A stretch of DNA of 64,000 nt from Lytechinus variegatus (taxonomy: Eukaryota > Echinodermata > Echinoidea > Temnopleuroida > Toxopneustidae), in the NCBI RefSeq assembly GCF_018143015.1, contig NC_054747.1:38231233-38295232 (forward strand), read 5' to 3'. Shown here in pieces: positions 1 through 64,000 of the stretch. The position numbers were made by a program, and so were the translations under genes. The notes beneath the pieces are model-generated. The model did no database searches. It was not told the origin of the DNA and saw nothing but the letters and a program-made list of their open reading frames with translations. The first letter of the stretch is position 1; each line of letters opens with the position of its first letter.

Positions 1-242
1 CATTACATTTTTTTTCAATCACATTAAGATTACACAGTGATTTCTTTTTTATTCCAAAACAAAACTGACTATTGTAAAATGATGATTACATAATTTTGCA
101 ATTAGCAGGAGAAGGATTTTCATCATTCGCAGACTACACCTGAATGAAATGGCATCTCCAGACAGAATTAATCAAGAAACAGGGCTGGGATTTTTCTTAG
201 ATTAACAACAACATATGTTTCATCTTTATTAATCAAAAGAAA

Positions 243-660
243 TTATACATTCAATAATAATATCATAATTTTGGTAATGAAGATGTCTTGAAGATGAAAA
301 AGATGTAATGATGATGATGATGATGATGTGATGATGATGGTGAAGATGACGACGATGATGTTGATGATGATGATGTTGGTGAAGATGACGACGATGATGT
401 TGTTGATGATGATGATGATGATGGTGAGAATGACGATGATGACGATGATGGTGGTGGTGGTGATGATGATGATGGTGATGATGATGATGGTGAGAATGAC
501 GATGATGACGATGATGGTGGTGGTGATGATGTTGATGATGATGGTAATGATGATGGTGAAGATGACGACGATGATGTTAATGATGATGATGATGGTGGGA
601 ATGACGATGATGATGGTGGTGATGATGATGATGATGATTGTGATTGATTCTAATATCACA
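243..660. repeat. (ATG/GATGAC)n imperfect trinucleotide array
   Basis: Dense ATG/GATGAC/GGTGGT repeats run from about 305 to 645. Both strands stay open through it (poly-Met/Val on +, poly-Ile/Thr on -), which is a by-product of the trinucleotide period and not a gene. The internal unit 'GGTGAAGATGACGACGATGATGTT' recurs several times, so part of the array is a longer-period minisatellite. Confidence 0.9.
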
Positions 661-1710
661 TTGGGACTGTCGAGCGGAATTCTATGAATTCCCTTCGGCA
701 CCAGAAGACCGCCATCATCGTCTCGTCCGCGACAGGTTCCTGCCTTAAAACTAATTGCCTGTACTTATCATATCATGTGTTCAACAAATTCGATTAAAAA
801 TAGAGGGCAATTGGAATAATGAATTCCCCGGGGGGGGGGGGGGCTGACATTAGATAGTGGATAGCATCCGAGAGAAAGAGAGAAACCCACACATGCTTGT
901 AGGCGCGGAACGCAAGTAGAGTGTACAAAATGCCCCCCAATAAAAAAATGAAAATAAACTAGATAAATCTAGATGGTCTCACTCAAATGGAGTACGGAAT
1001 TTTCAAATTATCTAGTAAGAAAAAAATCGTCATCAAGAGTGTAATAGTGTCCTGCCCTTGAATTCTCCTTCAGGATGCTATTTTCAATTCGATTCCTAGG
1101 GATACTGTCCACTCTTCAAATAATGTTAGTGACCCCCCCCCCCTGATTTATTCACAATCCCTATGAAAGCCTAGTGAAAGAAATGAAAAAAAGACATATG
1201 GGCATTTATGTGTTGTTGCATGAAATTCAGAGAAAGATTTTAAAAGAAAATATCAAACCTAAAAAAGAAAGAAAGAAAAAACACCAGTAAAATAAAACCA
1301 TAAAAGCGAGGAGAGAAATACATGTGGAGTGTGTGGCCAGGGTGGATGAACCTAGTCTGCAGGCACAGACCCCGATTGGAATTTGATCAACAAGTGTGCC
1401 TACACGCAAAGACTAGCACATACAAAACTTGAGCGAGAGAGCCTTCAGTACACAAGGCATGAGTAGGCTGCACATTCAGACCCTTAACTCGAGTGAAGGG
1501 TTTGCCTAGCAGACTAGGATCAACCTACATGTGTGTCTGTGTGTTGAGGTGCATGTTTGTGATGATTTCGTGATGGTTGTGTGCGTCTACATAAGGAGAG
1601 TGAAATTGTGTGTGTGAGGGTGTGTGTGTGGGTGCATGTGTAAGGGAGATTCTAGGTGTGTGCGAGAGCGAGAGAGAGAGAAAAAAACCCAGAAAGATTC
1701 AGACAGACAG
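661..1710. other. Gene-free stretch with simple-sequence tracts
   Basis: I see no supportable gene. It holds a G run near 830-843, a C run near 1133-1142, and TG/GTGT and GAGA tracts from about 1540 to 1690. Confidence 0.6.
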
Positions 1711-1713
1711 GGA

Positions 1714-1964
1714 TACACTCTAAAAATATTGTGTAAAAGTGCTCCATGATGGTCGAATGTAATTATGTGTCAAACCAACATTGGGCATTTCCTTTGGGCA
1801 TTTTGATTTATCCAGTGTGATGAAAATGTTGCCCATTCTAAAGTAATTGCTGCTTATTTTTGTTTATCTTACTGGGAAATATGCTTCCCACACTGGGTAA
1901 AATACTGCCCCAAATTGGACATTTAAATCATCCTCGTGGTGGTAAAAAATATTTTTTACAGTGC
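1714..1964. mobile_element. MITE, TACACTSTAAAAA-ended family 1 (copy 1)
   Basis: The element begins TACACTCTAAAAATATT and ends AATATTTTTTACAGTGCA, giving terminal inverted repeats. Its interior (CAACATTGGGCA, AATGTTGCCCA, TACTGCCC) matches, in reverse orientation, the outer element at 34789-35331. The two copies are therefore one non-autonomous DNA-transposon family. No transposase is encoded. Confidence 0.75.
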
Positions 1965-2063
1965 AGAAAAAGAAAGAGAGATAGATCATAGAGTTAGTAT
2001 TTGTGAACAATGTTTATCATTGTGTATGATTCCACCTCTTCAAAAAGTTGGGGGTAGGGACCA

Positions 2064-2221
2064 GGGGGCGTTTCATGAAAGGACTTGTCGGACATTTTAT
2101 CCGACAAGTACCAGTTTATCCGACAGATACCATAGGAACAGTGCCTCTCAGCCAATCAGAATCAAGGAAATATGTCAGATCTGACAACATTTTGGATGAA
2201 AATATTGATGAAACGCTCCCC
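2064..2221. mobile_element. MITE family 2 (GGGGGCGTTTCATGAAAGGA, copy 1)
   Basis: It starts GGGGGCGTTTCATGAAAGGA and ends GATGAAACGCTCCCC. The interior contains repeated 'ATCCGACAAGT' and 'CTGACAAC' motifs. A second copy in the opposite orientation lies at 37922-38090 and is alignable along its whole length, including the segment TGCCTCTCAGCCAATCAGAA. There is no coding capacity. Confidence 0.8.
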
Positions 2222-2811
2222 AGGTCAGCTGTTTTGCTTTCGTTTATTAATTGCAAATATTTCTGTGACTGCATGAAAAAAAATCAAGATATTTCGTATT
2301 AAATTGCTTGGAATTATTTTCCTCTTTGCCATCTTAATTTCTCCATCAGGTGCAATTGCGTCCATGGTATGAGGGGAGGAGTGCGCATGGCCGCATCCAG
2401 CTGCCAAAAGATGGGCGTGGTCACAGCAGTGATTTACCAAATATCATGTTACTGATTTTCTAGATGTTTTAGCTTATGTACATTGCATTGCCCTTATTAT
2501 TATTCTAAAGTTCACTATATAATAAAACAGTAAGACGTTGACATTGTTCAACACATAGGCTATTGATATATATTTTTTTTCTTCAAAAGGTCAATGGCAT
2601 TAATTCAACGAGTGACTTTTAATCAAAACATCACACCTGATTCTGGCCATATTTTAGACATATCGGACAGCTAGGGGGTCAATTGCGAAGTGGCGTGCGA
2701 TGTTTATAACCCCCTTGACAATATGAAGTGATATTATTAGATTCTTCCCACCTTTGAATTTCACCGTTATAAATCTACCGTGACTGACCCGAATCGGTAA
2801 TGGTATAGGGT

Positions 2812-3090
2812 ATTACGTAATCGATCAAAATGAGATTGACATTCTCTGTCATTAAAAACCTTGAAGAGGTGTCTTCCAAAATCCTTTTGTTTTGATTGGT
2901 ACTGGGTTAATGTTGTAATCGGATCCTCCCAGAGGTAGGATGCTACGTCAGGCATGGCGAAGCTGACGGTTTAACTGACAGTTGATACAGTTTTGAAGGC
3001 TATAAAGTGTTAGGAGACACGGTGGCATCACACAGACAGACTCCTGCGCTACCTTGGATAATACATCGTCATCTTTAAGTCAGAGTAAGT
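2812..3090 (+). promoter_or_regulatory. TATA promoter and non-coding first exon of the secreted-peptide gene
   Basis: A TATAAAG box lies at 3001-3007. The expected start is about 3030, in GCATCACACAGACAG. The short untranslated exon ends at 3084 with a perfect donor (CAGA|GTAAGT at 3085). Upstream are a palindromic bZIP-type site ATTACGTAAT at 2812-2821 and a CRE-like half site TACGTCA at 2944-2950. The matching acceptor is TTTTTGTCAG, ending at 4246. TATA box, donor and acceptor are seen directly; transcription-factor binding is inference. Confidence 0.6.
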
Positions 3091-3795
3091 ACTTGTTTGT
3101 TTTTATATAATTTTTTACATCTAATGCATCGTCATTAGGTGGATATATCGATTTTGCATGTGTTTGAATTTTTAAGAAAGAATTCTGTTATTATTTTGTT
3201 ACTAATAATTCAATTCAATTCAAATTATTTAAATTTAAATTCAAATTTATTTTCTTCCATTTCATCACATATTTTTCTTGTAAACATAAGTTCATTCATA
3301 AATCAAGTTGTTAGGAAAATATAAATATATACATGCAATAATAGTATTATTATAACTTATACTGCGCTTTCCCATCAAGTCCAAAGCTCTTACGATGAAT
3401 TATTTAAATTGAATTATGTAACCTTGAAACTTCAAAAAGAGATGGGGCTTTTAATGCCTTGTTACAGTTTTTGGTTCTTGTTTCCTTACGATCGTAACCG
3501 GATTTACAAGTGGAAAGGCGAGTTGACATCAATATATTTCTTCTTATATGAATTATTGTTCGCCAAGGTCTTGTACATGTATACATACTGGTGGCCAAAT
3601 TGGATTGATTGGGCATCATTTTTGTTTACAAGGTTGTTAAAGGAGAATTTTACACAAAATTATTGTAAAAATAGAAAAAATATATATATGGGCGAAGGTT
3701 TGAGGAAAATCAATCACAGAATACAAAAAATATTAGAATTTTAATAATTTGATCTGTGACGTCATATGCGAGCTACTTTCGTACATATCATATCC

Positions 3796-3921
3796 TACAC
3801 TGTAAAAAATGAAGTGCTAATTTAGCACTTACAGTGCTTGTATAGTTTAAATTTGATCTAGAAAATCAGTCACTATACAAGCACTGTAAGTGCTAAATTA
3901 GCACTTCATTTTTACAGTGTA
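3796..3921. mobile_element. Foldback MITE family 3 (TACACTGTAAAAAATGAAGTGC, copy 1)
   Basis: A near-perfect palindrome: TACACTGTAAAAAATGAAGTGCTAATTTAGCACTTACAGTGC and its reverse complement flank a loop of about 30 bases (TTTAAATTTGATCTAGAAAATCAG). It sits in intron 1 of the small secreted-peptide gene. A longer copy is at 23493-23661. Confidence 0.85.
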
Positions 3922-4273
3922 ACTTTTGCCTTGAATATAAGATTTGGAAAAGGTTGTCATCGAGACTCCTCCAACATTTCAGTTTTTAGAGTGTGTTTGA
4001 TAACAGGTGTTTTAAGGTGTTTTGTCAGCTATAGTTCCACCCCTCCTTCCCCCAAATATAATAAAATAAAGATAGCCATATTATTTATTTAAAAATATAC
4101 CAAAAATTTAATTTTAGTCATAAGTATTCGAACACATTACTTATTATCTCAAAATTCCATTTGAAGGGTATTATTTCATGAAATGATATTTTTCAAGTGA
4201 ACTTCATTGTTGTCATTTATCAATTTTATTTACATATTTTTGTCAGTTTAAAGTCCTTATAATTCTCGGAATC

Positions 4274-5374
4274 ATGGCATCCAAGCTCTTACTCGTCCTC
4301 GCCTTCGCTTCCATCGCTCTCATTCTGGTGGCATCAGCTGCTGATGAGTTCGACGTCGAGGTGGTGAATGATGACGGGTATAAGCGAGATCCCGACCTCA
4401 TCATCGGAATGGAGGATATGTCAAAGAGGGGAAAGAGTAAGGGAGGACGCCCATTGTAAGTCAAAAGATTTTTTCGACTACTGTATTTCATTATTTAATT
4501 CGATAGGGCCTATAATTTCATTTCATTTATGGTGTTCATTAATAGATAATTGCCTTCTCGCAAAATCTAACGTCTATTTTTTTTCATTTCGTTTATTCCA
4601 TTATATAGCGTATAATTCCATTCCATCTTTCATGTCTATTGTGTTCCGTAATAGATAATTGCCTGTCTTGCAAAATCAAACGCAAAGTACGAGCTAAAAT
4701 TTTGAATCCACGGACCTTGAAAGAAACCTGTCTAGGACCGTTTGCCATGTTTGCAGTGACTAATTCAGATGATATCTCGCCGAATGAATAATGCGAGCAC
4801 TGATTTAGGTCACTTTATAAACTCTTCAATAGTTTTTTTTATCATGTTGGTATGCAGAGAAATAATTTTGTATAATTTGAATGCCATTGGAAATGTTCAA
4901 TGTATGTTTATTAAAACATATATGTGGAAGGAGAATAAGAGAGTGATTTTATAATTATTCATGGTGGGAAAAAAATAAAGTGCGATAGAATTAGTTTATA
5001 CTTTCCTAAAATTTGATTGAAATTTTGTTTTTTTCAAGGTAAATAGTGTTTTCTTTCAACTCACAATGATGCAACCAAGTGTGATTAAATTGAATATCCA
5101 ATTATGCACGTCGATGATTTTTTTTTCGGATGGCGGGGGGGGGGGGGGGGCAAAAGTGACAAAAATGTCCGAAAGTTTCGGGGAGCTATGCGTGTCAAAT
5201 TTAATAAACTGCCAGGGTAAATGGTTTGATAGTACTTTGCGAAGCCTAAAAAATAAATTTGCACTGCGTATTATGAAATGTTTTATTATAAATTTTTTAG
5301 ATAAGATATCTGAATATTTTGTTTTATATCTCAGCGTTTTCCCTTACGGATGGAGATACAGTGGGAAGAAGTAA
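4274..5374 (+). CDS. Secreted prepropeptide, probable amidated neuropeptide (or cationic defence peptide) precursor
   Basis: Predicted spliced CDS: 4274-4455 joined to 5335-5374, 73 residues. Exon 2 opens after acceptor TTTTTGTCAG (4246). The ATG starts a clean signal peptide (MASKLLLVLAFASIALILVA then SAAD). An acidic spacer follows, then KR, a 12-residue segment, and a second KR. The reading frame would stop at 4457, but GTAAGT at 4456 is a perfect donor. Acceptor TATATCTCAG (5334) continues the frame, finishing with GGRPFVFPYGWRYSGKK then TAA. Cleavage at the second KR and at the final KK would release GKSKGGRPFVFPYGWRYSG, whose Gly is a standard amide donor. The first exon is non-coding, under the TATA promoter near 3000. 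The peptide is basic and has no Cys, so an antimicrobial role is an alternative. I do not recognise the family. The exon join is prediction; without it the product would end GGRPL. Confidence 0.6.
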
Positions 5375-5600
5375 TATCATAAAACACGCAAATGCATATG
5401 GTGAGTTATACTTTCATCTTATACCATGTACATAGTCATATTGAATTTAGGTGACAATACGTAATTACATATTGTCACCTATGTTTTCGAAACGCTTTTT
5501 TCTTCAAAATCATTAGCAAAATTGTAGTTTTCTAATATATCATTTTAATCAATCTCTAGAGAGTGGGGGGGGGGGGGGGGAGAAAATTGTCCATATTTTA

Positions 5601-5935
5601 GTGGAGATGTGATGTAGTGGTTTATTCACTTTACTCTTAGACCAAGGGTGGAGGGCTCGAATCCCATCCGACGAAAATGTCCTTTCGCAAGGCACTCATC
5701 CATTTGTCACTCTCCACCCGGTAGGCGGTAGGCGGCACACGTCAATGTGATTAGATTGACACGTGTGCACCGATAAGCGGTTGCCTGGCCAGGATACTCC
5801 CCAGGGAGTGGAGATGGTTCACTTTATGTGTGGAACAATGATGGATCCTATGACCAGGATAAAAAGAAATAATTACAATGTAAAGGTCTTATAAACCACT
5901 GTATGAAGCGCTATAGACACGATAGAAATGTAACT
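5601..5935 (+). mobile_element. tRNA-derived SINE, family 3
   Basis: A tRNA-like head (GTGGAGATGTGATGTAGTGG, then the B-box-like GGGCTCGAATCCC) is followed by a non-tRNA body (GCAAGGCACTCATCCATTTGTCACTCTCCACCCGG) and a tail AAGCGCTATAGACACGATA. There is no mature tRNA fold or CCA context, so it is a retroposon and not a tRNA gene. Confidence 0.7.
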
Positions 5936-6304
5936 ATTTCTATACATATGATGCACGAGTAACTGCCCATTATTAATCGGATTAACTATTTCTATATTTC
6001 TCCTGTATAGATCGTATCAGCACATGATTTATTAATTTCCCGATGCCGTTGACCAAACACTTTGCTTTGGACGCCATTCACCAACCTTCATTTTATTTTC
6101 ATCTTGTCATGTTCACATTTATTCCAATGTAAGGCCAAATACACATTTTAGTGTACTGTATCAATACCGACTTTTCGCAATCGCGACGGGGACGTATTTT
6201 ACAACATAGAAGATCTATTGTCAAAAGCCCTTTATGACAAAGCAGTCATTGTCGACAATCGGTGTATCAAAACAGCAGTCTCATCTTGGAATCTGGACAA
6301 ATGA

Positions 6305-6547
6305 TACACTGTAAAAACTGCGGTGTTAAAACTGGCACCAATTGGTGTTAATAGAGGACCACACCCTGAGGTGTTGAAACTACAGCCTAGAGATTAAACA
6401 TAACACCAAAGAGTGTAAATGTTACAACCAAAGGTGTTGTAATAACACCTATAGGTGTACAACTATCACCACCAATTTAACACCGGTGTAAAATAACTGG
6501 TGTGGTCCTCTATGTACACCGGTTAACACCACAGTTTTTGCTGTGTA
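6305..6547. mobile_element. Foldback MITE family 4 (GGTGTTAA-rich, copy 1)
   Basis: It opens TACACTGTAAAAACTGCGGTGTTAA and closes TTAACACCACAGTTTTTGCTGTGTA. The interior is built from many GGTGTT/AACACC pieces. The left GTGTTAATAGAGGACCACACC is mirrored on the right by GGTGTGGTCCTCTATGTACAC. A related copy is at 28523-28738. Confidence 0.75.
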
Positions 6548-6954
6548 TTTTATGTAACGATTGGTATTATTGTTACAGACAATACCATTCTCTTGGCTTT
6601 CAGATTTTGCCTTAAACATGTCGAGAGAAAAGGAAATAAAGAGGTAAAAGTTATCTGTAACCATGGTTACATGACTGAAGAAATGGTTTTATTGATGTTT
6701 ACATTGCGAGTTCAATCATGCAATTTAGATAATGTGTTTATTAGTCACCTAATATGGGGTATTAGTTAAGATGTTTATTTCTTTAAGTTGAATCCGAATT
6801 AAAATTTAATAAATCCCTTATTTTGTTAATGCGTTGTTTTACTTTGCCAATGTTAAATGTATATGCATAATGTATGTTGTGGAATATCATCTTGATTGTC
6901 ATGATAAGCCCTAATATTTTGGGGTTGCTTTTTCAAAAACTATATTAGGGTTTA

Positions 6955-7325
6955 AGAGAGAGAGATAGATAGATTGCTGGATTTGTTAATTGCTTGATTG
7001 ATAGATAGATTAATCGGTGGATTGATAGAATGATTAATTGATCGATAGATGGATTGGTTGATTAATAAATTGATTGATTGATTGCTTGATTGATAGATAG
7101 ATAGATAGATTGATTGATTGAGTGATTGATTGAGTGAGTGAGTGATTGTTTCATTGATTGATTGATTTGATTGATTTGATTGCTTGATTGATTGCTTGAT
7201 TGATTGCTTGATTGATTGCTTGATTGATTGCTTGCTTGATTGCTTGATTGATAGATAGATAGATATATAGATAGATAGATTGATTAATTGCTTAACTGAT
7301 TGATAGATAGATTGATTGATATAGC
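6955..7325. repeat. (GATT)n/(GATA)n tetranucleotide array
   Basis: Interleaved GATT, GATA and GCTTGATT units run through about 370 bases, followed at 7390-7560 by a TG-rich microsatellite. Confidence 0.9.
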
Positions 7326-7918
7326 TTCATGATAACAAGAATCCCCAATTACCGCTGGTACATGGTGTTAAGATGTGGTATTTTCATCCTTGGTTGTGTG
7401 TGTATTTTGAGTGTGTGCGCGCTCATTGTGCTTTGGTTCTAGTTGTGCGTGTGCACTACTAGAGTGCGTGTGTGTGTGTGCGTGCATGTTTGTGTGATTT
7501 AAATGAGTGCGCGTGTGTGAGAGTGTGTGGAGATGTGTGAGCGTCTATGTGAGCGACAAAGTGACATACACACACAGAGTAAGCAAGAGAAAATTTGGGA
7601 TCTGTGAATGATTTCTATCTGTTAATCATTAATGATATAGATAGTCAAAGTTAATTTGCATTAATTCTCATTGATAAATTGATGTACTTTAAACTTGACA
7701 AGTGCCAAAATGAATAAAATCTAATCTAAATGTAAGATTCAACTGGTCCAAAAGTAACATTTTCTAAAATGGTCCACTAATTAAAACTTTTGATCCAAAT
7801 GCAAAATGAAAATCGGTAAAAAATTATTTGCCTCCATATTTTCTGTTGCACACGTCAGTCTTCGTCATTATTCGTCTGCATTTTTAGTGCCCGCGCGTGT
7901 TGTGATTTGGTTTTCGAT

Positions 7919-8100
7919 GGAGGTTCCGTGGCCGAGTGGTCTAAGGCGCCTGGCTATACATGTAAAGTCCGAGGTTCGATCCCGGCCGCGGCACCTATGC
8001 CCGCGAGCAAGGCATTTAATCTATACTTATATTGCTCTTTTACCCTGCTTTCAAATAAATGGAAATGCTATGTGCATTATTGGTAACTAGGTGTGCACTT
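7919..8100 (+). mobile_element. tRNA-Leu/Ser-like SINE, family 2 (copy 1)
   Basis: The head GTGGCCGAGTGGTCTAAGGCGCC and the B box GAGGTTCGATCCC imitate a class II tRNA. The body (ATATTGCTCTTTTACCCTGC..AAATGCTATGTGCATTATTGGTA) is shared with 28193-28335, and the head recurs inverted at 12866-12967. Three copies in 64 kb mean a SINE, not a tRNA gene. Confidence 0.8.
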
Positions 8101-10690
8101 GTTTAAAAAAAAAGTGAGAGAGCGAGATAGAGACAGAGAGAGTTGGGATCTGTGAAAAATCTTTATCTGTTTTATCTTTTTTCTGTACGGTTCAACCAGA
8201 ACAAAGAGGTTACTGCGTTATATTTCATGATATGACAATTATTTTGTAAATTGTAAAGGGAATGAAATAAAAGAACATTTACACAGTCATGTTAGTTTTA
8301 GTAATGCTACAGTAACGCCCCGGGTAACGCCAGTAAAGCCGACTCCAGGCCGACAAAATCCATTAGCATGAGAGACCATCGGTCGGTTTTGAGTCTCATT
8401 TAACACTAAACATGAACATGTATGTTATCAGAGTTGTAGCACCACCCGCTCAGATGAAGATTTGAGGGTAAGAAAGGTCTTTTTTTCCTAACAGTCCCAT
8501 ATATCCGGTTTGTTTGGGGTGCATGTTACGAATAAATGTGATAAGCGACAAATAATGGTTGTTCTATCCCGCGGTGGCCGGGTGAGTTATAAATTGATGA
8601 TTGCTGCGTCTCCTCGTGCTCTATGAGTTATGATGTGTGCACCTGTTGCCGCCGGCTCTGAATTAAATTCCAATTTTCTTGTCATATTATCCCCCACTTT
8701 TATTGTCCAAACAAACTGTTTTGACATTTTAACATTTCTTTTGTGTAAGCGAGACTTTTATCAAAAAGTAGATTTATTCAGGGGCATGGGTTAGTTGCAA
8801 AAGGTGTTATTTTTTTACTCCGTTACATTTTGGGAAGGATGTTAAGAAGTAACTTCTGGTTCTTTCAGATTTTTGGATTTGATAAGTTTGATCGAATAGT
8901 TAATCGATGTAGGCCCATTGCATTTATCATTAAATGATATTTTTAATTTTTTTTTACAATTCATTTATTTCTTTCGTATCCATTTTTATTGAATACATTT
9001 CGTCTTTATTCGTCTCCATTTCCCCCCAAATGTTATACAATTATGATTGAAAATCATTCGAACTACAATTTTTCGTGAATTTTTTGCCTTACACTTTATT
9101 GATTAGTTTATCTACGGAATCACGGATGAATGATATTAAAAACATCTTGGCCCAAGAGGAATGTGGAACCGCCAGTGTGATCATTAGGCCTACCTTAAAC
9201 AATACCAATCTCAAATAAACTCACCAAAACACCGAAAATATCAATTTTGGAAATACACCCTTTCGAATCTCTATATCGTCTTTCTTTTAAACCGTTTACT
9301 TAGGGGGTCTCCTGACGGCGAATGGAAGTCTTCAAATTTTCACCGCCCAGGGGGTCCACCACTTGCCCGCCTTGCTGCCGAGAAGGGATGATGTAGCCTC
9401 GCGTTGTTTAACTTTGTTCAATTTGTGATTCAAATTTGTTCTTCCTCCTTCGTCTTGTTTTTTTTTTTAGGAAGAAAGTGTTGTTAGCGGGACTCCAATG
9501 GTTATCCTCACTATGCCGGCGCGAACCTGGAGGGGGCACATGGGGGCAATTAATGCCCCCCTTTCTGTTTATCTGTTAAATCGCATTCTGCATTGAGCAT
9601 TCCCTTCTTTTAATTCCCTTTATGAGGTGAGAAAGGACCTATGCCACTTGTATTTTTTTTCTATAAGAAATGTGTCGAGGATGATCATTTCCTGCTATTT
9701 ACATGATTTAGTAGCGACTACATAAAACAAATAAAAATCACTTACATTATTATAATCATTATTATTTTAGCTTGAATTTTTTGTCAAGAAAATGGGTCTT
9801 TTGTAGCAGCGAAGAGTTTTCTCGATGATATTTCAAAACACTTTTTTTTTAAATAATTGATTAATATTCTGTACTCATGACATCCACCCCACAAATCTAA
9901 AATATTGGGTCCGCCCCTGTCGCATGCCGATCGCACAGACTGTAGCGTGATAATGGTAGGATGTCTTGCGGTGCTGCAGACCTGGAGCATTTGGGAAAAA
10001 AATTATCATGATTATGAAAATTTCCTACGAAGCTAGATTGGCTAAGGTTCGAATGTCAGGGTCAAAGGTTGGGTCAGGGGACAAATATTGATATTACTCA
10101 TAGCGTTATTTTTTTATTTTTGTTAGTATGTGTCTTTTTTATAAACGTTATTTAAGATCAGTCAATCTTCGCTCATGACGGAATAGCAAAAAAAAAAAAA
10201 AAAAATTGAGCTATATATTTTAGGGCATATTGCATTGATCATTCAAAATTAATTTTGTTAATATAAACAGGGCAAAAGAAAGAAATCCATTAATTACATT
10301 ATCAAAATAAACAAGTCAATTTGTTTTTGCTAGTAGTTGATTTCAATTATCTTATTAAATTAATATTGATAAAAAGTAAGTTGGTTTCCAGATCCTATAT
10401 TTTCAACCTATACTTTAACTTCAGATTATCCTCTCCCTCATACCCTTCTTACCCCCTACCCCCTCTCTCTTCCTTTCTATCATTATATTTCTCTTCGCTT
10501 GTATATCTAGGGAAGGGGCGCGAACCCGGGACTACCCCCCCCCCTCTTCAAGAGTTCTTAGCGATTAACATACAATATCGAATGCTGCAGTAAACTGCCA
10601 CATTCGCAGTCATAACTAATTTTAAATGTTATTGAACTCAATCAATACAGAACCCTACGTTACTTTTTTATCTATTATGTATATATTGTT
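8101..10690. other. Gene-free stretch between the secreted-peptide gene and Barx
   Basis: I see no supportable gene or RNA. It holds only AT-rich unique sequence, poly-A/T runs (for example near 10185-10205) and a C run near 10537. Confidence 0.55.
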
Positions 10691-10696
10691 ATTTTT

Positions 10697-10797
10697 ATGT
10701 TAACAGGACCAGGCTGAAAAACAGTTAATCTGAGCCTGCTATCCTGTATTAAGATATTTTAATAAATAAATAAATACATAAATAAATAAACCAATAC
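10697..10797 (+). mobile_element. LINE/SINE 3' end with (AAAT)n tail
   Basis: A short unit TTAACAGGACCAGGCTGAAAAACAG..GAGCCTGCTATCCTGTATTAAGATATTTTAATAAATAAATA ends in a TAAA microsatellite. This is the typical 3' terminus of a 5'-truncated non-LTR element. No reverse-transcriptase coding remains. Confidence 0.45.
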
Positions 10798-11431
10798 TAC
10801 AGCTCCTAGACTACACAATGATAACTATTCTAATCTCATTTTTTGTCAAAAGTCATTTATTACAAATATACAAAGAAAACACACATACACCTTTGTACCA
10901 TAGAGCTATAGCAGCTATAGCTCCGTGTTAATATAACTTACATAAATGCACACATGGCCATATACGCAGTAAGGAAGAGGGGACACAGATGGGGGCGTCG
11001 CAACCTCATAATTGTCAAAACCTTCATTTTACTTTGTTATAAAATAACAAAAATTCTCGAAAGTTGAAGTAAGTCTTTACATTTATATTCAAAGACGCAT
11101 AGAATATTCTCGTGGGCAAAGCCCATCTTCGCTTTCTCGCTTGAGCATGGAAGAAACACTAATTTGCCTCCAGTAACATGGATGTGCAACAAATCAATTT
11201 TAGATATTCAAAGATACATCAATGGTATAAAGCACACACATAATGATATCATGAAGCATTGATAGATTTTTCGTTGTGAATAAATAAGGTTATAGATCAG
11301 AAGTTAGGCCTGTAATTTTCTCGAATTTACGATTGAGCTCAATGATACATGGATGACCTTCACCAACCGCTTCCGGGTCAAATCCACTACAAAATATGGT
11401 TAGTCCTGACGTTGAGGTCGCTAGGCATAAT

Positions 11432-11656
11432 GGCCCGAATTCTCGAAGATGGGCTAACTTGGCCCATGGGCGAAAGCGCGTCATTTGACGGAGGCTAAAT
11501 TTTGCCTTTCTTGAAGTTGGACTTAAAGGGCTTTCACAATCGCTCTTGCGATCGTTTGCGATCATTTGGTCAAAATATGTGTTGCACACAATCGCAACGG
11601 TTGTGAGCAGTCGTGTGAAAGGGGATCAAGTTAGGTAACCTTTGAGAATTCGGGCC
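11432..11656. mobile_element. Foldback MITE (GGCCCGAATTCTCGAAGATGGGCTAAC) with an inner repeat
   Basis: The ends are GGCCCGAATTCTCGAAGATG and CCTTTGAGAATTCGGGCC. Inside is a second palindromic block (GGGCTTTCACAATCGC ... GTGTGAAAGGG, about 11528-11622), suggesting one element inserted in another. It lies just downstream of the Barx stop codon, in the probable 3' UTR or flank. Confidence 0.7.
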
Positions 11657-11812
11657 TATGGGAGAAAGGGGGTTTGCTGTCCTGTTCTTATGAATAACAA
11701 TAAAAAATGCTTATATATCGAAATAATTGCGAAGTACCTATTTGCATTATACAGAGGCTCTATTCAGAAAGTCAATATGGTCATAAATAAAGTAATTGTT
11801 CTTTATTAAAAC

Positions 11813-12094
11813 TTATGAACTCATAGACGAAGAATGAAAGGACGATGACGACGTAGCATATGCAAATGAGGTCACAGGTTGATGCGTTGGGGTCAAGTTC
11901 TGCTGACGTACACATGAGTTCATAGTCACACTGGAGACTGTCATCTCTTCTTCATCCGATATATCTGATAACCCATCGTGGTCAATGCCTGGTGAGCATA
12001 CTGGAGAAATGGTACCATTCTCCTCTATTAGGTCGGTTTTCTTTGGTCGGCCTTTGGGTTTTGTTGGGGGCTCTTGTCGACCGCTTTGCATTAC
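11813..12094 (-). CDS. Barx: Barx exon 4 ([10 protein letters not shown] segment and acidic tail)
   Basis: The acceptor CTCTATAG|GTAATG continues the frame as [19 protein letters not shown], the Barx family flank. An acidic stretch ([15 protein letters not shown]) and a Ser-rich end follow. The stop TAA is at 11813-11815. Confidence 0.93.
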   Translation of the reverse strand, partial: VMQSGRQEPPTKPKGRPKKTDLIEENGTISPVCSPGIDHDGLSDISDEEEMTVSSVTMNSCVRQQNLTPTHQPVTSFAYATSSSSFHSSSMSS

Positions 12095-15000
12095 CTATAG
12101 AGGGAAAAATATGGAGAAAGAAAAAAATACTGAGTAAAAAGTCTCTCTAATTAATTCCTCAAGATCTTCTTTTGAAGGGGAAATTAGATTTCGCTCCAGT
12201 GTACAAGACCAAGATACAATTTTCGAAAAAACCCTTTTCTTCTATTTTATTCTCACTTTCGTACAACATGCCATGTAGGCCTATGCTATGGATGAACAAT
12301 AATACAGTGTGTACGTATACATTAAAGCTAATCGAACATGAATAATGGCAACATGGAATTTGACCTACCAATCAAATACAACATGTTACTTTAAATCTGT
12401 GTCTTCGATTTCATTATTCTATTCTCGTACCAGGTTTTGGCTTCTAGTTGGTTCAAACCTCGAGCCGTACAGTATCAAGACTGAGAATGAGGGATTCGCC
12501 TTGACGTCACAATGCAAAGTCACGATCGTGAAAAAGAATTCGTCCCAACATAAAATTGAATGATTCAATGTTTAAACTGACCTGTTTCTTCCATTTCATC
12601 CTTCTATTCTGATACCAGGTCTTGACTTGTAGTTGACTCAATCCTAATGTCTCAGCCAGCTCCAATCGATCAGGAGTAGAAAGATACTTCTGTTTATCAA
12701 ATCTATTACAAGAAAGACAAAGTAAAGAGAGTTTAACTATCACTAGTTTTTTTTCTAGCTAGAATCTATCAATACTTCATATGATTGACATATCAGTATC
12801 AATAATGCATATACCATTGTAATTTATTTCAAAGGGTTTAATTTAGGATGAAAGAACACTGTTGGGTTAATGTTTTGCCCGAGGACAAAGGTGCCTTTTG
12901 TTGGGGATTGAACCCTGCATGGACTTGGCTTCTCAGGCGCATTAGACCACCCGACCACGGCACCTCCAAAATAATGATGATCGTTAACATCGCAACAAAG
13001 CAACGATTTTAATCATCGTCACCCTCATCATCACTGCACACATTGATGAAATTTGCGATTCTTATAACTTTTGTCATTATAAAAAAAAAAATCATTCATT
13101 TTTAACTTTATGATCAGCATTATAATTGTTAGTTTTCATTTCGAAATCATTTCATATCCATTTCAAAATAATGATGATAATGACATTGCTAACCGCATAT
13201 TGATTGATTGGCCGATATGGCCTTTTATTTGTATCCAAAATAAAATCATATTTAACATGATAAAACAATATTTAAAAATATTCTAAAGAGGCAAGGGAAA
13301 ATAAAGCAAAACAAAATTTTAAATATAACAATTACAATAAATGGAAGCACAACATACATGTACCGGATGACTAATATGACTAATATCATTTATGTTATCC
13401 TTGTATGCTGTATCCAGATTGTTTAAGTAACAAAAGTTATCTCAGCATTTATTTTACACCCGGAAATACTATACCTTTACAATCTTGAATACAGATGTAT
13501 GCATTTCCTTTGTCTTAATCGTGACGTTGGGTTCACACATGAGTAAAATATTACATTCGTGGCATTGAAAAAAAAATATGTTCAAAATTATAGTGCGCAC
13601 ATCATAACTTTTATTAAGGCCAACAGTTGAAGGTCCGTTAAACACATTAGGATTATTCAGCATATGATTTGGGGCATTTTCTAAAATATTTTCAAATTCA
13701 AGTTCACAAATCATACCTCTTTTCAAGTCCTAACAGTTGAAGCTCCGTGAAAACCGTCCTGCTCCGCCGGCACTTCTTGGCCGCCCTGGCTGCTTCTGCA
13801 GGCGATACCGCCGGGGTCTTACCCCTCAGATAGACAGGCACCGGTATGGGTACACTGAGGGAGGGGTGTGTCCCTGGGTGGGGGTAGAGATGAGCTGGAT
13901 GGGGGCTGTAGTGCGGATGATGCTGGTTGCTAGGTGATAAGGAGGATGGATGGTGACGGTGGTGTGGATGGAGGGTGGGGTAGTAGGGCGTGGCTGCTGG
14001 ATGGGTCGTGGTGTAGAGTTGAGCTAATCCATCTGAATATGAGAAATAAAAAAAAAAATGTCTAAACTCATTAGAACTCATTCGGAAATTTAGCTTCTGA
14101 TTCATGAAATCTGAATTTCAAATTGATTTTTAAGCTCAATTATTGAAACAAAAACACAAATCATTAAGGCTGTTTGAAGTTTCTATCAATTTTACGTTTC
14201 CTTAGGAACATCGCGGTTCTGTGTAACTTTTCAAGAGTCTGAGATGCTGTAGTTTTCGTTCATTTTCATTTTGCAATGACATTTGCTATGAATTTGCAGA
14301 TAAAATACTTCCTTGATTACTATGATCTACTGAGTGACCTTTACCTTCTACTATTACAAATTTGAAGAGACGAATGGTGTCGATAGTGCATTTTACAAAG
14401 GTGATTGATAATCAAACTGTTCCAGGTTCCAGAGTCTGCTCTGATTCGTTTGTATTTCCTTTCCATGTCTCCCTCTCTTTATTTGGCAATTATATTGGTA
14501 TATTTTTGTATTTTGTTTCCTAGTATATTTCTGTTTCCTACATTCTTGATAGCGTATCGAGAACATCACGTCAGAAGAGGGATGGGGCACCGCCCCCCGT
14601 CTCCCCACCCCGTAGCTTAGTTACTGATTATGATTATATCGTCAGCTAGATACTGTCTTTATTTTTCATATCCCTTTACTTTGTTCTAACCTAGAGTAGA
14701 CTTCTGTACATAGATCAATTGTTAAGACTTCCAACATGGGGGTTAATATCAGCCCAAACATATCTTCAACAGATATAGACAGTATAATTGTTTAATTGCT
14801 TCAAATTTGTGGTGACATTTAATGCGATCGGGATGAATTAGGCAAAGTAAATTAAAAGCGAGGGGACGAGACAGGTGCGCTGGTGGTGGGCCAGCGGGGT
14901 CGTAATTGCGATAAATGATACCTTGCAATTAAATGCATTATTTGTGATAATGATGCTATTCAGGGCGCACGGGTGGCTGCCTTGTGCGTGGGCACAACTA

Positions 15001-18000
15001 CGCATGCGCAGACGTACGAGCACTGCCTTTCTGACGTCATTGTGCGTTCGTATAGCATGCCTATGAGGGCCTGTTTAGCTTAGCTTATATTTTATTTTTG
15101 TAAACGCTTTTATTTGCAATGAGAACTTTTTCTTGTAAACCCTAAACTGTTGCAAATTTTTGTTAGAATCATACATATAAAACGGAAGAGTGAGCATTTT
15201 TTCTCCATTTTTTATATAAATTTTTGATTGTACAACTGGAAGTAGAAAGCTCGTGCCTAAACGCAACATAGCTACAGAAAACGATTGATTTATATATACA
15301 TTTCATGTAACTAAAAAAAAAACGATATTAATAGAACTGAATAATTGTCGATCTTATAAAGAACGTTTAAAAGTTGTATACTCTTAGCATGCTTAGGGGA
15401 GAGAATTATATCAATAAAATCATGAGCTATGGCGAAACGCGGCGCGATGCCTGAATATAATATCAGGGGGTTAAAGTAACAATGTTGAACATCCTAAGAT
15501 GTGATTACTTGAAAGGAAACATGATAAATGGCAAGATTATTATTGGTATAGCTTGTCCGAGGCATCTCCATAACTGAATCGGAGACATGCCAACAGTGAC
15601 AAGATAAAAGGCGGGTTCCTCTCGGCTTGGTCTCAGCGGGACACCGCTCGACTCTCCAGTACCAGCCGCGCGATGCAATTCAAAAATGACGTTGGGCTGG
15701 AGGGAGGTACGCTTATAGAAAAATCATTTCCAACACTAACAAAACTATTTACCCCTTTGTGGGGTCCAAACATTCTTTAAGTATCCTCGTCTGTACTTAT
15801 ATATCTATCTCCCTCTCTCCCTCACTCACTCACTCTCACATACTCACCCACTCCCTTACACTCCATCTCTCTCTCTCTCTCTGACTTCAAAACACCAAAT
15901 TAAAGTTCCCTTGAAAATAACACTCTTCTTTCCTCTTTGTAAAAATGGAAGTGAAGTAGAGTATATTCTCTTCCGACTCGACCCCATTTTTTTTTTTTTT
16001 TGCCATGTTCCTCTAAAAAACTGTTAGTAATTGGCGCAATATGAAACAAGTTTGCCTTTCGACAAGCAAGTGAGCTATAATGGGTTGATAGATTTGAGTG
16101 TGAGCGCAACATGGCGTGTCTTGCAACATTGCGTTTTAAAATTCCCGAACGAGTGAAGCGAGCGTGCCCAAATTTTGACCTTTTTGAAAAAAAAATGAAA
16201 GTAATTTTGTTTTAGCCTGTGACAAAATATTCAGAAAATAACATCGGATCTTTTCATTTTACTTTTCTGTTCTGCCTTCTCCTCCCTCTTGTTTCTTTTT
16301 TAAAAAAACTTTTCCCCTTTTTAGCAAGCTAGGTGCATGGAGGGGTAGTTGGTTCGAATAAAAAAAAAATCTGAAGGAAAAAATAAGTTGGGCTCTCGTT
16401 CATCAGTTGAAAGCTCTTTTTCCAACTGAGCTAGCATGCCCATTAAGTCTACTCTTTGGAATAGCTTGCCATTTTCCAAGAAAATCTTACTACAAACTAA
16501 GAAAAAAAAAACACACACGCCATACGTTATAAATGTCGAAGGAGACTCTTAGGCGCTACCTACTGGTATTTTTCAATTAACGTGTCACCGTTAATTACCG
16601 TCATGCACTTGGAGAAGTAAATCACATCCGGGGTAAGATACCGGCACAAAACGGGTCAGAGTGAAGGGTTGATCTCGATTATAACAAACAAAGAATGAGA
16701 GAGAGAGAGAGAGAGAAAGTAAGAGACCACCCCTAAAAAATAATAATGATAAAAAATAAATGAAACAAATAAACAAATAAATAAAGATAATAATAATAAC
16801 GATCCCGACAGACAGAGAGGGAGTTGGAGGGATGTAAAAGAAACATGAAATAAGATACACCAAACAGAGAGAGAGAGAGAGGGGGGGGGGGGGTGGTAAA
16901 AGATACAGTAAAATAAATACCATCCAAACACCTATAAAGAGAAAGAGAAAGGGAGAGAGAGAGAAAAATGAAAAGATAGGCATGTAGGCAGGTAGAGAGG
17001 GAGAGAGATCAAGCTGAGGTCTTACAGTACTTAAACCAGAAATTTGATAACGTCAAAGCTATAGCGATTGATAGTCACTGTGGATATGAAAAAATAGTAA
17101 ACATATATATAATATCAAGTAATAATTGCAAGACAAACGGATCAGAGTGAAAATATGATATACGATGTCGTTTTAAAGAAAAATATGCAAATTCATTTGT
17201 TAAATATTAGTATTAGTGTCGTGTACAGGATGAAGTTTTTAGTAATTTTCTAATTTATGATGACGCTCTTTATTTCATTTTTGTAAATCGATTTTATTCA
17301 GATTTTAATTCACCGACTGAGGGCGTATTGTTTTTTTACAGTCATGGGAAGCGTTTCGCTTGTCCGTTATTGTTAAATTTCTTTAATTTTGTGATCCGAG
17401 CCCAATGACGTAAGTATTATTTGTTTATTTTGAAGTTTATTAGTTATAATATCAGATAAGCCAAGTGGCATGCTGAAATATGGTTTTAAGTGATGAAATT
17501 AATGTGTGCAAGTTATGTAGGCCGAGTGAATGTGTCCAAATGAAAACGCCGTATACGTGTACGTGCATGCATTACGTAATAGAAAGCGAACGTGGCGGTA
17601 GTTGTGTATGGAAGGCGAACAACTTGAATTTGGCGCCTTTGTGTACGTCATGGATGCATTGGCGTTGTCATAAGCCATGTAAACATAAAGAAGTAAACAA
17701 AAACGCATTTAAAGTAGTAGTTGATTTCTTTTATTATGAAAAATGTTTTACATAAAAGGTGAATTTTAGGGTTCATTCATCAATACATGATATTCACAGT
17801 ATGCTTATACTTGATGTGACCTTGAAACATGCCAAGGTCATTCTTGGTTGTTGAATAATTTAAGTTGGAATGCAAGTCGACGTTATTTGCCTGTTTCGAA
17901 ATCTGTAGACATTATTTATATGTGTCATGACATGTTGTCATTTCAGCTTATACAAGTATTGTTTATTCTGTTATTAAATTGCAGATTGAATAATGTCAAC

Positions 18001-21000
18001 ACATCAACACTATAGACTCGGTCTGATTCTTGTGTTTGTTTAGTTTCGACGTATCACACGCCACGATTAGCATACTAGGAAAAAGGAATATTTGTTTATA
18101 TACCCCTATTCCAGCAAATCATTAACTAAATAATGTGGTAATCGTTTTTTAAAAACCCACCCCAATTCACTACAAAATATACTCCAACTACAAATTATTT
18201 CAAGACCCTTTTTCAGGGCACGTTGATTGGCAAACTAATTACCTTATGATTGGCAAACTAATTGACTTCAACTTTTTTCTTAGTTCTTTGAATAACCGAC
18301 CAACATTAGAAACGATATTCGTAAATGCTTACAAAATTCTTAGCGGCGCGCGTCTTTTATTTCTAGCACCGGGCGACAAGCGTGCGGCTCTCACCCCATG
18401 AGCTCGGCGCGTTTTACTCGTCAGCCCGCTGAGGGTTCGACGTGTTCGTTGAGGGACAAATAAGTAAATTTAAAGTGTGCCATTACTTCCTAACCTGCTC
18501 ACCATATGCACAAAAAATTGTTGTTTCAGTTCAACCGCTTTTCAAAGAATTGTTTGTCTCTTCTATCTTTCTTTTCTCCCGCTCTCATTGTTGGTGTTAA
18601 TCAGTTACGTTAAACGGCCTAGTGACGAAATATTTATTGAGTGTGTGCGTCATGTGCGTGAATATAACTCGGAAGGTGGGTGTGGGCCATAGGGGTGGCA
18701 TTAGCGATGTTGGTGCAATATACACCAACGAACATTTGTTCAATTTGTTTTAAAGATACTAATATCTGTTCATTCTGTAAACATAACCCGGAATCTTATG
18801 AACATTATTCTGGCTTTGTAATGATGTTAAAGCTTTATGGCAGAGGGTCATTGAAAACTTGTTTGATAAAGCTTCAAAATGCAGAGTGGAAAGATATACA
18901 TGTGGGAATTAATGGATCCGATCTTGAAGTGAAATTTTGTAACACGGTAATCTTTTTAATGAAATATATCATTTTTAGATCAAGGTCAGAAGGTAGAGTT
19001 CCTACTCAAGAAGAGTATTCAGAGAGTCGTAGAATATCGAAATGAAGAAAAGCAATTAGCTATTAAAAGGAACAAGTTAGACAAGCATTTATTAAAATGG
19101 AGAGAATGTACCGAAATGGCAGGACTGAGGGCGATATCCAGGTGTGATTTGGGAGAAAGTGACTGTGTAGGTGTGTGTGAGGGTGTGTGTATGTGTGTTT
19201 TGGGGGGAGGGATAATGAAGTTTTCCTTTGGGATGGGTGATTCTTTGGGATGTTTTTTTTTTATTTATTTATTTTTTTTTTTTTACTTGTCGATTTTTTT
19301 TTTGATTTGCTTTGTCTTTGATGAGTGCAAGCCAAGTAATCTCATATAGTTTTAAATCATTGTTGAATATTTGATACATGAAAGGAAAAGTGTTAGGCAT
19401 ATTATATGTATTTTTTTAAGGGGATCCTAGTGTCAGTATATCTATTTGTTAATTGGTTTGTTTTGGATTTGGGTCTACTTTGTTTTGTTCTTTCTTTGTA
19501 TTCCATGTATAAAAGCCCTCCACAAATGTGCAAGGGAAGACTTTGATTGGGGCGGGGGGGGGGGGGAGGAGTGGTGTTTCAAACATTTTATAATGATTTC
19601 ATTGTTTCTCTTTAAGTTATATATGATTTATGCTGGTATTAAGTTAGTGAAAAATGTCCAAATATGAAATGTAAAATATTATGTGTTTTGAAATGTTAAT
19701 TTGAAATGTTATGTTTTTGTTCATGGAATCAGAATAAACAATATGAAAAAAAAAAAAAAAAAAAAAAAAAGATGTTCTAGACAGTAATACGCTTGGTTTT
19801 TTTTCAATACAGGCAACGATGTTCATGAGCTTTACAGGAGGTGTTTAAACACGTGTGTAAAATCTTACACACTAAAGTTTCTTATTATTAAATATTCAAC
19901 TGATTAACAATTCTTGTTTACAATTTTAAACAACCATTCACAATTTTAATCATGTAAAGTTGAGGTAATAATCAACGTTGTTGAAGGAAAAAACAGCAAC
20001 GTTTTCTTTCAAATTTAGCGTTCATTTTCCAAATATATGTTTTTATTAATTAATCACAAAGTAGACTTATCATATTCTACTGCGAAAGAGCCTATTAAAG
20101 AATTTCTGACCTGTGTAGCAGCGTCTCGGCAGCGTAAGGATCCACAAATCTTGATTAGTAAAACCTGGCGTTTGGGCCAAATTGCTTTTAAAAAGTAATG
20201 AGGGAGCAAAGCGAGCAAGAAAACTTAATCTTTTACGAATTGAAAGCTAATTTTCTGATAGATTTTAACAGAATATTCAGAAAAATATAATTCTCCCTCC
20301 CCCCGTTTATTTTGTTTCTTTACCTCCTTTCTTGTTCATGGTACCGTTTCTTGGAGGTCGGGGGTGGGGATGGTTTGGATGCAAAGCCCAAGATCCCCCC
20401 TCCCCAAACACTATCTATACATCAGTGTATCTCGGGCAATTTATTCAGATGAGAAGTCTTTCTCCATTCGGTCAGTAACTGTTGGTCTATTTGTCATGTT
20501 TGTCAAAATCGTTTACCTCTCGAAAGTTGATGATCAAAGGATTTTTAAGCCCTTTTATTCGACCAATCTTACTTTATTTAGGTCTGGCCGGAGCACCTGT
20601 GTTTATACTTCCGAAGCCAGGAATTGTTTCCAATTACTTAGCTATCTTTAGGCCAATGCCTCGGGCAAGTTTGGAATAATAGACCGGACAGGTGCCATAT
20701 TTTGAAATATGAAAATTCACCCAGCGTAAGATCGCTGATTGGAATAATGCATCTATAAGTGCGCGCGTGAATCTCTCTAATTTGTGTCTATTATCATTCT
20801 TCGGATTTTGATCGGTGAACGTCATGTATTTTGCTGAATGACCATTGGTCAGTGATTTCGTGACGTATAATGCGTGAAATGGGATGAGGGAAAAGGAATG
20901 CAATTTATACATATGTAATTGTATGCATGTATTCATTTTTTTTAATAAAAAAGAGCAATTTAGCTAATAGACAAATATTAGAGAGAATTATATAATTTTG

Positions 21001-24000
21001 TTTACACTCCTCCTGAATACAAATTTTAGATCATGTTCTGCGTCTACTTTGCATTCTTTATCTTGCTCTTCAGCTGATTGTCTACGAGCCTCATATTACT
21101 CCGCATTTCGTCTATTTTTCATTTCTTTATCCTTTGTTTGTCCTCTTCCAACAGGTAAATCCAGCCCATATTATATTTTATCCACTTGTCTCCTTCATTC
21201 CCTTTCTTCTACTCTTTTTTGTCTCTTTTTGTTCTCTCCCTCTTCTTCTTCTCCTTCATCTCCCCTGTATTAAAAAATAATAATTCCTTCTCCCTATCAT
21301 AGACAATCTTGCTAATGTAGACTTTTCCTATCTTCTATAACGTCAATTCCCTTCCACCTTCGGCTATACAAACTCATATTTTTTTTATATAAGATCTCGG
21401 TTGCATTTAAAGCGATACAAAATTAGATCACTTAACTTAAAGCGAATGTCATTTCCGATGTTCCCGCCCAAGAAAAAGCGCAAGAAAATTATCTTTGCAT
21501 TTTCTAGGTTTAATCAATTATCATCATATACATGATATACGTGACTCTAAATATTTGTTTTGATAAGATAGAAAAATGTCATTCAAAAAAAAACGAATGC
21601 AATATCGACAAGAAACAAAAATGAAAATGCATTACCGTTAGGCCTAATGAGTTCTTGTTTTAGAAACAAACAAACAAACTATTACAGTCCTGTTTTCTAG
21701 TAATATAAATCATCTACATGAATTGCCGGAACGGATAAAAAAACAATCGAATTATAGTAATGGGCTAAAATTGTTGATCGTTCCATCTTCCAGCGATGCA
21801 TCGGATTGTTCGCCGTCAGAATTCGGTCGATATAAGATGCTATTGCCCGCCCATCCCGTCAGAGTTCATTACCTCTGCTATTCTGACAACACAATATGGC
21901 TGGGAGGGAGAGGGCTATATTATTACTATCCTTCGATTAAGTAGGTCCGGCCAATTTCCTAACCCAGTCAATTATCCAATTACATTGCTAATGGTTTGAT
22001 AATGAGGAAGGATGATTATATCAGTAATAACTGAAAATGGGTGGTATTATTTTAGAAGGGGGTAAGATGTCTTGTCAGACACTCCAAGCGATGTTAAGAG
22101 TCATGACAGTCTTAACAGCAAACTTCATCACCTATCCTAGAGCGCTGTTGAAGGTACCAAGTGACGAAAACGTTTCAAAATTTGAAGAACTGTCACAAAT
22201 TATCAAGCTTAAAAAGTATTTTTTTTTATTTTGTGTCGGAAAGGTGAAAACAATATGCATTAACTGGTTTTGTCCATTCGATGATAATGATTAAAAGATA
22301 CAAGTACTAAAAATGTATATACTCTACTGCAGCATATGCAGTGTGATGTAATCTTGGTACTGTATAAATACGCATATTCGTACACAACACACATACACCC
22401 GCACTCCTACGATCAAAGAAAATCATTTTTTGTTCAATTAATTTTTTTTTTCATTTTGCTATCAATTTATTTATCTATGCATAACTTAACTAATTTAGTT
22501 ATTCTCCACACTTTGCCAGAATAAACCTCATTTAGCCAACGTCTCTGTCTTCTGACGTAGGGTCCGAGAAAGAAGGCAAAAGTCACAAAGACTCTCTCTC
22601 CAACGTGGGTGTTGTTATTTTTCAATTGCATTTGATAGAAATGAACCCCTGAAAAACCTTACTGCTTATTCACTTGTACTTTTAATCTCATTTACTTGAT
22701 TTTTTTATCCTTTTTTAATATTTATCTTTTATTTTATCATATTTGGGGCTAACCATTTTCCCAAAAATAGTGAGGAACGTTTCCACTGTTTAAGCAACCT
22801 ATTTTTAAATTGTTTCATCGAACATCTGCTGAATTGTTATCGTTTTCATAAGGTATAATCAAAGATTTTATATTTTCTAAGGGGAGAAATGCAAAGTATT
22901 CTTGTTTCCCTCTTATCACGTGGCCTTGTCTGAAGCGTTCTCACTTACATCCGTTTTTTTTAAAGATTTTTGTTTCTTTTTATTTCATTTTTTATCTTGT
23001 AAGTTTCATTTATTTCTCGTTTCCCTCTCTTCTATCTTACATCATTCACATAGTAGTAATGAAATAATAAAATAACCCATTACCAATAAAATTACAATCA
23101 CTCAGTGAAATAGGCTTTATATTGTCTACCTATAGGAGCGCCTTGAGCACCTAACAAGGTGGATATGTGCGCAAAATAAATACCCCATATTATTATATTA
23201 TTATACCTGTCTATCTTTTAACCTAATATTTAACTCAACATATCTTCTTACACTTTTAAGTTGCGGATTTAGTGGGTGTTATAAAAAACAATTCAACATT
23301 GTCGACATCAATTATTTGAAATACAAATAGGAGGCCTATTGCGACAGCAATTAGATACATGTTCCAAATGTTTGGATGTATTTGGATGAAGTTGTGTGAA
23401 ATCATATTTTCTTCGATCATGTCGATCAAGTAGAAATATTGGGATACAACATTGTTATATTTAAATGTTACTGCTTTGGCTATTGGGACCGTTACACTGT
23501 AAAAAATGAAGTGCTAATTTAGCACTTACAGTGCTTGTATAGTGACTGCACTACAAGTGCTGATTTTCTGGTTTAAATTTGAACTAGAAAATCAGCACTC
23601 GTAGTGCAGTAACTATGCAAGTACTGTAAGTGCTGAATTAGCACTTCATTTTTACGGTGTAAATTACTTTATTTTTTCTACGACGACCAAATCATATAAC
23701 AGAATATTCAAAATAGAAAATATACTAACATGATTAAGTTGATAGATATTTCTTTAAAAAAATCACCCCCTTTCGCATTTCGTTGAAAGCGGGTGAGGCC
23801 TTCCTTTGTTTTTACTGAAATTATGAACTATAGTTCGAGTGGATTCTTGCTTTTTAAACCCAATTACATGTTGAAGTTTCGTGTGAAAGGGCGGTTAGTC
23901 ACACTAACGAAACTCCAAACTTACCGATGATACGATATGGCATTCAAAATAACTTTGTAGAATTGACCGGACTGAAGTCTTTATCTTTGATGTGACTAGG

Positions 24001-25876
24001 GTATATGTGTTATGCTATCATGAAATCTATGTTGCATTTATGTGTAGCTTATATCGTTTTTATATCATGCTTATGTATTCATTACCTACTAAATGCCTAC
24101 TTCATGTATTTCATGTTGTATATTTTTCATAAGTGGAATGATTTTGAATATGGATGTCGATTGATAATTGAGGTGATATCACTTAATTTTACAATGTTTT
24201 AAAAGGCTTCGCATTTTTTGTTAGTATGTGGGAGATTTCATTGCAATTGTGTTGCAAGATCCTTGGCTGCAACATACTTGTTAAATAATGTAATTTAGAT
24301 TGAAATGTGTGTTTTTTTTAATATCGTTTAAACATGTTTTTCTAATCACATATGTAAAGTTATATCGCTTGGAAACGAAATCGATTGATTTAAAGCAATA
24401 GAAGTGTTATACTAATTTATTAATGTTTTGATTATTGATTTAGACATGAATGCTTAACTGCATATTTCATCATTCCTTTATTGTTTAAACAATTTAATGA
24501 TGATATGATTTTCAAATCTTTATTAAACATGTCAACAAACATTAATGTCATGAATTTTATAGACGGTATTCAAAACTAAACTAACAACAAACAAAGGAAA
24601 AAAACCCAGTGAATTGATACATTGTCTAATCGGATATAAAGGAAGAGACGAACAAAAACACAACTCAAATATTCAAATAATGCACTGGATAAAAGCAATT
24701 ATAAACCATTATGCTTAATCATAATTAACCATCAATTAGATCTACTTCCCTGAATGGTAAGCATGAATCCCATACGACGACAAAAGTACTACTTCTACAT
24801 TAAAACTACCAACTATTGACGCTGACGACAACGAATTCGATGGCGATGACGAGCAAACGTTGGTAATGATGTTTATAAGTAAGATCAGGAAGTTGGTTGT
24901 GATTGTAATGACGAACACGGTGTTCGTAGTTTCAATGTCACTGGGCTTTTGTGAATCATGATGACGACGATGACGATTACGACGATGATAGCAGTATAGG
25001 CTGTATTCGCTAATCTTTATGCAAGTTTTAGTTCACATCAGTATGAGCCTTGTGCTTTTTAGTAGTCAAATGAAGAAGATAAAAATGATGACGAGGATGA
25101 TGATGAGGATGATGATGACGATAATGATAATGATGATAATAAGTATGATTATAATAATGATGATGATAATGATGAAAACGGCGATGATGTTGATTGTGAT
25201 GATTATTTTGGTGGTGGTAGTGGTGATGATAATAATTATGATAAATAATACATAAACAATAATATCCAACAACATATTTTCTACTGCGCTACAAGAAATT
25301 AAGTATATACTTACCAGATAAAGAAAAGAGATTGACATTTGAAGATGACCTCAAAGATGACAATTGAAGTCCATTCAATTTTAAATCTTGATAAAACTTA
25401 TTTTGAAGTCTTGAGATAAATTTAATGCTTGCATCATGACCTCTTGGCGTTATCGCATCACCGGCAAGACTTTCCCGCCGAAGCTCCGGCGAAGGGGAAC
25501 ATCTCTGTTGCGGTGGTGACGAAGATTTCATGGATTGCCGAGATGACGAATGCAAAATATCATCAATTGAAAATCCGCACTTTTTCATGGCTGTTGCTTC
25601 GGCACTTGGCTTTGCCTGCGAAATAAATGAGTTCGTGAATTTTGCACTTTTTGGTGTTTTTAAAGTCGAGTTTGGCAACAAAATAGCTAGGTTGTTTATC
25701 CGTTGGATGTCCGCAAGAGGCAACTCGGCAACGTTTCCTGCGGCAGGTGAGTGACGAATTGCGTCTAAGCCCGGACGCGGCACGTCCCCGCCCGCTAGGC
25801 TCGGGTAGCGAAGGAGTGAGGTGCCGATGGCGAGAGCAGGCGCACCTGGTTGAACGTTTGAACCACTAAATTGCAT
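11813..25876 (-). CDS. Barx: Barx (BarH-like/Bar-class) homeobox transcription factor, complete four-exon gene
   Basis: Predicted CDS on the minus strand: 25876-25315, 14032-13717, 12702-12582, 12094-11813. That is 1281 bases, 426 residues plus stop, with intron phases 1, 2 and 0 that all match. Exon 1 carries an eh1-type motif (FSIDDIL), the Groucho/TLE-binding repressor motif found near the N-terminus of Barx proteins. The homeodomain starts RRSRTVF and carries [11 protein letters not shown] (Gln50, Asn51). After it, [19 protein letters not shown] matches the diagnostic conserved Barx flank, which separates Barx from BarH1/2. It is a nuclear sequence-specific DNA-binding regulator. The first ATG used is at 25876 (MQFSGSN); an in-frame upstream ATG at 25960 would add 28 residues. 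Intron 1 is about 11.3 kb. Confidence 0.93.
12582..12702 (-). CDS. Barx: Barx exon 3 (homeodomain helices 2-3)
   Basis: The acceptor is TTGTAATAG|AT. The exon encodes [20 protein letters not shown], then [20 protein letters not shown], the rest of the homeodomain including recognition helix residues Gln50 and Asn51. The donor is AAACAG|GTCAGT, phase 0. Confidence 0.95.
12866..12967 (-). mobile_element. tRNA-Leu/Ser-like SINE, family 2 (partial, in Barx intron 2)
   Basis: Read on the minus strand it begins GAGGTGCCGTGGTCGGGTGG and contains a B-box-like GGGTTCAATCCC, followed by a short body. It lies in the intron between homeobox exons 2 and 3. Confidence 0.65.
13717..14032 (-). CDS. Barx: Barx exon 2 (His/Pro-rich linker and N-terminal homeodomain)
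   Basis: The acceptor is CTCATATTCAG|AT. It encodes a His/Pro/Tyr-rich linker ([15 protein letters not shown], then [14 protein letters not shown]), the segment [11 protein letters not shown], and the homeodomain start [20 protein letters not shown]. It ends at donor AAAAGAG|GTATGA in phase 2, inside homeodomain helix 1. Confidence 0.93.
15000..15040. promoter_or_regulatory. NRF1-like palindrome plus full CRE inside Barx intron 1
   Basis: ACGCATGCGCAG (15000-15011) is a good NRF1-type palindrome, and TGACGTCA lies at 15032-15039. Sites of this kind are common at CpG promoters and enhancers. Whether they act on Barx is inference. Confidence 0.3.
15060..18475. other. Barx intron 1, gene-free part with microsatellites
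   Basis: No exon is supportable. It includes (GAGA)n and (CTCT)n tracts near 15800-15880 and 16695-17000, and a TT/AT-rich section at 17100-17470. Positions 16137-16310 resemble 20190-20310 (a shared 'GAGCGAAGCGAGC..'-like start and 'AATATTCAGAAAA' body), a dispersed repeat of uncertain class. Confidence 0.5.
18680..19772 (+). pseudogene. 5'-truncated, decayed L1/Tx1-like LINE with poly-A tail
   Basis: Reading with frameshifts, the start encodes [20 protein letters not shown], then [18 protein letters not shown]. This C..C...H..C pattern is the zf-RVT-type zinc finger near the C-terminus of L1/Tx1-like reverse transcriptases. Frameshifts near 18805 and several in-frame stops break it. Further on, fragments such as [20 protein letters not shown] resemble the last helical part. 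The copy ends in an AATAAA at 19734 and a run of about 25 A at 19746-19770, the hallmark of target-primed insertion. It lies in Barx intron 1, antisense to it. Family level is my judgement from motifs only. Confidence 0.6.
19775..23492. other. Barx intron 1, gene-free part
   Basis: No supportable exon or RNA. A SINE-like 3' tail (GCGCCTTGAGCACCTAACAAGGTGGATATGTGCGC plus ATT repeats) is at 23138-23212. Poly-pyrimidine tracts occur at 21170-21270. Confidence 0.5.
23493..23661. mobile_element. Foldback MITE family 3 (copy 2)
   Basis: It has the same terminal palindrome as 3796-3921 (TACACTGTAAAAAATGAAGTGCTAATTTAGC), but a longer stem that also contains GTGACTGCACTACAAGTGCTGATTTTCTGG and its complement. 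The two copies show length variation of the stem. Confidence 0.85.
25070..25250. repeat. (GAT/ATA)n trinucleotide array in Barx intron 1
   Basis: GATGATGATAATGAT-type repeats start about 60 bases 3' (in Barx sense) of the exon 1 donor. They create false poly-Met and poly-Ile frames. Confidence 0.85.
25315..25876 (-). CDS. Barx: Barx exon 1 (eh1 repressor motif)
   Basis: It encodes the N-terminal 187 residues: a Pro/Ala/Gly-rich start, a segment with [18 protein letters not shown], then [21 protein letters not shown] fits the eh1 consensus FxIxxIL. A Ser/Pro-rich tail follows ([18 protein letters not shown]). The exon ends at a perfect donor, TCTG|GTAAGT, in phase 1. The 3' half is unusually GC-rich for this window. 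Confidence 0.88.
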
Positions 25877-26820
25877 GGCTGTAAAACAGTTTGCAGTCAG
25901 ATAAATATTGTTGACTTCAAATCGAAAATCGATTTTGATACGAAAATATAATTCTTCCAATGAGATAACCGTCTTAAGGATTCATGCCCGCCTTGAAATA
26001 GCAGAAAACATTTGGTTTTACTTGCAGTTTATGATGATTTGTTAGGCAAAATACCAAGCTCGTTTCGCTTCTTCAAAAGTTAAAAAATAAAAAAAAAGCA
26101 CTGATGAGAAAATGGCAATAGCTGTTGGATAAACGGAGTCAAAATATTCAGATCAATCAAGTCACGGAGGAAGACAAAAGTGTCGGAATCCTACCTAGAG
26201 GTCTCCTAAAGAAAGTCAACAGCTATTTCCGCACCCCATTTCCGAGTTAAGACCAAAAGTGTAATTGGCCCCGCCCACTTTATGATGGGGGTACGCACTC
26301 GGCGGTCTATTTTTGATCTGATTTTTAAAAAGGCTATAGATGCAGATGTCTTAGAACTTCATCCTCTCTTCGTATCTCCAAGTTCTCTCCGTTCTCTTTG
26401 CATCTTGTGACCCACCCCCTTTAGTAGTTTCTCCATTCCACTCATTAATACTCCATTTTTAGGTCATCGCTCCCTTTCAGTTTTTACCGTTCATTTGTAT
26501 GAAGAATTTGAGAGAGATACGTATAACACATTCAGATGAACATAATGAATAGACAGTTTAGATAGAATGATAATGCTACAGCCTTTGGAGAGGTACACAT
26601 ATTCAATACTCGATTATAGTAAGAAAATAAGATATGGGTGCACTGCGATCTAGAAACGCTAAAATAAAATAATACAGTTTTTGCTTGATATACACAGATA
26701 GAAGCCTTAAATATTGATGCCACTAAATTATTCTACGGAAAAGGGAAATTTTTAGATCTAAAGTTTACATCATTGGATATGAAATACTCATCAGATATTG
26801 AAAAGATTGAAAGTGTATAA
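25877..26820. promoter_or_regulatory. Upstream flank of Barx (5' UTR/promoter region)
   Basis: The minus-strand transcript of Barx must start here. An in-frame upstream ATG is at 25960, and a GC box (CCCCGCCC) is at about 26270. I cannot fix a transcription start, and I see no clear TATA box. Confidence 0.35.
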
Positions 26821-26824
26821 AAGT

Positions 26825-27177
<353 letters not shown>

Positions 27178-28190
27178 CGTATGACCGCTTGTGACATTTA
27201 AAAAATCAGTCAGGATTTGGCGTCATTAATGTCTTAGGGAAAAAAAACCTGACATCATATTACTTTAAAAGAAATGAAATCATGGTTTATTTGTGACCAG
27301 GGAAAGAAGCCCCAAAGTATTATGACAAGGTAAGAAGATTGGATGAATGTACTTTGGCTATTTGATGAAGAAGAAAAGTACACCGGTGAGAAGAAGGTAA
27401 TCGCACGGATAATACATGATACCTCGCTCGACTGAGAGTGAGGCCTGTTAGCACAGCGGGTTGGCTAGAAAACCGCGGGGTTTCCGCCAAATAGCAAAGC
27501 GGGACGAATTACAGATTGAAACTTTATTGCTCACTAATAAGGCAAAGGACTGTCTGTTTTGAGTAGCCAGGTAGATATGATCAGAGATTGTTTGTGTTTG
27601 TTTTACAGGGAGGGTTATTTTCTGAATCGAAAGGGAAGTTTTTCATTGCTATACCATGTATACAACGCGGAACTGGGGTAGATAGAGTTTGAACGGAGCG
27701 AAGGTCATTCCAATATAAAAAGGGAATAAAGAAGATACTGATGATCATAGGAACCATAATTCTTAGTAAAGGGCGAACTATTTTAAAGAATCGTTGCAAT
27801 TTCTCGAATAACAGAGTCCATATTCATTTAACTTTCCGGCATAAAGCTGGCCTCCTGAGATACACACTGATTTTCCGCATCCCACACTTAGCGTTAACAC
27901 AGCCCTTTTTCGATATCAAATAAATGCAAAGAGAATTAAAAATAAAGAGGAAAAAAGTAGGTAAAACTAAGTTCAACTAAACCTCGCATTCCAAGTAACA
28001 CAATTATATTACCGCGACTCTGCCGACACAGCTTCATTATAGAAATCCACGGCCCACGGTATCATCTTCATTATCACAACCATCACCACCATCGGCTATG
28101 CACTTATCATCATTATGATCAATATCATTCTGTAATACCAAGGATACCATCATAAAATCGCACCATCATCATGATTATCATGACAATCTG
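27178..28190. other. Gene-free stretch
   Basis: No supportable coding region. AT-rich unique-looking sequence with an ATC/CAT-rich segment from about 28070. Confidence 0.5.
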
Positions 28191-28192
28191 TA

Positions 28193-28335
28193 TCGTGGCC
28201 GAGTGGTCTAAGGCGCCCGACTAAACACTGAAAGTCCGGGGTTCGATTCCCGTATTTCTATACACTGCTCTTTTATCTTGCATCAAATAAAAAACAATGC
28301 TTTGTGCATTATTGATACCAACGTGTTTGTTAAAA
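28193..28335 (+). mobile_element. tRNA-Leu/Ser-like SINE, family 2 (copy 2)
   Basis: TCGTGGCCGAGTGGTCTAAGGCGCCCGACTAAACACTGAAAGTCCGGGGTTCGATTCCCG is followed by the same body as the copy at 7919 (CTGCTCTTTTATCTTGCATCAAAT, TGCTTTGTGCATTATTGATAC). It is not a functional tRNA: there is no acceptor-stem closure after the B box. Confidence 0.8.
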
Positions 28336-28522
28336 AATATTACAATTACCATGATAATCAACATTATCAATCATCATCGATTCTGATAATCATCATCGTC
28401 GTCATCGGTGTCGACATCACAAGTAGACTTACCACCACCATCTTGCCTGCATCCCATCATCGTCAGGATCATCATAATCATCTTACCACTATATCTACCA
28501 TCGTTCATTATATTTCCATAAG

Positions 28523-28738
28523 TGCACTGCAAAACCTCCGGTGTTGATTTAACACCAGCCCGGAATCTATATGTCCACACCAGAAAAGTATTGAAACAAC
28601 ACCAGTTGGAATCAAACCGATGATGTTTTAATACTAAACACCTATCTGGTGTTAGACCAAACGAAACTGGTGTTGTTTAACACTTCTCCATGTTCTCTGG
28701 TGTGAACATGTGTAGATTCCGGGCTGATGTTGCAGTGT
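28523..28738. mobile_element. Foldback MITE family 4 (GGTGTTAA-rich, copy 2)
   Basis: It begins TGCACTGCAAAACCTCCGGTGTTGATTTAACACCAGCCCGGAATCTA and ends TAGATTCCGGGCTGATGTTGCAGTGTG. The body again consists of GGTGTT/AACACC words. Confidence 0.7.
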
Positions 28739-29039
28739 GTCTTTACGATCACCGCCATCATCATCGACCACCACCACCACCACCGACACCCCCCCCCTCG
28801 TCACCCCTCCCTTCCACTCCTCGTACCCTCCTTCATACCTCCCAGGCCTCGCCCGCAGGTTACTGTGGTTCGAATCACAGCACGGAGACCAGCCTACCAC
28901 CGGTCCTCTTGACCCGTCTACCTGGGTGGCTCCCTCATGTTTGTTCCAATTTTTCATATTTTTCCTCCTCATTTTTAACGGGGCAGGGCTCCAGTATGAT
29001 GCTTATTGAAAGTGACATGATGTCTATTCGCCATTAATA

Positions 29040-30160
29040 ATTTATATCGTGTTTTTATGCTGAGATAATCGCTCGAAAGATGCTCCGTTCTCACTGCGCC
29101 GAAGTTTATCTCTACAAAGTCAGTAACCAATGAATGTCCTAAAAGAAAACCTAAGTAAAAATTATATAGAAGGGATTTTATTTACTTAATTAAAGTGCAG
29201 TAAAAAGGAATTTCAAAATGATTTTTTTTCACGCCCTTTCAGCAATGGTCGCTGATTGTCGGGAATTATGTCGATGCACATTATTGGAGGATTTTAATTA
29301 TAATTATAAAACAGTGTTTTCCTTTGTTTTAGTATCAACACCCTATCGCAAGATAAATTCCACTATCTAGTAAAATGATTTTATGTAAAATATGAAAATC
29401 AGAGCTTGTCAGATAGGTCAGGACTGTCCAAGTATGAAACAAAATTTGAAAGAATTCGCTGATGTAAGAATTAAATATTTTAGTAAGGAAAGGGTTTTAT
29501 ATTGTATGGGAAATCCTAAGGCGAGTGTGTAACGATCGAGCGAAAAATCATTCCGTTTTCTTCAGATAAAACTTTTAAAAACAAACATCCCACCGAAAAT
29601 AAAACAAATAAGTAGGCTTAACGATTCATGATGAAATTACATTGACTGAAAAGTTTTTGATGACAAAATATTTGTATTGTATAATATGGTTTTAGAAGCA
29701 CGTGCAGATGAAATTTATATTTTGGATAGCTGAATTCATCATGTTCATGGGTATGTGCTTCGGATAGTTTTCGAGGTCGCGGCAGAGAACTTGTTTATGC
29801 CACCTTTGTTAACCTTCGCCACACACTACCACTTACCTCCCTACAGTGTAAAACGGTCTCTTCCGTTTCAAACCCAGCCATTATATCCTTCTCATAATTC
29901 CTCTCAAACTCTCATTTTTTTCATGACCAATTCGCCGGGAACACACAGTTAGCCCAAAGAAAACCCGAAGTTTTCATATCAAATTTATACAAATATTTTT
30001 ATAACCCCTGTGATGGCAGAAGATGCGGTGGGTGTGCCGAGCCGTTATGAATGAATGGCTAAGCATGCTAAGTCAAGCTCACGAATGCGATGAGCCCACA
30101 CACACGCGCACTCGGAGTTCAGCAAGCCTATGGTCTTGGTTTATCAGGTTTATGTGATTC
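29040..30160. other. Gene-free stretch
   Basis: I see no gene, RNA or clear repeat here. Confidence 0.45.
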
Positions 30161-30285
30161 GCAAATAATAATAATGATAGTTGTATTTATAAAGCGCTTT
30201 TTGCCAGAGGATACAAAGCGCTGCTATTATTACCCTGGCTTTAGCTCGAGCTACCATCACCGGTGCTCAGTGCCTAGACAAAACA
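30160..30285 (-). mobile_element. SINE family 1, 3' part only (minus)
   Basis: The minus strand reads GCACCGGTGATGGTAGCTCGAGCTAAAGCCAGGGTAATAATAGCAGCGC..AAAAAGCGCTTTATAAATAC with an ATT tail, matching 33068-33170. The tRNA-like head is missing. Confidence 0.7.
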
Positions 30286-30299
30286 AAGACTAGATAAAA

Positions 30300-32892
30300 C
30301 AAACAAAAACAATGATAGATAATTCCATGTTTATTATTGATTCCGATTGACGTTCCGTTTTCTAGCAGATCACGTGTCGGTTTAAAAGTCAAACTCAAGA
30401 CGCTGATTAACCTACTTGCAATCGCCTTTGGTCCTGATTTGTTGAATTTTATTTCGACATAAGAAAAGTAAAAACAAGAATATTGATGACTTCATATTAC
30501 ATCTTTTATTTTCAACTAAGACATATGATTCACTTTCGAAGCAGGTCACATGATCAAATGACCCATAATTAAGTCAAGCTCTAGAAGTTTAGCTAGTAAT
30601 TAACCAGAGCCAACTAGATAGTCATCAGTGAGAGGTCTCGCATTATTACATACAATTATTTTTTGCAGATGAAGAAAATGCAATACAATAGCCCCAAAAC
30701 ATATAAACTTGAAGCTGCATCTTCTTAAAATCAATCCTCATGTGCATCATTGTTTAAGGAGAATGATTACTGGGCTTGTCGACATGCGCCTGTAATCATG
30801 ATAATCAAATCTTCTTGGGGGAAGTAACCATTAAAACCAGGGTTCGAGGTTCGAGTCATAGTTATGTCTTGCGGATGGTGACTTTTCAGGACGTTCCCAG
30901 ACTTCAGTAGTCATACATGCATGTACGTGATTAGCATGTGTCTTTATACCTCTATGCAAGGCCCAGAGCCATTTGAATTTAGGACTATTATGAAGAAATC
31001 GAATCAAAGTATTCCAGGAAAAGCGGTCGATTAAGGATTTTTAAAAAGGTGAGGGCATTTTGTAAAAGAAAAAATCTGACAAGGAGAAACAATCTTCACT
31101 TGCGTATGTCCGACATTTCAGACTATAAATATCTTAAAGGCTCTCGGAAGCCGAGGGGAGGGGGGGGGGGGGGACCACGGGTCGGACGTGAATCCCCAGA
31201 TCCTCCAATAAACAAAGTAGAACACAACAAAAACACCTGGGTACAGACGAGCCAGTTTATTTTTCGCAAGGATTGAAAGATATAATTAGTCTGCCCTGCG
31301 AAAATAAGAAAATCTTCCATTCATTACTTTGTCATTAATCGTTAATTTTCTGATTCACTCACTATCATTTCCATCATGGGGAGTTTATCTGCGTATACGT
31401 CAAAAGATGGAGGTTTTAAGATTTTGTAAGTGTAACTTATCACTTTACTGCAAATGTAGAAGTAAAAGCCATGTAATGATGGCTACGGAAAAGTTAATTA
31501 TTGAACAGAAACGGTTATTATAAGTAAAAGATAGAATAAATCTGAGAGAATTCGGGATTATGTCTGGGTATTTCTCATTAGCAACTCGTTGCGCGCACAC
31601 CTGCGTTTTAGACAAACATCACCACCAATGTCATAAGATAGCAAGGCGGTACAGCCTGTCAAAACTTCAAAATTAAGGTTACGCCATCTGACTTCCCCAA
31701 ACTAGCGTTTGAAATATAGCTGTTTCCTGTCGAGTGTCAAAATACCATCTCAAAGGAGTGCTGTGCTAATAGAGATCGGATTATCTCACTCTCCGATTGA
31801 ATTATGACGTTGATATGACACTAATTACATGATGATTTTAGAGCTGTGTTATTATTGGATCGATGTAGACTTCCCAAAATTGACCCCCCCCCCTCCTCCT
31901 CTTGATCCCCTCTTTCATTTGCCGCCTTTCGGTACCCCTTAAGGGGTTTTGCAAGAAAACTATTTACAATCAATCATTCTAATGACAATTGATGGATCAT
32001 TGACAATTGATAGATCAATTGTAACTAGAACATAATATATATTTTTACCTGTTAGTGCAAGAGGTAGACTTCACATCAATTTTGATTACCAGACTTATGA
32101 ATGGTTTTTAGGACCAAGCAATTGATTGCAAGTTTCTTGCAACACCTAATTAGTATATATACCCCTCTCCCTCATACACACACACACATCAACACGCACC
32201 ATCACGTATGATATAAAACCCACACACTCACACGCGCATTATCCCCTCCACACACGCACAAACACACACAAATGCAAATATGACTGATAATAAATTAGTA
32301 TATTCTTTTGCATTGTTATTTGCATTTTTATCAAAGTGAAGCGCAGCAAATCTTAATGTATCGAACGAAAATGATAACATGTAGTTCCCTAATCGTGGTC
32401 AATCGCAATCTACAATTTAACACTAATATATAAAAACTCTCATAATCAGTTTGCGTACCTATCGAATCAAAATCTAGTAGGACTGTTTCTCACTAGCTCC
32501 AAAGATATTCTAGTAACCATGGTAACGTATCCTTGTCCTTCTGTCAGTGGTCTACCATTCTACTACTAATGAGGTATTTCAGGTGTATCTACCTGGTGCG
32601 GTTGACTTCAAAAGACCAGACGTATATTACAATAAGTGGTAAACCAAGCTTTAACATGCTGTGTGTAATAAGAGTCTTGTTTGATCATGTACCTTGGTCC
32701 ATGATCTGATCATGGTCATTGGTTGATTGATAGATATAAGTGGCCTTACTGGGTACATTCGCAGCGTCTCTCTACGTATCACCCGCACACTCACTCCCCT
32801 ACCCTGTCTCACCCCCCCCCCCTCTTTCTCACATTTTCTACTACTTGTTCACCGCTTCCTTAACACACATCCTCCTTTACATAACTCCTTAT
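30300..32892. other. Gene-free stretch
   Basis: No supportable gene. It holds a G run at 31157-31172, a C run at 31885-31894, and a CA-rich tract at 32170-32280. Confidence 0.5.
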
Positions 32893-33175
32893 GTGGGTGC
32901 GTTGTGGTCTAGTGGATCTGACTCTCGCCTTTCAAACAGAGGGTCGTGGGTTCGAATCCTAGCTATGGCGCGTTTTCCTTCAGCAAGAAATTGATCCACA
33001 CTGTGCTGCACTCGACCCAGGTGAGGTGAATGGGTACCCGGCAGGAGTAATTCCTTGCATGTACTGAGCGCCGGTGATGGTAGCTTGAGCTAAAGCCGGG
33101 GTAATAGCAGCGCTGTGTATGCTCTGGCAAAAAGCTCTTTATAAATCCAGCTATTATTATCATTATTATTTTTAT
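32893..33175 (+). mobile_element. tRNA-derived SINE, family 1 (full length)
   Basis: The head is GTGCGTTGTGGTCTAGTGGATCTGACT, then GTCGTGGGTTCGAATCC. The body contains CTGCACTCGACCCAGGTGAGGTGAATGGGTACCCGGCAGG, and the tail GCTCTTTATAAATCC ends in ATT repeats. Other copies: 41794-42090, 46301-46570, 30160-30285 (reverse). This body is very common in sea-urchin sequence, which supports the taxonomic guess. Confidence 0.85.
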
Positions 33176-33837
33176 AATTATTACTTGCCCCCATTCTCTC
33201 TCTCTCTCTCCTCTCACTCTTAGCTATTTTCTACTCCTTTTTTCTCTCTCCTTTTATGTCTCTCGATCTTTTTTTTTAAATTTCCACCCTCTTCTTCATG
33301 TGTTTGATTGAGGTTGACCGTTTTATATTCCTGACATGGGAAATAATATAGTTTTTGAAATGCAAGCATTCACGGCTCTTGAAGAAAAAAAGTGGGACAT
33401 CTACTTTCAAGCAGCAAAGTTAGACAATCTGTCTTTGAACTTAGGAAAAGTTCTAGAAAAAGTCTCGATTCGAACTGTTAATTGGAAGGGAAAAAATCAT
33501 GCCTATATTCACGGCCACTCCCGGAGTGTGAATCAACTCAAATTGCCACCTGATGAAACATGCCATCGCTTAAACCCCGCCTTCAAATTGGCAATAATCG
33601 CAGATATCATGTACGAATTATCCTTCCTTGTCAATCAGGTTGATTTGGTTACCGACAAATGAGATCATCTCAACTTTTTGACGGGTGGTTGACTTTTGTT
33701 GCATTATTTTGACATCCTTCAAAGTTAGGAGGCGAAGATGGTGGTGAAACTTACCTGCATAAAAGTTTTTTTATATAGAGACATTGACTGTTCAGACATG
33801 TTTTACATATAAATGTAAATAGTTTTTGTTGTTCTGC
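33176..33837. other. Gene-free stretch with one unassigned open frame
   Basis: A 108-codon frame at 33336-33662 (+) is open but matches nothing I know, and has no signal peptide or splice context. I do not call it a gene. Confidence 0.4.
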
Positions 33838-34262
33838 TCTGAAGCGCCTTGAGCATCTAATCAAGATAGAAAGTGCGCTATATAAATCTTATGTATTATT
33901 TTTATTATAATGATGATGTATAGTGGTTGTAGTGGTGATGATGATGATGCTAGTGATAATGATGATGATGCTAGTGATGATGATGGTAATGATGATGATG
34001 ATTATGGTCATTATAATTGCCATTGTAATTTTTATGATGATGACGATGGTGGTGATGAACATAATGGTGATGAATATGTTGACAACCATAACGATATTAA
34101 TGATGGTCACGTATGAAAATGATAATGAAATTACGATGATGAAATTATCAAATACGTATATGCTATGAATGTGTATGTATAATATAATATCTGTAAAGCG
34201 CTTAGGCATGTTAGGGACGTCGTTCGATGTGTTAAACGCTATATAAATGCGGATTATTTTTT
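33838..34262. repeat. SINE-like tails flanking a (GAT)n array
   Basis: AGCGCCTTGAGCATCTAATCAAGATAGAAAGTGCGCTATATAAAT (33842-33890) and AAGCGCTTAGGCATG..AACGCTATATAAATGCGG (34195-34250) are SINE 3'-end motifs. A GAT/GTA repeat of about 220 bases lies between them (33908-34130). Confidence 0.6.
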
Positions 34263-34788
34263 TATGATTATCATCATCATAGCATTTTTATCTAAATTTT
34301 ACCTTTTTGTCCGAGTAGAAAAAAACATTCATTTATTAACTTTCTGATGAATTGTAAAATGTATCCTACGATTGCATCATTTTAACGTATCCAAGAGCAC
34401 CTTTCTTTGAACTTTAGACCTCCAGCACTCTTTAGGATGTCAAAACGGACTATAATCATGTACACCCCTGTATCGTGTCTCCACGATCAAAGCGTTGACC
34501 CTTGTGGTACTTGATTTTTTATTAATTTTTCTGCAATCAATTATGAAATGAGCACGCGCCCGCCTCGTTTTCGGCCTACTCCGACCGCATTACGGAAACA
34601 ACGTCGTCGACCGCAGGAATATACAGCTCTTGTTTTTTTGTGTGTCTTAATCTAAACTTTTGAAAACTGAATTTCTCTAGAAAATATGGATCAATTTTCA
34701 TTACTATCATGTAGGATGTTACCAGAGTACCGTGCAGGCAGTATTACATATATTTCATATTGATGATATTTAATAATAATTATGCATG

Positions 34789-35331
34789 TACACTGTAAAA
34801 AATATTGGGTAAAATTTTACCCCACGAGCACTGTTAGAAAAAATAAAAGAAGTTCCTGCAGCAGAGTCTCGAGAACACCTGTAATCTTACCGAATTGCGT
34901 AATCTTACAGGAAATTGGTATTTGATGTATGGAATCTTACAAATTTCCTTGAATAAAACACCCTTTTCCCCTTTTTAAACAGACCTGTTCTGTTAAATTG
35001 CAGAAAAATTCTTGTTTTATGAATTTACAGAATGATTATTACGCAATTCGGTAAGATTACAGGTGTTCTCGAGACTCTGCTGCAGGAACTTCTTTTATTT
35101 TTTCTAACAGTGAGGTTAATCATGCGCATGTCCAACCAATGTTGGGCAGTATTTTACCCATTGCGAGAAGCATATTTTCCAGTATAAGGTTACAATAAGC
35201 AACAATTACTTTAAAATGGGCAAAAGTTTCATCACACTCGATAAATGAAAATGCCCCAAAGAAATTCCAAATGTTGGTTGGACACATAATTACCCTCATG
35301 GAGTTTTTTACCCAATATTTCTTTAGAGTGA
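34789..35331. mobile_element. MITE family 1 (copy 2), disrupted by a nested MITE
   Basis: The outer element starts TACACTGTAAAAAATATTGGGTAAA and ends TTTTTTACCCAATATTTCTTTAGAGTGA. Its inner part right of 35113 (ACCAATGTTGGGCAGTATTTTACCCA..CATCACACTCG) is the reverse complement of the copy at 1714-1964. It is split by the foldback element at 34829-35112. Confidence 0.8.
34829..35112. mobile_element. Foldback MITE family 5 (CACTGTTAGAAAAAATAAAAGAAG), nested
   Basis: The left arm CACTGTTAGAAAAAATAAAAG..TTCCTGCAGCAGAGTCTCGAGAACACCTGTAATCTTACCGAATTGCG is matched almost perfectly by the right arm ending CTTCTTTTATTTTTTCTAACAGTG. The arms are about 85 bases. It interrupts the family 1 element, so it is the younger insertion. 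A sister copy is at 35675-35938. Confidence 0.88.
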
Positions 35332-35674
35332 ACAATGTATACAGAATGAAAGAAAGTGGATAGGCTTAACCGTCGCCTATCTCTGTTTTCACAGCTCACC
35401 TCCCCTGTCTTCCTCCCTGTCGCTCTTCTCCCCCCCTCTCTCTCTCTCCCTTTGTTTTCCCTTCTCAAATTTTCTTCTTTTAAATACCATTATTCGAAAG
35501 CAGTCATTTTTGAATCTTTCCAGATCAATGGTTCTTTGAAATTGTGATGGAACATTTAATTTGCCAAAAACTGTATAACCATAACAATAAATACAACATG
35601 ATAAATATACCAAGTCACAAAGGGATATCACAAATTGAATGATTGTATACGAACAGTCAACTTGTATATATTCA

Positions 35675-35938
35675 TACACTGTAATACACAGAAAATTTAT
35701 AAAATAAAAGAAGTTCCTGCAGCAGAGTCTCGAGAACACCTGTGATCTTACCAGATTGCGTAATCTTACAGAAAATTGGTATTTGGTGCATGGCATCTTA
35801 CAAATTTCCTTAAATAAAATACCCTTTTCCCCTTTTTAAGCAGACCTGTTTTGTGAATTTACAGAATGATTCTGTTATTGCTTTCTGCAAAATCTTCTCT
35901 TTTATTTTCTATAAAATCAGGGACTTTTTAACAGTGTA
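35675..35938. mobile_element. Foldback MITE family 5 (copy 2)
   Basis: It begins TACACTGTAATACACAGAAAAT, shares AAAAGAAGTTCCTGCAGCAGAGTCTCGAGAACACCTG and CCCTTTTCCCCTTTTTAA with 34829-35112, and ends TTTTTAACAGTGTA. The right arm has diverged or been deleted compared with the nested copy. It abuts the next element directly. Confidence 0.75.
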
Positions 35939-36788
35939 GGGGAAGGCGGGGTAAGTTGTGACAGTTTTTGCTTTTTGCATGTTAGAATTGATATGATTAA
36001 TAATCTTGTCGAAATAAGTACCTTGCCTTGAAATTTAATTCTTCTGAAATATTTTCCACCTATATATAACTTTCTATCCCCACACTGAAAGTCATCGTGA
36101 CCTTTGAAAAAAACGATGTCAAATGGCTCAACTTGCCCCATATATGGGGTAAGTTTGAGCCACCTTCTGGGGTAAGTTGAGCCACAAAAACTATGTACAA
36201 AATGTATGAGGGAGAACCAGCATGTCAATTTTTTGTTTAAGTCTTTTCACTTGCTAATTCTCTATAAATACTAACATCCTTAAGAGCAGTCATGTAAATT
36301 TGCTCCTTTCAGCCAGCATTTCAATCGATTTTTATGGTTTGTTTGTTTGTTAAGATACATTACCATAGGAATTACCATGGCTCAACTTGCCCCATGCTGT
36401 TTGGCTCAACTTACCCCAGTCCGAACTTAGTGCGATAATTTTGTATCCACACATTTATTATGCATCCATCATATAAAAGACTATGACAAGAATGAAGATC
36501 CATACCTGGACTAATAATGTTGTTATCATGTTTTTATTATATTTAAAGACGTGTGTGTTTATAAAGCACTTATCTATTTCACACTCTTTTTTACTTTTTT
36601 GGCTGAAATTCATATTTTTCCTCTAAAAAAACTACTTTTTGTTTCAAATTTGAAAACAATGTGGTGGGGTTAGGGGTTATGCTATGGGTCATCAATACAT
36701 GACACCACCACAATGTCTGACTCATTCATTATTGGCCTGGGGCTGGTGGCTCAACTTGCCCCTATGCTCAAATTACCCCGCCTTCCCC
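35939..36788. mobile_element. TA-flanked inverted-repeat element (GGGGAAGGCGGGGTAA), about 850 bp
   Basis: It starts GGGGAAGGCGGGGTAAGTTG and ends AATTACCCCGCCTTCCCC, with TA on both sides (a TA target duplication, as in Tc1/mariner-type elements). Sub-terminal words GGGGTAAGTTGAGCC and GGCTCAACTTGCCCC recur about six times in both orientations. I see no transposase frame, so it is probably non-autonomous. Confidence 0.8.
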
Positions 36789-37314
36789 TATGCATTATAA
36801 TGCTGGTCGCCCTATATTTTACAGGTACATCGTTCGTATCATTAAAAAAAATAAAAACATCAAAATATATCACAGGTATTATTCTTTGTTTGTGTTCTTC
36901 TTAAAGTAGTACGTTGGGGGAAAGTATGATCATCATACTTCACACGTTATACGTGTCGAAAGTATTAAAACATTTTCACGAAGCAAGACAAGAGAGCAGA
37001 AAGAGTTACGATGGACATGAACAAAGTTCAACTTTTTTTGCTTAACCTAAAGCAGGAATTAAGTTTTGGTAGGAAAATGTAGGAAATAATTTTAAGCATT
37101 CAATTCACAGTTAATGGTGACTAAATTCTTAACAAAAGAGCAATTGATATATAGATGATGATAATTATAAGCCTATTTGTTTAATATAAGGAGCGTTCAA
37201 AGTCAAATCAAACACTATATGTATATACAATATATTATGCAAGAGAGCCTACAAATCATTCCTACAAGAACTGTCTTGAACTAGAAATCATCAAATCAAT
37301 TGTTCATTTAAATT

Positions 37315-37562
37315 CTAAATTATGGAGTACGTCCTAGCTCCGTGTCTTGGTTCAAAGTGAGAAACGTCCGCAGTGAGTAATGGCCGGCCAATAGAGCACG
37401 CCCTCTCGTGTGCAATGAACGTAAAGTACGCACAATCTTTGTCACCCACACACAACTTCGCACACCTACTTACTGAGCGCACCGAGTAGGATGATATAAT
37501 GGCTTCATCGTCAATTGTTGCATCGTCAGCTACAAGTTTGAAGGAGGTGGATAGCGTATGGG
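37315..37562 (-). CDS. Gene A terminal exon: PAN/Apple-like domain
   Basis: Acceptor TCCTCACACAG|CC; 248 bases, ending TAG at 37315-37317. No Met opens the frame, so simple open-frame scans starting at Met miss it. It encodes STSFKLVADDATIDDEAIIS, then SYSVRSVSRCAKLCVGDKDC, AYFTFIAHERACSIG, and ends HGARTYSII. The spacing RCxxxC..C.YFTF....AC matches the exons at 45866 and 57834, and the first of these has exactly the same length. The domain label PAN/Apple rests on the Cys spacing and is moderate. Confidence 0.78.
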
Positions 37563-40500
37563 CTGTGTGAGGAAAATATTAAAGTTTAATCATTATTCAT
37601 AATGAGTTTGAAGTAGGCCTACATTCATGGAATATTTTATTAAAAGAATTTCAGTATAACTGAATATCAATAATATTTGTATGTTACCTGTACAATGACA
37701 AAAAATGTATATTTGATATCTAATTTGTCTTTTCTATCTGTCTTTATAAACTGGTATATACACAAGTGCTGCTATGTCTAATCAGGTAATTAGCTTGTTA
37801 ATTTGTTTGATTTATATTGTGATTTATATTTTGATCAATAAAGATTGAAAAAAAAGCAATGCGTGTTCAATAGCTCAGCAAATATACAGAAAAAATGCCC
37901 TTCAAATGATCAAGAACACCTGGAGAGCGTTTCATCAATATTTTCATCCGACAAGTTGTCAGATCTGACATCTTTCCTTGATTCTGATTGGCTGAGAGGC
38001 ACTGTTCCTATGGTAACTGTCGGATAAACTGGTACTTGTCGGATAAAATTTCAGACAAGTCCTTTCATGAAACGCCCCCTGGAAGGTCATTGTCGAAAAG
38101 TGTTGAACCGGAAGCAGTTCGTCCTACATAAGTTTCAAAGCTAACGAAAAATTGCATTTTTTTATGTTGGTCGTTCCGAGTCTAACTGTCCAAGACGGAA
38201 CTGGTGTTTTGATTCACAAATTTTCGAAAATGACTTCATGGATGGTCATTGTCATGAAGGGCGTTTGACAATACATTTTTTATGTTCTTGAAAGCGTTTT
38301 GTCTCCCTCCTTAATACCTTGCCCATCGAACACCTTTTCACAAATGTAGCGATGCGTTAAACCACAGGTACTTTCGTGCCAGTCAAACGCTGGATGACTT
38401 AACCGGAAGCACGAACCACCACTGTCGAACGTGCTCTGAAGTTCATGGAACTTGTTGTAGGTGATTTGTGACCTGTCTAGCCAGCCCACCCTGGCCAATC
38501 CTATCCAATAGTCAGTGTTGTCTTCACGATTCGAGATCAAGAACTGCTCCTCATCCTCGGATTCGATGTACACGAGATGCATTCCAAGGCCTTCACATCT
38601 TGATTTTGAAGCGTTGAAGTCATCAGCGAGCGGAGAGAAGTAATAACAGGACTGGTCATGCATGTACATGTAATCTGGCAACTCCCCCATGAGTGGTGAC
38701 CAATCTGAAGTGGGAAGAAAAAGCATAAAAAGTCAGAATGCCGTTGGCTCAATCCCTGTAACGGATTCATTTCGCTTGAACCAATCCGTTACAAATGTTG
38801 GGCTTTTCGGAGTGTCGCCTCAATTTCAAACAATGAGGAGGCGCGATAGCTCAGTCGGTAGAGCGGGGATTCGTATTCCGTTGACCCGGGTTCGATTCCC
38901 ACTTGGTGCGCTAGTGCCCTTTGGTAAGGCATTAATCATCAGTACTAGGTCCTTCGGAGGGGACCTTAAGCCGTCGGTGTTCTGGTTGCTTGTTTACAAG
39001 CATTCATGCTTTTTTAGCAATCAGGTAAAAAAAATCACAAATCACCAATCATCAACAATAAAAAGTTAATAATGCAAATTAAATTCATTACAACATCGAA
39101 TTTTGAACCCACACCTTATTCCGGCCGTAACATCGAATGAATGACTTTTGCCACTGTGACCATAGTAAGTATTTGTGACTCACAGATACTTTCTATTGAC
39201 AGTCAGGGGCGGGTGGATCCAGGATATTTCGAAGGGGGGCTATTTTCCGAAGGAAAAATTTTACAAGCAAAAAAGGTTTCAACAAACAATTGGATTTCGT
39301 CCACGAAAAAAAAAAATTGACAAGCAAAAAAAAGGTCTTCACTTTCGAAGGGGGGGGGGGGGGGGTGGCAAACTGCTGTTTTAATAGCATTTTTACATTA
39401 CAAATTTTTATTGCGACTCACACAGGGGGGGGGGGTAGGGTACGGGCCTGTTGTGCACCCCCCCCCTGGATCCGCCAGTGGTCACAGTAGCATTATTGGT
39501 ATTCTTTTTCTACTGATTTTTGTATCCAAGACAGAATAATAAATCTATTTTTTTCTCGAACTTGTTAAATTGGTGATATTTATATCGAGATTTGTAAGAG
39601 CAATTAATGAGCAGCATTGATTATTCATGGCATTTTGAACATGTTGAAAAGGAGATCAACTGCACCTCAATGCAACTTTCCTTGATTACTCCATACAATC
39701 CCTCTTGCAACCTTAGGTCTTCTAGTTCATTCTTACTCGCTGTACCACAATCTCATAATTCATGGGGGGGGGGGGTCGATCATTTCAACATGCTGGGCCT
39801 TTCTAATGGAATAAACTGCCAATAGAAATCCGCAATATTTCGTCTCACCACTTTCAAAAGTTCTCTTAAAACCTGGTTATTCACGCAAGCTTTTAGGTAA
39901 TTGTTATTCTCCTCTTTTTAGTAGGTTTTCTTCCTTCCTTCCTTCCTTTCTTTTTCCTTTCCTTTTCTTTTATTTATTGCGCCATGAGCATTTTTTTATG
40001 ATCGATACCGGCGCATTACAAATGTTAATATTATTATTATTATTATCATATGGAACCCCGTATATATTTTTTTTCCAAGGAAGGATTCTTTTCTTCATAC
40101 AAAAGACATGTTATCTACCTCAAGAATCAAGCAAGCGAAAGCATTTCGAAGGGGTATCCCTCTTTAAACATGCTAAAGAAAGAAAGAAAGAAAGGAAAAA
40201 TAACAGGGTGTTCTTCCTACCAATCTAATGTGGCACGTGGAGCTAAAACCGAACCCAGATTGTACCATTACGATAGACGAGAGTATGTTTTTCTGGATAC
40301 TAGTATCAAAACATCTCTCTTTCAACATATACTTTAGCTCAGGGATTCTCAAATGGTGGCACGCGCGCCACTTGCGGCGCACCGAGCCTTCCGGAGTGGC
40401 GTGTGGGAACCGGTATAGAAAAAGAAACAAGTGGAATGCCTCTGGCCGTCCCACCTGCATCACGCGATTCAACATAGCAGCAGTGCTGACTTTGAAACCT

Positions 40501-42479
40501 ACTATAACTCGCACAAGATGTTCAGTGATACTTGGTTACTCTTATTTCCACGTTTTATGAACTTGACCAATACACTTACAGAGATAGGATGGTAATTCAA
40601 CAAATACCCCCAATGTGGCCAAAATTCATTGACCTCACATGACGTTTGACCTTGATCATGTGACCTGAAACTTGCACAGGATATTCAGTGATACTTGATT
40701 ACTCTTATGTCCAAGTTTCATGAATCAGATCCAAATACTTTTAAAGTTTTTATTGTAATCCATCAGAAACCCCCAAATCGGCCAAGGTTCATTGACCCTA
40801 AATGACCTTTGACCTTGATCATGTGACGTGAAACTCATGCAGGATGTTTGGCGATACTTGATTAGGCTTATGTCCAAGTTTAATGAACTAGGTCCATATA
40901 TTTTCTAAGCTATGATGACATTTCAAAAACTTAACCTCAGGTTAAGATTTTGATGTCGATTCCCCCAACATGGTCTAAGTTCATTGACCCTAAATGACCT
41001 TTGAAACATAATAATTAGCACTAATTTGAGCACGTAACTTATCATTAAAAAAAAATGAATTGTGTAGTATGTTGGTATTTTTATATCTTCTGTTGATTGA
41101 GAACCCCTCTCGGCCATTTAAAAGGCTTTCTGCTCTTCAGGTGGTCCTGCACCCCCCCCCATACCACAATGTTTCGCTCTTCACGTGTTGGATAGTGGAG
41201 CAGTCCAGATTCTCAACAAGAAATTTGGCGCTTTAACAAAATTAATTGAGAATGGCTGCTTTAGCTATTGCTTAAAAAAGACAACGGAAACAGTGTAAAC
41301 GACATTTGCATTGCTTACCACATTCCACTTCACAGATAAATTTGAATTGATCGGAACAAGTATCATCATGCCAATTATTCTTGTTGGCTCTTAGCCTGAA
41401 GCACCTTCCGCCGTCATCAAGAGCCTTGTTGATTGCTGGAAAGTTAATATACGACAGACGAGAACCATTTAACCATGAGAACCCTGATAGACCTATCCAG
41501 TAATCTTCGGTACTTCTCTTCGTGATCTCTTTGACAAGAAACGCCTGCTCGTCAGAAGATTGGATGGAAACCAAGTGCATTCCATGATCTTTACAAAATA
41601 GATTCGATGTCTTAAAATTTGATTGGATGTTTGAGAAGAAGTAGCAAGACCCGTTGTGCACGATGTACCCATTTCCACTACATTCGGCATCTGATCAAAA
41701 ATAAAATCACACATAAAGATTTGTATGGTATGGGGAGCCGAAACACTGAGCAGGATATCTATAATGTCTCATGTACATGGATTTCCGAATAACGTGGAGC
41801 GTTGTGACCCAGTGGATTAGTCTTCGGACTTTCAAACAGAGGGTCGTGGGTTCGAATCCCAGCCATGGCGTAATTTCCTTCGGCAAGAAATTTATCCACA
41901 TTGGGCTGCACTCGACCCAAGTGAGGTGAATGGGTACCCGGTAGGATTTATTCCTTGAATGCTTTAGCGCCTATATGGCCGCTCAGCTACAGCCGGGGTA
42001 ATAATAATATGCCAAGTATATTTCAGCGCCTTGAGCACATAATCAATGTGGATTTGGCGCTTTAGAAATACTCTATATTATTATTATCATAACAGTGACT
42101 ACAGTATACTGCTTTATTACTGTTTCCTTTTTCTTTTCTTATAGTAATAGAATATAAGGCAATCTTATTGTTTATAATAACACCGACGAAATAACAGCAT
42201 ATCAATAAGAGCAGTACCAGCATATCAGTAATAGCAGAAGCATTTTTAGTGTTTGTGGTATAATGAAGATCATTAGAAGTGTACAAGCAGAAGTGGAAAT
42301 AGAAATGGTAAAATTAGACTACTACTTAAACAACAACTACTACAACAACAACAACAACTACTACTACTACTACTACTCCTACAACTAGTAGTGGAATTAC
42401 CTTGTGCATTTACTTGCTGATAAAAAGATGAGAAATGTTGGGTGATAAGAACCGTGAAAATACAAAATATAACATCCAT
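37315..42479 (-). CDS. Gene A: secreted two-CTLD protein with PAN/Apple-like C-terminus
   Basis: Predicted minus-strand CDS: 42479-42401 (signal peptide), 41690-41319 (CTLD 1), 38704-38318 (CTLD 2), 37562-37315 (PAN-like, stop TAG). The sum is 1086 bases, 361 residues plus stop, all joins in phase 1. The ATG follows its acceptor directly, so at least one 5' UTR exon lies upstream. The signal peptide starts MDVIFCIFTVLI. Each CTLD shows the family landmarks GMHLV, WIGL and a terminal ICE. PAN/Apple domains usually mediate protein or carbohydrate contacts. The product is expected to be secreted, possibly for microbe recognition or surface binding; that role is inference. Extra small exons cannot be excluded. 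Confidence 0.75.
37922..38090. mobile_element. MITE family 2 (copy 2, opposite orientation)
   Basis: It begins GGAGAGCGTTTCATCAATATTTTCATCCGACAAG and ends TCCTTTCATGAAACGCCCCCT. This is the reverse complement of 2064-2221 with small differences. It sits in the last intron of gene A, between CTLD 2 and the PAN exon. Confidence 0.8.
38318..38704 (-). CDS. Gene A exon: CTLD 2
   Basis: Acceptor CCCACTTCAG|AT and donor GGGCAAG|GTATTA; 387 bases. Landmarks: QSCYYFS, GMHLVYIESE, DYWIGLAR, SCFRLS, WHESTC, RYICEK. The first hairpin cysteine is missing and the N-terminus is about 10 residues longer than in the sister domains. The donor is weaker than in the other exons. Confidence 0.86.
38836..39063 (+). 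mobile_element. tRNA-derived SINE, family 4
   Basis: The head GGCGCGATAGCTCAGTCGGTAGAGCGGGGATTCGTATTCCGTTGACCCGGGTTCGATTCCC shows clear A and B boxes. The body (TTGGTAAGGCATTAATCATCAG..GGGGACCTTAAGCCGTCGG) and the AATAAAAAG-type tail show it is a retroposon. It lies in gene A between the CTLD exons, antisense to the gene. Confidence 0.75.
39202..39482. mobile_element. Foldback element with GGCGGATCC ends and G/C runs
   Basis: The ends GTCAGGGGCGGGTGGATCCAGG and CCTGGATCCGCCAGTGGTCAC are inverted repeats. The interior has AAAATTTTACAAGCAAAAAAGG and long G runs. The elements at 45041-45225 and 58881-58984 are built similarly. Confidence 0.65.
40338..41110. mobile_element. Possible hAT-type element carrying an ancient dispersed tandem repeat
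   Basis: The left edge CTCAGGGATTCTCAAATGGTGGCACGC and the right edge TTGATTGAGAACCCCTC resemble hAT ends. Between them are three tandem units of about 164 bases starting near 40511, 40674 and 40839, with words GTTCAGTGATACTTGATTACTC, TATGTCCAAGTTTCATGAA and TGACCTTTGACCTTGATCATGTGACC. The tandem repeat is certain; the hAT link is tentative. Confidence 0.55.
41319..41690 (-). CDS. Gene A exon: CTLD 1
   Basis: Acceptor TTTTTGATCAG|AT and donor AATGTG|GTAAGC; 372 bases. It carries all six long-form CTLD cysteines (AEC/GSC hairpin, LFC, RCF, DTC, ICE), plus GMHLVSI, DYWIGLSG, and WHDDTC in place of the WND calcium motif. There is no EPN or QPD, so classic Ca-dependent sugar binding is not supported. 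Confidence 0.88.
41794..42090 (+). mobile_element. tRNA-derived SINE, family 1 (copy in gene A intron 1)
   Basis: GTGGAGCGTTGTGACCCAGTGG, GGTTCGAATCCCAGCC, then CTGCACTCGACCCAAGTGAGGTGAATGGGTACCCGG, ending in ATT repeats. It is antisense to gene A. Confidence 0.85.
42401..42479 (-). CDS. Gene A exon: signal peptide
   Basis: Acceptor CATTTTCAG lies immediately before the ATG. The exon encodes MDVIFCIFTVLITQHFSSFY, then QQVNAQ, and donor AAG|GTAATT follows, phase 1. The layout is the same as the gene B signal exon (55188-55260). Confidence 0.7.
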
Positions 42480-44160
42480 CTGAAAATGAATCATACAGAT
42501 ACAATACAGTGTTGTTAAATTCATTTGTCATTAGATTGCACCGTGATCTTGTCTTCACTAGAACAATTCAATGGGCTTTTCTCTGCTGTTTTTTATGTCT
42601 TGTTGATGTTCGCAATCATGTACATCAATTATTATAAATGAATTGTGATCCTAATAATTTGTTTTATTAACCTACAATGTCGGCATCCTAGAACCCATCC
42701 ACGTAAAACAGATTTTTATTATTTTTGTTCTTCCATCATGTCCATTCTCTGTCACTGACTCTATATGGCTGTTCTTCTATATAACCTTGTTCAAAATATA
42801 TAGTAATTGGTAAATGGCGTAACAGTTCTCAAAATGTGTTACAACAAATTTGTGAAATCTTACACGCTCAAGAAAAGCCTGTACACCGTACTATATTCAT
42901 CTCAACATTCATTTCAGAATGATCAAACTAACACTAAAAACACTAACACTAATAAGCAGATTATTAAAAAACACAGATTTATTACTTTTTCGTACTAGAA
43001 ACATTCTAAAAAATTGAAAACGTCGCGTAGGAATGCTCGTTGTCGCTTTAACAATCTATCAGCGAAAACGCAAAGCGATTTGTTACAGCTACTATTTATC
43101 TTCAGTGTAAGTTGTATGTGAACCATTTTTTCCCTTCTAAAAGAGAAACAAACAGAGAATTATACCCTTTCGAATATTTTCTCAGATTTTAACTATCCCT
43201 TGAAAGCATATATTTCAGACAACCTACTAATATTTTCATAACGTTACTGAACATCCAAGACTATATACAAAATATATCAAATAACGAATGTTAGCATAAA
43301 TATCTTTAAAAACCATTTTTCCTCACTATTTACTTACCTTTCACACTTGACTGGCCTGGCTGAAATGTCTTCAACTTGTCGATCCGACAGAGATATGAGA
43401 CGCTTTACCTTGGTAATAATATGCGATATTCAGAGGTTTTTACTAAAGTCAATCTACATCGTGTTCTCGTTCGTGTGACAAGAGATTATTTTTTTGCTAA
43501 ACTTATTCATTATAAGCATTGTAATAAAGACATTTTGAGAGTTGAGCACAATAGCTATACTGACAGGCATAAACGTTTTATTAATTACTCAATCTCATAT
43601 CCCGTTATTACTTACTGACAAATCTGTAGGAGAGAAATGTTGCATGGAATATGATTTATTAACAATTAATATTGGTGATAAGGATAACGCCACATTCATT
43701 GAAAATGCATTTCTGCCGTACTTTGACAAAAGGGAACAAGTTCCAAAATATAATTTGTTGTAAATTAGCAATAAATGTTTGTCACTTACATAGGCGTCAT
43801 TGCAATTTAACAACATATTTTCGTCAATATCTTTCCATAGAACGATCATTTCTTGCCCAAATTTTGCCTGAACGTGCAACATACAAAGGGGTGTCAGAAA
43901 CAACAATAACTCAAATTTGACAGATCTGTCAATTGCTTCCTTTTGCCAAAGTTGGGCAGATTTTCTCAATATATTGATGTTCTGTCAAATGACATGAAAT
44001 AAATGAATTTTTTAGATGTTGTCAGCTCTTGAATTTGACGTGACTGTATCTTTGATTGCCATTGGAAAAACGGAATTGTGTCATTACTTTCATAAAATGC
44101 ACCACATTATTGCCTTTGCCATGATTGCTAATCGCATAAAGTTATTGGCAATATCACTGT
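42480..44160. other. Upstream flank of gene A (5' UTR/promoter expected)
   Basis: The 5' UTR exon of gene A should lie here on the minus strand. One candidate donor is GTGAAAG|GTAAGT, with the exon ending at 43338, but I cannot define the exon start or a TATA box. No other gene is supportable. Confidence 0.3.
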
Positions 44161-44162
44161 CA

Positions 44163-44692
44163 TATTCCGCATACATTCGTAATTCCGAAGCTCGTTATTC
44201 CGAAGGTTCGGATATTCCGAAGGTTCGCTATTCCGAAGGTTCGTATTTCCGAAGGTTCGTAATTCCGAAAGATCGTAAGTCAAAAAACGAAATGAGGTTC
44301 GTAATTCCGAAGGTTCGTTAGTCCGAAAACAAAGTGAGGTTCCTAATTCCGATGGTTCGTTAATCCGAAAACGAAATGAGGTTCGTAATTCCGAAGGTTC
44401 GTTAGTCCGAAATTGTAATGATTAACTAACCTTATTGCGTTTTCGGACTAACGAGCCTTCTGAACAACGAACCTTATTTCGTTTTCGGATTAACGAACCT
44501 TTGGAACATCGATCCTTATTTCGTTTTAAGATTATCGAACCTTCGGAATAACGCCACAAATATTCGGATTAACGAACCCTTTTACGTTTTCGGATTAACG
44601 AACATGGAGGTATAGGCACTTTACGTGTTTCGGTATTACGATTCTTCGTAATAAAGAATCTTCGGAATTACGAACCTTCGGAATGACGAAGT
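44163..44692. repeat. Foldback array of TTCGTAATTCCGAAGG words
   Basis: About 16-28-base units (GGTTCGTAATTCCGAA, AAACGAAATGA) are repeated on the left, and their complements (CGAACCTTCGGAATAACG, CGTTTTCGGATTAACGAAC) on the right of a centre near 44425. The result is a large imperfect hairpin made of short repeats, typical of a foldback transposon with repetitive arms. Confidence 0.8.
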
Positions 44693-45040
44693 TTAACCGT
44701 CATATTGTATCATTAAGAGCCTAATCCAGCAAAAAATATTTTTTTTTCTCTTTTTCACAATTCCGAAGATCTCCCAAACTCACTGTTGTCTTGGCGCTCC
44801 TTTTTCTTTCTTTTAAACGATCATTTATGTGCTGTCCAAACCGGGAGGGTTCGTTTTTGTTGTTACGTTATCAACATTGATTACGAACTGAAGAAATGTA
44901 AAAAAATTATAGCAGCTTTGACACAAGATTCTTGATTAAATATACTGGATACTGATTGTTTCTTATTATTATTCATTGTTTGTTATATCATTGTTTATCT
45001 AAAGGGTAGCCCATTCAACAACGTTTGATCTCACTTGGAG

Positions 45041-45225
45041 CCATAGGCAGTGGAAGCAGGGGGGGGGGGGGACGTGTCCCCCTAAACTTTTTTTGCTTGT
45101 CAATTTTTCTCCTGCGTCCCCCCTATAATTTGTGGTTGATAACCCTTTTTTTTGCTTGCTTGTAAAAATATTGTGTGGTGGCTCCCCCCCAAAAAAAAAT
45201 TGTTTTGGCTTCCACCGCCAATGCA
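45041..45225. mobile_element. Foldback element with G/C-run ends
   Basis: Left CCATAGGCAGTGGAAGCAGGGGGGG and right CCCCCCC..TTTTGGCTTCCACCGCCAATGCA are inverted. The centre has TTTTTTTGCTTGTCAATTTTT-type T runs, as in the element at 39202. Confidence 0.6.
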
Positions 45226-45865
45226 TGGACGGTCTATCTGCATGAAGAAAAAAAAACATTCAAAATGACATGTGTCAACAATGCGGACTGCGAAGACAGC
45301 AATGATAAACATTGCAAAATTAGAGCGATTATTTCAACGGTATTCAAACATTCAAATATATATATTGAACAAAGTAGTAAGTGCCAGCGAATGATTCTTA
45401 TGTAACTGTATTGGGCTAAATTAGTGTCAAGCATGACAACTGGAACAATACAAATGATGAATTTTAGCTTTGAATTCATTCATTGCTTGATTTTATTTCT
45501 CTCAAACGTTAGTTTGGAAAAGAAGCCAACTACACCGAAGGGGAAATGATATTGGTTCATGTTAGGACTTCTTACTGTTTTGAGTTATCAAAAAATGAAA
45601 TGGAGTGTCATTGCTGGAATACAAGACAGGCATAGTGATAATTGAGGCATTTCGCTAGACTAAGGACCTTTACACCGACTAAAGCTGACAATTCGAAACG
45701 TCTAATATAAATGTACATCATAGATCATTTAGTGTGTTCTACCAAGGCTGCAGCATGCGTTCTTATTCGTTGCCCACTTCAGAAATTATTTGACCTAAAA
45801 CTTGATCTTGTTCGACTTGTACTTCTTAAAATTGAATCTTGCTTGTATCATTAGTCCCTTTAAAT

Positions 45866-46113
45866 CTACACTTTCGAATATGTTCGAGCCCCTTGCATCG
45901 GCTCATAGTTCACTTCGTCACCAGTCTCGCAAGCAACAGCAAGTAAGCACGCCCTCTCTTGTTCGATGAAGGTGAAGCAGGAACAACACTCTTCAGCAAG
46001 GCATTGTCTAGCGCATCGACTGACTGATGATACACGGTGTGAAGCAAGCACATGACGTTCCTTGAGAATAGAGTCATCAGCAACAAGTTTGATGGACATT
46101 GATCTACCGTGGC
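45866..46113 (-). CDS. Gene B terminal exon: PAN/Apple-like domain
   Basis: Acceptor CTTGTTCAG|GC; 248 bases to TAG. It encodes [20 protein letters not shown], then [36 protein letters not shown], and ends GARTYSKV. It has the same start (IKLVADD) and end (GARTYS) as the gene A exon, with two more cysteines. The frame is also open upstream of the acceptor, but that part (MPSLEFCNN..) is intron. Confidence 0.8.
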
Positions 46114-49100
46114 CTGAACAAGCAAGATGCATAATGAAGGCGTTAATGATGTTAGGACAATACGTGAGGAAGAGAAGCATATAGCATAAGGCATGTTGAG
46201 TGCATACACGAATATAAGGGACATTCTTACATCTCACATTATTACAAAATTCTAAAGATGGCACCGGGCTGCCATGTTCTCACATTAACTTCATCTAAAG
46301 AGCGTTGTGGCTCAATTGATTGGTTTTATGACTTTGAAACAGAGGATTGTGGGTTCGAATACCAGCCATGGCGTAATTACTTGAGTCGGCAAGAAATTCA
46401 TTAACATTGTCCTGCACTCGACCCAGGTGAGGTAAATTGGTACCTGGTAGTAATTTATTGCTTGATTGCCTCCGTGCTATTAAATAAACCAGGATAGTAA
46501 TATCCAAGTCTTTTAGGAAGCGCATAGGGACGTTCTGACATAGTGTGATATGCGCTGCAGAATTATTATACAAAATTAATAACGCACGTAAGCGAGTGCA
46601 TGCAGGGCCAAATAATGTTCGATGTGCAAGAAGAGCCAAAAGATATGCCACACCGAGGTCCGCGTGAGGTGTTTCCAATTGGCGAGTCGTGCACAGTGTC
46701 ATTATTTAGGTCGTCTATGCACAAGAATGCGTGCATTGATTGTTTAATTCAACCTCCCCTCCCCCGGATGCTATATTTCTAGAAATCTAAATTCTAGATA
46801 ATTCTAGATAATTTCAGACCTCGCACGATCCTGCACTCTGACATCAGAGTGCTGAATAGTGCATTTGGTATGACGTCAGAGTGCAGGATAGTACATCTGG
46901 TATGACGTCAGAGTGCGAGATAATGCATTTTGGCTGCCATAGTGCACTTCGCTGAATATCACGTGATCCGATTTGGACCGATCAGATTACAGAACATTCT
47001 CTGGAGTTGTATAATAGGGTGATCATTTACTACAGGTCTTCGGGGATGGGGTGGGTCATCCAAAACTAATGACATCCAATGTGTAATTGGTAATTTGAAA
47101 GTAACTATTGGACTATGGCCATTTACCTTTGCTGGATGGCGAATCAGAAGTCTGTACTGGCCCTCCGTCAGTGGAGGTTTCCCCTGCTCATTAGAATGAA
47201 AATAAGCTTCAAATAGGCGGTGTTTCTCAAATGATTCATACATTTGGTACCATGGAATTGAATCCAAATAACTTCTATCAAGGAGCTTCAAACAGAAGGA
47301 GATACATCTGTTTGAAGCTCCTTGCTTTTATGAAAGGATACGTGTACACCGATATATTCGGAAAATAAGATGAAATCGCCCTGACCTTTGGCGTAATAAC
47401 CAAAGAGTCACGAGAGGCGAAGACGTAATTTTGAGATATGTATTATATAGGATATAATTCCACCTCTCACCCTTTTCCATTTCCTTTTCTCTCATTTCTC
47501 TTGGTCGTTGAACTTTTCTTCGTAAGGGAGTCGCCATTGGTCTTCGACATTAGATGTGCAAAGGGTTTCTCCAAAATGTTTGGACAAGGTCATAATTCTT
47601 TATTCGTATATTCAACCTCACTTCATTTTAAGTACTTTACAATCTAAATACATCGCAACAAAGCTTTCTTTTTTTCACGTACTACCAGCTGATAACTCTC
47701 ACTTTTTTTAAATTGATATCTTTTTAAGATACATCCCTTTAAAGTTCTTGGTTTATATCCACTTCGTTTAACACTTACTAGTCTGTAGAATTCGAGTAAT
47801 TGTTATTGAAACAAATTTCAGTTGACAAAGTAAGAAGCTATTATAAATGCGATGCCTAGATTAAGTGAAATTTCCACTAATATGCATAAGTGAAATGAAA
47901 ATTATACTAAGTGGTACATATTAAACCAAGTGTAGATCAAGCGGTACTTAGAGCAAATTGACAATGGGTTTAGTCAATACGGAATTCGACAATCTAAAGA
48001 ATAAGACCAAATGACCAACTGCTTGTCGATCAAGCCTACATGAAACAGCGAGAACACTGGGTGCTTTTCCCTTATAATACATACGGCTTACCGATTTCTT
48101 TTTCACAAACGTAATGGCTGCTAGCCGAACAGCTCTCGTCGTACCACGGCAGATCGATTGGATGCATAAAGAAGCAGCGACCTTCGTCGTCAAAAGCAGA
48201 AACGTTATATGGAAAGTTATTATAGACAAGAGATGTGCCATCAAGCCAGGATATGCCACGCAAACCAATCCAATAGTCTTCGTTATCATCAAGATGAGTG
48301 ACCAGGAAGTCTTGCTCTTCCTGTGATCCAATCGACACCAGATTCATCTCATGGGACTTACAGAAATCGTCAGCGTAGAAGAAGTTCCTCACATAGTAAG
48401 AGAAGAAGTAACAGGAACCACTTTGCTCTACTTCATTCATCAAGGTTCCACTACAAGCTGCAAAAATAAAAAGAGATTCATTTTTTAACAAATAAAAATA
48501 AATAAAATACAAATGAGAAAAAAAGAATTCCAAAACACACGTCATATTGATTAGCGTCAGTCGGCAGCTTCACCACCACCGACCATTGAACATTGTGTTA
48601 TCATACATTATGTTAGTATACACACTGCCCCCACAGTGTGTTAACCGTCACGACAGTGTGTCCACAATGTTGTTGAACTATGTCAATATGCGAATCAAAC
48701 TGTATAAATGCTCAAATTTATTAGTGTGGACATTATTCCAGACTGTGGACATGGCGGAAGTGATAGTGTTCAGATAGCGGAATTTGGGAAAATGTGGTTC
48801 ACACTGTTATTGTCATTGTAATACGTTGAAGCATTATCCAGTGGCGTTGCATAGCGTCTACTAATGGTGTCAGATTCCTCGTGAAAACAGACAATATTGC
48901 GCCTTTGAAATGCTCAAATTAATTGTGTACATGCGATTTCACAAAGTGATCAACACTGTGAGCACACTCTGAATGACACCCTGTGAACATACTGTGAATG
49001 CACTATAGGGAAACACTGTGAACACACGACGAATTCACTGGTGACACACCACGAACACACCGTGGATACACTGAACACATTGCGAACACACTGTAAACAC

Positions 49101-52100
49101 ACGTCTAGGGAAACACTGTGAAAACACGACGAATTCACTGGTGACACACCACGAACACACCGTGGATACACTGAACACAATGTGAACACACTCTTAATAC
49201 ACCGTGAACACACTGTCAACATTCACACTGTGGATAAAACTGAAAATACACTGCGGATACACTGAACACACTCTGGGAACACACTGCTAACATGAACACT
49301 GTGGATACAACACACTGTGAACACATTGTTCAACATTGTGACCACACTTTGAACACACTTTTGTAGCACACTGTGTGAGACAATCTGTTTTCCCAGTATT
49401 AGTCTAGTTTTATAGTACTCACGTAAGTCCCTCTCACAAATGAAACGGAAATCGTCATTCCACGTGTCATGCCATTCTCGAGAACCCTTTACCAGACGAA
49501 ATTTATCCCCGTCATTATTGAAGCAGGAAATGTATGGCCCGCCAAAGTTGTTGTACGTCAGACCAGACCCATCCAACCAGGTTACACTAGATAATCCTAT
49601 CCAATACCCTTCCCCGTCGTTTGGAAGATTCGCCTCCAGGAATTCCTGTTCCTCGTTAGACCCTATGAAGACGAGATGCCGTCCAGGAACACTTTCGCAC
49701 GACAGTTTTGCAGAGGAGAAGGTGGACTTTGTTTCGTGAAAGACGTAGCAGGAGTGTGAGAATCTCAGGTCACTTGGTCCACAGTCGGGTCCGATCTCTG
49801 TGAAAGAAGAGAGAAAGGAAGAAACTAAATAATGTTAATAAATCACTCATACATTTCAGGTTTTAGAGGACATATGAAATAATAATATAGAAAATGTACT
49901 TGAAAGTGGTAACTTTAACACTTAACTTTTCACCCGATAAATGAAGATGCAAAGTTATGCAAAGGCATTTTTCTTTTCACAGAGCCTTTAAAAAATACAA
50001 TGTCATAGAAATTACTGTTTAAATGCGGCCATATGTAATTAGATAAAAGATCAAATGAATGTTGTATTAATGTCGTCTTTCTCATCTTTATCACATTTCG
50101 ATTTTTCTTTCGAATCACATCAGATCACCCACCTTCATGTTTCTCGCAAATAAAATAGTGCATGTTGGAACAGTCGGTGTCCTCCCATCCGAAACTCCAT
50201 TCCACTTGGAAGCACTGCCCTCCATGTGTAAACTCAGTATACTCATAATGGATATTGGTGAAGGTGGCTGTTGAGCCATTCAACCAGGTTATTGGTGAGA
50301 TGCCAATCCAGTAGTCGTTGTAGTAGTAGAGGTTCGATCGCAAGAAATTTTGTTCCTCTCGCGACTCGATGAAGACAAGATGCATTCCCAGGTCCTCACA
50401 TTGAGTCATCGAGGCACTAAAACTGGTCTCGATTGAAGAGAAGTGGTAGCAGGAGCCTGCGTTTTCCCGATGCGGTATGTCCGGATCACAGGCTGAATGT
50501 TGGTTTGTTTTTAATTGTATGTTTTGCGGCGGAGGGGGAGGGGGGGGGCAAACAGACGTGCAGGCAGACACAATTATGGAGAAACAGAGAGAGAAAAAAT
50601 CAAGGAAAAGATATTGTTAAGTTGAAAATCCACAATGAAAATGGTAATCCTAGATAACATAAACTCCTTAACATCCATGCAAACCCAAGTTGGAATTCGT
50701 TTTTCAATTCCTTCACATTAAATTCTTAAAGGTTTTTCAAAAAAATATGATAATTATGAATGCTACATCATGGGTGATTTCAACTTAGATATGTTAAAAG
50801 TCTCACAAAATATTAAAATCGATGCTTTTTTCGATTTGATGCTAAGTTATTCTTTTCAGCCACTTATTGGTGCACCAACTCGTATTACAGCTTCATCTGC
50901 CACTTTGTTGGATGATATTTTTGTTAACTCAGATTTATTTATCAATGCTGGTATTCTCATATCTGATATAAGCGACCATTTACCTGTTTTTGCAATTACT
51001 GGTTCGCTAACAAGTGTGCCACATGAATCTATTTATACTGTACGCTGTATCAATGATGACACAATATATTTTATAGTGAAGTTCAAAATCTGTCATTTAG
51101 TTTAACTAATGATGAAAATAATTCGTACAATTCATTTCTCACGGTTTTTACCAATTTATATAATAAATGCTTTATAAAAAAAGAACGTCAACAGAAAAAG
51201 ATATGTAATAAGAGTATGGATGACGCACGGTTTAAAAAACATGAAAAAGCTCTGCAAGAAAAAATCAGAACTTTAAAAAAAGTTTTTACAATATCCTACG
51301 CAGTATCGTGAGAAAGCATATAAAAGATTCAGAAATTATGTAACCTTAATGCTTAGACAAGAGTAATTTTTATTTCAAGAAATTCATGGATTTCAAAGAC
51401 AATATAAGAAAGACTTGGCAATGTATTGATACAATATTGGGGAAAAAACAAAAGCTCATCTTCAAGTATTAATTCTATAAAACCGAATAGTGAAAATGTA
51501 ACTAATAAAAAAAACAATTGCAAATGCCTTAAATGATTTTTTTTGCTACAATTGGTACTAAATTGTCTTATCAACACATTGATAATTCTTATACTAATTT
51601 TGCTTCTTATCTAGATGACCCCAATTTGTAATCGTTATATCTCAAACCAATAAAACCAAGTGAAATAATTGATATAGTTTTAAAAATGAAAAGCAATACA
51701 AGTTCTGGTCATGATTCTATAGGTATCAAAGTTGTCAAGAAAATAATTCGTTTACCAGTCATTCGTGAAAATCTTCGTCATATTTTTAACTGTAGTATAT
51801 CTACTGGCAAATATCATGACTTAATGAAAATAGCCAGAGTAACCCCAATTTACAAAAAAGGTGATACGAGTGTACTTAATAACTATAGACCAATCTCTGT
51901 ACTCTCAATATATGCTAAAATACTCGAAAGATGTATGTAAATAAAGTTGTTTCTTTTTGTGATAAACTCCAAATTCTTTTCTGTACTCAGTTTGGTTTTA
52001 GATGTGGGCACTCCACATCTTCTGCAATATTGGAATTGATTCATAAAATTACGCAAGCAATAGAAAGGAAAGAATATACATTAACAGTTTGTATTGATTT

Positions 52101-55100
52101 GTCAAAAGCTTTTGACATTATAGATCACTCAATTTCATTTCATAAATTGCATTACTATGGGATGAGAGGTATTGTTTTAAACTGGTTCCGAAGTTATTTG
52201 AATGAACGACAACAGTATACAGTTATAGATGGTATGGAATCAAAATAAAATACAGTAAGATGTGGAGTGCCCCAGGGCTCTATACTTGGTCCCCTTCTGT
52301 TTTTGATTTACATAAACGACTTGCCAAAATGTTCAACCTTATCAAATTACATATTATTTGCAGACGACACCAGTATTTTTCTTTCCAATCCTGATCCAAC
52401 TCAACTTATCAATACCATGAACACCCAATTAATAAAATTACATCAATGGATGTGTGCCAATAAGCTGATTTTAAATGTAGATAAAACTAACTATGTAATA
52501 TTTGGTACACGTAAAATTAGTAATAACATCCCAAATATTTATTATAATCATCGTATTATTAATAGAGCGTCAAGTACTAAGTTCTTAGGTGTTATTATTG
52601 ATGATAAGTTGTCTTGGAATAATCATATAAGTCATCTATGTGGTACCATATCTAGAAATATCGGAATTCTTAGAAAATTGTCATTTTGCCCAGCAATATG
52701 ATCAAATTATTGTATCATTCTTTAATATCTTCTCATTTAAGTTATTGTTCCACAGTGTGGGGCTTCTCATCAAAATATAATCTTAATCGTATATTTCGTC
52801 TACAGAAAAGGGCACTAAGAGTTATAACTCATTCTCATCATTTACATCCTTCTTCCCCTCCATTTTCCAAAATGAATATTCTTTCAAACCATAGTATTAT
52901 TTCTGTACAAACTGGTTCTTTCATGAATAACTGTTATCATGGTAGTATACCACCGTCACTTTTAAATTTTTTATATTGAATCGATCCATTCATTCCCATA
53001 ATACATGAAATAGATGCAAATTTCATCCTCCTCTGTGTCGAACTGAGCTAGCAAAATCAACATTTTGTTATCAGGGCCCTATACTGTGGAACAATCTACC
53101 TGTTAAACTTCAGACAGCAAAGACATGTAAACTTTTCAACTTTAATTACAAACGACACTTACTTTACACTGAGCAACCCCTTTCTCTTGACAAATAATCA
53201 TAGCCTCTCTGTTCTTCCCTCCTTCTTTCCTGTCCTGTCTTATGCCATATGGATTTATTTTTATGATTATGTATGTATTATGTATTGTGTATTACGTACT
53301 ATGTGCACTTATGAATGTTATATTGGGCCATCCAAACAAGCCTGATGAGCTTTCATTTGGTCCACCACTATTTTAAAATGTATTTGTATATTGCTTTGTA
53401 TATATTTTAATTTTGTGGAAATAAATGAAATGAAAATGAAATGGCGTATATACACCTCTTCTCCATTATCTTATCGCTAATGTGGGCCTAAAAGTAATCA
53501 TAAACTTCATTCTTTAGTTCCGATTTGCCTCGAAAACTTCAAATGAAAATAAAAGGGAAACCAGTCATGATGCAGGTCTGTATTTCTTTTTATGTTATAC
53601 TGCCAAAACCGATTACTTACCGCCCTGTTTTTCACAGATGAATCTATACGGGAAAGAACAACTTCTATCATACCAACTACCATCAGAATATTTCATCCTG
53701 AAGCAATGTCCACCATCATCGAATGCCCCACGTCCGTAGTCACTATAGCTTAGACCTGACCCGTCCAGCCAGACCAAACCGGACAACCCTATCCAGGATG
53801 TATGACCCCGTTGCATGGTGTTCACCAGGAATTCTTGTTCCGATCTGGAGTCTATGTAGACCAGGTGCATCCCAAGACCCTCACAGGATGTCCTAGATGT
53901 CGAGAAATTGGTTTTGCCTTGAGCGAAGTAATAGCAAGATCCTTCGAATTCAGTGAGATGTGATTCACATGCTGGCAACAAACGTATATGTAAAGAAAGC
54001 TTGTGTAAATCTATAGCCTCGTCCAGGCGCGTGGGATCCTTTTCAGAGTTAAATTATATTTTACGTGGAGCCTCGTCGACCTGGCGCTGCACAGTAGCTG
54101 CCGGGCCCACAAACAATTGGGGACAATGAATTTTCGGAATATTCAGATTTCTATTTTGAACATTAAAATATTAATTGATTAATTTGATTTTTTAAATTCC
54201 AACGATAATTCTCTTATCTCTTATCGCGACCAAGACAAAGGCTCTTTTGGTTGGAGGAGACCTAATCGGCAGAAAGGTCGGATCAGTGCCCGTCCGGATA
54301 GAGGTCGACCTTTCCCGACCAAGGTACTCCTACTGATTTCCAGGAGTATCTTTCGGGGAAAGGTGGGAGTGTCTCTACCTACGATCAACTAGCCTTTGTG
54401 TTGATCATAATAAGAGAGAATATCTTCTTTTTCAATCCATGCATACTACATGTATAATTTTGCTCCGACCAAGATCCCCACTGTCTGTACCAGGTTGTGA
54501 ATATTTAGGGAAATAAATGGTTTTGAAAGGGGAATGAAACCTTTGGAACAAGTAGCTTGTGTCAAAAGAGAAAAATAAAAAAAATAAGAACAATCAATTT
54601 TGAGAGAAATCTGACAAATAATGAGATAGCTATGAGCATTTGAATATTGCAATCACTAATACTATAGAGATAATCCTATTGGCAATGCGACAATGATGTG
54701 TGATGTCACATATGTGAACAACTTTATCTATGATGGACTGTAAAATACCACCAAAATGTCTCTTTTTGCGTTTTCTTACTGTGATGCAAACTCTTTATCC
54801 ATGATGTATTCTTTGAAAATCTGCATTACATGCCCTCCTATACAAAGAACACAATATGATCTACTGATAGTTGTGATAGAAGAGGCAGTTTAACTGAAAT
54901 ATATATACTACATCTAAAGTAATCATGGTAATGGGGAGAGTTGTTCATAAGTGACATCACACATCTTTATCGCAATGTCAATGGGAGGATCTCCATAGCA
55001 TAAGTGATCGCAATTTTCAAATGCTCATAACTTTCTCATTATTTGTCTGATTTTTCTCAAACTTTCGTTGATCTGTTTCTTTGATTTTCTGTTTTCACAC

Positions 55101-55260
55101 AAGCTATCTTATTTCAAAGGGTTCATTCTCCCTTAATTTATTTCCGTAATGAGCAAAAGCAAAAGTACAATGAGATGCAGTGCCTACCTTCTTGCTGAAG
55201 AGTACATGTTATGTGTTGGTTGAAAACCACCACGAAAAGAATCAACGACGTCAGCTCCAT
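45866..55260 (-). CDS. Gene B: secreted four-CTLD protein with PAN/Apple-like C-terminus
   Basis: Predicted minus-strand CDS: 55260-55188 (signal peptide), CTLD exons 53971-53621 (a), 50492-50133 (b), 49797-49423 (c), 48457-48092 (d), and 46113-45866 (PAN-like, stop TAG). The sum is 1773 bases, 590 residues plus stop, every join in phase 1. The CTLD c domain lacks the inner disulfide pair. Introns hold a LINE on the opposite strand (between a and b), a minisatellite (between c and d), a SINE (before the PAN exon) and long inverted repeats (intron 1). A likely 5' UTR exon ends at 56008 with donor ATA|GTAAGT. The product is expected to be a secreted modular lectin-like protein; ligand unknown. 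Small stalk exons, such as the one in gene C, could be missed here. Separate smaller genes are possible but less likely, because only one signal exon and one terminal exon are seen. Confidence 0.72.
46301..46570 (+). mobile_element. tRNA-derived SINE, family 1 (gene B last intron)
   Basis: AGCGTTGTGGCTCAATTGATTGG, GGGTTCGAATACCAGCCATGGCG, then CTGCACTCGACCCAGGTGAGG; diverged tail. It lies just upstream (in gene sense) of the PAN-like exon. Confidence 0.8.
46837..46935. repeat. 32-bp tandem repeat carrying CRE-like sites
   Basis: Three units start at 46839, 46871 and 46903. The core is TGACGTCAGAGTGC (TGACATCA in the first) followed by ..ATAGTGCATTTGGTA. Full cAMP-response-element palindromes TGACGTCA lie at 46871 and 46903. 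It lies in the last intron of gene B. Confidence 0.8.
47281..47322. repeat. Perfect 15-bp-stem hairpin
   Basis: AGGAGCTTCAAACAG and CTGTTTGAAGCTCCT enclose 12 bases. It may be the terminal repeat of a small transposon or a head-to-head junction. Confidence 0.7.
48092..48457 (-). CDS. Gene B exon: CTLD d
   Basis: Acceptor TTTATTTTTGCAG|CT and donor AAATCG|GTAAGC; 366 bases. Six cysteines (ACSG, GSC, DFC, RCF, ESC, VCE). [36 protein letters not shown]. The end VCEKEIG matches gene C CTLD d (ICEKEIG). Confidence 0.9.
48945..49382. repeat. Minisatellite of GAACACACTGTG words with 100-bp higher-order unit
   Basis: Short (about 10-12 base) units such as GTGAACACACT fill the interval. A longer block starting TAGGGAAACACTGTGAA and running to CGTGGATACACTGAACACA occurs twice, at about 49006 and 49106. 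It lies in gene B between CTLD exons c and d, and ends about 40 bases from the donor of exon c. Confidence 0.88.
49423..49797 (-). CDS. Gene B exon: CTLD c (inner disulfide lost)
   Basis: Acceptor TTCTTTCACAG|AG and donor CTTAC|GTGAGT; 375 bases. It keeps the hairpin cysteines (DCG, HSC) and the outer pair (LSC, ICE). Where sister domains have the CF cysteine it has Lys (GDKFRL), and where they have WxDxxC it has Trp (WHDTW). An extra Cys sits in [25 protein letters not shown] is conserved with gene C CTLD c. No ATG opens this exon; its frame is continuous from acceptor to donor. Confidence 0.87.
50133..50492 (-). CDS. Gene B exon: CTLD b
   Basis: Acceptor CCAACATTCAG|CC and donor GAAG|GTGGGT; 360 bases. 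Six cysteines (ACDP, GSC, TQC, QCF, TDC, ICE). [16 protein letters not shown]. The segment [19 protein letters not shown] is nearly identical in gene C CTLD b (62965-63321), showing direct kinship. Confidence 0.9.
50725..53440 (+). pseudogene. 5'-truncated, mutated non-LTR retrotransposon (CR1/Jockey-like LINE)
   Basis: Fragments in order on +: the end of an apurinic-type endonuclease ([10 protein letters not shown], then [13 protein letters not shown], 50770-51045); a broken linker (about 51060-51680); reverse transcriptase from [14 protein letters not shown] and [19 protein letters not shown] through [34 protein letters not shown], and [11 protein letters not shown], the catalytic FADD box at about 52350-52370. 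It continues through [14 protein letters not shown] to the thumb region near 52980. Frameshifts or stops lie near 51075-51110, 51630, 51940, 52247 and 52695. The 3' end is an AAATGAAATGAAAATGAAATGG tail. It lies in the intron between CTLD a and b of gene B, on the opposite strand. Confidence 0.88.
53621..53971 (-). CDS. Gene B exon: CTLD a
   Basis: Acceptor TGTTGCCAG|CA and donor AGGGCG|GTAAGT; 351 bases. It carries all six long-form cysteines (ACES, GSC, TSC, HCF, RSC, ICE). Motifs [23 protein letters not shown]. No EPN/QPD. Confidence 0.9.
54510..55148. mobile_element. Long inverted-repeat (foldback) element in gene B intron 1
   Basis: The left arm, about 54510-54725 (GGGGAATGAAACCTTTGGAAC..AGCTTGTGTC..CTGACAAATAATGAGATAGC..ATGTGTGATGTCACATATGTG), is mirrored by the right arm, about 54940-55148 (CATAAGTGACATCACACATC..ACTTTCTCATTATTTGTCTG..ACACAAGCTATC..GGGTTCATTCTCCC). 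Arms are about 200 bases and the loop about 215 bases. Transcribed RNA would form a long hairpin. Confidence 0.8.
55188..55260 (-). CDS. Gene B exon: signal peptide
   Basis: Acceptor TTTTATTTACAG abuts the ATG. The exon encodes [20 protein letters not shown], then LQQE, with donor GAAG|GTAGGC in phase 1. Joined to CTLD a it reads LQQE-ACESHL. A foldback MITE ends only 17 bases upstream of the ATG (55277-55558), so it probably contributes to the branch-point region. Confidence 0.72.
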
Positions 55261-55276
55261 CTGTAAATAAAATATT

Positions 55277-55558
55277 GGCCCGTATTCCGAAGTCGGGTTT
55301 AACATAAACTCAGATTTAAAGTTGTGCTTTAAGTATGGATAGCAAATAGTTACATACATCACTAACAGTAGAGATATAATATTTCACCTCAGGAAGTATA
55401 AATAGATGATTGTCTTCACCATCAATGAATCAGGAAACAGCAAAGTAATCATGGGAAACATACAAATTCATACAAATTTTGACACTTTTGGCTTCCCATG
55501 ATTTTAGTACAAAGTTAGACCATGGTCTAAGTTAAACCTGACTTCAGAATATGGGCCA
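55277..55558. mobile_element. Foldback MITE (GGCCCGTATTCCGAAGTCGGGTTTAAC)
   Basis: The ends GGCCCGTATTCCGAAGTCGGGTTTAAC and GTTAAACCTGACTTCAGAATATGGGCC are inverted repeats of about 27 bases, with further pairing inside. It abuts the signal-peptide exon of gene B. Its end motif resembles that of the element at 11432-11656. Confidence 0.78.
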
Positions 55559-56007
55559 GAGAGTGTAATATCAAAGTCCGAATCAATTTGAATATACACT
55601 TGTAGACGGACACTGTCATTCTACCTTATATGCCATTTACAACGTTAAACCTATTCCCGTTTCTTTTTCGTTCTCATTTCTCTCTACCTGTTTTTCACTA
55701 ATTTAACAAAGATTAAATCAAGAATTACATATCAATATCTGCAATAATTCTTTTTTACTAGCTCTTACGACTACCTAGTATACCCTGCAGCAAATGTACA
55801 ATAGTTATATAATCCTACATTGTCTACCGGAAGTTAGTGTTCCTTAAACAATTTATTGTTTGTTTGTTTGCATTTATTTCTGCGTTCAAAAACACAATAC
55901 AAAAATAATTCACAATGTAAACAATGTAGACATATTACATAATAAATAATAATATATATATAGTAATGAAAAGGCTCAGGAGTCAATGAGTTAATTGAAA
56001 AACTTAC

Positions 56008-56120
56008 TATGAGATCAAACTGGATGAGCTTCTTCCTCTCATGAAAAATACTCCTTCTGCATTCTAGAAACTCGTCACCATTTGGTAAAGGTGTGATGAG
56101 AAGAATGCTGATGTATCTCT
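56008..56120 (-). other. Candidate 5' UTR exon/promoter region of gene B
   Basis: Donor CTCATA|GTAAGTTTTTC on the minus strand ends a possible untranslated exon at 56008. It would splice to the acceptor at 55260/55261. The exon start is arbitrary; no TATA box is evident, and short upstream ATGs are present. Confidence 0.3.
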
Positions 56121-57833
56121 ACTTAAGACACATGCGAACGCAAGATAATCATTCCACGAAATCGGTATTGAGCAAATAGTAATCTATTTCGTGATACTCT
56201 CGTTGAAAATATTATTCTCCTTACGATTCTTGTCTTTCAGTATTTTTATTCTAAATAAAATATAACAAATCACAGCCCCGCTCAATCTCATTGCAGTTCC
56301 TCAGGATATTGCCTGCACACATTGCGTCTCAAGCTACCAGTTTAAAATCAAATATCCAACTTGAAAAGGGATTCGTGACCTGAATAAATATGCCTGCATG
56401 GCTTTATAAATGATTTCAAATTGCAGGCTATTTGATCCCCAGGTACTTGGTGGTGCCATGAAACGAATGTGGTTTGGGCAAACATCCATTTAATTAAAAT
56501 CAGTTAATTCTCTATTCTAAATTTGAGAGTTCTATAGAATATTCATATCATATGCATTGACACCCACATACACACATCATCATATGGACACACACTTTTA
56601 ACGAGAACATGGAGAAGATTTTACAATAAACCCAAGTGAATGAAAACTAGTTTTCTTTGATTGATCAAAAATATATTAAAAAGCTCATGTAACAGTCGTG
56701 TCGCGTTTAATTGTCACAATTGTGGATAAAATGAAGCAGAGAACTGACATTTACAATCACTAAACATGGTTAAATTTATTGAGGTTAAATATGATATGCC
56801 TATCATTCATGTTACAGTTGTATCTGTTACATGATTAAAAAAAAACCGAAATCAGTTCAGTTTGGTTTATTTTCATATCTCATAAAATATCAAATACAAT
56901 GTACAATGAAGGGCAAACTATTTAAAAAGCAGAGCTTGTAATTTATAGTTTCCCTATTAATGACATTATAAGTAATTGTCAACTTGGTTTAATATCAATA
57001 TGTTACAAGAAAAGAAAGAGAAAGAGAGAGAAAATATATATATATTTCCTTAAAAAACGAGAGAAAGAAGGAGACAAAAAGAAAGAAAAGAAACACACAA
57101 AAAAAAACAAAGGGAGGTGGACTGACAATAGTTAAGAGGAACACTTGTCTAGAAATCATGTTGATTGCTTGCAGGAGTTTCTGAATTAAGTTCTAAATAA
57201 AAATCTACGATAATAAATAAAACAAACATCATATTGCAATGCAGCATTTAGATTACACTAGAAACAATTCCATTGATAAAATTCATAAATAAACAATTGC
57301 AAATGATGAAAATGCACAGGCCAGTCATCGTAAGAAAAAAAGCTTGACTGAATAATTAAAGCCAGGGTAAAAGAAGATAATCATGTGACTAAGTATAACA
57401 TGGATACGATATGAGAATAATGTTAAAAACAAACACGACAAAATGCAAATGAAGAGAATTTGTTATGCACATTTGGTATATCTACTAAAATGCACGACAA
57501 CTATATCATATCTTGGGTCTCTTCAAGGATCCTATATACCGTCAATAGCTTTTCGTCCCCCACCATGTCAATTGCACATAAAACTCATGGGAAGGTTGCG
57601 TATCCTCATGATTAGGCCTGTCAGCAGCACCATGGATTGCCGCTTCGTCTAAATGCCACTTTGATCCCTGACCAGTTTGTTCAACCGTCTCCTTGTATTG
57701 GTTTATTCACCTGGTGTAACAGTCATTTACTCTCAACCGACTCGAACTCTTTATTCATCGGTATAATGTCCAGGCACAGTTAATTTATTTATGAACATTT
57801 AAAATTTGCAAGCATTTTCGTGATAGAATGTTC
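56121..57833. other. Intergenic stretch between genes B and C
   Basis: AT-rich sequence with CA, GAAA and AT microsatellites (56560-56590, 57000-57110). No supportable gene. It should contain the 3' end of gene C and the promoter of gene B. Confidence 0.45.
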
Positions 57834-58087
57834 TCAGGGCTGTAGTTGGGAATATGTTATAGCCCCTTGTTGTGTGTAAAAGTTCAGGTCGTCTTCGACC
57901 TCGCAAATTTCTCCAAGTAAGCACGCCATCTCGTGCTCGATGAACGAAAAACATGAGCACGTTTCTACGTCAAGACATAAGTTGGCGCATCTAGTAACGG
58001 AATGAACGCTATGAGATGCAATCACGTGACTTCCGGTGAGCGACAAGTTGACGGCGAGAAGTTTGATGAATGACGATCTACTGCGAG
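57834..58087 (-). CDS. Gene C terminal exon: PAN/Apple-like domain
   Basis: Acceptor GCATTCAACAG|CT; 254 bases to TGA. It encodes ARSRSSFIKLLAVNLSLTGS, then HVIASHSVHSVTRCANLCLD, ETCSCFSFIEHEMACLLGEIC, and QQGAITYSQLQP. Six cysteines, as in gene B. Confidence 0.8.
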
Positions 58088-61000
58088 CTGTTGAATGCAA
58101 ATGTTAAAACAAACCGTAAAAACAAAGTCAATGATATTTGAGATAAGCCGACTAACTATTACCCTGATGAGTGGCAATCTCGGTGATAGACCAGTTCGTA
58201 ATTACTTCATGGGCAATTTTGGTCAAATGACCTTTCATTTCTTTCATCATGATATGCAGATTTCAAAACAAGATATTACGTAAGCTTGCCTTACATAGCA
58301 GGAAGAAGGAATTGAATAGACCAGGTGACTAGAATAGCACACCAATGAACACTTAATGAAGGTATTTGTTGCATTCCTACTTTGAATGCATATCTTCGCA
58401 TGTTGCACAATGACAAACTGTGAAATACCAGTCGTTCGTGGAAGCATTGTTGTTTTTTGTGGATGTAAATGAAAACGACAATTCAAAAGAATATATGAAT
58501 AATCAAGACATCAAAGTTGGTGCTTATCTCATTAGATTTTAAAGCACCATGTCACTTTAGTACAGATGACCTTCTTCTGATCATGCGTAGAATCTTTTGA
58601 TCATGCGCAGAAAGGAACTACAAACTGGCTTATTGGTGCAATCGAGTGTTATGAAATACTTTGTGTCTCTCTTTAATTGTCACATTAACAGATTTTAAAT
58701 TTATTAATTTCATTAATTTTTAATTTGCTAATTTTCGTCAAATATTCACCAATACGTTGTTCTATTTTTCCATAACTTAATATTATTATTTGTCGTTGTT
58801 GTTGCTTGCTGTGCAGTACTCGTTTGAACGACCCCAACACGTACGTACCATGCATTTCCACAATATGTTCTTCTGAACTGCATAGGTGGCGGAGCAGAGG
58901 TTTATCTTTTGTGTTTGGGGGGGGGGCGCAACAATAGCCGTCCCCCCAAACACAAAAGATAATCCTCTGCTCCGCCGCCAATGCTGAACTGTCATTCTGT
59001 ACTTTTCGCATTTCCTAGAAGGAAACTCGCTACAATTACCAATTCGTTTGAAAATGCAAGTCAAACAACAAGGAGAGCTGAAAGGTTTTTGTCGAAAGTT
59101 GATGGACAGGGACAGAAATCTCTTGACTCTGGACATCAACGTTCATGTAATTTGCAATAGTTCTTCCACGGTAAATCTTCGGATGATTTGCTGGCCCAGT
59201 CCACAAACTTTCGACGAAAGCCTCCCAGCTCTCCATTGTGACTTTAATTGCATTTCAAAGGGATCGATGCGTTGTAGAGAGTTATCACATAGTAAAAGCG
59301 AAAACTCCTTATCGTGAGGTTCAACACAACTCTATAAAACAGACCCTACCTCTAATATCAACTCATTTGATTGTAGCCCAGGTGGAATGTTATGATTAAT
59401 GATAGTGTTTCACATTCAATTGCAAACCACGTGACAACACATAACCGGGATATAGTTATAATATAACATTTGTCGGAAGTGCATAGCATACCTTGATGGG
59501 ATGAAGGCTGTACGGTCGAAGTTGGTTCTTGGTTATCTGTCAAACATAAATTGAAATAGATATTTGATTGAGAACAGCTTTATTGCTTTGATGACTGCCT
59601 TTTAATAGCTAAAAACTCAACTTTATGACTGATATCATTTTTATAACTTGCAAAGTATTGCGAAACCGCCAGACTGCACGGACCCCCTGGTGCCATATGC
59701 CCCCCAAAAAATTGTCTAAACGGATTTAATCAATCGCAAATCCTAAATGTGGCCTTCTGATGGGTTGAAAATTAAGTTGCGATTTACTTTTTATACATAG
59801 TTTGATTACATTTTTTATGCAACCGGACTTAAATGAAACAGGTGACGCAGGTCTAGTTATCGAATTATGGGTAGATGTGCACATATGGTTAAATATTTTC
59901 AGAATTTCGTTTCGACATTAAAGGTATTTAAGTTCAAAGTAATTTTAAACTCAAAACCATTGTCATGCTTATATTCATTAGTTCCAAAATATGATATAAT
60001 CAGAATGTAATTGGAATATCATTTTATGCTTATTTGTGATATCTGGCGACTATATCATTAAGTTGATTCCATTTTAAAAGTTAAGTGGTAGGCAAGCATA
60101 AGTTGTCTCGTAAAGGATTTCTCAAAACAGATCAAGGAATTACCAGAAATAGCAGGCCCACATTTCCAACACAAAATCTTGACTTGTCAAGACCCCCAGG
60201 AAATGCCCTTACTTCATTGGAATCTCTTTTTTGAAAGAGGTTTCATAGGAGTCCCCCCCCCCCCTTGATCAACTGCACCATTATGAAAAATACGAGACAT
60301 TTGACTTCCTCCTGCTCGTACGCACGGGCGTCCGTCGATATAACACATAATATTTTTATGAAAATATGCACCTTTTTTCTTAAAAGTTGATGGAGAGGGG
60401 GAAAAATTAATTGTATTATGTCGGGGTATTCAGTAATGAGTACAAGAGAAACTATATTTTACTGATTTTCATGATTCATCCCATTTGATTAACTCATCTA
60501 TTCGTGTTTTGGGGCTAATCTTTCCCTTACGCATTGCTTTTTGGCAGAAGTTCTAAGGAAAATGGACCCGGTTTTTTCACACAAACTTTGAGACACTCTG
60601 TATTCATTCCCCCATTGCTCGAGAATGAATGGGCAGTTAACGACGGGGTTAAAGATTTATTGAAGAATGGAATGTATATTTCATGAATGAAAGCCATTTC
60701 CCCATTGGATGTTATCTTCAATACGTGTTTTTTAGATGAAGTCAGTTATCGAATAGGCTCTCCTGGCATTTGAGGTCCCTATCGGTGACGTCACTCAGGA
60801 TCGTCATGCCTGGACCATCGGCCAGGCAGGGGTCGCAATGGTATATGATTTATTAATGCACTCGATATATACAATAATCTTGTCCTCCGGTTCAAATGAA
60901 TGTGAAACTCATATAATTTCCATCAGAGCATTCAACAGGAGTACTGTAGTACACATTTCTTTGTTATAAGTGAATTAATGTCCCTCCAGTGAGTTTGCCT

Positions 61001-63321
61001 CACCCCTATTGTGAAAATGTATCACCCCTAAGTTGTAACACAGTCAGCTGTTTGCACTCAGGGTCACTCCGTGACCTGTGTGTGCGTTCAAGAGCTGTAC
61101 ACTATTTTCTGTCTCTTTTAGGCAGAAATCTTTCATAATGTTGATCCACAATTGTCATTCTTCCTACTCACCGATTTCTTTCTCACAAATGTAATGATAG
61201 CTATCGGAACAGTTCTGATCGTACCACACCAGGTCTGATGGGTACATCCTGAAGCATATTCCCTCGTCATCAAAGGCAAAATCATGATATGGGATATTGT
61301 TGTAAACGAGATGTGAGCCATCAAGCCAAACCATACTTGACAGACCGATCCAGTACTCTTCGGTGTCCACCAAGTGACTAACAAGGAAGTCCTGCTCTTC
61401 TTGAGATCCAACGTAAACCAGGTGCATCCCGAATCCTTCACAGGTAGATCTTGATTCAGGGAACCTGGAGTTCACCGCTGAGAAGTGGTAGCACGAATCG
61501 TTGTGTCCGATGTCATCACCAACACAGACAGCTTCGGGAGAATATTGGGAGAGTTTCATTGTCGTTAGAACTAACTGAATAATCAAGCTATGGAAATCGT
61601 CGTATTCAAAGATACTCTGCTTTGATGCTAACTATACGAATCGGGTTGGCTTTATTGAGCAAACTTTGTGCAAATTTTGCATGATGGAAAAAAAGAAATA
61701 CTAAAAGATGACGATTTTGTTCTTCGTGCTTTAACAAAAAAAAATGGATAAAGGAACGAATCGCCGTTTAACCAGCCAAAACAAAGACATATATTTCGAT
61801 GACCTATAGAGAAGATCGATTGACCACGTGGTATTATCATTCATGCAATTGCTAAAGTAATCAAATACAACTTACAGATTATAAGAGAACTCACAATCGA
61901 AAATGCTAATTTGGATCAATATCGAATTATATAAATGCCTTTAGTACCGACCATGTTTGCCTTTGTGACATAGGGCCATACAAAGGCAATTTAGTGGACA
62001 CCCACATCTCTGATGAAGCACATAGAAAAGATGGTATTAAGAGTAAAGTGGTACTAGCGTAAACACCCCCAACAAATAAATGGTTAGAAATTTGATTATT
62101 ATCATACTCACCCCCTTCGTTTTCACAAATGAAGCGGAAATTCCCATTGTAACTCGCATCGTACCATGCTCGAGAGCCCTTTGAAATTCGGAAAGCAATC
62201 CCTTCATTATTAAACGTCGAAACATAAGGTCCTCCGAAATTGTTGTAGGTGAGACTACTACCATCAAGCCAGGTCACACTGGATAACCCAATCCAGTATC
62301 CTTCCGCCATGTGCGGTAGCTCCCTCTCAAGGAAGTCTTGTTCTTCCTGCGAGCCGATATAGACGAGATGCCAACCGTGAACTGATTCGCATGTTGATTT
62401 TGCAGAGGAAAAGTTGGACTTGGTCTGGACGAAGTGGTAGCAGGATCCGCCGAATGAGAGGTTATCTGACAAACAAACTACAGAAATTCGATAACAATAA
62501 TTATCATTGCCAGCAACGTATTTTTACAGCACTTATAGAAGCCTTACCTTTGACTGTCCACTTCTCTCGTGCCAACCCCTAAATGCGTTGCATGCAGGGA
62601 TATATAAAAACTTGAAATTCCGTAACAAATGAATTCTATCCTCTTTTTTGAATGATTGTCGTTGAGATGATCGGTTACACTTAAAAAAATAGAGTGCTAA
62701 GTTCTACTCTTTCCGAACTCGTTTAGTGATTGCAATAGTCTTCGAACATGCCGGGTGCTTATCAAGAGCATCACGCAGGTGAGTCGATCCATGTTTTAGA
62801 TTGGGGAGGGGGTTATAAAGGTAATATGACTAATTTGTAACTATGAAAGAGTTTAGTCTGTATCATTTGTTTCACAGAACCTGAAAACTCCTTGAAATTT
62901 ATATCTCGTTACTTTTGACAAAGTTTTCACTAGATCTTGACAAATGTTTACTAAATCAACCTACCACCTTCATTCTCGCAGATGTAATAATGCATGTCGG
63001 AACAGCTAATGTCTTCCCAGCCAAAACTCCAGGCCGCTTGGAAACAGCTTCCCCCATCGTCGAACTCATAGTCCTGATATGGGATGTTGTTGTATACAGG
63101 GCTTGATCCATCCTGCCATGTCATGTGTGAGAGGCCTATCCAGTAGTGGCCGTCATTTTGGAGGTTAAGGGATAAGAAGTCGTGTTCTTGCTCCGACTCG
63201 ACGTAAACCAGATGCATCCCCCGACCCTGACATAGTGACAGTGCGGTGCTGAAGTTGGTGGCGCTGTGAGAGAAGTGATAACAAGAACCACCGTACTCCG
63301 TGTCGTTCTGATCTGCACAGG
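57834..63321 (-). CDS. Gene C (5' end outside window): multi-CTLD protein with stalk and PAN/Apple-like C-terminus
   Basis: Predicted minus-strand exons inside the window: 63321-62965 (CTLD b), 62465-62112 (CTLD c), 61531-61172 (CTLD d), 59536-59492 (Ser/Thr/Pro stalk), 58087-57834 (PAN-like, stop TGA). All internal exons are multiples of three in phase 1-1. By analogy with gene B, a CTLD a exon and a signal-peptide exon should lie to the right of the window, unless the b-type fragments at 63400-63960 mark a rearrangement. Domain order and sequence mirror gene B exactly, apart from the stalk. Likely secreted; ligand unknown. Confidence 0.72.
58881..58984. mobile_element. Short foldback element (GGCGGAGCAGAGGTTTATCTTTTGTGTTTGGGG)
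   Basis: Arms: 58886-58927 (GGTGGCGGAGCAGAGG..TTATCTTTTGTGTTTGGGGGG) and 58943-58982 (CCCCCCAAACACAAAAGATAATCCTCTGCTCCGCCGCC). The loop is about 15 bases. It lies in gene C, in the intron between the stalk and the PAN exon. Confidence 0.85.
59068..59245. repeat. Imperfect inverted repeat in gene C
   Basis: CAAGGAGAGCTGAAAGGTTTTTGTCGAAAGTTGATGGACAG is mirrored by CCAGTCCACAAACTTTCGACGAAAGCCTCCCAGCTCTCCATTG, with a loop of about 85 bases. It lies in the intron between the stalk and the PAN exon and keeps both strands partly open by chance. Confidence 0.7.
59492..59536 (-). CDS. Gene C exon: 15-residue Ser/Thr/Pro stalk
   Basis: Acceptor ATGTTTGACAG|AT and donor CATCAAG|GTATGC; 45 bases, phase 1-1. 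It encodes DNQEPTSTVQPSSHQ, which looks like an O-glycosylated linker between the CTLD array and the PAN-like end. Small size makes the call moderate. Confidence 0.55.
59537..61171. other. Gene C intron between CTLD d and stalk
   Basis: About 1.6 kb with no exon I can support; a C run is at 60255-60264. Another short stalk exon could hide here. Confidence 0.4.
61172..61531 (-). CDS. Gene C exon: CTLD d
   Basis: Acceptor TTCTCCCGAAG|CT and donor AAATCG|GTGAGT; 360 bases. Six cysteines (VCVG, DSC, TCEG, ICF, NCS, ICE). [44 protein letters not shown]. The open frame upstream of 61531 is intron. Confidence 0.9.
62112..62465 (-). CDS. Gene C exon: CTLD c (inner disulfide lost)
   Basis: Acceptor TAGTTTGTCAG|AT and donor GAAGGGG|GTGAGT; 354 bases. 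Only three cysteines remain (GSC, TCES, ICE). The inner pair is replaced by Ala (EGIAFRIS) and Tyr (WYDASY), and the first hairpin cysteine is missing. [14 protein letters not shown] and [20 protein letters not shown] are intact, so the fold is probably kept. Confidence 0.9.
62965..63321 (-). CDS. Gene C exon: CTLD b
   Basis: Acceptor TTCCCCCTGTAG|CC and donor GAAGGTG|GTAGGT; 357 bases. Six cysteines (ACAD, GSC, SLC, SCF, ISC, ICE). GMHLVYVES, HYWIGLSHMTW, AWSFGWEDISCSDMHYYICE. The frame is continuous from acceptor to donor; the only internal Met is well inside. Confidence 0.9.
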
Positions 63322-63399
63322 CTACAGGGGGAAAAACAAGATAGTGAAAGAAGGACAGAAGAAAGATTTTGTCGAGGGAGAGCGGGTCAACAGATGAGA

Positions 63400-63960
63400 G
63401 TCAATCTTAAGGTGATGAAGTTGGTGGCGCTGTGAGGGAAGTGATGACAAGAACCACCGTACTCCGTGTCGTTCTAATCTGCACAAGCTACGTATGGTGA
63501 AAGACGCAAGATAATTATACAGAAATAAAAAATGACAGAAGATGAATATCGTAAAGATTTTGTCGAGGAGAATGGGTAAAAAGATGAGAGTCTACCTTGC
63601 GGTGCTGAAGTTGGTGAAGATTTGGAAGAAGTGATAGCAAGAACAAGCGTGCTTCGTATCGTTCTGACCACCACAGGTTATAGATGGGAGAAAGAAAAGA
63701 GTTACAAGGAATAACAGAAGTCAAAGACCTTGGACAGTGAGGGTGAATGGGACAAACAATATATGAGAGCCAACCTTGACATACTTGAGGTGATGAAGTT
63801 GATGAAGATTTGAAAAATGTGGTAACAGGAACAAGCATGTTCCGTATCGTTCTGATTAGCATCGGCTACTAGTGAGAAGAAGCAATAGAGTGAAAAAATG
63901 AAAGAAGACAGAATGAATCAACATGCTCTGTGTCGTTTTAATCAGTATAGCATACAGGGG
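63400..63960 (-). pseudogene. Tandem decayed copies of the CTLD b exon 5' end
   Basis: At least four partial copies of the first 80-90 bases of the CTLD b exon plus its upstream intron: about 63411-63495, 63600-63685, 63772-63868 and 63920-63957, period about 160-190. They keep words such as AACGACACGGAGTACGGTGG and CACCAACTTCA. The first has an in-frame TAG shortly after its acceptor (CAG changed to TAG); the second has lost the acceptor AG. None continues into WIGL, so none encodes a full domain. Confidence 0.8.
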
Positions 63961-64000
63961 GAAAGCCGCGAGAGAATAACTAAGAATTACAGAAAATGTA

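Follow-up and report, generated by a model that had tools for sequence, protein, structure and literature searches.

The minus strand of the window, the whole 64,000-nucleotide stretch of Lytechinus variegatus DNA analysed here (C8:38231233-38295232, where C8 is NC_054747.1), carries a CTLD/PAN cluster of twelve domain exons, nine for CTLDs and three terminal ones for PAN, that are predicted to be spliced in phase 1 into three tandem genes, A, B and C. Very probably these genes encode secreted proteins composed of a signal peptide, two, four and four CTLDs respectively, a linker in one of them and a C-terminal PAN domain, belong to a family distributed over several chromosomes and include one pair (B and C) produced by whole-gene duplication; how the proteins would most likely bind is proposed at the end of this report. 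The signal, n x CTLD, PAN architecture had been suggested by a first-pass annotation of the same DNA and is supported by Pfam matches, conserved splice sites, selection on codons and recurrence at other loci. Genome-wide searches covered the 870 Mb assembly (33 contigs).

Gene models and splice sites

Gene A begins with a 79-nt signal-peptide exon (42401..42479; this and all following exons are on the minus strand unless stated) which encodes a hydrophobic start, ends in phase 1 and has an AG before the ATG and a GT donor both here and in copy B, a second copy of the locus described below. It is followed by the exons for CTLD 1 (372 nt, 41319..41690; Lectin_C 61.9 bits; splice sites kept in copy B) and CTLD 2 (387 nt, 38318..38704; 46.5 bits), the latter without the N-terminal cysteine, and by a terminal PAN exon containing the stop codon (37315..37562; PAN_1 28.9 bits). 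Gene B consists of a 73-nt signal-peptide exon (55188..55260), assigned from hydropathy and comparison with copy B, the exons for CTLD 1 (351 nt, 53621..53971; 60.1 bits), CTLD 2 (360 nt, or 366 nt in copy B, 50133..50492; 58.0 bits), CTLD 3 (375 nt, 49423..49797; 36.0 bits) and CTLD 4 (366 nt, 48092..48457; 56.5 bits), and a terminal PAN exon with stop (45866..46113; PAN_1 28.4 bits). A LINE-like reverse transcriptase relic lies on the plus strand within the intron between CTLD 1 and CTLD 2 of this gene (window 50722-52979; RVT_1 51 bits at 52249-52701), and the corresponding stretch of copy B does not align to it.

Gene C extends past the end of the window into a stretch that is N in the window's own copy, and its remaining CTLD and a probable signal exon (copy B 57495-57426) were supplied by copy B. 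The two and four CTLDs annotated earlier for genes A and B stand, and the third gene, previously given at least three, has four in copy B, according to which its CTLDs are numbered. Present in the window are CTLD 2 (357 nt, 62965..63321; 55.1 bits), CTLD 3 (366 nt, 62112..62477; 48.5 bits), CTLD 4 (360 nt, 61172..61531; 57.9 bits), a probable S/T/P-rich linker exon of 45 nt (59492..59536) and the terminal PAN exon with stop (57834..58087; PAN_1 25.9 bits), with an AATAAA 44 nt past the stop in both copies. The earlier description of the 45-nt exon as a stalk exon fits, as its phase-1 AG and GT are kept in both copies and one of its 45 bases differs between them. The spliced models of genes A and B encode 361 and 590 amino acids, each without an inner stop and with a single terminal stop, and that of gene C, built from copy B, encodes 600 amino acids without an inner stop.

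Every CTLD is complete within one exon in the nine window exons. The exon starts proposed in the first-pass annotation are preceded by AG, the exons end at GT and all are in phase 1, although the polypyrimidine tract before gene B CTLD 2 is weak and the acceptor there scored under the splice-site filter. Across the three window genes the ten internal exons have phase 1 at both ends, placing them in symmetric class 1-1. Between copies, all 15 acceptor AGs and all 12 donor GTs compared are kept. That all internal exon lengths are multiples of three was also correct, but when every junction is in phase 1 this follows automatically, so that a single fact had been counted twice. One of the lengths required correction, the CTLD exon given as 354 nt being one of 366 nt (gene C CTLD 3, 62477-62112): the shorter start at 62465 was rejected because the AG is absent there in copy B, while at 62477 an AG is present in copy B and the N-terminal cysteine is retained.

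A different reading of these exons, with the PAN exons lying in small genes of their own beside single-CTLD lectins, finds some encouragement in an upstream ATG within the PAN open frame of gene B, but is highly improbable given that the PAN frames of genes A and C start at phase-1 acceptors and lack an ATG ahead of the domain, that the CTLD exons end at phase-1 donors, and that the same order and strand are repeated at other loci.

The CTLD and PAN domains

When the exon translations were compared with Pfam, all nine CTLD exons scored above the Lectin_C cut-off of 22.6 bits and all three PAN exons above the PAN_1 cut-off of 21.4 bits, confirming the twelve domain exons on one strand. In an alignment of 14 CTLDs, every member matched Lectin_C at E <= 0.1 and the CTLD core, including WIGL and the cysteines, was conserved, identifying these domains as members of the CTLD superfamily. 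Classical C-type lectins that bind sugar through Ca2+ have a long loop with an EPN or QPD motif, together with WND at a second site. No EPN/QPD-like motif was present in any of the 14 aligned CTLDs and none had WND at its site, where all 14 read W-x-D or WHE; the one WND string, found in CTLD 3 of gene B, is off-site. The domains are thus not classical Ca2+-dependent sugar-binding lectins by these motifs, and ligands of other kinds are possible. CTLD 3 has lost its long-loop cysteine pair in both gene B and gene C.

For the terminal exons, all seven aligned PAN sequences matched PAN_1 at E <= 0.1 and four cysteines were invariant in all seven. The PAN_1 scores together with the two-disulfide core indicated by the cysteines, for which the disulfide pairing is predicted, assign these exons to PAN/Apple. 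Apple domains of the subtype in which a third disulfide joins the N and C ends have an additional cysteine at each end; these were absent, the four core cysteines alone being invariant (n=7). A profile of the PAN sequences matched MIC4, SML-2 and factor XI in the PDB (E 3.6e-7 to 0.01), with weak matches to plasminogen, kallikrein and HGF (E 0.08-0.9). The predicted PAN fold was of moderate confidence (pLDDT 68.7) and a Foldseek search with this model returned many apple/PAN chains among the first 50 matches, none of those 50 being at E <= 0.001. The ranking was headed by fungal copper oxidase chains, which the PAN profile also matched weakly. A genome-wide search with Pfam PAN_1 gave 56 rows at E <= 0.001; these include two of the three copy-B partners of the window PAN exons, but no window PAN exon itself. 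Chance similarity was rejected on the PAN_1 scores, the PDB profile matches, the Foldseek result and the alignment members, and on this evidence exons previously termed PAN-like can be called PAN.

A second copy of the locus

A collinear copy of the region, copy B, was found 2.25 Mb away on the same contig (C8:40.5 Mb), with approximately 100 kb aligned. The copies are 99.6% identical at one end and about 79-95% identical in the cluster blocks; another point, 340 kb further to the left, is paired at 96%. Considered as regions, C8 37.90-38.34 Mb and 40.18-40.58 Mb are paired stretches in the same order, on the basis of the approximately 100 kb aligned and the one further point. The start of an exon on the minus strand at window 13704-14117 also has two copies in the genome, at 100%; we take this exon to be homeobox-like from its motif, and it had no Pfam match.

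Copy B is probably the other haplotype, left unmerged in the assembly. If it were instead a true segmental duplication there would be six genes per haploid genome, and the placement of the copy on the same contig, 2.25 Mb off, is what such an event would give. A test piece at 38.70 Mb also speaks for a duplication: its repeats were matched, and none of the 40 candidates scored, out of 2659, was a second copy of its non-repeat part. A further test piece, used for the extent of copy B, matched repeats. Against a segmental duplication stands the collinearity, both over the aligned portion and at the paired point further left. Bindin is a single-copy gene, and here it is likewise found twice on one contig, which again makes a duplication unlikely. 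Both bindin parts occur twice on C13, at 18.60 and 24.95 Mb, 6.3 Mb apart (Pfam bindin 232 bits), a pair that fits the same assembly artefact as the C8 copy.

No inner stop or frameshift was found between the copies in any compared exon. The dN/dS between copies was 0.50 over the nine CTLD exons (p 4.5e-5) and 0.30 over the three PAN exons (p 0.003), the synonymous excess being significant for both in Fisher tests on rounded counts. Overall, the window genes are under purifying selection. The CTLD exons were uneven in this respect, one being identical between copies and three having dN/dS above 1 (1.40, 1.10 and 2.05). Gene B CTLD 2 (50133-50492) had a dS of 0.38 between copies, compared with 0-0.14 for the remaining CTLD exons, and its copies are 72% identical over the open frame, a divergence that local exchange could give.

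Origin of the CTLD numbers

In a tree of the CTLDs, where C0 to C3 denote the four CTLDs of gene C in order, B1 paired with C0 (94/90), B2 with C1 (97/97) and B3 with C2 (100/99); the bootstrap of this tree had not fully converged. The pairing of B4 with C3 lacked resolution in the tree, and these two are mutual best matches by identity (56%); by the same measure C1 is slightly closer to C3 (52%) than to B2 (50%). Because the CTLDs pair in order between the two genes, B and C would most simply be copies of one four-CTLD gene that arose by whole-gene duplication.

The first-pass annotation had attributed the changes in CTLD number to free shuffling of the exons. Unequal exchange of single exons would be permitted by internal exons that are all of phase 1-1, and could have left the degenerate partial tandem copies upstream of one CTLD (63406..63964, minus strand), relics that comprise the acceptor of the adjacent CTLD exon and its 5' part, have a spacing of 86-190 nt and are present in copy B too. 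The divergence of gene B CTLD 2 between copies is of the type expected from local exchange, and the step from the two CTLDs of gene A to four is left over by the B/C pairing. For genes B and C themselves, the in-order pairing and the equal number of CTLDs in both go against free exchange, which is thus rejected for this pair and is on the whole a quite improbable explanation of the CTLD numbers, the whole-gene duplication of B and C being preferred. Uniform phase 1 with 1-1 symmetry is common among animal extracellular modules and, since whole genes have been copied in this cluster, need not imply recent shuffling.

Recurrence elsewhere in the genome

Querying the genome with two of the PAN proteins gave 19 family-like PAN places. 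At least 14 of the 19 have a CTLD on the same strand within 12 kb upstream, where approximately 0.1% per place would be expected under uniform placement; CTLD matches in the genome are lower bounds, 150 of 513 candidates having been scored. For the remaining five places, L029 on C14 among them, no upstream CTLD was found among the candidates scored. Among the same candidates and within 12 kb, an opposite-strand CTLD was found at none of the 19 places and a downstream CTLD at five; in four of these five, the downstream CTLDs are those of the next gene on C8. Without the six places of the two C8 clusters, at least 8 of 13 PAN places still have an upstream CTLD. The order is less strict across all 70 PAN places, which include those found by Pfam only: at least 25 have a CTLD upstream, at least 14 downstream and one on the opposite strand (12 kb). 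Viewed from the CTLDs, a PAN lies within 25 kb downstream of 45 of 63 whole-CTLD matches against 8 of 95 partial ones among the candidates scored, with the boundary between whole and partial set at 285 nt without a prior rule.

Splice signals were read at several of these loci. At L031-L034 the CTLD donors were in phase 1 in five of five cases, and phase-1 acceptors at the domain start were found by the filter in three of five. Five PAN exons were read (L029 and L031-L034): one has a clear phase-1 acceptor, two have ambiguous acceptors, for a fourth no acceptor was found, and L029 has PAN acceptors in other phases alone and no CTLD found nearby. The CTLD-PAN genes are a family on several chromosomes of this genome rather than a local oddity.

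L034 (C2:17.9-18.0 Mb) is a separate CTLD/PAN cluster. As in the window, CTLD precedes PAN on one strand and the CTLD exon is in phase 1 in the one gene read; it differs in that this CTLD keeps WND and in that the PAN was found by Pfam and not by the two family PAN queries.

Relation to known proteins

Members of the mannose receptor family have N-terminal Cys-rich and FNII domains, 8-10 CTLDs and a transmembrane tail. This family (MRC1, MRC2, LY75/DEC-205, PLA2R and FcRY) has tandem CTLDs in common with the window genes, and the best PDB profile matches of the CTLDs were to mannose-receptor-type tandem CTLDs, at up to 242 bits over 6 stretches. In contrast to the family, the window genes have 2-4 CTLDs, one exon per CTLD, a PAN end and no span-like segment, and no FNII, cysteine-rich or other Pfam domain was detected in ten other frames of 80 aa or more on the minus strand. 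The window genes thus fall outside the mannose receptor family. With the PAN/Apple proteins (factor XI, plasma kallikrein, plasminogen, HGF, MIC4 and SML-2) they share PAN_1, the four-cysteine core and a similar predicted fold; unlike those proteins they have a single C-terminal PAN joined to CTLDs and no third N-C disulfide, and neither protease nor kringle was found in the window gene models.

The functions of the expanded echinoderm CTLD repertoires are largely open. Such expansions occur in some echinoderms, according to PMC10140915, and the secreted C-type lectins of invertebrates, including the echinoderm repertoires as described there, resemble the window genes in CTLD, secretion and tandem clustering; the window genes differ in having several CTLDs per chain plus a PAN, and in lacking EPN/QPD and on-site WND. 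No animal CTLD-PAN family was found in the literature searched, which included PMC11797021, PMC10140915, PMC3269628, PMC7308585, PMC10034466 and PMC6742230, with most subscription papers outside it; a legend in the part of PMC3269628 that deals with RBL structures names a PAN module. The CTLD-PAN family appears, on a search of this limited reach, to be unnamed. The earlier remark that CTLD followed by PAN is not a standard order was fair for this literature, but the order recurs at several loci of this genome.

Possible function

Within the three models, no 19-residue segment starting past residue 25 rises above a Kyte-Doolittle value of 1.15, and a membrane receptor was rejected for want of a later membrane-span-like segment. 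The signal exons were assessed through hydropathy alone, and the copy-B gene C signal segment, at 1.07, is not above the best later segment (1.15). A signal exon followed by several CTLDs and a single PAN, with no later span-like segment, points to secreted, putatively multivalent proteins. Through its tandem CTLDs such a protein would bind surfaces or proteins multivalently, lacking a classical Ca2+/sugar site, the PAN domain would dock a partner protein or glycan, and the molecule may work in coelomic fluid or matrix as a soluble factor for recognition or bridging. Expression, multivalency, ligands and an immune role of the CTLD-PAN proteins are properties that we infer.

Sea urchin spicule matrix includes CTLD proteins, which have a single CTLD with low-complexity repeats. 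Their existence, and the suitability of domains without EPN/QPD or on-site WND for protein or mineral ligands, would allow the window proteins a skeletal or extracellular-matrix role, in spicule, test or egg matrix, rather than one in immunity. The window proteins depart from the known spicule-matrix plan in having 2-4 CTLDs and a PAN, and low-complexity repeats were not seen in the spliced models, which leaves a matrix role a tentative suggestion. Of comparable standing, and equally speculative, is the idea that the soluble CTLD(1-4)-PAN family on several chromosomes forms a polymorphic system of humoral recognition, with diversifying non-classical CTLDs that are coupled to a shared partner by a slower-evolving PAN; the diversification of CTLDs is suggested because three CTLD exons have dN/dS above 1 and one differs strongly between copies, as given above.

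The genes of the cluster may serve recognition or defence. Faster CTLDs against a slower PAN hint at the role of each part, and the recurrent CTLD-then-PAN plan defines one testable subfamily sharing its C-terminal part.
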